Of a DNA stretch of 64,000 bases, positions 1 through 64,000 are shown one piece after another. The notes below the pieces were generated by a model. That model saw only the letters and a program-made list of their open reading frames with translations. It made no database searches and was not told where the DNA came from. Every line of letters starts with the position of its first letter. Within the stretch, counting starts at the first letter, position 1. Both the position numbers and the translations under genes were made by a program. The DNA is from Tridacna crocea. Taxonomy: Eukaryota; Mollusca; Bivalvia; Cardiida; Cardiidae. The stretch is from the NCBI GenBank assembly GCA_943736015.1, contig OX031066.1, positions 10,606,245 to 10,670,244 of the forward strand. The letters run 5' to 3'.

Positions 1-3000
1 CGTAACTCGATTTTTCATGTTTTCGCGGATACAAAACTGGCACCTACGAGACGGTAGTCAACGTAAATGGGTTTGTTGTCACATACGATATAGAGAGATT
101 GGAGAAAAAAAAATCAAAAATTCAGTTCTCTTTGTTTGACTTATGCAACAGGAAGCAGTTGCTACTGAAAAGAGTCTTCATGTCTTTTTTTAGGCACTTG
201 TCACATCATTTTCTGGTGTTCTTGCATGTGCGTAACTGGCACCTATGAAACAGTAGTCAACGTAACTGGGTTTCTTGTTGCGCTTTGTAGATATTAGAAA
301 AATTATGCTGCAATTCCTTCCTACTGAAAGAGTTTTCAGTCTTTTTTTTTAGCCACTTGTCACATTGTTTTCTGTGCTTTTCGCATGTGCATAATTGGCA
401 CATATGAGGTGGTAATCAACGTAACTGGGTTTCTTGTCATGGTTTGAAGCGATTAGAAAAAATAACATTTCAGTACCCTTTGTTTGATTTATGCAATAGG
501 AAACAATTGCTAAATAAAGAGTTTTCAGTCCCTTTTTTAGCAACTTGTCACATTAATTTGTGTGTGTGTGTTTTTTTACAGTTTTTTTTTTTACACTGTA
601 CATTGATCATTTTGGCTTATATGAATTTGATGTGGCCCGAATCAGGAAATCAAATTGAAGGGTAAAGGGGGCATCAAGGGTTTACTTTAAGGGAAGTAAC
701 TCTTGCAAGGGGCATGAAAAGACCAAAACAAGGTCTTCTGCCACCTTGTTTTCTTGATTTTTGGCCCTTTTTCAGTGAAATCTGGCATGTGTGGATGGTG
801 CAAGCCTGGCAGTTTGCCAAGGACTGCACAGCAGCCTTTAAAAAAGACTTTAAATCCACTTTTATGCCGTTTTTTGTTCACTGTTTTTCTATTTATATTA
901 TAATGGCGCCACTTTGTTTGGCTGACTGGGCCCATTTTGATTTCTCAAAGCCTCTCTGACTGGCAGGCCGGGCCCAATTTTGAATTTCTCACAGCCTCTC
1001 TGATTGGCTGTTGGCACCCATTCTGATTTCCTAAAAGCTTCTGTGATTGGATAATTTCACAGAGGGATGAGATTTGATTGAATGATTGGGAGGGGGGTAT
1101 ATGTTTATCCTTATTGACCTCTTACCATACAATGACGCCTTTTAACACCCCTAAAAGAGAAGGCTTTGGAAAATAATCTGAGAAAAGGAGACAATGCAGG
1201 TTACCAGCATTTTCTCCTTTTCTCACAATGTTTTCTACCCTATCAAAGAAAATTTTGATTATTAGTTATTCTTACATCTTATTGTATCTTTATGGCCTAT
1301 TTTCTTAATTCTTCAAAAGAAAACAATATTTTTTTTTTTTTTTATCAGAAAAAGTTTCTGCAACAGCAACCGGTTGCTTCTGAATTTTATTTTTTTATGC
1401 AGCGGTTAAACATGACATTGACTTTTGACTCGCACGGACACCAAAACTGACCCTGGTATGAAAACAGGGAAATGTTTGATTTACCTTTCTTTGATTTGTG
1501 CAACAGGTTTCAGTTGCCTCCGAAAGTGTCTTTACAATTTCATGCGCAGCACGTAACCGTCTCATATGGGTGAGATGGTCATCGCAACCGAATCAATGGC
1601 CCTAGTGAGAAAAAACAAAAAAAGAAAAATCCCTATATTTGACTTGAGAAACAGGTGTTGTCTGCTATGAAATGTCCCGTAAGTCGATTTTTTCATGTTT
1701 TCGCGGATACGTAACTGGCACCAACAAATGGTAGTCAGCGTAAATGGGTTTGTTGTCACGGTATAAAGAGATTGGAGGAAAAAAAAAATAGATATTTAGT
1801 TCCCTATATTTGACTTGGGAAACAGGTGTCGTCTGCTATGAAATGTCCCGTAAGTCGATTTTTCATGTTTTTGCTGATACGTAACTGGCACCTACGAGAC
1901 GGTAGTCAACGTAAATGGGTTTGTTGTCATGTACAATATAGAGAGATTGGAGAAAAAAAAAATAAAAAATTCAGTTCTCTTTGTTTGACTTATGAAACAG
2001 GAAGCAGTTGCTACTGAAAAGAGTCTTCATGTCTTTTTTTTAGCCACTTGTCACATCATTTTCTGGTGTTCTTGCATGTGCGTAATTGGCACGTATGAAA
2101 CAGTAGTCAACGTAACTGGGTTTCTTGTTGCGCTTTGAAGATATTAGAAAAATTATGCTGCAATTCCTTCCTACTGAAAGAGTTTTCAGTCTTTTTTTCA
2201 GCCACTTGTCACATTGTTTTCTGTGCTTTTCGCATGTGCATAATTGGCACGTATGAGGTGGTAATCAACGTAACTGGGTTTCTTGTCATGGTTTGAAGCG
2301 ATTAGAAAAAATAACATTTCAGTTCCCTTTGTTTGATTTATGCAAAAGGAAACAATTGCTATATAAAGAGTTTTCAGTCCCTTTTTTAGCAAGTTGTCAC
2401 ATTAATTTGTTTGTGTGTGTTTTTTTTACAGTTTTTTTTTACACTGTACATTGATCATTTTGGCTTATATGAATTTGATGTGGCCCGAATCAGGAAATCC
2501 AATTGAAGGGTAAAGGGGGCATCACGGGTTTACTTTAAGGGAAGTAACTCTTGCAAGGGGCTTGAAAGGACGAAAACAAGGTCTTCTGCCACCTTGTTTT
2601 CTTGAATTTTGGCCCTTTTTCAGTGAAATCTGGCATGTGTGGATGGTGCAAGCCTGGCAGTTTGCCAAGGACTGCACAGCAGCCTTTAAAAAAGTCTTTA
2701 AATCCACTTTTATGCCGTTTTTTGTTCACTGTTTTTCTATTGATATATTAGGGCGCCATTTTGTTTGGCTAACTGGGCCCATTTTCATTTCTCAAAGCCT
2801 CTCTGACTGGCAGGCCGGGCCCAATTTTTTATTTCTCACAGCCTCTCTGATTGGCTGTTGGCACCCATTCTGATTTCCTAAAAGCTTCTGTGATTGGATA
2901 ATTTCACAGAGGGATGAGATTTGATTGGATGATTGGGAGGGGGGGTATATGTTTATCCTTATTGACCTCTTACCATAAAATGACGCCTTTTAACACCCCT

Positions 3001-3503
3001 AAAAGAGAAGGCTTTGGAAAATAATCTGAGAAAAGGAGACAATGCAGGTTACCAGCATTTTCTCCTTTTCTCACAATGTTTTCTACCCTATCAAAGAAAA
3101 TTTTGATTATTAGTGAATCTTACATCTTATTGTATCTTTATGGCCTATTTTTTTAATTCTTCAAACAAAAACAATATTCTTTTTTTTCATCAGAAAAAGT
3201 TTCTGCAACAGCAACCGGTTGCTTCTGAATTTTTTTGTGCAGCGGTTAAACATGACATTGACTTTTGACTCGCACGGTCACCAAAACTGACCCTGGTATG
3301 AACACAGGGAAATTTTTGATTTACCTTTCTTTGATTTGTGCAACAGGTTTCAGTTGCCTCCAAAAGTGTCTTTACAATTTCATGCGCAGCACGTAACCGT
3401 CTCATATGGGTGAGATGGTCATCGCAACCGAATCAATGGCCCTAGTGAGAAAAAACGAAAAAAGAAAAATCCCTATATTTGACTTGAGAAACAGGTGTTG
3501 TCT

Positions 3504-3845
3504 GCTATGGAATGTCCCTTAAGTCGATTTTTTCATGTTTTTGTGGATACGTAACTGGCACCTACAAACGGTAGTCAGCGTAAATGGGTTTGTTGTCACG
3601 GTATAAAGAGATTGGAGGAAAAAAAATAGAAATTTAGTTCCCTATATTTGACTTGCGAAACAGGTATGTCTGCTATGAAATGTCCCGTAAGTCGATTTTT
3701 TCATGTTTTCGCAGATACGTAACTTGCACCTACAAACGGTAGTCAGCGTAAATGGGTTTGTTGTCATGGTATAAAGAGATTGGAGGAAAAAAAAAATAGA
3801 AATTTAGTTCCCTATATTTGACTTGGGAAACAGGTGTTGTCTGCT
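3504..3845 (+). repeat. Duplicated internal subunit in monomer 3
   Basis: The subunit beginning near AATGTCCCGTAAGTCGA occurs twice in a row here (about 3510-3675 and 3676-3843) before the next, distinguishable subunit starts. Most monomers have one copy. This makes the monomer about 2,007 bp once the transposon is subtracted. It is direct evidence of unequal exchange at the ~165-bp level. Confidence 0.85.
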
Positions 3846-4473
3846 ATGAAATGTCCCGTAAGTCGATTTTTCATGTTTTCGCGGATACGTAACTGGCACC
3901 TACGAGACGGTAGTCAATGTAAATGGGTTTGTTGTCATATACGATATAGAGAGATTGGAGAAAAAAAAAATAAAAAATTCAGTTCTCTTTGTTTGACTGA
4001 TGCAACAGGAAGCAGTTGCTTCTGAAAAGAGTCTTCATGTCTTTTTTTAGGCACTTGTCACATCATTTTCTGGTGTTCTTGCATGTGCGTAACTGGCACC
4101 TATGAAACAGTAGTCAACGTAACTGGGTTTCTTGTTGCGCTTTGAAGATATTAGAAAAATTATGCTGCAATTCCTTCCTACTGAAAGAGTTTTCAGTCTT
4201 TTTTTTAGCCACTTGTCACATTGTTTTCTGTGCTTTTCGCATGTGCATAATTGGCACTTATGAGGTGGTAATCAACGTAACTGGGTTTCTTGTCATGGTT
4301 TGAAGCGATTAGAAAAAAATAACATTTCAGTTCCCTTTGTTTGATTTATGCAATAGGAAACAATTGCTAAATAAAGAGTTTTCAGTCCCTTTTTTAGCAA
4401 CTTGTCACATTAATTTGTGTGTGTGTGTTTTTTTACAGTTTTTTTTTACACTGTACATTGATCATTTTGGCTT

Positions 4474-4477
4474 ATAT
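4474..4477. repeat. Target-site duplication ATAT, left
   Basis: Uninterrupted monomers read GGCTTATATGAATTTG at this point. Here the sequence reads GGCTTATAT followed by the element end, and the right side resumes ATATGAATTTG. One ATAT is therefore duplicated. Because the element ends are palindromic with the flank, a TA duplication with a one-base-longer terminal repeat explains the data equally well. Confidence 0.85.
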
Positions 4478-4506
4478 CGAGGGGTTAGTGCAAGAACGTG
4501 CTATCT
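4478..4506 (+). repeat. Left terminal inverted repeat
   Basis: Begins CGAGGGGTTAGTGCAAGAAC and pairs with 8630-8658 read on the other strand, 27 of 29 positions matching. The internal GCAAGAA and CTATCT words recur in the subterminal palindromes. Confidence 0.9.
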
Positions 4507-4797
4507 TCACATTTTGAGATTTTTCAGGAGAAGCGTTTTTCTGCCTCAATTCTAAAATAAAACATACACATGATCCAAACTTGGACAGTTTATTTATGTT
4601 AGTTTACTTGATAATGCTAAATATACTCCACAGTCAAATAAACATTAGTACGGCTTGAAATTGATAAAACTTATATAGCCATTAAAAATTGCCAAATTGA
4701 GCACAAAGTCTGTTATGCCAAAACAGTCTATCATGAAATAGCTGGTTTCAACACTCATAATTTTGATGTTTGGTTGATATTAATTTGTGCAAGAATG

Positions 4798-4950
4798 GGC
4801 TATAACTAGATAGCCAGCAGGAACCTAATGAAAAATTTGTGCCAAAACATGCTATCTTTTGATAGCACTTTTTGGCAGCAACAAATGTGGTTAAAGCTGG
4901 AATAATTCTGAATGCCAGAACAATCCATCGAAAGATGGCTGGTTATGGCA
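4798..4950. repeat. Left subterminal palindrome cluster
   Basis: Three palindromes stand in a row. GGCTAT/ATAGCC lies at 4798-4815. A 38-nt hairpin at 4840-4877 opens TGCCAAAACATGCTATC and closes GATAGCACTTTTTGGCA. A related one at 4913-4950 has CCATC-GAAA-GATGG at its centre and outer TGCCA/TGGCA. The second is nearly the same as the right-end palindrome at 8372-8409, so these are shared end signals and not chance hairpins. A likely role is transposase binding, by analogy with other DNA transposons. Confidence 0.75.
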
Positions 4951-4982
4951 GAAGCAATTTTTGTTGTAAGTTTATAAAAACT

Positions 4983-5213
4983 ACTCACCATTAAAGGCTA
5001 ATCCTTTCATAGCTCTTTCTTGCACAAAAATCATGTGTGTAAAAACATTTTGGAAAAAGGAGAAACTGCTTGCAATGGACAGTTTCTCCTTTTCTCAACA
5101 AGTATTCTATTATCCCAGTAAACTCTCTTTCATTTTTATCATGTTTAAAACTATTATCTTCAAACTGGTTTGAATAAGAGAGAGTCCACTTTGTCATCTG
5201 CTAATGTGTTACA
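4983..5213 (-). mobile_element. Diverged MITE-like element with central hairpin
   Basis: The centre at 5055-5093 has perfect 14-bp arms (AAAAGGAGAAACTG and its complement). The right edge, CTAATGTGTTACAA, resembles the end of the better preserved element at 6635-6863. The left edge is only weakly recognisable. Orientation is opposite to the 6635 copy and the same as the satellite's copy. Boundaries are approximate. Confidence 0.45.
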
Positions 5214-5308
5214 ATAACTGTCATTGTGATTTGGATAATTGTATTACACTTAACTTGTATTGTTCTATATTACTGTTGGTTCTGTTCTAATTTTAAAACA
5301 TTTTTACT

Positions 5309-5650
5309 TTATTTATTCTTCTGACTCATCACCAGAATCTTCCAGCGCATCTTGCTCTGGCAAACAGTCTTTGGTGTTGTTAACTTGAAGGCAGGCTTTT
5401 TTAAAAAAAACTTGTGATACTCAGGAGGAATATCGCCACTTTTGCAAAGATTCAGAAGGTCTTTTTTCTTTGCTGATAGAATTGGCTGATTTTTCTGGTA
5501 TTTGAATGACACATTGTCATCAGGGGTGTGTTGTTTCTTTGATACGGCTATTTTAACTTTTTGGAACTCGGCATACATTGCATACTTAAAATAGCATGCA
5601 TCAAGCTCTGACTTCAAGTATTGCACCCATTTCATTTGATTTAAAAACAT
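5309..5650 (-). pseudogene. Coding-like fragment, possible transposase C-terminal exon (113 aa)
   Basis: A 113-residue open frame on the minus strand, the longest in the 4.18-kb element that does not simply run through a hairpin. It is lysine-rich, with the segment LSAKKKDLLNLCKSGDIPPE followed by YHKFF. This has the look of a conserved helical C-terminal module and not random sequence. The upstream DNA on that strand carries an acceptor-like stretch (ATTATCTTCAG) just before the first ATG, so it may be one exon of a split gene together with the 5761-5922 fragment. I do not recognise the family with certainty. I recall similar K..DLL.LC..G.IP.EYH.F wording in uncharacterised invertebrate proteins near transposons, but that is memory only. 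No catalytic residues can be assigned. Confidence 0.4.
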
Positions 5651-5760
5651 CTTTTTGAGGAAGAGAAATCTGAAGATAATACGACCCTTCTTTTTGTCAT
5701 TACATGTATGTGAAACACAGGTATTTGTGATTTGTCCAGAAATACCATTTTTATTGACTT

Positions 5761-5922
5761 CTAGTGTTGTCTCATTGATGGGTTACACTGTTCAATATAA
5801 GTAGAATTTTTACTCTTGTCCCTTCTACTGTCATCGTTTTCAGATTTTTCATTCAAGTTATCCTTTAAAATTAAAACCCTAACTTCTTCCTCCAACCATT
5901 TGCTTTGGAAATCACTTTCCAT
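5761..5922 (-). pseudogene. Small acidic coding-like fragment (53 aa)
   Basis: A 53-codon frame on the minus strand starting MESDFQSKWLEEEVRVLILK and ending at TAG. It is rich in Glu, Asp, Ser and Lys. A pyrimidine-rich tract ending in CTGTAG directly precedes the ATG and looks like a splice acceptor. It lies about 110 bp upstream, in coding direction, of the 113-aa fragment at 5309-5650, and a GT dinucleotide in a donor-like AATGGTAT context follows. The two could be exons of one decayed gene carried by the transposon. Function unknown. Confidence 0.3.
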
Positions 5923-6095
5923 CTACAGATTTAAAAAGAATAACAGAAGGTGCATTTTAAGAGCTTCTATTTGTCAATACCACACAATCTGAATTACATG
6001 TACGGAATATTATGATTACAATTTGTCTTAAATGTAGTTGAATAACAGTTTATTGGTACTGAAAATGAGAAGAAAGAAGGAAAGCTTCAAACACT

Positions 6096-6243
6096 TTAAA
6101 CCTTTATCTGATAAAGGCAACTATTGGCAGGTATGCAATGGACCTCATATGAAAACATTGTGGAAAAAAAGAAAATTCTCATTAGGAGCAATTTCTCCTT
6201 TTTCCACTTTTGCTGTCCACCAGATATGTCATTTTCTTTCTTT
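6096..6243 (-). mobile_element. Partial MITE-like element with hairpin
   Basis: Starts near TTTAAACCTTTATC, similar to the TTAACCCATTATC end of the 6635-6863 element. It contains a hairpin at 6160-6207 with GTGGAAAAA/TTTTTCCAC at its base. The other end is not recognisable and seems cut off by the element beginning at 6244. Confidence 0.4.
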
Positions 6244-6610
6244 AGGTAAGACCTGTGTAATACACTTCCGGTGAAAATTCTAATTGGTTGATAACTAAGG
6301 ATTGATAAGGATTTATGCAGAAATAATATTTTTGCACATTTCTAACCGATCAGAAATTCCGTTTATGTCTATCTTGAAATTATTTTTTGATACTTTTGTT
6401 TGTTTTCTGAAAAGGGAGGTAATTATTATCTCTTTTTGAATTGAGAATATAGTGGTTTTAAATTTATAAATGATTATTCAAAGAAGGAAAAAATGAAAAG
6501 GTTAAAGTGTTATATATTATATTATAAATTATATACTCATTTTTAATTATAGCTGAGTTTAAAGGATATTTTAGTAGAAAAACCTGTTTTCCATTACTCA
6601 GGTCTTACCT
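6244..6610. mobile_element. Candidate 367-bp inverted-repeat element
   Basis: AGGTAAGACCTGTGTAAT at 6244 pairs with ATTACTCAGGTCTTACCT ending at 6610, 17 of 18 positions complementary. The interior is AT-rich and noncoding, with a GGGAGGTAATT motif near 6414. I see no clear target duplication, so the ends are defined only by the inverted repeat. Confidence 0.5.
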
Positions 6611-6634
6611 TGAGAACTTTTGAATTTGAGCAGC

Positions 6635-6863
6635 TTAACCCATTACCACACGAGAAAATTTTGGACTGGTCCAAATTAAAAGCATTTGCAGACGACAAAA
6701 TAAAGGCGACTGAAAAATAGAATTTTTTTCTGGGAAGGGTAGAAAACACCGTTGGAAAAGGAGAAAATGCTGGTTACCAGCATTTTCTCCTTTTCCAAAA
6801 GTGTTTTCAAAAGGTTTCTTTCTAAGGGGCGTCAAAAGTAGGGATTGAGTGATAATGGGTTAA
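6635..6863 (+). mobile_element. TTAA-flanked MITE (piggyBac-like) with perfect central palindrome
   Basis: TTAA at 6635-6638 is followed by CCCATTACCAC. The other end reads GTGATAATGGG followed by TTAA at 6860-6863. The 221-bp body thus has short inverted termini beginning CCC and TTAA flanks, as piggyBac-type elements do. The centre is a perfect palindrome, 6752-6798, with 23-nt arms around one base. GAAAACAC/GTGTTTTC pairs extend it to 6742-6808. There is no coding capacity. It is the best preserved of a small family in this window (about 4983, 6096, 7295 and 7675) and is related to the hairpin part of every satellite monomer. Confidence 0.7.
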
Positions 6864-7294
6864 GATATTGTATCAGGAAAAACATATGTATAATAGAAGA
6901 ACACTGTTAGCAAAAATACGAATCCAAGTTTCATCACAAAACTACATAACCAAGACCCTTTTGATGCGCCAGTTCCACTTTACTCTCAATACAATTGTAT
7001 AACGGGAAAAAAATAATTCTCTGTAAAATGCAATTTCTTTCTCCAGAATATTTCAACTAGATCTACATTAGAAAATTATATTTAAATTTCCTTCAAGCAT
7101 TCAGATGCTTTATATATTTGTTATGATAAAAAGTTCTAAACAAAAATGTCTTCATGTATAGCCTATGTAATTTATCCATAAAGCATCAAATGGACGAAAA
7201 CAACTTTTCCAGTAAATGAAAAATACAAGAAAGTACAATTTAGAATTATTGAAAAAAAAAAAACCCTGAAGTATTTCATTTCAAGGCTGGTTCA
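6864..7294. other. AT-rich spacer, nothing recognised
   Basis: This is AT-rich noncoding sequence inside the 4.18-kb element. I found no long open frame, RNA gene or clear repeat in it. Confidence 0.6.
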
Positions 7295-7497
7295 ATTTTA
7301 CCTGACGACAAAATTTTAGGCTGATTTAAATTAAAAGCTTAATTTATGCAGATGCAAATCATGGGCAATTCTATTGAGAAAATTAATTTTGTTCCTCTTA
7401 GAGTGGGAAACATTGTGGGAAAATAAGAAAATGCTGGTAAGTAGCCATTTTCCCATTTTCTTTCTATTTTCCTAAAGGCCATTTCTATCAGGGTTGC
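7295..7497 (+). mobile_element. Decayed copy of the TTAA-type MITE
   Basis: AAATTTTAGGCTGATTTAAA and the following ATTAAAAGC match the left part of the 6635 element (AAATTTTGGACTGGTCCAAA, ATTAAAAGC). The middle still holds GAAAATGCTGGTAAG opposite a degenerate CCATTTTCCCATTTTC arm. The termini are eroded (ATTTTACC and TATCAGGGTTG), so the coordinates are approximate. Confidence 0.5.
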
Positions 7498-7562
7498 TAT
7501 AAATCGAAACTTCGTAGTAAAGCTTTAGGTAGAATATCTCAACATAGCAGGCAATAGAGAAC

Positions 7563-7599
7563 CAAGATCAGACTGCATGCTTCATGTGGTCTGATCTTG
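7563..7599. repeat. Perfect 11-bp inverted repeat with 15-nt loop
   Basis: CAAGATCAGAC at 7563-7573 pairs with GTCTGATCTTG at 7589-7599. It is unrelated to the GGAGAAAATGC hairpin family. The surrounding words (AGACTGCATG, GGTCTGATC) faintly resemble dispersed repeats I recall from bivalve genomes, but I cannot confirm that here. Confidence 0.5.
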
Positions 7600-7674
7600 A
7601 TCTATACTATCAGCTTAAAATCTAAAATTGTGCCCTAGGATTCATATCATAATGAAATTACTTTGTGAAACTCG

Positions 7675-7887
7675 TTTACACTTTACCAAACATCACCACT
7701 TTTTACAGGTCAAAATGGAAAACATTTGCAAACGAAAGCATAAAGGTCTAAAATCTGAAATTTGTCCCTGAAAATAGTGTGGGGAGAGGGGAAATTGCCA
7801 GTTAAAGCTATTTTCTCCTTTTCCCACATTGTTTTCAAAAGCTCAAGCAGGGTCTTGAAAAGCAGGGATTGTGTGGTAAAGAGTTAA
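7675..7887 (+). mobile_element. Diverged copy of the TTAA-type MITE
   Basis: The left end TTTACACTTTACCA and right end TGGTAAAGAGTTAA are inverted copies of each other. The interior matches the 6635 element in order: CATTTGCA, AAAGG, a hairpin at 7779-7827 (GTGGGG...TTCCCAC), TGTTTTCAAAAG, then GGGATTGTGTGGTAA. One flank is TTAA, the other a mutated TTTA. Confidence 0.6.
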
Positions 7888-8233
7888 TGGTAGTATTACT
7901 TTTTAGGGGAAAGAGAAAATGTACACAACTTATTGTTGTTCAGTGAGGTAGATGTCTTGATAAAACAGACTTATTCCATTGAAATGAAATACAAATTAGT
8001 GGAAGAAAACTTAACCATTCCTCTTGCAGGGAAATTTCATAGCTCGTTATAAACACATAATTAGGCTAATGTCATGCTGATTTTGTCCGTGCAAAACCAG
8101 GCTTTGTTTCAATAGCCCATTATTGATACTGTAATCACACATTAAGATACCGTGGGGGCGTCTGCAAAATGCAGCTATGTTGACATAACCTCATCTTGTA
8201 GAAAGCAAGTATTCCATTGTATCAAATTGAAAG
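7888..8233. other. Noncoding spacer in the transposon
   Basis: No gene, hairpin family member or long frame is visible. This is AT-rich sequence leading into the right subterminal palindrome cluster. Confidence 0.6.
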
Positions 8234-8409
8234 AGGCTATCTTTACATAGCCTATTTTAGCACACTTTTTTTTCCCTTCAAATTTCTGATTTAGATTGTG
8301 CAAGAAACAGCTATTTCACGTTAGCTGCTTCTTGCATTATAAAGATCCCAAAGATGTTGGTATTTTGTTCCTGCCATAACATGCTATCTTTTGATAGAAT
8401 GTTTTGGCA
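8234..8409. repeat. Right subterminal palindrome cluster
   Basis: AGGCTAT/ATAGCCT lies at 8234-8253. A hairpin with GCAAGAAACAGCTA and its one-mismatch complement lies at 8300-8335. A 38-nt palindrome, TGCCATAACATGCTATC... to ...GATAGAATGTTTTGGCA, lies at 8372-8409. The last is the counterpart of 4840-4877 at the left end. GCAAGAA and GCTATC are also words of the terminal repeat itself, so terminal and subterminal repeats appear to share a binding motif. Confidence 0.75.
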
Positions 8410-8629
8410 TGATTTCAACCTGTATGACCTGAAAAATATAGCAGTTATCTTTAGATAGCTCATTCTTGCTGAAATGTCCAGTTGCTTTATACTCAACTTC
8501 AAAGATAGCTGGTTGGGTTTCTGTGGTATATCTTGGAAAAGAAGCTACATATTGATACGGGGATAAGGAGGAAATGTGAGAAATGGAAAGCTGCATCATA
8601 TTTTGTAAAAAAAAAAAGGCAATTTTAGT

Positions 8630-8658
8630 AGATACCATGTTCTTGCACTAACCCCTCG
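8630..8658 (-). repeat. Right terminal inverted repeat
   Basis: Reverse complement of the left terminus, ending CTAACCCCTCG at 8658, and followed directly by the second ATAT and the resumed satellite monomer. Confidence 0.9.
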
Positions 8659-11600
8659 ATATGAATTTGATGTGGCCCGAATCAGGAAATCCAATTGAAG
8701 GGTAAAGGGGGCATCAAGGGTTTACTTTAAGGGAAGTAACTCTTGCAAGGGGCTTTAAAGGACCAAAACAAGGTCTTCTGCCACCTTGTTTTCTTGAATT
8801 TTGGCCCTTTTTCAGTGAAATCTGGCATGTGTGGATGGTGCATGCCTGGCAGTTTGCCAAGGACTGCACAGCAGCCTTTAAAAAAGACTTTAAATCCACT
8901 TTTATGCCGTTTTTTGTTCACTGTTTTTCTATTGATATATTAGGGCGCCACTTTGTTTGGCTGACTGGGCCCATTTTCATTTCTCAAAGCCTCTCTGACT
9001 GGCAGGCCGGGCCCAATTTTTTATTTCTCACAGCCTCTCTGATTGGCTGTTGGCACCCATTCTGATTTCCTAAAAGCTTCTGTGATTGGATAATTTCACA
9101 GAGGGATGAGATTTGATTGGATGATTGGGAGGGGGGATATATGTTTATCCTTATTGACCTCTTACCATAAAATGACGCCTTTTAACACCCCTAAAAGAGA
9201 AGGCTTTGGAAAATAATCTGAGAAAAGGAGACAATGCAGGTTACCAGCATTTTCTCCTTTTCTCACAATGTTTTCTACCCTATCAAAGAAAATTTTGATT
9301 ATTAGTTATTCTTACATCTTATTGTATCTTTATGGCCTATTTTTTTTAATTCTTCAAACGAAAACAATATTTTTTTTTTTATCAGAAAAAGTTTCTGCAA
9401 CAGCAACCGGTTGCTTCTGAATTTTATTTTTTTGTGCAGCGGTTAAACATGACATTGACTTTTGACTCGCACGGTCACCAAAACTGACCCAGGTATGAAA
9501 ACAGGGAAATGTTTGATTTACCTTTCTTTGATTTGTGCAACAGGTTTCAGTTGCCTCCGAAAGTGTCTTTACAATTTCATGCGCAGCACGTAACCGTCTC
9601 ATATGGGTGAGATGGTCATCGCAAGTGAATCAATGGCCCTAGTAAGAAAAAACCAAAAAAGAAAAATCCCTATATTTGACTTGAGAAACAGTTGTTGTCT
9701 GCTATGAACTGTCCCGTAAGTCGATTTTTTCATGTTTTCGCGGATACGTAACTGGCACCTACAAATGGTAGTCAGCGTAAATGGGTTTGTTGTCACGGTA
9801 TAAAGAGATTGGAGGAAAAAAAATAGAAATTTAGTTCCCTATATTTGACTTGGGAAACAGGTGTCGTCTGCTATGAAATGTCCCGTAACTCGATTTTTCA
9901 TGTTTTCGCGGATACAAAACTGGCACCTACGAGACGGTAGTCAACGTAAATGGGTTTGTTGTCACATACGATATAGAGAGATTGGAGAAAAAAAAATCAA
10001 AAATTCAGTTCTCTTTGTTTGACTTATGCAACAGGAAGCAGTTGCTACTGAAAAGAGTCTTCATGTCTTTTTTTAGGCACTTGTCACATCATTTTCTGGT
10101 GTTCTTGCATGTGCGTAACTGGCACCTATGAAACAGTAGTCAACGTAACTGGGTTTCTTGTTGCGCTTTGAAGATATTAGAAAAATTATGCTGCAATTCC
10201 TTCCTACTGAAAGAGTTTTCAGTCTTTTTTTTAGCCACTTGTCACATTGTTTTCTGTGCTTTTCGCATGTGCATAATTGGCACGTATGAGGTAGTAATCA
10301 ACGTAACTGGTTTTCTTGTCATGGTTTCAAGCGATTAGAAAAAATAACATTTCAGTTCCCTTTGTTTGATTTATGCAATAGGAAACACATGCTAAATAAA
10401 GAGTTTTCAGTCCCTTTTTTAGCAACTTGTCACATTAATTTGTGTGTGTGTGTTTTTTTTACAGTTTTTTTTTACACTGTACATTGATCATTTTGGCTTA
10501 TGTGAATTTGATGTGGCCCGAATCAGGAAATCCAATTGAAGGGTAAAGGGGGCATCAAGGGTTTACTTTAAGGGAAGTAACTCTTGCAAGGGGCTTGAAA
10601 GGACCAAAACAAGGTCTTCTGCCACCTTGTTTTCTTGAATTTTGGCCCTTTTTCAGTGAAATCTGGCATGTGTGGCTGGTGCAAGCCTGGCAGTTTGCCA
10701 AGGACTGCACAGCAGCCTTTAAAAATGTCTTTAAATCCACTTTTATGCCGTTTTTTGTTCACTGTTTTTCTATTGATATATTAGGGCGCCATTTTGTTTG
10801 GCTGACTGGGCCCATTTTGATTTCTCAAAGCCTCTCTGACTGGCAGGCCGGGCCCAATTTTTTATTTCTCACAGCCTCTCTGATTGGCTGTTGGCACCCA
10901 TTCTGATTTCCTAAAAGCTTCTGTGATTGGATAATTTCACAGAGGGATGAGATTTGATTGGATGATTGGGAGGGGGGGTATATATTTATCCTTATTGACC
11001 CCTTACCATACAATGACGCCTTTTAACACCCCTAAAAGAGAAGACTTTGGAAAATAATCTGAGAAAAGGAGACAATGCAGGTTACCAGCATTTTCTCCTA
11101 TTCCCACAATGTTTTCTACCCTATCAAAGAAAATTTTGATTATAAGTTATTCTTACATCTTATTGTATCTTTATGGCCTATTTTTTTAATTCTTCAAACA
11201 AAAACAATATTCTTTTTTTTCATCAGAAAAAGTTTCTGCAACAGCAACCGGTTGCTTCTGAATTTTTTTGTGCAGGGGTTAAACATGACATTGACTTTTG
11301 ACTCGCACGGTCACCAAAACTGACCCTGGTATGAACACAGGGAAATGTTTGATTTACCTTTCTTTGATTTGTGCAACAGGTTTCAGTTGCCTCCGAAAGT
11401 GTCTTTACAATTTCATGCGCAGCACGTAACCGTCTCATATGGGTGAGATGGTCATCGCAACCGAATCAATGGCCCTAGTGAGAAAAAACGAAAAAAGAAA
11501 AATCCCTATATTTGACTTGAGAATCAGGTGTTGTCTGCTATGAAATGTCCCGTAAGTCGATTTTTTCATGTTTTCGCGGATACGTAACTGGCACCTACAA

Positions 11601-13374
11601 CCGGTAATCAGCATAAATGGGTTTGTTGTCACGGTATAAAGAGATTGGAGGAAAAAAAAATAGAAATTTAGTTCCCTATATTTGACTTGGGAAACAGGTG
11701 TCGTCTGCTATGAAATGTCCCGTAAGTCGATTTTTCATGTTTTCGCGGATACGTAACTGGGACCTACGAGATGGTACTCACCGTAAATGGGTTTGTTGTC
11801 ACGTACGATATAGAGAGATTGGAGAAAATAAAATAAAAAATTCAGTTCTCTTTGTTTGACTTATGCAACAGGAAGCAGTTGCTACTGAAAAGAGTCTTCA
11901 TGTCTTTTTTTAGGCACTTGTCACATCATTTTCTGGTGTTCTTGCATGTGCGTAACTGGCACGTATGAAACAGTAGTCAACGTAACTGGGTTTCTTGTTG
12001 CGCATTGAAGATATTAGAAAAATTATGCTGCAATTCCTTCCTACTGAAAGAGTTTTCAGTCTTTTTTTTAGACACTTGTCACATTGTTTTCTGTGCTTTT
12101 CGCATGTGCATAATTGGCACGTATGAGGTAGTAATCAACGTAACTGGTTTTCTTGTCATGGTTTCAAGCGATTAGAAAAAATAACATTTCAGTTCCCTTT
12201 GTTTGATTTATGCAATAGGAAACACATGCTAAATAAAGAGTTTTCAGTCCCTTTTTTAGCAACTTGTCACATTAATTTGTGTGTGTGTATTTTTTTTACA
12301 GTTTTTTTTACACTGTACATTGATCATTTTGGCTTATTTGAATTTGATGTGGCCCGAATCAGGAAATCCAATTGAAGGGTAAAGGGGGCATCAAGGGTTT
12401 ACTTTAAGGGAAGTAACTCTTGCAAGGGGCTTGAAAGGACCAAAACAAGGTCTTCTGCCACCTTGTTTTCTTCAATTTTGGCCCTTTTTCAGTGAAATCT
12501 GGCATGTGTGGATGGTGCAAGCCTGGCAGTTTGCCAAGGACTGTACAGCAGCCTTTAAAAAAGACTTTAAATCCACTTTTATGCCGTTTTTTGTTCACTG
12601 TTTTTCTATTGATATATTAGGGCGCCACTTTGTTTGGCTGACTGGGCCGATTTTCATTTCTCAAAGACTCTCTGACTGGCAGGCCGGGCACAATTTTGAA
12701 TTTCTCACAGCCTCTCTGATTGGCTGTTGGAACCCATTCTGATTTCCTAAAAGCTTCTGTGATTGGATAATTTCACAGAGGGATGAGATTTGATTGGATG
12801 ATTGGGAGGGGGGGTATATGTTTATCCTTATTGACCTCTTACCATACAATGACGCCTTTTAACACCCCTAAAAGAGAAGGCTTTGGAAAATAATCTGAGA
12901 AAAGGAGACAATGCAGGTTACCAGCATTTTCTCCTTTTCTCACAATGTTTTCTACCCTATCAAAGAAAATTTTGATTATTAGTTATTCTTACATCTTATT
13001 GTATCTTTATGGCCTATTTTTTTAATTCTTCAAACGAAAACAATTTGTTTTTTCATCAGAAAAAGTTTCTGCAACAGCAACCGGTTGCTTCTGAATTTTA
13101 TTTTTTTGTGCAGCGGTTAAACATGACATTGACTTTTGACTCGCACGGTCACCAAAACTGACCCAGGTATGAAAACAGGAAAATGTTTGATTTACCTTTC
13201 TTTGATTTGTGCAACAGGTTTCAGTTGCCTCCGAAAGTGTCTTTACAATTTCATGTGCAGCACGTAACTGTCTCATATGGGTGAGATGGTCATCGCAACC
13301 GAATCAATGGCCCTAGTGAGAAAAATCGAAAAAAGAAAAATCCCTTTATTTGACTCAAAAAACAGGTGTTGTCT

Positions 13375-13720
13375 GCTATGAAATGTCCCGTAAGTCGATT
13401 TTTTCATGTTTTCGCGGATACGTAACTGGCACCTACAAATAGTAGTCAGCGTAAATGGGTTTGTTGTCGCGGTATAAAGAGATTGGAGGAAAAAAAAATA
13501 GAAATTTAGTTCCCTATATTTGACTTGGGAAACAGGTGTCGTTCTGCTATGAAATGTCCCGTAAGTCGATTTTTTCATGTTTTTGTGGATACGTAACTGG
13601 CACCTAAAAACGGTAGTCAGCGTAAATGGGTTTGTTGTCACGGTATAAAGAGATTGGAGGAAAAAAAATAGAAATTTAGTTCCCTATATTTGACTTGGGA
13701 AACAGGTGTCGTCTGCTATG
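13375..13720 (+). repeat. Duplicated internal subunit in the 2,009-bp monomer
   Basis: The AATGTCCCGTAAGTCGA subunit is present twice in tandem (about 13380-13548 and 13553-13717) before the next subunit type. The two copies differ from each other, for example in CCTACAAATAGTAG versus CCTAAAAACGGTAG. The duplication therefore either is not brand new or was brought in by exchange with another monomer. Confidence 0.85.
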
Positions 13721-16700
13721 AAATGTCCCGTAAGTCGATTTTTCATGTTTTCGCGGATACGTAACTGGCACCTACGAGACGGTAGTGAACGTAAATGGGT
13801 TTGTTGTCACATACGATATAGAGAGATTGGAGAAAAAATAAATAAAAAATTCAGTTCTCTTTGTTTGACTTATGCAACAGGAAGCAGTTGCTTCTGTAAA
13901 GAGTCTTCATGTCTTTTTTTAGCCACTTGTCACATCATTTTCTGGTGTTCTTGCATGTGCGTAACTGGCACGTATGAAACAGTAGTCAACGTAACTGGGT
14001 TTCTTGTTGCGCTTTGAAGATATTAGAAAAATTATGCTGCAATTCCTTCCTACTGAAAGAGTTTTCAGTCTTTTTTTTAGCCACTTGTCACATTGTTTTC
14101 TGTGCTTTTCGCATGTGCATAATTGGCACGTATGAGGTGGTAATCAACGTAACTGGGTTTCTTGTCATGGTTTGAAGCGATTAGAAAAAATAACATTTCA
14201 GTTCCCTTTGTTTGATTTATGCAATAGGAAACAATTGCTAAATAAAGAGTTTTCAGTCCCTTTTTTAGCAACTTGTCACATTAATTTGTGTGTGTGTGTT
14301 TTTTTACAGTTTTTTTTTACCCTGTACATTGATCATTTTGGCTTATATGAATTTGATGAGGCCCGAATCAGGAAATCCAATTGAAGGGTAAAGGGGGCAT
14401 CAAGGGTTTACTTTAAGGGAAGTAACTCTTGCAAGGGGCTTGAAAGGACCAAAACAAGGTCTTCTGCCACCTTGTTTTCTTGAATTTTGGCCCTTTTTCA
14501 GTGAAATCTGGCATGTGTGGATGGTGCAAGCCTGGCAGTTTGCCAAGGACTGCACAGCAGCCTTTAAAAAAGACTTTAAATCCACTTTTATGCCGTTTTT
14601 TGTTCACTGTTTTTCTATTGATATATTAGGGCGCCATTTTGTTTGGCTGACTGGGCCCATTTTGAGTTCTCAAAGCCTCTCTGACTGGCAGGCCGGCCAC
14701 AATTTTTTATTTCTCACAGCCTCTCTGATTGGCTGTTGGCACCCATTCTGATTTCCTAAAAGCTTCTGTGATTGGATAATTTCACAGAGGGATGAGATTT
14801 GATTGGATGATTGGGAGGGGGGCTATATGTTTATCCTTATTGACCTCTTACCATACAATGACGCCTTTTAACATCCCTAAAAGAGAAGGCTTTGGAAAAT
14901 AATCGGAGAAAAGGAGACAATGCAGGTTACCAGCATTTTCTCCTTTTCTCATAATGTTTTCTACCCTATCAAAGAAAAATTTGATTATTAGTTATTCTTA
15001 CATCTTATTGTATCTTTATGGCCTATTTTTTTAATTCTTCAAAAGAAAACAATTCTTTTTTTTCATCAGAAAAAGTTTCTGCAACAGCAACCGGTTGCTT
15101 CTGAATTTTATTTTTTTGTGCAGCGGTTAAACATGACATTGACTTTTGACTCACACGGTCACCAAAACTGACCCTGGTATGAAAACAGGGAAATGTTTGA
15201 TTTACCTTTCTTTGATTTGTGCAACAGGTTTCAGTTGCCTCCGAATGTGTCTTTACAATTTCATGCGCAGCACGTAACCTTCTCATATGGGTGAGATGGT
15301 CATCGCAACCGAATCAATGGCCCTAGTGAGAAAAAACGAAAAAAGAAAAATCCCTATATTTGACTTGAGAAACAGGTGTTGTCTGCTATGAAATGTCCCG
15401 TAAGTCGATTTTTTCATGTTTTCGCGGATACGTAACTGGCACCTACAAATGGTAGTCAGTGTAAATGGGTTTGTTGTCGCGGTATAAAGAGATTGGAGGG
15501 AAAAAAAATAGAAATTTAGTTCCCTATATTTGACTTGGGAAACAGGTGTCGTCTGCTATGAAATGTCCTGTAAGTTGATTTTTCATGTTTTCGGGGATAC
15601 GTAACTGGCACCTACGAGACGGTAGTCAACGTAAATGGGTTTGTTGTCACATACGATATAGAGAGATTGGAGAAAAAAAAATAAAAAATTCAGTTCTCTT
15701 TGTTTGACATATGCAACAGGAAGCAGTTGCTACTGAAAAGAGTCTTCATGTCTTTTTTTAGCCACTTGTCACATCATTTTCTGGTGTTCTTGCATGTGCG
15801 TAACTGGCACGTATGAAACAGTAGTCAACGTAACTGGGTTTTTTGTTGCGCTTTGAAGATATTAGAAAAATTATGCTGCAATTCCTTCCTACTGAAAGAG
15901 TTTTCAGTCTTTTTTTTAGCCACTTGTCACATTGTTTTCTGTGCTTTTCGCATGTGCATCATTGGCACGTATGAGGTGGTAATCAACGTAACTGGGTTTC
16001 TTGTCATGGTTTGAAGCGATTAGAAAAAATAGCATTTCAGTTCCCTTTGTTTGATTTATGCAATAGGAAACAATTGCTAGATAAAGAGTTTTCGGTCCCT
16101 TTTTTAGCAACTTGTCACATTAATTTGTGTGTGTGTGTTTTTTTACAATTCTTTTTACACTGTACATTGATCATTTTGGCTTATATGAATTTGATGTGGC
16201 CCGAATCAGGAAATCCAATTGAAGGGTAAAGGGGGCATCAAGGGTTTACTTTAAGGGAAGTAACTCTTGCAAGGGGCTTGAAAGGACCAAAACAAGGTCT
16301 TCTGCCACCTTGTTTTCTTGAATTTTGGCCCTTTTTCAGTGAAATCTGGCATGTGTGGATGGTGCAAGCCTGGCAGTTTGCCAAGGACTGCACAGTTGTC
16401 TTTAAAAAAGACTTTAAATCCACTTTTATGCCGTTTTTTGTTCACTGTTTTCTATTGATATATTAGGGCGCCATTTTATTTGGCTTACTGGGCCCATTTT
16501 GATTTCTCAAGGCCTCTCTGACTGGCAGGCCGGGCCCAATTTTGAATTTCTCACAGCCTCTCTGATTGGCTGTTGGCACCCATTCTGATTTCCTAAAAGC
16601 TTCTGTGATTGGATAATTTCACAGAGGGATGAGATTTGATTGGATGATTGGGAGGGGGGTATATGTTTATCCTTATTTACCTCTTACCATACATTGACGC

Positions 16701-19700
16701 GTTTTAACACCCCTAAAAGAGAAGGCTTTGGAAAATAATCTGAGAAAAGGAGACAATGCAGGTTACCAGCATTTTCTCCTTTTCTCACAATGTTTTCTAC
16801 CCTATCAAAGAAAATTTTGATTATTAGTTATTCTTACATCTTATTGTATCTTTATGGCCTATTTTTTTAATTCTTCAAACGAAAACAATATTTTTTTTTC
16901 ATCAGAAAAAGTTTCTGCAAAAGCAACCGGTTGCTTCTGAATTTTATTTTTTTGTGCAGTGGTTAAACATGACATTGACTTTTGACTCGCACGGTCACCA
17001 AAACTGACCCTGGTATGAAAACAGGGAAATGTTTGATTTACCTTTCTTTGATTTGTGCAACAGGTTTCAGTTGCCTCCGAAAGTGTCTTTACAATTTCAT
17101 GCACAGCACGTAACTGTCTCATATGGGTGAGATGGTCATCGTAACCAAATCAATGGCCCTAGTGAGAAAAAACGAAAAAAGAAAAATCCCTATATTTGAC
17201 TTGAGAAACAGGTGTTGTCTGCTATGAAATGTCCCGTAAGTCGATGTTTTCATGTTTTCGCGGATACGTAACTGGCACCTACAAACGGTAGTCAGCGTAA
17301 ATGGGTTTGTTGTCACGGTATAAAAAGATTGGAGGAATAAAAAATAGAAATTTAGTTCCCTATATTTGACTTGGGAAACAGGTGTCATCTGCTATGAAAT
17401 GTCCCGTAAGTCAATTTTTCATGTTTTCGCGGATACGTAAGTGGCACCTACGAGACGGTAGTCAACGTAAATGGGTTTGTTGTCACATACGATATAGAGA
17501 AATTGGAGAAAGAAAAAATAAAAAATTCAGTTCTCTTTGTTTGACATATGCAACAGGAAGCAGTTGCTACTGAAAAGAGTCTTCATGTCTTTTTTTAGCC
17601 ACTTGTCACATCATTTTCTGGTGTTCTTGCATGTGCGTAACTGGCACGTATGAAACAGTAGTCAACGTAACTGGGTTTTTTGTTGCGCTTTGAAGATATT
17701 AGAAAAATTATGCTGCAATTCCTTCCTACTGAAAGAGTTTTCAGTCTTTTTTTTAGCCACTTGTCACATTGTTTTCTGTGCTTTTCGCATGTGCATAATT
17801 GCCACGTATGAGGTGGTAATCAACGTAACTGGGTTTCTTGTCATGGTTTGAAGCGATTAGAAAAAATAACATTTCAGTTCCCTTTGTTTGATTTATGCAA
17901 TAGGAAACAATTGCTAAATAAAGAGTTTTCAGTCCCTTTTTTAGCAACTTGTCACATTAATTTGTGTGTGTGTGTTTTTTTACATTTTTTTTTTTACACT
18001 GTACATTGATCATTTTGGCTTATATGAATTTGATGTGGCCCGAATCAGGAAATCCAATTGAAGGGTAAAGGGGGCATCAAGGGTTTACTTTAAGGGAAGT
18101 AACTCTTGCAAGGGGCTTGAAAGGACCAAAACAAGGTCTTCTGCCACCTTGTTTTCTTGAATTTTGGCCCTTTTTCAATGAAATCTGGCATGTGTGGATG
18201 GTGCAAGCCTGGCAGTTTGCCAAGGACTGCACAGCAGCCTTTAAAAAAAGACTTTAAATCCACTTTTATGCCGTTTTTTGTTCACTGTTTTTCTATTGAT
18301 ATATTAGGGCGCCATTTTGTTTGGCTGACAGGGCCCATTTTCATTTCTCAAAGCCTCTCTGACTGGCAGGCCGGGCCCAATTTTGAATTTCTCACAGCCT
18401 CTCTGATTGGCTGTTGGCACCCATTCTGATTTCCTAAAAGCTTCTGTGATTGGATAATTTCACAGAGGTATGAGATTTGATTGGATGATTGGGAGGAGGT
18501 GTATATGTTTATCCTTATTGACCTCTTACCATACAATGACGCCTTTTAACATCCCTAAAAGAGAAGGCTTTGGAAAATAATCTGAGAAAAGGAGACAATG
18601 CAGGTTACCAGCATTTTCTCCTTTTCTCACAATGTTTTCTACCCTATCAAAGAAAATTTTGATTATTAGTTACTCTTACATCTTATTGCATCTTTATGGC
18701 CTATTTTTTTAATTCTTCAAACGAAAACAATATTTTTTTTTTTCATCAGAAAAAGGTTCTGCAACAGCAACCGGTTGCTTCTGAATTTTATTTTTTTGTG
18801 CAGCGGTTAAACATGACATTGACTTTTGACTCGCACGGTCACCAAAACTGACCCTGGTATGAAAACAGGGAAATGTTTGATTTACCTTTCTTTGATTTGT
18901 GCAACAGGTTTCAGTTGGCTCCCAAAGTGTCTTTACAATTTCATGCGCAGCACGGAACTGTCTCATATGGGTGAGATGGTTATCGCAACAGAATCAATGG
19001 CCCTAAGGAGAAAAAACGAAAAAAGAAAAATCCCTCTATTTGACTTGAGAATCACGTGTTGTTTGCTATGAAATGTCCCGTAGATCGATTTTTTCATGTT
19101 TTCGCGGATACGTAACTGGCACCTACAAACGGTAGTCAGCGTAAATGGGTTTGTTGTCACGGTATAAAGAGATTGGAGGAAAAAAAATAGAAATTTAGTT
19201 CCCTATATTTGACTTGCGAAGCAGGTGTCGTCTGCTATGAAATGTCCTGTAAGTCGATTTTTCATGTTTTCGCGGATACGTAACTGGCACATACGAGACA
19301 GTAGTCAACGTAAATGGGTTTGTTGTCAGATACGATATAGAAAGATTGAAGAAAAAAAAATTAAAAAATTCAGTTCTCTTTGTTTGACTTATGCAACAGG
19401 AAGCAGTTGCTACTGAAAAGAGTCTTCATGTCTTTTTTTAGCCACTTGTCACATCATTTTCTGGTGTTCTTGCATGTGCGTAACTGGCACGTATGAAACA
19501 ATAGTCAACGTAACTGGGTTTCTTGTTGCGCTTTGAAGATATTAGAAAAATTATGCTGCAATTCCTTCCTACTGAAAGAGTTTTCAGTCTTTTTTTTAGC
19601 CACTTGTCACATTGTTTTCTGTGCTTTTCGCATGTGCATAATTGGCACGTATGAGGTGGTAATCAACGTAACTGGGTTTCTTGTCATGGTTTTAAGCGAT

Positions 19701-22226
19701 TAGAAAAAATAGCATTTCAGTTCCCTTTGTTTGATTTATGCAATAGGAAAGAAATGCTAGATAAAGAGTTTTCAGTCCCTTTTTTAGCAACTTGTCACAT
19801 TAATTTGTGTGTGTGTGTGTTTTTACAGTTCTTTTTACACTGTACATTGATCATTTTGGCTTATATGAATTTGATGTGGCCCGAATCAGGAAATCCAATT
19901 GAAGGGTAAAGGGGGCATAAAGGGTTTACTTTAAGGGAAGTAACTCTTGCAAGGGGCTTGAAAGGACCAAAACAAGGTCTTCTGCCACCTTGTTTTCTTG
20001 AATTTTGGCCCTTTTTCAGTGAAATCTGGCATGTGTGGATGGTGCAAGCCTGGCAGTTTGCCAAGGACTGCACAGCAGCCTTTAAAAAAGACTTTAAATC
20101 CACTTTTATGCCGTTTTTTGTTCACTGTTTTCTATTGATATATTAGGGCGCCATTTTGTTTGGCTGACTGGGCCCATTTTGATTTCTCAAGGCCTCTCTG
20201 ACTGGCAGGCCGGGCCCAATTTTGAATTTCTCACAGCCTCTCTAATTGGCTGTTGGCACCCATTCTGATTTCCTAAAAGCTTCTGTGATTGGATAATTTC
20301 ACAGAGGTATGAGATTTGATTGGATGATTGGGAGGGGGGTATATGTTTATCCTTATTTACCTCTTACCATACATTGACGCGTTTTAACACCCCTAAAAGA
20401 GAAGGCTTTGGAAAATAATCTGAGAAAAGGAGACAATGCAGGTTACCAGCATTTTCTCCTTTTCTCACAATGTTTTCTACCCTATCAAAGAAAATTTTGA
20501 TTATTAGTTATTCTTACATCTTATTGTATCTTTATGGCCTATTTTTTTAATTCTTCCAACGAAAAAAAATTTTTTTTTTCATCAGAAAAAGTTTCTGCAA
20601 CAGCAACCGGTTGCTTCTGAATTTTATTTTTTTGTTGCAGCGGTGAAACATGACATTGACTTTTGACTCGCACGGTCACCAAAACTGACCCTGGTATGAA
20701 AACAGGGAAATGTTTGATTTACCTTTCTTTGATTTGTGCAACAGGTTTCAGTTGGCTCCCAAAGTGTCTTTACAATTTCATGCGCAGCACGTAACCGTCT
20801 CATATGGGTGAGATGGTCATCGCAACCAAATCAATGACCCTAGTGAGAAAAAACGAAAAAGGAAAAATCCCTATATTTGACTTGAAAAACAGGTGTTGTC
20901 TGCTATGAAATGTCCCGTAAGTCGATTTTTTCATTTTTTTCGCGGATATGTAACTGGCACCTACAAACGGTAGTCAGCGTAAATGGGTTTGTTGTCAAGG
21001 TATAAAGAGATTGGAGGAAAAAAAAATAGAAATTTAGTTCCCTATATTTGACTTGTGAAGAAGGTGTCGTCTGCTATGAAATGTCCTGTAAGTCGATTTT
21101 TCATGTTTTCGCGGATACGTAACTGGCACCTACGAGACAGTAGTCAACGTAAATGGGTTTGTTGTCACGTACGATATAGAGAGATTGGAGAAAGAAAAAA
21201 TAAAAAATTCAGTTCTCTTTGTTTGACTTATGCAACAGGAAGCAGTTGCTACTGAAAAGAGTCTTCATGTCTTTTTTTAGCCACTTGTCATATCATTTTC
21301 TGGTGTTCTTGCATGTGCGTAACTGGCACGTATGAAACAGTAGTCAACGTAACTGGGTTTTTTGTTGCGCTTTGAAGATATTAGAAAAATTATACTGTAA
21401 TTCCTTCCTACTGAAAGAGTTTTCAGTCTTTTTTTTAGCCACTTGTCACATTGTTTTCTGTGCTTTTCGCATGTGCATAATTGCCACGTATGAGGTGGTA
21501 ATCAACGTAACTGGGTTTCTTGTCATGGTTTGAAGCGATTAGAAAAAATAACATTTCAGTTCCCTTTGTTTGATTTATGCAATAGGAAACAATTGCTAAA
21601 TAAAGAGTTTTCAGTCCCTTTTTTAGCAACTTGTTACATTAATTTGTGTGTGTGTGTGTTTTTACAGTTTTTTTTTACACTGTACATTGATCATTTTGGC
21701 TTATATGAATTTGATGTGGCCCGAATCAGGAAATCCAATTGAAGGGTAAAGGGGGCATCAAGGGTTTACTTTAAGGGAAGTAACTCTTGCAAGGGGCTTG
21801 AAAGGACCAAAACAAGGTCTTCTGCCACCTTGTTTTCTTGAATTTTGGCCCTTTTTCAATGAAATCTGGCATGTGTGGATGGTGCAAGCCTGGCAGTTTG
21901 CCAAGGACTGCACAGCAGCCTTTAAAAAAAGACTTTAAATCCACTTTTATGCCGTTTTTTGTTCACTGTTTTTCTATTGATATATTAGGGCGCCATTTTG
22001 TTTGGCTGACTGGGCCCATTTTCATTTCTCAAAGCCTCTCTGACTGGCAGGCCGGGCCCAATTTTGAATTTCTCACAGCCTCTCTGATTGGCTGTTGGCA
22101 CCCATTCTGATTTCCTAAAAGCTTCTGTGATTGGATAATTTCACAGAGGGATGAGATTTGATTGGATGATTGGGAGGGGGGGTATATGTTTATCCTTATT
22201 GACCTCTTACCATACAATGACGCCTT

Positions 22227-22241
22227 TTAACACCCCTAAAA
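22227..22241. repeat. LINE target-site duplication, 3'-side copy
   Basis: TTAACACCCCTAAAA is part of the normal monomer sequence and is repeated exactly at 28544-28558. A perfect 15-bp duplication is typical of target-primed reverse transcription and shows a single, fairly young insertion. Confidence 0.97.
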
Positions 22242-22862
22242 TGAATGAATGTTGTTTTATGGCGCATCGACAGCTTTGGTCATTTAGCGCGCATATCTAT
22301 TTTAAAAGATAATAAACGAAGTGTTGTTTAAACTGAATGAAGTTTAAATGACAATAAAAGAATTGAATTAAGAAAACTTAATGCATAAAGGGCATCATCG
22401 AGTTACAGGGCAATCCCCATATACTCAAAAGTTTTAAATGATAAGATCTAAGAATGCGACAAATAAGGTTTAAACTCAATGCTGGTTTGATAAAAAGAAG
22501 TTTTTTAAATGAAAAAAAAAATTGTCATTTATAATATGCATAAAATATGATATTGAGTGGCTGGGCATTCCCTGCCTACTCCAAAGCTTTAGGTTAAAAG
22601 GTAAGACTGATAATATTGTTTTTCCTTGGAAATGAAATTAAAAGTGGTAAAGACTGGAGCCTCCAATGGGATCAAATACTCCCATTAAAGAGGTCCTGTC
22701 TCCAATGAGATAAGATGTAGAAGTTTTTTAAATGAAAAAGAAATATGTGTCATTTATAATGCGCATAAAATATGATATTGAGTGGCTGGGCATTCCCTGC
22801 CTACTCAACAGTTTTAGATTAAAAGGCAAGACTGATAATATTGTTTTTCCTTGGAAATGAGG
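22242..22862 (-). other. LINE 3' untranslated region and tail
   Basis: About 620 bp between the ORF2 stop and the insertion point. It ends, in transcript sense, in a short (CATT)n tract instead of a poly-A tail; microsatellite-like tails are common in I and CR1-type LINEs. Most of the ORF-proximal part belongs to a tandem duplication (22497-22928). No gene is present. Confidence 0.85.
22497..22704 (-). repeat. LINE 3'-end tandem duplication, distal copy
   Basis: Aligns almost base for base with 22720-22928 at an offset of about 223 bp; the copies differ at scattered sites and by small indels. It still contains a recognisable duplicate of the last codons of ORF2 followed by TAA, out of reach of the real reading frame. 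Confidence 0.9.
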
Positions 22863-22928
22863 TTAAAACTGGTAAAGATTGGAGCCTCCAATGGGATCAA
22901 ATACTCCCATTAAAGAGGTCCTGTCTCC
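22720..22928 (-). repeat. LINE 3'-end tandem duplication, ORF-proximal copy
   Basis: Covers the last ~20 codons of ORF2, its stop codon and about 140 bp of 3' UTR. It is separated from the distal copy by about 15 bp. Because it includes coding sequence, the unit boundary lies inside ORF2. Confidence 0.9.
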
Positions 22929-24782
22929 TTCTCGACGAACGGATCTGTAAACGGGATACCATTCACGAAGGGATGGTTTAACTGAATGCAGTTTATTGAA
23001 AATATCAGCATCCCACTGGGATTGCCAAGAAGATTGGATATGTGATAAAACGGAGGCATTAAAATCAGTGTGTGGAACTTTAAAATCTGAAATGGGAAGG
23101 TTAAGTGCAGATTTGGCAGACCTATCGGCATTTTCATTGCCTTTGATGCCTACATGACTTGGAAGCCAGCAGAACACCAATCTATTCTTAGAAGAAATTT
23201 GTGAGATCCTTTCAAGTAAACTGCAGATTAAAGGATTCTCAAGTCGTTGATTTGAAAGGGCCTGTAATGTTGACAAAGAGTCTGAAAAGATAATAAAACG
23301 GTTGGAATTAGAACTTTCAACTAGATTAAGGGCCAGATCTACTGCTTTAATTTCAGCAGAGAAGATAGAGGAGTTGTTTGGAAGGCGGCATTTTAAGCTT
23401 CTTTGTCCATAAACAGCGGCAGCTGCTACAGAATTGCCTTCTTTAGATCCATCTGTATAGTTGGGTTTGAAGGAAAAATAATGTTCCTTTATCTCGTTGT
23501 ATCTAGCATGAAATACAGTTCTATCCGTGACAGACTTTTTGTCAGATGCAAGGTCAAATCTGAATTCTGCACTGTTTAGTGTCCATAGAGGGATTTCAGA
23601 GATTTTATAGTCGGCAATAGACTCGGTGTCTATGCCAAGGTTATCTACAATGGGCTCTATGCGGATACCAAATGGAGGAATAACATTTGGTTTCCTTTCA
23701 AAAAGAGATTTATATTCAGGTTTAAAGACAACGTTATGAGTTGGATTAAAACGATTCGACTTAAGTTTTAAAATATATTGAAGTGAGAGTTTTTCTCTCC
23801 TGTAAGAAGGAGAAGGTTCATTAGCCTCAACATAAAGACTATTGACGGGAGAAGTTCTGAAAGCTCCAAGTACAAGACGTAGACCTTCGTGATGTATAGA
23901 ATCGAGAATTTTCAGATAGGATTTACGGGCCGATCCGTATACAACAGATCCATAGTCCAACTTGGAGCGAACTAAAGACCGATAAAGCCGCAAGAGGACT
24001 TTACGGTCTGCTCCCCATTCAGAATGAGCCACAACCTTAAGAAGATTAAGAGCCTTCTTGCACTTCTTTTTAAGTGCAGTGATGTGAGGAAGGAAAGAAA
24101 GCTTTCTGTCAAAGATGACTCCAAGAAATTTAAACTCAGAAACGACTTCAATTTTAGTTTTGTCCAGATAAAGTTCAGGATCTGGATGAACACCTTGTAG
24201 ATTACAGAGGAGCATGCACTTAGTTTTGGACTTCGAAAATTTGAAGCCATTTTCATCAGACCATGTTTGCAATTTGTTGAGACATTGCTGAAGTTGTCTC
24301 TCAATAATGTTCATATTTCGAGATCTGAAGCATATGACGAAGTCATCAACATAGAGGGAACAGTCTACACCAGGACAGATAGCTTTGACTATACTGTTTA
24401 TTTTCACACTGAAAAGTGTAACAGAGAGAATACATCCTTGGGGTACACCCATCTCCTGTTCACGGGCTCCCGAGACAGTATTACCAACTCGGACGCGGAA
24501 AAGACGTTCATCCAAGAAGGCTGAAATAAAAAGAGGAAGACGGCCTCGAAGACCAAAGTCATGCAAGTCTTTCAGAATTCCGTATTTCCAAGTTGTATCG
24601 TAAGCGCTTTCAAGGTCGAAAAAGACAGATACTACATGCTGTCTATTAATAAAGGCTTCTCTGACAAAGGTTTCAAAGCGGACAAGATGATCTATGGTGT
24701 CGCGCTGGCGACGAAATCCACTCTGTACATCAACGATGAGGTTGTTCTTCTCTAAAAACCAGACAAGCCTGTCGTTGACCAT
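22863..24782 (-). CDS. LINE ORF2, reverse transcriptase and RNase H part (639 aa shown)
   Basis: Reverse transcriptase and RNase H of the LINE, which copy the element's RNA at the nicked target and presumably degrade the RNA strand. RT blocks run in order: SGFRRQRDT (~21-29), FFDLESAYD (~54-62, catalytic D56), GVPQGCILS (~112-120), the YVDD catalytic box (144-147), and FLGVIFD (~219-225). RNase H follows from ~441, with catalytic Asp/Glu at YTDGS (D444), SAE (E477), SDS (D501) and ENADRSAK (D553), and PSHVG (H543). All are intact. The ATG used here is internal: the frame stays open upstream to about 24970 and encodes RT finger motifs (PIPKPGKD, NYRPIALTS), so the true protein is one polypeptide with the endonuclease part, broken by one frameshift. 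I see no C-terminal CCHC knuckle; the protein ends soon after RNase H. Confidence 0.93.
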   Translation of the reverse strand: MVNDRLVWFLEKNNLIVDVQSGFRRQRDTIDHLVRFETFVREAFINRQHVVSVFFDLESAYDTTWKYGILKDLHDFGLRGRLPLFISAFLDERLFRVRVGNTVSGAREQEMGVPQGCILSVTLFSVKINSIVKAICPGVDCSLYVDDFVICFRSRNMNIIERQLQQCLNKLQTWSDENGFKFSKSKTKCMLLCNLQGVHPDPELYLDKTKIEVVSEFKFLGVIFDRKLSFLPHITALKKKCKKALNLLKVVAHSEWGADRKVLLRLYRSLVRSKLDYGSVVYGSARKSYLKILDSIHHEGLRLVLGAFRTSPVNSLYVEANEPSPSYRREKLSLQYILKLKSNRFNPTHNVVFKPEYKSLFERKPNVIPPFGIRIEPIVDNLGIDTESIADYKISEIPLWTLNSAEFRFDLASDKKSVTDRTVFHARYNEIKEHYFSFKPNYTDGSKEGNSVAAAAVYGQRSLKCRLPNNSSIFSAEIKAVDLALNLVESSNSNRFIIFSDSLSTLQALSNQRLENPLICSLLERISQISSKNRLVFCWLPSHVGIKGNENADRSAKSALNLPISDFKVPHTDFNASVLSHIQSSWQSQWDADIFNKLHSVKPSLREWYPVYRSVRREGDRTSLMGVFDPIGGSNLYQF

Positions 24783-24936
24783 ACGTTCTAGGGTCTTGCA
24801 GAGACAACTAGTAAGAGCTATTGGCCGATAGTTAGCCGGGTCACTAGCATCTTTGCCAGGTTTTGGGATAGGAATGACAAGTGCCTCCCGCCAGTATGCA
24901 GGAAAATCACCTGACTGCCAGATATCATTAAAAATA

Positions 24937-26403
24937 TCAAGTAAAACAGAGAGAAGTAAAAGGTAAGTGTTTTAAAAACTGGTAATGAACTTTATCTGGG
25001 CCAGGAGAAGAATCATGAGCTTTATTCAGAGCAGATTTTAATTCTTTAAAAGTGAAGAGTTTATTATAATGCTCTGAATTCGAAGACTTGAAATTAAGCT
25101 TTTTCTTTTCTTCTCTAGCTTTATTCCTCTGAAACTTTTCTGAATAGTTTGCAGAGGAAGACTTTTTGCAAAAGGTGTTAGCAAGAGCATCAGCTATATC
25201 CTGGGGAGATTCCAACGAAGTATTGTTAACCTCAAGGTGACTAACAGGGGTCTGGCCTTTGCCATTGATCTTTCTGATCATATCCCAGGTTTTTTTAGTA
25301 GTAGTTCTACTATTCAACTTAGAGACATATTGTCTCCAGGCCTTGCGCTTACTTTCTTTAATGGTACGACGGGCTTTTGCCCTGGAAATACGGAATAAGT
25401 TAAGATTGTCTTTGGTAGGCCTGAGATTAAATTTTCTAAGGGCCTGTTTTCTGTCTCTGACAGCCTGTTTACAATCATCATTGTACCAAGGCTTGTCAGG
25501 TCGTTTTGGGTTTGTCGAGGTCTGAGGGACGGACTGTTCAGCTGCATCAATTAATAGGGAAGTGAAAAGTTTTGCAGGATCATCGCAATTTCCAAATTTA
25601 TCATGTGTTATGGTCTGTTCACATAGGGTTTCAAATTTATTCCAATTGGCTTTGGAAAGCTTCCATTTCTGCGGTCGTACACTGCTGGACGGTTGTGTAG
25701 ATGAAAAGATAATGGGGAAGTGATCACTTCCACACAAATCCTCAGTCACTTTCCAAGTAAAATTGAGAAGTAAGACTGGGCTGCATAATGTTAAATCAAT
25801 GGAAGAGTAAGATCCAGTTGCTGGATGCAAGTAGGTTTTGGATTTGTTATCATTCATGAAAGACAGAGAGTTGTTGGAAATGAAGTTCTCCAACTGGAGA
25901 CCTCTCTGGTTGGTGTCATTGCAACCCCACATAACATTGTGACCATTAAAGTCCCCAGCAAGAATATAGGGGGATGGCAATTGTGAAATGAGATCATTCA
26001 GATTGGTCTCATTGATAGGTATGCTTGGCGGGAGATATAAAGAACACAGTGTAACAGCACTGTGTATAGATAACCTGAGAGCAACAGCTTGCAGGTTTGT
26101 ATTTAAAGAGATAACTTTGTGAGGAATGTTGTTGTTTACAATAATAGAAACACCTCCTCTGGTTTTTTCACCTTCGGTAAAAATCTTGTTGTAAACAGAA
26201 TGATATTTGATAGAGATATCATCCTCCCGTTTAAGGAAGGTTTCTTGCAGACAAACAGCAACTGGTTTGTGGTCATTGATTAAAAGGGAGAGTTCGTCAA
26301 AGTTTGACTTCAGACCTCGACAGTTCCACTGGATTATGGTATCCATAGTGCATGTGGAAAGTATAAAGACTAAAGTAAAAAATGAGGCCGTAAACCAATG
26401 CAT
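24937..26403 (-). CDS. LINE ORF2, endonuclease part and start of RT (488 aa)
   Basis: Apurinic/apyrimidinic-like endonuclease domain (EEP fold) that nicks target DNA to prime reverse transcription. Motifs and expected active-site residues are present: IIQWNCRGL (N27), CLQET (E54), AGDFNGHN (D151, N153), SSIDL (D203) and GSDHFPI (D227, H228). The rest is a linker leading into the first RT motif, HDSSPGPDKVHYQFLKHLP near the end, after which a shift in frame gives a premature stop. The ATG at 26403 lies 15 bp after the ORF1 stop. The ATG at 26346 (MDTIIQWNCRG) is the more natural protein start, because the 19 residues before it are hydrophobic and not part of the domain. Translation probably follows ORF1 by reinitiation or a similar route; that is an inference from spacing. 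Confidence 0.93.
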   Translation of the reverse strand: MHWFTASFFTLVFILSTCTMDTIIQWNCRGLKSNFDELSLLINDHKPVAVCLQETFLKREDDISIKYHSVYNKIFTEGEKTRGGVSIIVNNNIPHKVISLNTNLQAVALRLSIHSAVTLCSLYLPPSIPINETNLNDLISQLPSPYILAGDFNGHNVMWGCNDTNQRGLQLENFISNNSLSFMNDNKSKTYLHPATGSYSSIDLTLCSPVLLLNFTWKVTEDLCGSDHFPIIFSSTQPSSSVRPQKWKLSKANWNKFETLCEQTITHDKFGNCDDPAKLFTSLLIDAAEQSVPQTSTNPKRPDKPWYNDDCKQAVRDRKQALRKFNLRPTKDNLNLFRISRAKARRTIKESKRKAWRQYVSKLNSRTTTKKTWDMIRKINGKGQTPVSHLEVNNTSLESPQDIADALANTFCKKSSSANYSEKFQRNKAREEKKKLNFKSSNSEHYNKLFTFKELKSALNKAHDSSPGPDKVHYQFLKHLPFTSLCFT

Positions 26404-26418
26404 TTTAAAATAGACTGG

Positions 26419-27926
26419 TTAAGATTTAATTACAGATGTCTCGGCTTTGGATGATTGCCAAGCGTCAAAATCCTTGTTCCAAAGATCTTTGGAAGTGGAC
26501 CAGATAGAGGCTTCTGAATCTGAAACCTCACCTTCCAGATTTTCAGTATCTGCATCCATGTCCTCTAGCTCCGAAAATCTGTTGGAGGTAGGGACAGGAT
26601 CATTTACTTTGACTGTGATTTCACAAGATCCTTGGTTATCTTTAGATTGTGGTTTAGACTTGGAAGAAGACCTTTTAGGAGGTCGGGGTGTATGATTGGG
26701 ATTGTTATCCTTGGATGAGACGTTAGGTTTTGTCGTAGACTGTGAAGATGGAGGTTGTGGTTTCTTAGGAGGTGGTTGTGAAGAGGTAGATGGCTTTGGA
26801 GTTTTCCGTGAAGAATTTTGTGAAGGTGTAGACGACTTTGAAGTTTTTTGAGACGAACTATTTTGAGAGTTTGTGGGTTTTGAGGATGCCGAAGAGGTTG
26901 TGTTTGTTTTAGATACAGATGGAGAGTCAGGGATTAGTTTGGACAAGGTGGATGGAGGAAGAAGTTCTTTCAGTTCAGAAGCTACATCAGGAAATTTTTG
27001 AAGTAGAACTTTCGCAAGAATTTTACAAGTGCTGCAGTCGTCCTTTTCAGTTGACGAGCCAACAACACCTGCATAACTAGGACCAAAAGAGGTTTTCTTG
27101 CGTTGTTCAAATATTTTCCTTGCCTCTGGAAAGCTAACATTATTGTTGTATTTAATGGAAAGAATTTCTTTTTCTTCCTTCCATACAGGGCACTCTCTTG
27201 AAAAAGTAGAGTGTTGAGACTTACAATTAATACAAAGAGGAGGATTTGAACAAGTAGTGCTGTCATGGTCAGGTCCTTGATGAGCACATTTAGAACATGT
27301 TTCTTGGTTAGGACATTTACTGATGTGGTGGCCGTACCGCTGGCATTTAAAACATCGCAAGGGGTTTGGCACATACACATCTACTTTGACTACTTGAAAG
27401 CCTATCTTGATAGAGTTTGGAAGAACAGGTGAAGAAAATGTTAAAATGTATGTGTTTGTAAGTCTCTGCTCTCCATCTCTGCGTACAGAAATCCGCTGAA
27501 CATCGGATACACCTTGTTGTTTTAGGTTGTCTTTAATTTCTTGCAAGGAGCTGCAGTATGTAAGTTCTTTACATCTTATTACTCCCTTACAAGAATTGAG
27601 TGTAGGATGTGGAAAAATTTTAACAGATATATCAAAGAATTTGGTGTTTTTCAAAAGATTCAGTGCTTGTTGATTGGTGAGACATTCAACAAGGAGAGTG
27701 TGATCTTTCAGTTTTTTAACAGATTTAGGAGTTCCAAGGATGCTAGATATTTGTTTTTCAATTATAAAAGGAGAGAGCTTTGTGACTGGTTTTGAAGGAT
27801 CCTGGGATTGAATAACAATAAAACGTGGATAGTGAAAAGAGGTAGAAATTGAAGGTTCTGTTTCAGAATCACTGTCTGAAAGAGGGCGCTTGCTTTCATT
27901 GAGCTTGGCCTTTTTTGAGACGCCAT
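26419..27926 (-). CDS. LINE ORF1, gag-like RNA-binding protein with CCHC knuckles (~500 aa, one frameshift)
   Basis: ORF1 proteins of this LINE type bind the element RNA in a ribonucleoprotein. In the frame ending at 26419 there is an RRM-like N-terminal region and then three Cys/His knuckles: CFKCQRYGHHISKC (27354-27313), CSKCAHQGPDHDSTTC (about 27297-27250), and CINCKSQHSTFSREC (about 27234-27190). A long Ser/Thr/Pro/Lys-rich, probably disordered stretch follows (about 26950-26640), then an acidic tail. The likely start is ATG at 27926, but that ATG is out of frame with the body. The frames meet if one base was lost from the A-run (plus-strand T-run) at 27911-27916. Downstream of that point the frame is open throughout and begins with a basic, Ser/Asp-rich segment typical of such N-termini. 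Confidence 0.88.
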
Positions 27927-28543
27927 GTTTGTGTGAAAAGTTTCACCACTCATGCTCCCCACCCGCCACGGAGCCCAACAAGGGGACATGGTCTGGGGAA
28001 AACCCATTCGCAGACCATGACAGGGATACATCAGTGGCATACTCGGTATGAAAGGGCTAGACTGGACAGATGCATTCCCGCAGAAAGTCCTACCAAGCTT
28101 AGACCATCATTGAGAGGTTACAAATGTCAGTCAAATACCAAAAAACTTTCACCCGATTGACCCATGAGCCACCGCCTTCTAGGACTGAACAAGAAATATA
28201 ATATATGAAAAAAATGTGATATAATTATGTGGAGAAGATGGTAAATTTAATTGAGAAACGGATGTAAAAGAAAGAGTATATCAGATGTCCTAGGGCAAGG
28301 CATGACCAGCCGATTGATGAGGTCGGGCCTTCCTGACCTCCCGTTTAGCCCAACTTAGGGCCAAAGTGGTGTGTTGCAAGTACAGGGCCTAGCCACCCTG
28401 ATGTCACTCAAACACCAGGATCCCGTCATCAGGCGACACGGGTCGCAGCCCACGGCAAACGGGCAGGTCCTTTTTGGTGGGGTTTTACCACTCTGCAGGA
28501 CTACAACCGGGATTTTTTCTATCCCCCCTACCCGGCTGGGGGG
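27927..28543 (-). other. LINE 5' untranslated region
   Basis: About 617 bp upstream of the ORF1 ATG. It is clearly more GC-rich than the satellite, with a C-rich extreme 5' end (complement of the TACCCGGCTGGGGGG run near 28529-28543). By analogy with other LINEs it should hold an internal promoter; I see no specific motif that proves it. Short open frames on either strand here have no recognisable content. Confidence 0.75.
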
Positions 28544-28558
28544 TTAACACCCCTAAAA
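28544..28558. repeat. LINE target-site duplication, 5'-side copy
   Basis: TTAACACCCCTAAAA, identical to 22227-22241. The satellite monomer resumes here at the base where it stopped. Confidence 0.97.
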
Positions 28559-31500
28559 GAGAAGGCTTTCGAAAATAATCGGAGAAAAGGAGACAATGCA
28601 GGTTACCAGCATTTTCTCCTTTTCTCACAATGTTTTCTACCCTATCAAAGAAAATTTTGATTATTAGTTATTCTTACATCTTATTGTATCTTTATGGCCT
28701 ATTTTTTTAATTCTTCAAACGAAAAACAATATTTTTTTTTTTTCATCAGAAAAAGTTTCTGCAACAGCAACCGGTTGCTTCTGAATTTTATTTTTTTGTG
28801 CAGCAGTTAAACATGACATTGACTTTTGACTCGCACGGTCACCAAAACTGACCCTGGTATGAAAACAGGGAAATGTTTGATTTACCTTTCTTTGATTTGT
28901 GCAACAGGTTTCAGTTGCCTCCAAAAGTGTCTTTACAATTTCATGCGCAGCACGTAACCGTCTCATATGGGTGAGATGGTCATCGCAACCGAATCAATGG
29001 CCCTAGTGAGAAAAAACGAAAAAAGAAAAATCCCTATATTTGACTTGAGAAACAGGTGTTGTCTGCTATGAAATGTCCCGTAAGTCGATTTTTTCATGTT
29101 TTCGCGGATACGTAAATGGCACCTACAAACGGTAGTCAGTGTAAATGGGTTTGTTGTCACGGTATAAAGAGATTGGAGGAAAAAAAATAGAAATTTAGTT
29201 CCCTATATTTGACTTGGGAAACAGGTGTCGTCTGCTATGAAATGTCCCGTAAGTCGATTTTTCATGTTTTCGCGGATACGTAACTGGCACCTACAAGACG
29301 GTAGTCAACGTAAATGGGTTTGTTGTCACGTACGATATAGAGAGATTGGAGAAAAAAAAAATAAAAAATTCAGTTCTCTTTGTTTGACTTATGCAACAGG
29401 AAGCAGTTGCTACTGAAAAGAGTCTTCATGTCTTTTTTTAGCCACTTGTCACATCATTTTCTGGTGTTCTTGCATGTGCGTAACTGGCACGTATGAAACA
29501 GTCGTCAACGTAACTTGGTTTCTTGTTGTGCTTTGAAGATATTAGAAAAACTATGCTAAAATTCCTTCCTACTGAAAGAGTTTTCAGTCTTTTTTTTAGC
29601 CACTTGTCACATTGTTTTCTGTGCTTTTCGCATGTGCATAATTGGCACGTATGAGGTGGTAATCAACGTAACTGGGTTTCTTGTCATGATTTGAAGCGAT
29701 TAGAAAAAATAACATTTCAGTTCCCTTTGTTTGATTTATGCAATAGGAAACAATTGCTATATAAAGAGTTTTCAGTCCATTTTTTAGCAACTTGTCACAT
29801 CAATTTGTGTGTGTGTGTTTTTTTACAGTTTTTTTTTTACACTGTACATTGATCATTTTGGCTTATATGAATTTGATGTGGCCCGAATCAGGAAATCCAA
29901 TTGAAGGGTAAAGGGGGCATCAAGGGTTTACTTTAAGGGAAGTAACTCTTGCAAGGGGCTTGAAAGGACCAAAACAAGGTCTTCTGCCACCTTGTTTTCT
30001 TGAATTTTGGCCCTTTTTCAGTGAAATCTGGCATGTGTGGATGGTGCAAGCCTGGCAGTTTGCCAAGGACTGCACAGCAGCCTTTAAAAAAGACTTTAAA
30101 TCCACTTTTATGCCGTTTTTTGTTCACTGTTTTTCTATTGATATATTAGGGCGCCATTTTGTTTAGCTGACTGGGCCCATTTTGATTTCACAAAGCCTCT
30201 GTGACTGGCAGGCCGGGCCTAATTTTGAATTTCTCACAGCCTCTCTGATTGGCTGTTGGCACCCATTCTGATTTCCTAAAAGCTTCTGTGATTGGATAAT
30301 TTCACAGAGGGATGAGATTTGATTAGATGATTGGGAGGGGGGATATATGTTTATCCTTACTGACCTCTTACCATACAATGACGCCTTTTAACACCCCTAA
30401 AAGAGAAGGCTTTGGAAAATAATCTGAGAAAAGGAGACAATGCAGGTTACCAGCATTTTCTCCTTTTCTCACAATGTTTTCTACCCTATCAAAGAAAATT
30501 TTGATTATTAGTTATTCTTACATTTTATTGTATCTTTATGGCCTATTTTTTTAATTCTTCAAACGAAAACAATATATTTTTTTTTCATCAGTAAAAGTTT
30601 CTGCAACAGCAACCGGTTGCTTCTGAATTTTACTTTGTTGTGCAGCGGTTAAACATGACATTGACTTTTGACTCGCACAGTCACCAAAACTGACCCTGGT
30701 AAGAAAACAGGGAAATGTTTGATTTACCTTTGTTTGATTTGTGCAACAGGTTTCAGTTGCCTCCAAAAGAGTCTTTACAATTTCATGCGCAGCACGTAAC
30801 CGTCTCATATGGGTTAGATGTCATCGCAACCGAATCAATGGCCCTAGTGAGAAAAAACGAAAAAGGAAAAATCCCTATATTTGACTTGAGAAATAAACGT
30901 TGTCTGCTATGAAATGTCCCGTAAGTCAATTTTTTCATTTTTTCGCGGATACATAACTGGCACCTACAAACGGTAGTCAGCGTAAATGGGTTTGTTGTCA
31001 CGGTATAAAGAGATTGGAGAAAAAAAAATAGAAATTTAGTTCCCTATATTTGACTTGGGAAACAGGTGTCGTCTACTATGAAATGTCCCGTAAGACGATT
31101 TTTCATGTTTTCGCGGATACGTAACTGGCACCTACGAGACGGTAGTCAACATAAATGGGTTTGTTGTCATGTACGATATAGAGAGATTGGAGAAAAAAAA
31201 AAATTTAGTTCTCTTTGTTTGACTTATGCAACAGGAAGCAGTTGCTACTGAAAAGGGTCTTCATGTCTTTTTTTAGCCACTTGTCACATCATTTTCTGGT
31301 GTTCTTGCATGTGTGTAACTGGCACGTATGAAACAGTAGTCAACGTAACTGGGTTTCTTGTTGCGCTTTGAAGATATTAGAAAAATTATGCTGCAATCCC
31401 TTCCTACTGAAAGAGTTTTCAGTCTTTTTTTTAGCCACTTGTCACATTGTTTTCTGTGCTTTTCGCATGTGCATAATTGGCACGTATGAGGTGGTAATCA

Positions 31501-33710
31501 ACGTAACTGGGTTTCTTGTCATGGTTTGAAGCGATTAGAAAAAATAACATTTCAGTTCCCTTTGTTTGATTTATGCAATAGGAAACAATTGCTAAATAAA
31601 GAGTTTTCAGGCCCTTTTTTAGCAACTTGTCACATTAATTTGTGTGTGTGTGTTTTTTTACAGTTTTTTTTTACACTGTACATTGATCATTTTGGCTTAT
31701 ATGAATTTGATGTGGCCCGAATCAGGAAATCCAATTGGAGGGTAAAGGGGGCATCAAGGGCTTACTTTAAGGGAAGTAACTCTTGCAAGGGGCTTGAAAG
31801 GACCAAAACAAGGTCTTCTGCCACCTTGTTTTCTTGAATTTTGGCCCTTTTTCAGTGAAATCTGGCATGTGTGGATGGTGCAAGCCTGGCAGTTTGCCAA
31901 GGACTGCACAGCAGCCTTTAAAAAAGACTTTAAATCCACTTTTATGCCGTTTTTTGTTCACTGTTTTTCTATTGATATATTAGGGCGCCATTTTGTTTGG
32001 CTGACTGGGCCCATTTTCATTTCTCAAAGCCTCTCTGACTGGCAGGCCGGGCCCAATTTTGAATTTCTCTCAGCCTCTCTGATTGGCTGTTGACACCCAT
32101 TCTGATTTCCTAAAAGCTTCTATGATTGGATAATTTTACAGAGGGATGAGATTTGATTGGATGATTGGGAGAAGGGGTATATGTTTATCCTTATAGACCT
32201 CTTACCATACAATGACGCCTTTTAACATCCCTAAAAGAGAAGGCTTTGGAAAATAATCTGAGAAAAGGAGACAATGCAGGTTACCAGCATTTTCTCCTTT
32301 TCCCACAATGTTTTCTACCCTATCAAAGAAAATTTTGATTAGTAGTTATTCTTACATCTTATTGTATCTTTATGGCCTATTTTTTTAATTCTTCAAACGA
32401 AAAACAATATTTTTTTTTTTCATCAGAAAAAGTTTCTGCAACAGCAACCGGTTGCTTCTGAATTTTATTTTTTTGTGCAGCAGTTAAACATGACATTGAC
32501 TTTTGACTCGCACGGTCACAAAAACTGACCCTGGTATGAAAACAGGGAAATGTTTGATTTACCTTTCTTTGATTTGTGCAACAGGTTTCAGTTGCCTCCA
32601 AAAGTGTCTTTACAATTTCATGCGCAGCACGTAACCGTCTCATATGGGTGAGATGGTCATCGCAACCGAATCAATGGCCCTAGTGAGAAAAAACGAAAAA
32701 AGAAAAATCCCTATATTTGACTTGAGAAACAGGTGTTGTCTGCTATGAAATGTCCCGTAAGTCGATTTTTTCATGTTTTCGCGGATACGTAAATGGCACC
32801 TACAAACGGTAGTCAGTGTAAATGGGTTTGTTTTCACGGTATAAAGAGATTGGAGGAAAAAAAAATAGAAATTTAGTTCCCTATATTTGACTTGGGAAAC
32901 AGGTGTCGTCTGTTATGAAATGTCCCGTAAGTCGATTTTTCATGATTTCGCGGATACGTAACTGGCACCTACGAGACGTTAGTCAACGTAAATGGGTTTG
33001 TTGTCATGTACGATATAGAGAGATTGGAGTAAAAAAAAATAAAAAATTCTTCAGTTCTCTTTGTTTGACTTATGCAACAGGAAGCAGTTGCTACTGAAAA
33101 GAGTCTTCATGTCTTTTTTTAGCCACTTGTCACATCATTTTCTGGTGTTCTTGCATGTGTGTAACTGGCACGTATGAAACAGTAGTCAACGTAACTGGGT
33201 TTCTTGTTGCGCTTTGAAGATATTAGAAAAATTATGCTGCAATTCCTTCCTACTGAAAGAGTTTTCAGTCTTTTTTTTAGCCACTTGTCACATTGTTTTC
33301 TGTGCTTTTCGCATGTGCATAATTGGCACGTATGAGGTGGTAATCAACGTAACTGGGTTTCTTGTCATGGTTTGAAGCGATTAGAAAAAATAACATTTCA
33401 GTTCCCTTTGTTTGATTTATGCAATAGGAAACAATTGCTAAATAAAGAGTTTTCAGTCCCTTTTTTAGCAACTTGTCACATTAATTTGTGTGTGTGTGTT
33501 TTTTTACAGTTTTTTTTTTACACTGTACATTGATCATTTTGGCTTATATGAATTTGATGTGGCCCGAATCAGGAAATCCAATTGAAGGGTAAAGAGGGCA
33601 TCAAGGGTTTACTTTAAGGGAAGTAACTCTTGCAAGGGGCTTGAAAGGACCAAAACAAGGTCTTCTGCCACCTTGTTTTCTTTAATTTTGGCCCTTTTTC
33701 CCTTTTTCAG
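28544..33710 (+). repeat. 1.84-kb macrosatellite array, block 3 (older subfamily, last copies)
   Basis: Completes the monomer split by the LINE and continues with landmarks at 29960, 31794 and 33641 (spacings 1834 and 1847). Markers are still those of the older subfamily (GCAAGCCTGG, CATGACATTG, CTTGTCACATC). The block ends abruptly 70 bp past the last landmark, at the junction with the uniform subfamily. Confidence 0.96.
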
Positions 33711-34251
33711 CAGTTGCTACTGAAAAGAGTCTTCATGTCTTTTTTAGCCACTTATCACATCATTTTCTGGTGTTCTCGCATGTGCGTAAATGGCACGTAT
33801 GAAACGATAGTCAACGTAACTGGGTTTCTTTTGTTGCTGTTTGAAGATATCAGAAAAATTATGCTTCAGTTCCTTGCTACTGAAAGAGTTTTCAGTCCTC
33901 TTTTAGCCACTTGTCACATTGTTTTCTGTGCTTTTTGCATGTGCATAACTGGCAGGTATGAGATGGTAATCAACGTAACTTGGTTTCTTGTCGTGGTTTA
34001 AAGCAATTAGAAAAAATAGCATTTCAGTTCCCTTTGTTTGATTTATGCAATAGGAAACAATTGCTACAGAAAGAGTTTTCAGTCTCTTTTTTTAGCAACT
34101 TCTCACAATTAATTTCTGTGTGTTTTTTTCACACTGTACATTGATCATTTTGGCTTATATGAATTTGATGTGGCCCAAATCAGGAAATCCAATTAAAGGG
34201 TAAAGGGGGCATCAAGGGTTTACTTAAAGGGAAGTAACTCTTGCAAGGGGT
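33711..34251 (+). repeat. Truncated monomer at the subfamily junction
   Basis: After GGCCCTTTTTC the sequence repeats CCTTTTTCAG and then jumps to CAGTTGCTACTGAAAAGAG. That position is normally about 1.23 kb further on, at the end of a ~165-bp subunit. From here all markers are of the younger subfamily (CTTATCACATC, CTCGCATGTG). The distance between landmarks is only 611 bp. The CAG shared at the joint and the short CCCTTTTTC duplication suggest end joining with microhomology. Confidence 0.9.
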
Positions 34252-36298
34252 TTGAAAAGACCAAAACAAGGTCTTCTGCCACCTTGTTTTCTTGAATTTT
34301 GGCCCTTTTTCAGTGAAATCTGGCATGTGTGGATGGTGCATGCCTGGCAGTTTGCCAAGGACTGCACAGCAGCCTTTAAAAAAGACTTTAAATCCACTTT
34401 TATGCCGTTTTTTGTTCACTGTTTTCTATCGATTTATATTAGGGCGCCATTTTGTTTGGCTGACTGGGCCCATTTTGATTTCTCAAAGCCTCTCTGACTG
34501 GCAGACCGGGCCCATTTTTGAATTTCTCACAGCCTCTCTGATTGGCTGTTGGCACCCATTCTGATTTCCTAAAAGCTTCTGTGATTGGATAATTTCACAG
34601 AGGGATGAGATTTGATTCGATTAGTGGGAGGGGGGTATATATTTATCCTTATTGACCCCTTACCATACAATGACGCCTTTTAACACCCCTAAAAGAGAAG
34701 ACTTTGGAAAATAATCTGAGAAAAGGAGACAATGCAGGTTACCAGCATTTTCTCCTTTTCCCACAATGTTTTCTACCCTATCAAAGAAAATTTTGATTAG
34801 TAGTTATTCTTACATCTTATTGTATCTTTATGGCCTATTTTTTTAATTCTTCAAACGAAAACAAGATCTTTTTTTCATCGGAAAAAGTTTCTGCAACAGC
34901 AACCGGTTGCTTCTGAATTTTATTTTTTGGTGCAGCGGTTAAACATAACATTGACTTTTGACTCGCACGGTCACCAAAACTGACCCTGGTATGAAAACAG
35001 GGAAATGTTTCATTGACCTTTCTTGGATTTGTGCAACAGGTATCAATTGCCTCCAAAAGTGTCTAAGTTGATTTTACGATTTCATGCGCAGCAAGTAACC
35101 GTCTCATATTGGTGAGATGGTCATCGCAACCGAATCAATGGCCCTAGTGAGAAAAAATGAAAAAAGAAAAATCCCCATATTTGACTTGAGAAACAGGTGT
35201 CGTCTGCTATGAAATGTCCCGTAAGTCGATTTTTTCATGTTTTCGCGGATACGTTAACTGGCACCTACGAGACAGTAGTCAGCGTAAATGGATTTGTTGT
35301 CATGGTATAAAGAGATTGGAGGAAAAAAAAGTAGAAAATTAGTTACGTATATTTGACTTAAAAAACAGGTGTCGTCTGCTATGAAATGTCCCGTTAGTTG
35401 ATTTTTCATGTTTTCGCGGATACGTAACTGGCACCTACCAGACAGTAGTCAACGTAAATGGGTTTGTTGTCACGTACGATATAAAGAGATTGGAGAAAAA
35501 AAATAATAAAGAATTCAGTTCTCTTTCTTTGACTTATGCAACAGGAAGCAGTTGCTACTGAAAAGAGTCTTCATGTCTTTTTTTAGCCACTTATCACATC
35601 ATTTTCTGGTGTTCTCGCATGTGCGTAACTGGCACGTATGAAACAGTAGTCAACGTAACTGGGTTTCTTGTTGCGGTTTGAAGATATCAGAAAAATTATG
35701 CTTCAGTTCCTTGCTACTGAAAGAGTTTTCAGTCTTTTATTAGCCACTTGTCACATTGTTTTTTGTGCTTTTTGCATGTGCGTAACTGGCACGTATGAGA
35801 TGGTAATCAACGTAACTGGGTTTCTTGTCGTGGTTTAAAGCGATTAGAGAAAATAGCATTTCAGTTCCCTTAATTTGATTTATACAATAGGAAACAATTG
35901 CTACAGAAAGAGTTTTCAGTCTCTTTTTTTAGCAACTTCTCACAATTAATTTCTGTGTGTTTTTTTCACACTGTACATTGATCATTTTGGCTTATATGAA
36001 TTTGATGTGGCCCAAATCAGGAAATCCAATTAAAGGGTAAAGGGGGAATCAAGGGTTTACTTTAAGGGAAGTAACTCTTGCAAGGGGTTTGAAAAGACCA
36101 AAACAAGGTCTTCTGCCACCTTGTTTTCTTGAATTTTGGCCCTTTTTCAGTGAAATCTGGCATGTGTGGATGGTGCATGCCTGGCAGTTTGCCAAGGACT
36201 GCACAGCAGCCTTTAAAAAAGACTTTAAATCCACTTTTATGCCGTTTTTTGTTCACTGTTTTCTATCCATTTATATTAGGGCGCCATTTTGTTTGGCT

Positions 36299-36483
36299 GA
36301 CTGGACCCATTTTGATTTCTCAAAGCCTCTCTGACTGGCAGACCGGGCCCATTTTTGAATTTCTCACAGCCTCTCTGATTGGCTGTTGGCACCCATTCTG
36401 ATTTCCTAAAAGCTTCTGTGATTGGATAATTTCACAGAGGGATGAGATTTGATTGGATCATTGGGATGGGGGGTATATATTTA
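36299..36483 (+). promoter_or_regulatory. Promoter-like module of ~44-bp units (one per monomer)
   Basis: Units beginning GACTGG/GATTGG start at 36299, 36333, 36377 and 36420, each ending in a CTCTCT or TTCTGT word. ATTGG, the reverse of a CCAAT box, occurs at 36378, 36421, 36452 and 36460. The first lies in TCTGATTGGCTG, close to the NF-Y consensus. A G-run and TATATATTTA (36474-36483) follow immediately. Spacing and order resemble a pol II promoter firing rightward, but transcription is not shown by sequence alone. The older subfamily has the weaker TATATGTTTA at the same place. Confidence 0.45.
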
Positions 36484-36557
36484 TCCTTATTGACCCCTTA
36501 CCATACAATGACGCCTTTTAACACCCCTAAAAGAGAAGACTTTGGAAAATAATCTAA

Positions 36558-36598
36558 GAAAAGGAGACAATGCAGGTTACCAGCATTTTCTCCTTTTC
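36558..36598 (+). repeat. Monomer hairpin related to the TTAA-type MITE (one per monomer)
   Basis: 20-nt arms (GAAAAGGAGACAATGCAGGT and its near complement) around a single T; 18 of 20 positions pair. It occurs at about +469 from the landmark in essentially every monomer. The flanks also match the MITE at 6635-6863: ATTGACCCCTTACCATACAA resembles its TTAACCCATTATCACTCAAT end, and TGTTTTCTACCC follows the arm in both. Confidence 0.85.
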
Positions 36599-36739
36599 CC
36601 ACAATGTTTTCTACCCTATCAAAGAAAATTTTGATTATTAGTTATTCTTACATCTTATTGTATCTTTATGGCCTAATTTTTTAATTCTTCAAATGAAAAC
36701 AAGATTTTTTTTCATCGGAAAAAGTTTCTGCAACAACAA

Positions 36740-37790
36740 CCGCTTGCTTCTGAATTTTATTTTTTGGTGCAGCGGTTAAACATAACATTGACTTTTGACT
36801 CGCACGGTCACCAAAACTGACCCTGGTATGAAAACAGGGAAATGTTTCATTTACCTTTCTTCGATTTGTGCAACAGGTATCAATTGCCTCCAAAAGTGTC
36901 TAAGTTGATTTTACGATTTCATGCGCAGCACGTAACCATCTCATATGGGTGAGATGGTCATCGCAACCGAATCAATGGCCCTAGTGAGAAAAAATGAAAA
37001 AAGAAAAATCCCCATATTTGACTTGAGAAACAAGTGTCGTCAGCTATGAAATGTCCCGTAAGTCGATTTTTTCATGTTTTCGCCGATACATAACTGGCAC
37101 CTACGAGACAGTAGTCAGCGTAAATGGATTTGTTGTCATGGTATAAAGAGATTGGAGGAAAAAAAAATAGAAAATTTGTTCCCTATATTTGACTTGAGAA
37201 ACAGGTGTTGTCTGCTATGAAATGTCCCGTAAGTTGATTTTTCATGTTTTTGCGGATACGTAACTGGCACCTATGGGACGGTAGTCAACGTAAATGGGTT
37301 TGTTGTCACGTACGATATAGAGATTGGAGAAAAAAAATAATAAAGAATTCAGTTCTCTTTCTTTGACTTATGCAACAGGAAGCAGATGCTACTGAAAAGA
37401 GTCTTCATGTCTTTTTTTAGCCACTTATCACATCATTTTCTGTTGTTCTCGCATCTGCGTAACTGGCACATATGAAACGATAGTCAACGTAACTGGGTTT
37501 CTTTTGTTGCGGTTTGAAGATATCAGAAAAATTATGCTTCAGTTCCTTGCTACTGAAAAAGTTTTCAGTCTTTTTTAGCCACTTGTCACATTGTTTTCTG
37601 TGCTTTTTGCATGTGCGTAACTGGCACGTATGAGATGGTAATCAACGTAACTGGGTTTCTTGGCGTGGTTTAAAGCAATTAGAAAAAATAGCATTTCAGT
37701 TCCCTTTGTTTGATTTATGCAATAGGAAACAATTGCTACAGAAAGAGTTTTCAGTCCCTTTTTTTAGCAACTTCTCACAATTAATTTCTG
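36740..37790 (+). repeat. Diverged ~165-bp tandem subunits inside the monomer
   Basis: Subunits begin near 36740, 36910, 37049, 37219, 37409 and 37571, with a partial one after 37756. Shared words in the same order include GTAACTGGCAC, a TAGTCARCGTAA block, GGGTTTSTTGTC, RAAGMGATTRGA, a T-rich tract with TTTGAYTTATGCAAYAGG, and a closing TTGC.. word. Subunits within a monomer differ much more than the same subunit between monomers. The 1.84-kb unit thus arose after the subunit array. Confidence 0.85.
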
Positions 37791-40700
37791 TGTGTTTTTT
37801 TTACACTGTACATTGATCATTTTGGCTTATATGAATTTGATGTGGCCCAAATCAGGAAATCCAATTAAAGGGTAAAGGGGGGATCAAGGGTTTACTTTAA
37901 GGGAAGTAACTCTTGCAAGGGGCTTGAAAAGACCAAAACAAGGTCTTCTGCCACCTTGTTTTCTTGAATTTTGGCCCTTTTTCAGTGAAATCTGGCATGT
38001 GTGGATGGTGCATGCCTGGCAGTTTGCCAAGGACTGCACAGCAGCCTTTAAAAAAGACTTTAAATCCACTTTTATGCCGTTTTTTGTTCACTGTTTTCTA
38101 TCGATTTATATTAGGGCGCCATTTTGTTTGGCTGACTGGGCCCATTTTGATTTCTCAAAGCCTCTCTGACTGGCAGACCGGGCCCATTTTTGAATTTCTC
38201 ACAGCCTCTCTGATTGGCTGTTGGCACCCATTCTGATTTCCTAAAGCTTCTGTAATTGGATAATTTCACAGAGGGATGAGATTTGATTGGATGATTGGGA
38301 GGGGGGGTATATATTTATCCTTATTGACCCCTTACCATACAATGACGACTTTTAACACCCCTAAAAGAGAAGGCTTTGGAAAATAATCGGAGAAAAGGAG
38401 ACAATGCAGGTTACCAGTATTTTCTCCTTTTCCCACAATGTTTTCTACCCTATCAAAGAAAATTTTGATTATTAGTTATTCTTACATCTTATTGTATCTT
38501 TATTGCCTATTTTTTTAATTCTTCAAATGAAAACAAGATCTTATTTTCATCAAAAAATGTTTCTGCAACAGCAACCGGTTGCTTCTGAATTTTATTTTTT
38601 GGTGCAGCGGTTAAACATAACATTGACTTTTGACTCGCACGGTCACCAAAACTGACCCTGGTATGAAAACAGGGAAATGTTTCATTGACCTTTCTTGGAT
38701 TTGTGCAACAGGTATCAATTGCCTCCAAAAGTGTCTAAGTTGATTTTACGATTTCATGCGCAGCACGTAACCTTCTCATATGGGTGAGATGGTCATCGCA
38801 ACCGAATCAATGGCCCTAGTGAGAAAAAATGAAAAAGAAAAATCCCCATATTTGACTTGAGAAACAAGTGTCGTCAGCTATGAAATGTCCCGTAAGTCGA
38901 TTTTTTCATGTTTTCGCCGATACATAACTGGCACCTACGAGACAGTAGTCAGCGTAAATGGATTTGTTGTCATGGTATAAAGAGATTGGAGGAAAAAAAA
39001 ATAGAAAATTTGTTCCCTATATTTGACTTGAGAAACAGGTGTCGTCTGCTATGAAATGTCCCGTAAGTTGATTTTTCATGTTTTCGCGGATACGTAACTG
39101 GCACCTACGGGACGGTAGTCAACGTGAATGGGTTTGTTGTCACGTACGATATAAAGAGATTGGAGTAAAAAAATAATAAAGAATTCAGTTCTCTTTCTTT
39201 GACTTATGCAACAGGAAGCAGTTGCTACTGAAAAGAGTCTTCATGTCTTTTTTTAGCCACTTATCACATCATTTTCTGGTGTTCTCGCATGTGCGTAAAT
39301 GGCACGTATGAAACGATATTCAACGTAACTGGGTTTCTTTTGTTGCGGTTTGAAGATATCAGAAAAATTATGCTTCATTTCCTTGCTACTGAAAGAGTTT
39401 TCAGACCTTTTTTAGCCACTTGTCACATTGTTTTCTGTGCTTTTTGCATGTGCATAACTGGCAGGTATGAGATGGTAATCAACGTAACTTGGTTTCTTGT
39501 CGTGGTTTAAAGCAATTAGAAAAAATAGCATTTCAGTTCCCTTTGTTTGATTTATGCAATAGGAAACAATTGCTACAGAAAGAGTTTTCAGTCTCTTTTT
39601 TTAGCAACTTCTCACAATTAATTTCTGTGTGTTTTTTTCACACTGTACATTGATCATTTTGGCTTATATGAATTTGATGTGGCCCAAATCAGGAAATCCA
39701 ATTAAAGGGTAAAGGGGGGGGATCAAGGGTTTACTTAAAGGGAAGTAACTCTTGCAAGGGGTTTGAAAAGACCAAAACAAGGTCTTCTGCCACCTTGTTT
39801 TCTTGAATTTTGGCCCTTTTTCAGTGAAATCTGGCATGTGTGGATGGTGCATGCCTGGCAGTTTGCCAAGGACTGCACAGCAGCCTTTAAAAAAGACTTT
39901 AAATCCACTTTTATGCCGTTTTTTGTTCACTGTTTTCTATCGATTTATATTAGGGCGCCATTTTGTTTGGCTGACTGGGCCCATTTTGATTTCTCAAAGC
40001 CTCTCTGACTGGCAGACCGGGCCCATTTTTTAATTTCTCACAGCCTCTCTGATTGGCTGTTGGCACCCATTCTGATTTCCTAAAAGCTTCTGTGATTGGA
40101 TAATTTCAACGAGGGATGAGATTTGATTGGATTAGTGGGAGGGGGGTATATACTTATCCTTATTGACCTCTTACCATACAATGACGCCTTTCAACACCCC
40201 TAAAAGAGAAGGCTTTGGAAAATAATCTGAGAAAAGGAGACAATGCAGGTTACCAGCATTTTCTCCTTTTCCCACAATGTTTTCTACCCTATCAAAGAAA
40301 ATTTTGATTATTAGTTATTCTTACATCTTATTGTATCTTTATGGCCTATTTTTTTAATTCTTCAAACAAAAACAAGATCTTTTTTTCATCGGAAAAAGTT
40401 TCTGCAACAGCAACCGCTTGCTTCTGAATTTTATTTTTTGGTGCAGCGGTTAAACATAACATTGACTTTTAACTCGCACGGTCACCAAAACTGACCCTGG
40501 TAGGAAAACAGGGAAATGTTTCATTGACCTTTCTTGGATTTGTGCAACAGGTATCAATTGCCTCCAAAAGTGTCTAAGTTGATTTTACGATTTCATGCGC
40601 AGCATGTAACCGTCTCATATTGGTGAGATGGTCATCGCAACCGAATCAATGGCCCTAGTGAGAAAAATCGAAAAAAGAAAAATCCCCATATTTGACTTGA

Positions 40701-42855
40701 GAAACAGGTGTCGTCTGCTATGAAATGTCCCGTAAGTCGATTTTTTCATGTTTTCGCGGATACGTAACTGGCACCTACGAGACAGTAGTCAGCGTAAATG
40801 GATTTGTTGTCATGGTATAAAGAGATTGGAGGAAAAAAAAATAGAAAATTTGTTCCCTATATTTGACTTAAGAAACAGGTGTCGTCTGCTATGAAATGTC
40901 CCGTAAGTCGATTTTTCATGTTTTTGCGGATACGTAACTGGCACCTACGAGAAAGTACTCAATGTAAATGGGTTTGTTGTCACGTACGATATAAAGAGAT
41001 TGGAGAAAAAAAATAATAAAGAATTCAGTTCTCTTTCTTTGACTTATGCAACAGGAAGCAGATGCTACTGAAAAGAGTCTTCATGTCTTTTTTTAGCCAC
41101 TTATCACATCATTTTCTGGTGTTCTCGCATGTGCGTAACTGGCACGTATGAAACAGTAGTCAACGTAACTGGGTTTCTTGTTGCGGTTTGAAGATATCAG
41201 AAAAATTATGCTTCAGTTCCTTGCTACTGAAAGAGTTTTCAGTCTTTTTTTAGCCACTTGTCACATTGTTTTCTGTGCTTTTTGCATGTGCGTAACTGGC
41301 ACGTATGAGATGGTAATCAACGTAACTGGGTTTCTTGTCGTGGTTTAAAGCGATTAGAAAAAATAGCATTTCAGTTCCCTTTGTTTGATTTATGCAATAG
41401 GAAACAATTGCTACAGAAAGAGTTTTCAGTCTCTTTTTTTAGCAACTTCTCACAATTAATTTCTGTGTGTTTTTTTCACACTGTACATTGATCATTTTGG
41501 CTTATATGAATTTGATGTGGCCCAAATCAGGAAATCCAATTAAAGGGTAAAGGGGGGAATCAAGGGTTTACTTTAAGGGAAGTAACTCTTGCAAGGGGCT
41601 TGAAAAGACCAAAACAAGGTCTTCTGCCACCTTGTTTTCTTTAATTTTGGCCCTTTTTCAGTGAAATCTGGCATGTGTGGATGGTGCATGCCTGGCAGTT
41701 TGCCAAGGACTGCACAGCAGCCTTTAAAAAAGACTTTAAATCCACTTTTATGCCGTTTTTTGTTCACTGTTTTCTATCGATTTATATTAGGGCGCCATTT
41801 TGTTTGGCTGACTGGGCCCATTTTGATTTCTCAAAGCCTCTCTGACTGGCAGACCGGGCCCATTTTTGAATTTCTCACAGCCTCTCTGATTGGCTGTTGG
41901 CACCCATTCTGATTTCCTAAAAGCTTCTGTGATTGGATAATCTCACAGAGGGATGAGATTTGATTGGATGATTGGGAGGGGGGTATATATTTATCCTTAT
42001 TGACCCCTTACCATACAATGACGCCTTTTAACACCCCTAAAAGAGAAGACTTCGGAAAATAATCTGAGAAAAGGAGACAATGCAGGTTACCAGCATTTTC
42101 TCCTTTTCCCACAATGTTTTCTACCCTATCAAAGAAAATTTTGATTATTAGTTATTCTTACATCTTATTGTATCTTTATGGCCTATTTTTTTAATTCTTC
42201 AAATGAAAACAAGATTTTTTTTCATCTGAAAAAGTTTCTGCAACAGCAACCGCTTGCTTCTGAATTTTATTTTTTGGTGCAGCGGTTAAACATAACATTG
42301 ACTTTTGACTCGCACGGTCACCAAAACTGACCCTGGTATGAAAACAGGGAATGTTTCATTTACCTTTCTTGGATTTGTGCAACAGGTATCAATTGCCTCC
42401 AAAAGTGTCTAAGTTGATTTTACGATTTCATGCGCAGCACGTAACCGTCTCATATGGGTGAGATGGTCATCGCAACCGAATCATTGGCCCTAGTGAGAAA
42501 AAATGAAAAAAGAAAAATCCCCATATTTGACTTGAGAAACAGGTGTCGTCTACTATGAAATGTCCCTTAAGTCGATTTTTTCATGTTTTCGCGGATACGT
42601 AACTGGCACCTACGAGACAGTAGTCAGCGTAAATGGATTTGTTGTCATGGTATAAAGAGATTGGAGGAAAAAAAAATAGAAAATTTGTTCCCTATATTTG
42701 ACTTAAGAAACAGGTGTCGTCTGCTATGAAATGTCCCATAAGTCGATTTTTCATGTTTTTGCGGATACGTAACTGGCACCTACGAGAAAGTAGTCAACGT
42801 AAATGGGTTTGTTGTCACGTACGATATAAAGAGATTGCAGAAAAAAAATAATAAA

Positions 42856-42880
42856 GAATTCAGTTCTAGAATTCAGTTCT
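42856..42880 (+). repeat. Private short duplication GAATTCAGTTCTA x2
   Basis: GAATTCAGTTCTA is followed at once by GAATTCAGTTCTC. It is found only here and at 48379-48403 within the array, giving both monomers an extra ~12 bp (1,848 and 1,849 bp). Confidence 0.95.
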
Positions 42881-45800
42881 CTTTCTTTGACTTATGCAAC
42901 AGGAAGCAGTTGCTACTGAAAAGAGTCTTCATGTCTTTTTTTAGCCACTTATCACATCATTTTCTGGTGTTCTCGCATGTGCGTAACTGGCACGTATGAA
43001 ACAGTAGTCAACGTAACTGGCTTTCTTGTTGCGGTTTGAAGATATCAGAAAAATTATGCTTCAGTTCCTTGCTACTGAAAGAGTTTTCAGTCTTTTTTTA
43101 GCCACTTGTCACATTGTTTTCTGTGCTTTTTGCATGTGCGTAACTGGCACGTATGAGATGGTAATCAACGTAACTGGGTTTCTTGTCGTGGTTTAAAGCG
43201 ATTAGAAAAAATAGCATTTCAGTTCCCTTTGTTTGATTTATGCAATAGGAAACAATTGCTACAGAAAGAGTTTTCAGTCTCTTTTTTTAGCAACTTCTCA
43301 CAATTAATTTCTGTGTGTTTTTTTCACACTGTACATTGATCATTTTGGCTTATATGAATTTGATGTGGCCCAAATCAGGAAATCCAATTAAAGGGTAAAG
43401 GGGGGAATCAAGGGTTTACTTTAAGGGAAGTAACTCTTGCAAGGGGCTTGAAAAGACCAAAACAAGGTCTTCTGCCACCTTGTTTTCTTTAATTTTGGCC
43501 CTTTTTCAGTGAAATCTGGCATGTGTGGATGGTGCATGCCTGGCAGTTTGCCAAGGACTGCACAGCAGCCTTTAAAAAAGACTTTAAATCCACTTTTATG
43601 CCGTTTTTTGTTCACTGTTTTCTATCGATTTATATTAGGGCGCCATTTTGTTTGGCTGACTGGGCCCATTTTGATTTCTCAAAGCCTCTCTGACTGGCAG
43701 ACCGGGCCCATTTTTGAATTTCTCACAGCCTCTCTGATTGGCTGTTGGCACCCATTCTGATTTCCTAAAAGCTTCTGTGATTGGATAATCTCACAGAGGG
43801 ATGAGATTTGATTGGATGATTGGGAGGGGGGGTATATATTTATCCTTATTGACCCCTTACCATACAATGACGCCTTTTAACACCCCTAAAAGAGAAGACT
43901 TTGGAAAATAATCTGAGAAAAGGAGACAATGCAGGTTACCAGCATTTTCTCCTTTTCCCACAATGTTTTCTACCCTATCAAAGAAAATTTTGATTATTAG
44001 TTATTCTTACATCTTATTGTATCTTTATGGCCTATTTTTTTAATTCTTCAAACGAAAACAAGATTTTTTTCATCTGAAAAAGTTTCTGCAACAGCAACCG
44101 CTTGCTTCTGAATTTTATTTTTTGGTGCAGCGGTTAAACATAACATTGACTTTTGACTCGCACGGTCACCAAAACTGACCCTGGTATGAAAACAGGGAAA
44201 TGTTTCATTTACCTTTCTTGGATTTGTGCAACAGGTATCAATTGCCTCCAAAAGTGTCTAAGTTGATTTTACGATTTCATGCGCAGCACGTAACCGTCTC
44301 ATATGGGTGAGATGGTAATCGCAACCGAATCATTGGCCCTAGTGAGAAAAAATGAAAAAAGAAAAATCCCCATATTTGACTTGAGAAACAGGTGTCGTCT
44401 GCTATGAAATGTCCCGTAAGTCGATTTTTTCATGTTTTCGCGGATACGTAACTGGCACCTACGAGACAGTAGTCAGCGTAAATGGATTTGTTGTCATGGT
44501 ATAAAGAGATTGGAGGAAAAAAAAATAGAAAATTTGTTCCCTATATTTGACTTAAGAAACAGGTGTCGTCTGCTATGAAATGTCCCGTAAGTCGATTTTT
44601 CATGTTTTTGCGGATACGTAACTGGCACCTACGAGAAAGTAGTCAACGTAAATGGGTTTGTTGTCACGTACGATATAAAGAGATTGGAGAAAAAAAATAA
44701 TAAAGAATTCAGTTCTCTTTTTTTGACTTATGCAACAGGAAGCAGTTGCTACTGAAAAGAGTCTTCATGTCTTTTTTTAGCCACTTATCACATCATTTTC
44801 TGGTGTTCTCGCATGTGCGTAACTGGCACGTATGAAACAGTAGTCAACGTAACTGGGTTTCTTGTTGCGGTTTGAAGATATCAGAAAAATTATGCTTCAG
44901 TTCCTTGCTACTGAAAGAGTTTTCAGTCTTTTTTTAGCCACTTGTCACATTGTTTTCTGTGCTTTTTGCATGTGCGTAACTGGCACGTATGAGATGGTAA
45001 TCAACGTAAATGGGTTTCTTGTCGTGGTTTAAAGCGATTAGAAAAAATAGCATTTCAGTTCCCTTTGTTTGATTTATGCAATAGGAAACAATTGCTACAG
45101 AAAGAGTTTTCAGTCTCTTTTTTTAGCAACTTCTCACAATTAATTTCTGTGTGTTTTTTTCACACTGTACATTGATCATTTTGGCTTATATGAATTTGAT
45201 GTGGCCCAAATCAGGAAATCCAATTAAAGGGTAAAGGGGGGAATCAAGGGTTTACTTTAAGGGAAGTAACTCTTGGAAGGGGCTTGAAAAGACCAAACAA
45301 GGTCTTCTGCCACCTTGTTTTCTTTAATTTTGGCCCTTTTTCAGTAAAATCTGGCATGTGTGGATGGTGCATGCCTGGCAGTTTGCCAAGGACTGCACAG
45401 CAGCCTTTAAAAAAGACTTTAAATCCACTTTTATGCCGTTTTTTGTTCACTGTTTTCTATCGATTTATATTAGGGCGCCATTTTGTTTGGCTGACTGGGC
45501 CCATTTTGATTTCTCAAAGCCTCTCTGACTGGCAGACCGGGCCCATTTTTGAATTTCTCACAGCCTCTCTGATTGGCTGTTGGCACCCATTCTGATTTCC
45601 TAAAAGCTTCTGTGATTGGATAATTTCACAGAGGGATGAGATTTGATTGGATGATTGGGAGGGGGGGGGTATATATTTATCCTTATTGACCCCTTACCAT
45701 ACAATGACGCCTTTTAACACCCCTAAAAGAGAAGACTTTGGAAAATAATCTGAGAAAAGGAGACAATGCAGGTTACCAGCATTTTCTCCTTTTCCCACAA

Positions 45801-48378
45801 TGTTTTCTACCCTATCAAAGAAAATTTTGATTATTAGTTATTCTTACATCTTATTGTATCTTTATGGCCTATTTTTTTAATTCTTCAAACGAAAACAAGA
45901 TTTTTTTTCATCTGAAAAAGTTTCTGCAACAGCAACCGCTTGCTTCTGAATTTTATTTTTTGGTGCAGCGGTTAAACATAACATTGACTTTTGACTCACA
46001 CGGTCACCAAAACTGACCCTGGTATGAAAACAGGGAAATGTTTCATTTACCTTTCTTGGATTTGTGCAACAGGTATCAATTGCCTCCAAAAGTGTCTAAG
46101 TTGATTTTACGATTTCATGCGCAGCACGTAACCGTCTCATATGGGTGAGATGGTCATCGCAACCGAATCATTGGCCCTAGTGAGAAAAAATGAAAAAAGA
46201 AAAATCCCCATATTTGACTTGAGAAACAGGTGTCGTCTGCTATGAAATGTCCCGTAAGTCGATTTTTTCATGTTTTCGCGGATACGTAACTGGCACCTAC
46301 GAGACAGTAGTCAGCGTAAATGGATTTGTTGTCATGGTATAAAGAGATTGGAGGAAAAAAAAATAGAAAATTTGTTCCCTATATTTGACTTAAGAAACAG
46401 GTGTCGTCTGCTATGAAATGTCCCGTAAGTCGATTTTTCATGTTTTTGCGGATACGTAACTGGCACCTACGAGAAAGTACTCAATGTAAATGGGTTTGTT
46501 GTCACGTACGATATAAAGAGATTGGAGAAAAAAAATAATAAAGAATTCAGTTCTCTTTCTTTGACTTATGCAACAGGAAGCAGTTGCTACTGAAAAGAGT
46601 CTTCATGTCTTTTTTTAGCCACTTATCACATCATTTTCTGGTGTTCTCGCATGTGCGTAACTGGCACGTATGAAACAGTAGTCAACGTAACTGGGTTTCT
46701 TGTTGCGGTTTGAAGATATCAGAAAAATTATGCTTCAGTTCCTTGCTACTGAAAGAGTTTTCAGTCTTCTTTTAGCCACTTGTCACATTGTTTTCTGTGC
46801 TTTTTGCATGTGCGTAACTGGCACGTATGAGATGGTAATCAACGTAACTGGGTTTCTTGTCGTGGTTTAAAGCGATTAGAAAAAATAGCATTTCAGTTCC
46901 CTTTGTTTGATTTATGCAATAGGAAACAATTGCTACAGAAAGAGTTTTCAGTCTCTTTTTTTAGCAACTTCTCACAATTAATTTCTGTGTGTTTTTTTCA
47001 CACTGTACATTGATCATTTTGGCTTATATGAATTTGATGTGGCCCAAATCAGGAAATCCAATTAAAGGGTAAAGGGGGGAATCAAGGGTTTACTTTAAGG
47101 GAAGTAACTCTTGCAAGGGGCTTGAAAAGACCAAACAAGGTCTTCTGCCACCTTGTTTTCTTTAATTTTGGCCCTTTTTCAGTGAAATCTGGCATGTGTG
47201 GATGGTGCATGCCTGGCAGTTTGCCAAGGACTGCACAGCAGCCTTTAAAAAAGACTTTAAATCCACTTTTATGCCGTTTTTTGTTCACTGTTTTCTATCG
47301 ATTTATATTAGGGCGCCATTTTGTTTGGCTGACTGGGCCCATTTTGATTTCTCAAAGCCTCTCTGACTGGCAGACCGGGCCCATTTTTGAATTTCTCACA
47401 GCCTCTCTGATTGGCTGTTGGCACCCATTCTGATTTCCTAAAAGCTTCTGTGATTGGATAATTTCACAGAGGGATGAGATTTGATTGGATGATTGGGAGG
47501 GGGGGTATATATTTATCCTTATTGACCCCTTACCATACAATGACGCCTTTTAACACCCCTAAAAGAGAAGACTTTGGAAAATAATCTGAGAAAAGGAGAC
47601 AATGCAGGTTACCAGCATTTTCTCCTTTTCCCACAATGTTTTCTACCCTATCAAAGAAAATTTTGATTATTAGTTATTCTTACATCTTATTGTATCTTTA
47701 TGGCCTATTTTTTTAATTCTTCAAACGAAAACAAGATTTTTTTTCATCTGAAAAAGTTTCTGCAACAGCAACCGCTTGCTTCTGAATTTTATTTTTTGGT
47801 GCAGCGGTTAAACATAACATTGACTTTTGACTCACACGGTCACCAAAACTGACCCTGGTATGAAAACAGGGAAATGTTTCATTTACCTTTCTTGGATTTG
47901 TGCAACAGGTATCAATTGCCTCCAAAAGTGTCTAAGTTGATTTTACGATTTCATGCGCAGCACGTAACCGTCTCATATGGGTGAGATGGTCATCGCAACC
48001 GAATCATTGGCCCTAGTGAGAAAAAATGAAAAAAGAAAAATCCCCATATTTGACTTGAGAAACAGGTGTTGTCTACTATGAAATGTCCCTTAAGTCGATT
48101 TTTTCATGTTTTCGCGGATACGTAACTGGCACCTACGAGACAGTAGTCAGCGTAAATGGATTTGTTGTCATGGTATAAAGAGATTGGAGGAAAAAAAAAT
48201 AGAAAATTTGTTCCCTATTTTTGACTTAAGAAACAGGTGTCGTCTGCTATGAAATGTCCCGTAAGTCGAATTTTCATGTTTTTGCGGATACGTAACTGGC
48301 ACCTACGAGAAAGTAGTCAACGTAAATGGGTTTGTTGTCACGTACGATATAAAGAGATTGGAGAAAAAAAATAATAAA

Positions 48379-48403
48379 GAATTCAGTTCTAGAATTCAGT
48401 TCT
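48379..48403 (+). repeat. Second instance of the private duplication, three monomers downstream
   Basis: Same duplication as at 42856, exactly 5,523 bp away, which equals three monomers. The linked variant CTACTATGAAATGTCCCTTA also occurs in both monomers, 305 bp upstream in each. Confidence 0.95.
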
Positions 48404-51400
48404 CTTTCTTTGACTTATGCAACAGGAAGCAGTTGCTACTGAAAAGAGTCTTCATGTCTTTTTTTAGCCACTTATCACATCATTTTCTGGTGTTCTCGCA
48501 TGTGCGTAACTGGCACGTATGAAACAGTAGTCAACGTAACTGGGTTTCTTGTTGCGGTTTGAAGATATCAGAAAAATTATGCTTCAGTTCCTTGCTACTG
48601 AAAGAGTTTTCAGTCTTTTTTTAGCCACTTGTCACATTGTTTTCTGTGCTTTTTGCATGTGCGTAACTGGCACGTATGAGATGGTAATCAACGTAACTGG
48701 GTTTCTTGTCGTGGTTTAAAGCGATTAGAAAAAATAGCATTTCAGTTCCCTTTGTTTGATTTATGCAATAGGAAACAATTGCTACAGAAAGAGTTTTCAG
48801 TCTCTTTTTTTAGCAACTTCTCACAATTAATTTCTGTGTGTTTTTTTCACACTGTACATTGATCATTTTGGCTTATATGAATTTGATGTGGCCCAAATCA
48901 GGAAATCCAATTAAAGGGTAAAGGGGGGAATCAAGGGTTTACTTTAAGGGAAGTAACTCTTGCAAGGGGCTTGAAAAGACCAAAACAAGGTCTTCTGCCA
49001 CCTTGTTTTCTTTAATTTTGGCCCTTTTTCAGTGAAATCTGGCATGTGTGGATGGTGCATGCCTGGCAGTTTGCCAAGGACTGCACAGCAGCCTTTAAAA
49101 AAGACTTTAAATCCACTTTTATGCCGTTTTTTGTTCACTGTTTTCTATCGATTTATATTAGGGCGCCATTTTGTTTGGCTGACTGGGCCCATTTTGATTT
49201 CTCAAAGCCTCTCTGACTGGCAGACCGGGCCCATTTTTGAATTTCTCACAGCCTCTCTGATTGGCTGTTGGCACCCATTCTGATTTCCTAAAAGCTTCTG
49301 TGATTGGATAATCTCACAGAGGGATGAGATTTGATTGGATGATTGGGAGGGGGGGTATATATTTATCCTTATTGACCCCTTACCATACAATGACGCCTTT
49401 TAACACCCCTAAAAGAGAAGACTTTGGAAAATAATCTGAGAAAAGGAGACAATGCAGGTTACCAGCATTTTCTCCTTTTCCCACAATGTTTTCTACCCTA
49501 TCAAAGAAAATTTTGATTATTAGTTATTCTTACATCTTATTGTATCTTTATGGCCTATTTTTTTAATTCTTCAAACGAAAACAAGATTTTTTTTCATCTG
49601 AAAAAGTTTCTGCAACAGCAACCGCTTGCTTCTGAATTTTATTTTTTGGTGCAGCGGTTAAACATAACATTGACTTTTGACTCACACGGTCACCAAAACT
49701 GACCCTGGTATGAAAACAGGGAAATGTTTCATTTACCTTTCTTGGATTTGTGCAACAGGTATCAATTGCCTCCAAAAGTGTCTAAGTTGATTTTACGATT
49801 TCATGCGCAGCACGTAACCGTCTCATATGGGTGAGATGGTCATCGCAACCGAATCATTGGCGCTAGTGAGAAAAAATGAAAAAAGAAAAATCCCCATATT
49901 TGACTTGAGAAACAGGTGTCGTCTGCTATGAAATGTCCCGTAAGTCGATTTTTTCATGTTTTCGCGGATACGTAACTGGCACCTACGAGACAGTAGTCAG
50001 CGTAAATGGATTTGTTGTCATGGTATAAAGAGATTGGAGGAAAAAAAAATAGAAAATTTGTTCCCTATATTTGACTTAAGAAACAGGTGTCGTCTGCTAT
50101 GAAATGTCCCGTAAGTCGATTTTTCATGTTTTTGCGGATACGTAACTGGCACCTACGAGAAAGTACTCAATGTAAATGGGTTTGTTGTCACGTACGATAT
50201 AAAGAGATTGGAGAAAAAAAATAATAAAGAATTCAGTTCTCTTTCTTTGACTTATGCAACAGGAAGCAGTTGCTACTGAAAAGAGTCTTCATGTCTTTTT
50301 TTAGCCACTTATCACATCATTTTCTGGTGTTCTCGCATGTGCGTAACTGGCACGTATGAAACAGTAGTCAACGTAACTGGGTTTCTTGTTGCGGTTTGAA
50401 GATATCAGAAAAATTATGCTTCAGTTCCTTGCTACTGAAAGAGTTTTCAGTCTTTTTTTAGCCACTTGTCACATTGTTTTCTGTGCTTTTTGCATGTGCG
50501 TAACTGGCATGTATGAGATGGTAATCAACGTAACTGGGTTTCTTGTCGTGGTTTAAAGCGATTAGAAAAAATAGCATTTCAGTTCCCTTTGTTTGATTTA
50601 TGCAATAGGAAACAATTGCTACAGAAAGAGTTTTCAGTCTCTTTTTTTAGCAACTTCTCACAATTAATTTCTGTGTGTTTTTTTCACACTGTACATTGAT
50701 CATTTTGGCTTATATGAATTTGATGTGGCCCAAATCAGGAAATCCAATTAAAGGGTAAAGGGGGGAATCAAGGGTTTACTTTAAGGGAAGTAACTCTTGC
50801 AAGGGGCTTGAAAAGACCAAAACAAGGTCTTCTGCCACCTTGTTTTCTTTAATTTTGGCCCTTTTTCAGTGAAATCTGGCATGTGTGGATGGTGCATGCC
50901 TGGCAGTTTGCCAAGGACTGCACAGCAGCCTTTAAAAAAGACTTTAAATCCACTTTTATGCCGTTTTTTGTTCACTGTTTTCTATCGATTTATATTAGGG
51001 CGCCATTTTGTTTGGCTGACTGGGCCCATTTTGATTTCTCAAAGCCTCTCTGACTGGCAGACCGGGCCCATTTTTGAATTTCTCACAGCCTCTCTGATTG
51101 GCTGTTGGCACCCATTCTGATTTCCTAAAAGCTTCTGTGATTGGATAATCTCACAGAGGGATGAGATTTGATTGGATGACTGGGAGGGGGGTATATATTT
51201 ATCCTTATTGACCCCTTACCATACAATGACGCCTTTTAACACCCCTAAAAGAGAAGACTTTGGAAAATAATCTGAGAAAAGGAGACAATGCAGGTTACCA
51301 GCATTTTCTCCTTTTCCCACAATGTTTTCTACCCTATCAAAGAAAATTTTGATTATTAGTTATTCTTACATCTTATTGTATCTTTATGGCCTATTTTTTT

Positions 51401-53599
51401 AATTCTTCAAACGAAAACAAGATTTTTTTTCATCTGAAAAAGTTTCTGCAACAGCAACCGCTTGCTTCTGAATTTTATTTTTTGGTGCAGCGGTTAAACA
51501 TAACATTGACTTTTGACTCGCACGGTCACCAAAACTGACCCTGGTATGAAAACAGGGAAATGTTTCATTTACCTTTCTTGGATTTGTGCAACAGGTATCA
51601 ATTGCCTCCAAAAGTGTCTAAGTTGATTTTACGATTTCATGCGCAGCACGTAACCGTCTCATATGGGTGAGATGGTCATCGCAACCGAATCATTGGCCCT
51701 AGTGAGAAAAAATGAAAAAAGAAAAATCCCCATATTTGACTTGAGAAACAGGTGTCGTCTGCTATGAAATGTCCCGTAAGTCGATTTTTTCATGTTTTCG
51801 CGGATACGTAACTGGCACCTACGAGACAGTAGTCAGCGTAAATGGATTTGTTGTCATGGTATAAAGAGATTGGAGGAAAAAAAAATAGAAAATTTGTTCC
51901 CTATATTTGACTTAAGAAACAGGTGTCGTCTGCTATGAAATGTCCCGTAAGTCGATTTTTCATGTTTTTGCGGATACGTAACTGGCACCTACGAGAAAGT
52001 AGTCAACGTAAATGGGTTTGTTGTCACGTACGATATAAAGAGATTGGAGAAAAAAAATAATAAAGAATTCAGTTCTCTTTTTTTGACTTATGCAACAGGA
52101 AGCAGTTGCTACTGAAAAGAGTCTTCATGTCTTTTTTTAGCCACTTATCACATCATTTTCTGGTGTTCTCGCATGTGCGTAACTGGCACGTATGAAACAG
52201 TAGTCAACGTAACTGGGTTTCTTGTTGCGGTTTGAAGATATCAGAAAAATTATGCTTCAGTTCCTTGCTACTGAAAGAGTTTTCAGTCTTTTTTTAGCCA
52301 CTTGTCACATTGTTTTCTGTGCTTTTTGCATGTGCGTAACTGGCACGTATGAGATGGTAATCAACGTAACTGGGTTTCTTGTCGTGGTTTAAAGCGATTA
52401 GAAAAAATAGCATTTCAGTTCCCTTTGTTTGATTTATGCAATAGGAAACAATTGCTACAGAAAGAGTTTTCAGTCTCTTTTTTTAGCAACTTCTCACAAT
52501 TAATTTCTGTGTGTTTTTTTCACACTGTACATTGATCATTTTGGCTTATATGAATTTGATGTGGCCCAAATCAGGAAATCCAATTAAAGGGTAAAGGGGG
52601 GAATCAAGGGTTTACTTTAAGGGAAGTAACTCTTGCAAGGGGCTTGAAAAGACCAAAACAAGGTCTTCTGCCACCTTGTTTTCTTTAATTTTGGCCCTTT
52701 TTCAGTGAAATCTGGCATGTGTGGATGGTGCATGCCTGGCAGTTTGCCAAGGACTGCACAGCAGCCTTTAAAAAAGACTTTAAATCCACTTTTATGCCGT
52801 TTTTTGTTCACTGTTTTCTATCGATTTATATTAGGGCGCCATTTTGTTTGGCTGACTGGGCCCATTTTGATTTCTCAAAGCCTCTCTGACTGGCAGACCG
52901 GGCCCATTTTTGAATTTCTCACAGCCTCTCTGATTGGCTGTTGGCACCCATTCTGATTTCCTAAAAGCTTCTGTGATTGGATAATTTCACAGAGGGATGA
53001 GATTTGATTGGATGATTGGGAGGGGGGGTATATATTTATCCTTATTGACCCCTTACCATACAATGACGCCTTTTAACACCCCTAAAAGAGAAGACTTTGG
53101 AAAATAATCTGAGAAAAGGAGACAATGCAGGTTACCAGCATTTTCTCCTTTTCCCACAATGTTTTCTACCCTATCAAAGAAAATTTTGATTATTAGTTAT
53201 TCTTACATCTTATTGTATCTTTATGGCCTATTTTTTTAATTCTTCAAACGAAAACAAGATTTTTTTTCATCTGAAAAAGTTTCTGCAACAGCAACCGCTT
53301 GCTTCTGAATTTTATTTTTTGGTGCAGCGGTTAAACATAACATTGACTTTTGACTCGCACGGTCACCAAAACTGACCCTGGTATGAAAACAGGGAAATGT
53401 TTCATTTACCTTTCTTGGATTTGTGCAACAGGTATCAATTGCCTCCAAAAGTGTCTAAGTTGATTTTACAATTTCATGCGCAGGACGTAACCGTCTCATA
53501 TGGGTGAGATGGTCATCGCAACCGAATCATTGGCCCTAGTGAGAAAAAATGAAAAAAGAAAAATCCCCATATTTGACTTGAGAAACAGGTGTCGTCTGC

Positions 53600-53640
53600 T
53601 ATGAAATGTCCCGTAAGTCGATACGTAACTGGCACCTACG
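53600..53640 (+). repeat. Monomer with 21-bp internal deletion
   Basis: All neighbours read GTCGATTTTTTCATG...GCGGATACGTAAC. Here it is GTCGATACGTAAC. The loss runs between two GAT words, as expected of slippage, and explains the short 1,818-bp period between landmarks 52644 and 54462. Confidence 0.9.
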
Positions 53641-56600
53641 AGACAGTAGTCAGCGTAAATGGATTTGTTGTCATGGTATAAAGAGATTGGAGGAAAAAAA
53701 AATAGAAAATTTGTTCCCTATATTTGACTTAAGAAACAGGTGTCGTCTGCTATGAAATGTCCCGTAAGTCGATTTTTCATGTTTTTGCGGATACGTAACT
53801 GGCACCTACGAGAAAGTAGTCAACGTAAATGGGTTTGTTGTCACGTACGATATAAAGAGATTGGAGAAAAAAAAATAATAAAGAATTCAGTTCTCTTTTT
53901 TTGACTTATGCAACAGGAAGCAGTTGCTACTGAAAAGAGTCTTCATGTCTTTTTTTAGCCACTTATCACATCATTTTCTGGTGTTCTCGCATGTGCGTAA
54001 CTGGCACGTATGAAACAGTAGTCAACGTAACTGGGTTTCTTGTTGCGGTTTGAAGATATCAGAAAAATTATGCTTCAGTTCCTTGCTACTGAAAGAGTTT
54101 TCAGTCTTTTTTTAGCCACTTGTCACATTGTTTTCTGTGCTTTTTGCATGTGCGTAACTGGCACGTATGAGATGGTAATCAACGTAACTGGGTTTCTTGT
54201 CGTGGTTTAAAGCGATTAGAAAAAATAACATTTCAGTTCCCTTTGTTTGATTTATGCAATAGGAAACAATTGCTACAGAAAGAGTTTTCAGTCTCTTTTT
54301 TTAGCAACTTCTCACAATTAATTTCTGTGTGTTTTTTTCACACTGTACATTGATCATTTTGGCTTATATGAATTTGATGTGGCCCAAATCAGGAAATCCA
54401 ATTAAAGGGTAAAGGGGGGAATCAAGGGTTTACTTTAAGGGAAGTAACTCTTGCAAGGGGCTTGAAAAGACCAAAACAAGGTCTTCTGCCACCTTGTTTT
54501 TTTTTAATTTTGGCCCTTTTTCAGTGAAATCTGGCATGTGTGGATGGTGCATGCCTGGCAGTTTGCCAAGGACTGCACAGCAGCCTTTAAAAAAGACTTT
54601 AAATCCACTTTTATGCCGTTTTTTGTTCACTGTTTTCTATCGATTTATATTAGGGCGCCATTTTGTTTGGCTGACTGGGCCCATTTTGATTTCTCAAAGC
54701 CTCTCTGACTGGCAGACCGGGCCCATTTTTGAATTTCTCACAGCCTCTCTGATTGGCTGTTGGCACCCATTCTGATTTCCTAAAAGCTTCTGTGATTGGA
54801 TAATCTCACAGAGGGATGAGATTTGATTGGATGATTGGGAGGGGGGGTATATATTTATCCTTATTGACCCCTTACCATACAATGACGCCTTTTAACACCC
54901 CTAAAAGAGAAGACTTTGGAAAATAATCTGAGAAAAGGAGACAATGCAGGTTACCAGCATTTTCTCCTTTTCCCACAATGTTTTCTACCCTATCAAAGAA
55001 AATTTTGATTATTAGTTATTCTTACATCTTATTGTATCTTTATGGCCTATTTTATTTTTTTAATTCTTCAAACGAAAACAAGATTTTTTTTCATCTGAAA
55101 AAGTTTCTGCAACAGCAACCGCTTGCTTCTGAATTTTATTTTTTGGTGCAGCGGTTAAACATAACATTGACTTTTGACTCGCACGGTCACCAAAACTGAC
55201 CCTGGTATGAAAACAGGGAAATGTTTCATTTACCTTTCTTGGATTTGTGCAACAGGTATCAATTGCCTCCAAAATTGTCTAAGTTGATTTTACGATTTCA
55301 TGCGCAGCACGTAACCGTCTCATATGGGTGAGATGGTCATCGCAACCGAATCATTGGCCCTAGTGAGAAAAAATGAAAAAAGAAAAATCCCCATATTTGA
55401 CTTGAGAAACAGGTGTCGTCTGCTATGAAATGTCCCGTAAGTCGATTTTTTCATGTTTTTCGCGGATACGTAACTGGCACCTACGAGACAGTAGTCAGCG
55501 TAAATGGATTTGTTGTCATGGTATAAAGAGATTGGAGGAAAAAAAAAAATAGAAAATTTGTTCCCTATATTTGACTTAAGAAACAGGTGTCGTCTGCTAT
55601 GAAATGTCCCGTAAGTCGATTTTTCATGTTTTTGCGGATACGTAACTGGCACCTACGAGAAAGTAGTCAACGTAAATGGGTTTGTTGTCACGTACGATAT
55701 AAAGAGATTGGAGAAAAAAAATAATAAAGAATTCAGTTCTCTTTTTTTGACTTATGCAACAGGAAGCAGTTGCTACTGAAAAGAGTCTTCATGTCTTTTT
55801 TTAGCCACTTATCACATCATTTTCTGGTGTTCTCGCATGTGCGTAACTGGCACGTATGAAACAGTAGTCAACGTAACTGGGTTTCTTGTTGCGGTTTGAA
55901 GATATCAGAAAAATTATGCTTCAGTTCCTTGCTACTGAAAGAGTTTTCAGTCTTTTTTTAGCCACTTGTCACATTGTTTTCTGTGCTTTTTGCATGTGCG
56001 TAACTGGCACGTATGAGATGGTAATCAACGTAACTGGGTTTCTTGTCGTGGTTTAAAGCGATTAGAAAAAATAGCATTTCAGTTCCCTTTGTTTGATTTA
56101 TGCAATAGGAAACAATTGCTACAGAAAGAGTTTTCAGTCTCTTTTTTTAGCAACTTCTCACAATTAATTTCTGTTTGTGTTTTTTTCACACTGTACATTG
56201 ATCATTTTGGCTTATATGAATTTGATGTGGCCCAAATCAGGAAATCCAATTAAAGGGTAAAGGGGGGAATCAAGGGTTTACTTTAAGGGAAGTAACTCTT
56301 GCAAGGGGCTTGAAAAGACCAAAACAAGGTCTTCTGCCACCTTGTTTTCTTTAATTTTGGCCCTTTTTCAGTGAAATCTGGCATGTGTGGATGGTGCATG
56401 CCTGGCAGTTTGCCAAGGACTGCACAGCAGCCTTTAAAAAAGACTTTAAATCCACTTTTATGCCGTTTTTTGTTCACTGTTTTCTATCGATTTATATTAG
56501 GGCGCCATTTTGTTTGGCTGACTGGGCCCATTTTGATTTCTCAAAGCCTCTCTGACTGGCAGACCGGGCCCATTTTTGAATTTCTCACAGCCTCTCTGAT

Positions 56601-59600
56601 TGGCTGTTGGCACCCATTCTGATTTCCTAAAAGCTTCTGTGATTGGATAATTTCACAGAGGGATGAGATTTGATTGGATGATTGGGAGGGGGGGTATATA
56701 TTTATCCTTATTGACCCCTTACCATACAATGACGCCTTTTAACACCCCTAAAAGAGAAGACTTTGGAAAATAATCTGAAAAAAGGAGACAATGCAGGTTA
56801 CCAGCATTTTCTCCTTTTCCCACAATGTTTTCTACCCTATCAAAGAAAATTTTGATTATTAGTTATTCTTACATCTTATTGTATCTTTATGGCCTATTTT
56901 TTTAATTCTTCAAACGAAAACAAGATTTTTTTTCATCTGAAAAAGTTTCTGCAACAGCAACCGCTTGCTTCTGAATTTTATTTTTTGGTGCAGCGGTTAA
57001 ACATAACATTGACTTTTGACTCACACGGTCACCAAAACTGACCCTGGTATGAAAACAGGGAAATGTTTCATTTACCTTTCTTGGATTTGTGCAACAGGTA
57101 TCAATTGCCTCCAAAAGTGTCTAAGTTGATTTTACGATTTCATGCGCAGCACGTAACCGTCTCATATGGGTGAGATGGTCATCGCAACCGAATCATTGGC
57201 CCTAGTGAGAAAAAATTAAAAAAAGAAAAATCCCCATATTTGACTTGAGAAACAGGTGTCGTCTGCTATGAAATGTCCCGTAAGTCGATTTTTTCATGTT
57301 TTCGCGGATACGTAACTGGCACCTACGAGACAGTAGTCAGCGTAAATGGATTTGTTGTCATGGTATAAAGAGATTGGAGGAAAAAAAAATAGAAAATTTG
57401 TTCCCTATATTTGACTTAAGAAACAGGTGTCGTCTGCTATGAAATGTCCCGTAAGTCGATTTTTCATGTTTTTGCGGATACGTAACTGGCACCTACGAGA
57501 AAGTAGTCAACGTAAATGGGTTTGTTGTCACGTACGATATAAAGAGATTGGAGAAAAAAAATAATAAAGAATTCAGTTCTCTTTTTTTGACTTATGCAAC
57601 AGGAAGCAGTTTCTACTGAAAAGAGTCTTCATGTCTTTTTTTAGCCACTTATCACATCATTTTCTGGTGTTCTCGCATGTGCGTAACTGGCACGTATGAA
57701 ACAGTAGTCAACGTAACTGGGTTTCTTGTTGCGGTTTGAAGATATCAGAAAAATTATGCTTCAGTTCCTTGCTACTGAAAGAGTTTTCAGTCTTTTTTTA
57801 GCCACTTGTCACATTGTTTTCTGTGCTTTTTGCATGTGCGTAACTGGCACGTATGAGATGGTAATCAACGTAACTGGGTTTCTTGTCGTGGTTTAAAGCG
57901 ATTAGAAAAAATAGCATTTCAGTTCCCTTTGTTTGATTTATGCAATAGGAAACAATTGCTACAGAAAGAGTTTTCAGTCTCTTTTTTTAGCAACTTCTCA
58001 CAATTAATTTCTGTGTGTTTTTTTCACACTGTACATTGATCATTTTGGCTTATATGAATTTGATGTGGCCCAAATCAGGAAATCCAATTAAAGGGTAAAG
58101 GGGGGAATCAAGGGTTTACTTTAAGGGAAGTAACTCTTGCAAGGGGCTTGAAAAGACCAAAACAAGGTCTTCTGCCACCTTGTTTTCTTTAATTTTGGCC
58201 CTTTTTCAGTGAAATCTGGCATGTGTGGATGGTGCATGCCTGGCAGTTTGCCAAGGACTGCACAGCAGCCTTTAAAAAAGACTTTAAATCCACTTTTATG
58301 CCGTTTTTTGTTCACTGTTTTCTATCGATTTATATTAGGGCGCCATTTTGTTTGGCTGACTGGGCCCATTTTGATTTCTCAAAGCCTCTCTGACTGGCAG
58401 ACCGGGCCCATTTTTGAATTTCTCACAGCCTCTCTGATTGGCTGTTGGCACCCATTCTGATTTCCTAAAAGCTTCTGTGATTGGATAATCTCACAGAGGG
58501 ATGAGATTTGATTGGATGATTGGGAGGGGGGGTATATATTTATCCTTATTGACCCCTTACCATACAATGACGCCTTTTAACACCCCTAAAAGAGAAGACT
58601 TTGGAAAATAATCTGAGAAAAGGAGACAATGCAGGTTACCAGCATTTTCTCCTTTTCCCACAATGTTTTCTACCCTATCAAAAAAAATTTTGATTATTAG
58701 TTATTCTTACATCTTATTGTATCTTTATGGCCTATTTTTTTAATTCTTCAAACGAAAACAAGATCTTTTTTTCATCTGAAAAAGTTTCTGCAACAGCAAC
58801 CGCTTGCTTCTGAATTTTATTTTTTGGTGCAGCGGTTAAACATAACATTGACTTTTGACTCGCACGGTCACCAAAACTGACCCTGGTATGAAAACAGGGA
58901 AATGTTTCATTTACCTTTCTTGGATTTGTGCAACAGGTATCAATTGCCTCCAAAAGTGTCTAAGTTGATTTTACGATTTCATGCGCAGCACGTAACCTTC
59001 TCATATGGGTGAGATGGTCATCGCAACCGAATCATTGGCCCTAGTGAGAAAAAATGAAAAAAGAAAAATCCCCATATTTGACTTGAGAAACAGGTGTCGT
59101 CTGCTATGAAATGTCCCGTAAGTCGATTTTTTCATGTTTTCGCGGATACGTAACTGGCACCTACGAGACAGTAGTCAGCGTAAATGGATTTGTTGTCATG
59201 GTATAAAGAGATTGGAGGAAAAAAAAATAGAAAATTTGTTCCCTATATTTGACTTAAGAAACAGGTGTCGTCTGCTATGAAATGTCCCGTAAGTCGATTT
59301 TTCATGTTTTTGCGGATACGTAACAGGCACCTACGAGAAAGTAGTCAACGTAAATGGGTTTGTTGTCACGTACGATATAAAGAGATTGGAGAAAAAAAAT
59401 AATAAAGAATTCAGTTCTCTTTTTTTGACTTATGCAACAGGAAGCAGTTGCTACTGAAAAGAGTCTTCATGTCTTTTTTTAGCCACTTATCACATCATTT
59501 TCTGGTGTTCTCGCATGTGCGTAACTGGCACGTATGAAACAGTAGTCAACGTAACTGGGTTTCTTGTTGCGGTTTGAAGATATCAGAAAAATTATGCTTC

Positions 59601-62600
59601 AGTTCCTTGCTACTGAAAGAGTTTTCAGTCTTTTTTTAGCCACTTGTCACATTGTTTTCTGTGCTTTTTGCATGTGCGTAACTGGCACGTATGAGATGGT
59701 AATCAATGTAACTGGGTTTCTTGTCGTGGTTTAAAGCGATTAGAAAAAATAGCATTTCAGTTCCCTTTGTTTGATTTATGCAATAGGAAACAATTGCTAC
59801 AGAAAGAGTTTTCAGTCTCTTTTTTTAGCAACTTCTCACAATTAATTTCTGTGTGTTTTTTTCACACTGTACATTGATCATTTTGGCTTATATGAATTTG
59901 ATGTGGCCCAAATCAGGAAATCCAATTAAAGGGTAAAGGGGGGAATCAAGGGTTTACTTTAAGGGAAGTAACTCTTGCAAGGGGCTTGAAAAGACCAAAA
60001 CAAGGTCTTCTGCCACCTTGTTTTCTTTAATTTTGGCCCTTTTTCAGTGAAATCTGGCATGTGTGGATGGTGCATGCCTGGCAGTTTGCCAAGGACTGCA
60101 CAGCAGCCTTTAAAAAAGACTTTAAATCCACTTTTATGCCGTTTTTTGTTCACTGTTTTCTATCGATTTATATTAGGGCGCCATTTTGTTTGGCTGACTG
60201 GGCCCATTTTGATTTCTCAAAGCCTCTCTGACTGGCAGACCGGGCCCATTTTTGAATTTCTCACAGCCTCTCTGATTGGCTGTTGGCACCCATTCTGATT
60301 TCCTAAAAGCTTCTGTGATTGGATAATCTCACAGAGGGATGAGATTTGATTGGATGATTGGGAGGGGGGTATATATTTATCCTTATTGACCCCTTACCAT
60401 ACAATGACGCCTTTTAACACCCCTAAAAGAGAAGACTTTGGAAAATAATCTGAGAAAAGGAGACAATGCAGGTTACCAGCATTTTCTCCTTTTCCCACAA
60501 TGTTTTCTACCCTATCAAAGAAAATTTTGATTATTAGTTATTCTTACATCTTATTGTATCTTTATGGCCTATTTTTTTAAATTCTTCAAACGAAAACAAG
60601 ATTTTTTTTCATCTGAAAAAGTTTCTGCAACAGCAACCGCTTGCTTCTGAATTTTATTTTTTGGTGCAGCCGTTAAACATAACATTGACTTTTGACTCGC
60701 ACGGTCACCAAAACTGACCCTGGTATGAAAACAGGGAAATGTTTCATTTACCTTTCTTGGATTTGTGCAACAGGTATCAATTGCCTCCAAAAGTGTCTAA
60801 GTTGATTTTACGATTTCATGCGCAGCACGTAACCTTCTCATATGGGTGAGATGGTCATCGCAACCGAATCATTGGCCCTAGTGAGAAAAAATGAAAAAAG
60901 AAAAATCCCCATATTTGACTTGAGAAACAGGTGTCGTCTGCTATGAAATGTCCCGTAAGTCGATTTTTTCATGTTTTCGCGGATACGTAACTGGCACCTA
61001 CGAGACAGTAGTCAGCGTAAATGGATTTGTTGTCATGGTATAAAGAGATTGGAGGAAAAAAAAATAGAAAATTTGTTCCCTATATTTGACTTAAGAAACA
61101 GGTGTCGTCTGCTATGAAATGTCCCGTAAGTCGATTTTTCATGTTTTTGCGGATACGTAACTGGCACCTACGAGAAAGTACTCAATGTAAATGGGTTTGT
61201 TGTCACGTACGATATAAAGAGATTGGAGAAAAAAAATAATAAAGAATTCAGTTCTCTTTTTTTGACTTATGCAACAGGAAGCAGTTGCTACTGAAAAGAG
61301 TCTTCATGTCTTTTTTTAGCCACTTATCACATCATTTTCTGGTGTTCTCGCATGTGCGTAACTGGCACGTATGAAACAGTAGTCAACGTAACTGGGTTTC
61401 TTGTTGCGGTTTGAAGATATCAGAAAAATTATGCTTCAGTTCCTTGCTACTGAAAGAGTTTTCAGTCTTTTTTTAGCCACTTGTCACATTGTTTTCTGTG
61501 CTTTTTGCATGTGCGTAACTGGCACGTATGAGATGGTAATCAACGTAACTGGGTTTCTTGTCGTGGTTTAAAGCGATTAGAAAAAATAGCATTTCAGTTC
61601 CCTTTGTTTGATTTATGCAATAGGAAACAATTGCTACAGAAAGAGTTTTCAGTCTCTTTTTTTAGCAACTTCTCACAATTAATTTCTGTGTGTTTTTTTC
61701 ACACTGTACATTGATCATTTTGGCTTATATGAATTTGATGTGGCCCAAATCAGGAAATCCAATTAAAGGGTAAAGGGGGGAATCAAGGGTTTACTTTAAG
61801 GGAAGTAACTCTTGCAAGGGGCTTGAAAAGACCAAAACAAGGTCTTCTGCCACCTTGTTTTCTTGAATTTTGGCCCTTTTTCAGTGAAATCTGGCATGTG
61901 TGGATGGTGCATGCCTGGCAGTTTGCCAAGGACTGCACAGCAGCCTTTAAAAAAGACTTTAAATCCACTTTTATGCCGTTTTTTGTTCACTGTTTTCTAT
62001 CGATTTATATTAGGGCGCCATTTTGTTTGGCTGACTGGGCCCATTTTGATTTCTCAAAGCCTCTCTGACTGGCAGACCGGGCCCATTTTTGAATTTCTCA
62101 CAGCCTCTCTGATTGGCTGTTGGCACCCATTCTGATTTCCTAAAAGCTTCTGTGATTGGATAATCTCACAGAGGGATGAGATTTGATTGGATGATTGGGA
62201 GGGGGGTATATATTTATCCTTATTGACCCCTTACCATACAATGACGCCTTTTAACACCCCTAAAAGAGAAGACTTTGGAAAATAATCTGAGAAAAGGAGA
62301 CAATGCAGGTTACCAGCATTTTCTCCTTTTCCCACAATGTTTTCTACCCTATCAAAGAAAATTTTGATTATTAGTTATTCTTACATCTTATTGTATCTTT
62401 ATGGCCTATTTTTTTAAATTCTTCAAACGAAAACAAGATTTTTTTTCATCTGAAAAAGTTTCTGCAACAGCAACCGCTTGCTTCTGAATTTTATTTTTTG
62501 GTGCAGCGGTTAAACATAACATTGACTTTTGACTCGCACGGTCACCAAAACTGACCCTGGTATGAAATCAGGGAAATGTTTCATTTACCTTTCTTGGATT

Positions 62601-64000
62601 TGTGCAACAGGTATCAATTGCCTCCAAAAGTGTCTAAGTTGATTTTACAATTTCATGCGCAGCACGTAACCGTCTCATATGGGTGAGATGGTCATCGCAA
62701 CCGAATCATTGGCCCTAGTGAGAAAAAATGAAAAAAGAAAAATCCCCATATTTGACTTGAGAAACAGGTGTCGTCTGCTATGAAATGTCCCGTAAGTCGA
62801 TTTTTTCATGTTTTCGCGGATACGTAACTGGCACCTACGAGACAGTAGTCAGCGTAAATGGATTTGTTGTCATGGTATAAAGAGATTGGAGGAAAAAAAA
62901 ATAGAAAATTTGTTCCCTATATTTGACTTAAGAAACAGGTGTCGTCTGCTATGAAATGTCCCGTAAGTCGATTTTTCATGTTTTTGCGGATACGTAACTG
63001 GCACCTACGAGAAAGTAGTCAACGTAAATGGGTTTGTTGTCACGTACGATATACAGAGATTGGAGAAAAAAAATAATAAAGAATTCAGTTCTCTTTTTTT
63101 GACTTATGCAACAGGAAGCAGTTGCTACTGAAAAGAGTCTTCATGTCTTTTTTTAGCCACTTATCACATCATTTTCTGGTGTTCTCGCATGTGCGTAACT
63201 GGCACGTATGAAACAGTAGTCAACGTAACTGGGTTTCTTGTTGCGGTTTGAAGATATCAGAAAAATTATGCTTCAGTTCCTTGCTACTGAAAGAGTTTTC
63301 AGTCTTTTTTTAGCCACTTGTCACATTGTTTTCTGTGCTTTTTGCATGTGCGTAACTGGCACGTATGAGATGGTAATCAACGTAACTGGGTTTCTTGTCG
63401 TGGTTTAAAGCGATTAGAAAAAATAGCATTTCAGTTCCCTTTGTTTGATTTATGCAATAGGAAACAATTGCTACAGAAAGAGTTTTCAGTCTCTTTTTTT
63501 AGCAACTTCTCACAATTAATTTCTGTGTGTTTTTTTCACACTGTACATTGATCATTTTGGCTTATATGAATTTGATGTGGCCCAAATCAGGAAATCCAAT
63601 TAAAGGGTAAAGGGGGAATCAAGGGTTTACTTTAAGGGAAGTAACTCTTGCAAGGGGCTTGAAAAGACCAAAACAAGGTCTTCTGCCACCTTGTTTTCGT
63701 TACTTTTGGCCCTTTTTCAGTGAAATCTGGCATGTGTGGATGGTGCATGCCTGGCAGTTTGCCAAGGACTGCACAGCAGCCTTTAAAAAAGACTTTAAAT
63801 CCACTTTTATGCCGTTTTTTGTTCACTGTTTTCTATCGATTTATATTAGGGCGCCATTTTGTTTGGCTGACTGGGCCCATTTTGATTTCTCAAAGCCTCT
63901 CTGACTGGCAGACCGGGCCCATTTTTGAATTTCTCACAGCCTCTCTGATTGGCTGTTGGCACCCATTCTGATTTCCTAAAAGCTTCTGTGATTGGATAAT

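Follow-up and report, generated by a model that had tools for sequence, protein, structure and literature searches.

A layered kilobase-unit satellite array with two inserted transposons

The window (the whole stretch of DNA analysed, 64,000 nucleotides) is filled by a 1,837-bp satellite arranged head to tail in one orientation, except for two inserted transposons. It is very probably a eukaryotic satellite of the complex, kilobase-unit type that has evolved by ordinary unequal exchange on mobile-element debris. The LINE among the inserts and the CpG decay described below indicate a eukaryotic host, and we would guess at a mollusc. We suggest the following course of events. A mosaic unit would have come first and then multiplied in head-to-tail tandem. 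Misaligned copies would have undergone unequal exchange and gene conversion, by which the units spread and became alike, most recently those of the right block.

Extent of the array and its inserts

We counted the units with three anchors placed in different parts of the unit and found 28, 29, and 28 copies. For the second anchor, 24 of 28 spacings measured 1,819-1,850 bp, and the four remaining ones (6192, 2009, 8162, and 2458) correspond to the inserts, an extra subunit, or a chimeric unit. A consensus of the right block, built from units U16-U27, covered 53,509 of the 64,000 bases on the + strand (E 1e-20), and the only runs of more than 10 bases without unit coverage were 4478-8658 and 22242-28543. 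There were 11 minus-strand matches of the consensus at E 1e-10, the longest of 139 bp; among the matches listed (8 of 11), all were the palindrome of the unit matching itself or a relative within insert 1. The window does not contain any N. All unit counts below refer to the 27 full units between anchors and exclude the partial units at the edges.

1..64000, + strand: macrosatellite array of ~29 units of ~1837 bp, continuing past both window edges (anchor counts and consensus coverage)
44088..45925, + strand: U18, a representative right-block unit (unit comparison)

An earlier note had described a macrosatellite with three nested tandem scales, in which a 1.84-kb outer unit recurs about 30 times with no array end in view. 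The anchors, the coverage, a self-comparison of the consensus, and TRF agree with this description: there are ~29 copies of 1,837 bp, and the array exits the window on both sides. The same note had let the repeat span positions 1..64000, which is right for the satellite. It made no mention of the two age blocks or the mobile-element-like stretch described below, and overlooked the two transposons:

4478..8658, no strand assigned: insert 1, a 4181-bp DNA-transposon-like element with 29-bp terminal inverted repeats (93%) and ATAT flanks
22242..28543, - strand: insert 2, a LINE-type retrotransposon of 6.3 kb with a 13-15-bp target duplication, (TT)AACACCCCTAAAA
26419..27654, - strand: first ORF of the LINE, 411 aa, with a weak CCHC zinc knuckle (E 0.02, below the Pfam cut-off)
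24937..26403, - strand: endonuclease ORF of the LINE (Exo_endo_phos_2, E 7.3e-26)
22863..24782, - strand: reverse transcriptase and RNase H ORF of the LINE (E 3.4e-29 and E 2.7e-11)

Insert 1 has the terminal inverted repeats and the target duplication of a TIR DNA transposon, its ATAT flank being either a 4-bp or a TA duplication, which are not separable. Its two ORFs of at least 80 aa (113 and 84 aa) have no Pfam match; hence, we do not name a superfamily. No transposase is recognisable in them, which is compatible with a non-autonomous element, since such an element would also lack one. Further palindromes of different sequence lie near the ends of insert 1 (e.g., 4840-4885 and 8364-8409). 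Insert 2 combines an endonuclease, a reverse transcriptase, and a target-site duplication, as a LINE does, and in this copy the endonuclease and the reverse transcriptase are encoded in two different ORFs. Near the 3' end of the LINE, at 22496-22928, TRF reports a direct duplication of 225 bp (1.9 copies, 93% matches) that extends to the end of the reverse-transcriptase frame.

Many near-identical copies, here up to 99.9%, might also arise as an assembly artefact in which one unit was wrongly repeated. We give this reading a negligible probability: the copies carry private changes and two unique inserts, and nothing longer than 1,070 bp, which falls short of one unit, recurs exactly and without gaps at lags of 1.8-30 kb, a finding that argues against duplication of the contig. 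We also rejected a plasmid or prokaryotic origin, U18 having no plasmid match at E 1e-3 and one pattern having no exact match to a genome contig.

Identity, exchange, and decay among units

The 27 full units are 93.7-99.9% identical to one another and can be divided as follows, with U01-U11 taken as left and U16-U27 as right for the block identity ranges. Inserts were excised from U02 and U09 before units were compared, which left one base too many and three too few at the joints.

1360..32437, + strand: old left block, full units U01-U11, with the inserts within its span (95.8-97.6% mutual identity)
32438..34892, + strand: chimeric unit U12, 2455 bp (unit identity and consensus alignment)
34893..40403, + strand: transition units U13-U15 (96.8-98.3% to each other and to U16-U27)
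40404..62463, + strand: young right block, full units U16-U27 (99.0-99.9% mutual identity)

Identity within either block exceeds that between left and right (94.2-95.5% for U01-U11 versus U16-U27), the pattern of concerted homogenisation. Both inserts lie in the old block, as the proposed ages would predict, although two events prove nothing. The chimeric unit is left-type up to ~33700 and right-type from ~33709. At the joint the register jumps by ~600 bp, and a short CCCTTTTTC is repeated. Because this jump falls at non-corresponding positions, the joint may have formed by end joining rather than by homologous exchange.

Exchange between units is consistent with the four-gamete conflicts, which affect 112 of 378 site pairs in U13-U27 (the units on which the site counts of the four-gamete and rate analyses are based) and 486 of 1326 in U01-U11; recurrent mutation would be a partial alternative. 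The number of ~165-bp subunits per unit also varies: a subunit profile found six in 24 of the 27 full units, nine in the chimeric U12, and seven in U02 and U05, and we count the difference between seven and six in favour of a satellite evolving by unequal exchange. A higher-order repeat of several units was considered and not seen, identity falling smoothly over lags 1-9. Two units at lag 3, U17 and U20, have linked variants in common. The same 13-bp tandem duplication (AGAATTCAGTTCT) is present in U17 (42855-42880) and, three units apart, in U20 (48378-48403).

We then compared changes along the unit. Transitions in U01-U11 hit 49 of 946 CpG cells versus 71 of 6,805 cells at other C and G (odds ratio 5.2, P 1e-15), a decay that germline methylation would predict. 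We suggest that the array is methylated, silent chromatin, and propose no host function beyond the general role of silent satellite arrays. With CpG sites, homopolymer runs, and sites near gaps excluded, a single-copy part of ~330 bp changed more slowly than the rest of the unit, both in the left block (24 of 3168 changed versus 1.5%, P 1e-4) and in U13-U27 (10 of 4356 versus 0.55%, P 1e-3); these P values are uncorrected for the eight regions compared, and the scan-wide permutation P is 0.068. For this last reason we do not claim selection, and constraint on the single-copy part is only suggestive. The part lies at 45159-45490 in U18 (consensus 1071-1402, approximate) and changes at about half the rate of the rest in both blocks. 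The subunit array, in turn, was somewhat faster than the rest in the left block (P 4e-4).

Subunits and mobile-element-like content of the unit

Within the unit, two tandem arrays and a palindrome-bearing stretch can be placed on U18, and the last of these has its best relative inside insert 1:

44210..45159, + strand: six subunits S2-S7 in U18 (profile matches, unit positions 123-1072)
45488..45619, + strand: ~44-bp subunits in U18, about three copies (TRF and alignment)
45686..45824, + strand: mobile-element-like stretch in U18 (consensus 1598-1736, edges approximate), homologous to insert 1
45741..45807, + strand: 67-bp palindrome in U18, 33-nt arms, 82% complementary (RNA fold -27.7 kcal/mol, z -4.62)
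6643..6863, - strand: best relative of the palindrome-bearing repeat, located in insert 1; its 16-bp inverted ends (94%) lie at 6634-6649 and 6849-6864

All full units carry one and the same subunit array and share their single-copy stretches, the palindromic one among them. Self-comparison of the consensus gave off-diagonal matches at the ~165-bp scale down to E 1e-100; in 50 Markov shuffles there were 0.06 such matches on average and at most 1. The six related subunits are mostly 145-190 bp long, S7 being truncated; a seventh candidate, S1, is doubtful, its 5.8 bits equalling the best of 100 shuffles (5.8 bits). Mutual identity among S2-S7 is 49.4-89.8%. S3 and S4 are 89.8% alike, S5 and S6 83.3%, and S2 is 53.2-61.6% identical to S3-S7. 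Because the two pairs are alike within and only 63.0-67.7% identical between them, layering seems to extend to the inner array. The ~44-bp array has few copies (2.0-3.1 in TRF, which lists this period only from 34457 on). At this scale the right consensus has three alignable units and a possible remnant, and the repeat is absent from its self-comparison at E 1e-3.

Hence, the two internal arrays of the earlier note are both present, that of ~140-190-bp subunits by self-comparison against shuffles and by profile, and that of ~44 bp as a short run of about three units. Outer copies had also been described as far more alike than the subunits inside them, which agrees with our figures (93.7-99.9% versus 49.4-89.8%). 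Since the subunits are 49-90% alike and the units 93.7-99.9%, the outer amplification is the younger, and this hierarchy supports the proposal of at least two rounds. Exchange may extend to sister subunits: 22 of 36 per-unit changes match the nearest subunit (without a fitted null) and, with each allele counted once, 15 of 25 do, against 11.1 expected (P 0.077). We regard conversion from subunit to subunit as suggestive only.

The mobile-element-like stretch (consensus 1598-1736) is 77.7% identical to the minus strand of insert 1 over 139 bp (E 2.9e-26). Four further places in insert 1 match the palindrome with more or less flank (five in all). The inverted ends of the best relative include TTAA, and TTAA-type elements are often piggyBac-like. 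Folding is much more stable for the palindrome of this relative (-48.1 kcal/mol) than for the one in the unit (-27.7 kcal/mol), and the fold of a third copy is hardly better than shuffles (z -1.95). Over six copies, 78.7% of hairpin positions pair, versus 48-59% in slid versions. Structural selection on the hairpin was rejected, as covariation over these copies is not significant (151 of 500 shuffles reach the covariation score), and for pairs changed on both sides 59 of 500 shuffles reach the observed value. A viral-contig match to the hairpin pattern was dropped; it aligns with the unit and the inserts over at most 29 bases. From these similarities we infer that a miniature transposon of the insert-1 repeat family entered the unit before amplification and brought in the palindromic stretch. 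No opposite end of such an element can be made out in the unit.

Alternatively, the whole unit could be a mobile element that became tandem, namely a non-autonomous Helentron (HINE). The HINE plan described in PMC7492417 has short inverted ends and, between a microsatellite and a palindrome, a central array of 140-180-bp repeats. The unit has such a central array in its ~165-bp subunits, a GT-rich run just after the array (recognised by reading; longer in left units and short in the right consensus), and a palindrome, and on the minus strand the order of microsatellite, array, and palindrome fits this plan. However, every copy in the window is tandem, so HINE ends, an empty TT site free of target duplication, and any fixed 3' end next to the palindrome are invisible; the palindrome is, besides, 67 bp long and part of a stretch common to an inverted-repeat DNA transposon, insert 1. 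We consider a HINE origin unlikely and favour a satellite grown on mobile-element debris.

The satellite unit appears to be non-coding. Only one unit ORF of at least 120 aa occurs in the window (122 aa), and a protein-coding unit was rejected after none of five unit ORFs reached a curated Pfam cut-off; their best match was OSBS_N (E 0.00033, 20.8 bits versus a cut-off of 27). No Rfam match at gathering scores and no tRNA (ARAGORN, bacterial settings) was found in the window. A promoter-like stretch in U18 at 45574-45678 (consensus 1486-1590, approximate) has four inverted CCAAT boxes, a G run, and a TATA-like run. One might read the unit as a transcribed regulatory or small-RNA locus, with the inverted CCAAT boxes and the TATA-like run driving a transcript that begins with the hairpin. 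Four ATTGG/CCAAT sites do fall within 120 bp (P 0.02, 2000 Markov shuffles; 8 in all, 5.5 expected), a TATATATTTA run recognised by reading lies downstream of them, followed by the hairpin (-27.7 kcal/mol, z -4.62), and the hairpin has sub-threshold Rfam matches to miRNA families, the best being mir-31 (22.9 bits versus a cut-off of 51, E 0.042). Such a locus is nevertheless very unlikely. The promoter-like stretch is unconserved, having changed faster than the rest of the unit in U13-U27 (15 of 1671 cells, P 0.011) and no more slowly than the rest in the left block (13 of 1232 cells, P 0.19); the hairpin, though its pairing beats slid versions, does not covary significantly over six copies; and the window is without an Rfam match at gathering scores. 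Even more speculative, and highly improbable in our judgement, is that the unit carries a promoter and hairpin derived from a mobile element and that the array makes small RNAs silencing the same mobile-element family. If so, the silenced family would have relatives inside a transposon inserted into the array.

Comparison with known satellites

Kilobase tandem units are known from the human macrosatellites DXZ4 and D4Z4. Unlike these, the unit described here was not found to contain a gene or a known regulatory element. Literature searches by unit letters, lengths, and topics, within open-access scope, returned no description of this satellite, and we do not claim that it is undescribed.

The earlier note considered the length of the unit unusual for a satellite. 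This holds only against the common monomers of 135-375 bp and fails given published kilobase monomers: 17 of 26 putative satellite families of Vicia faba have monomers of 687-2033 bp (PMC5895790), and crayfish satellite units reach 4898 bp (PMC13130569). The present array resembles the long-monomer satellites of Vicia faba in its tandem kilobase monomers (PMC5895790). It differs from all but VfSat8, the only long monomer with subrepeats in the dot plots of that source, in having internal subrepeats; this comparison is by description. Length alone is thus unremarkable, and subrepeats inside long monomers are the less usual part of the array.

Also comparable are the bivalve Cg_HINE Helentrons and Cg170/BIV160 (PMC7492417, PMC5139131), which have ~140-180-bp repeats beside a microsatellite and a palindrome. 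Cg170/BIV160 are likewise satellites tied to mobile elements; compared by description, the ~165-bp repeat is their tandem unit, whereas here it is a 1.84-kb mosaic (PMC7492417, PMC5139131). The growth of satellites from tandem repeats inside mobile elements is reviewed in PMC12628747 and treated for bivalves in PMC7492417 and PMC5139131, and the array fits this known picture. Apart from its clear layering, it is an ordinary array into which two transposons landed. While it overturns nothing, it preserves older and younger parts of one satellite in a single contiguous stretch, together with the joining unit and a monomer whose mobile-element-like ancestry is still visible. It can therefore serve to test ideas on how complex satellite units arise and become homogenised.
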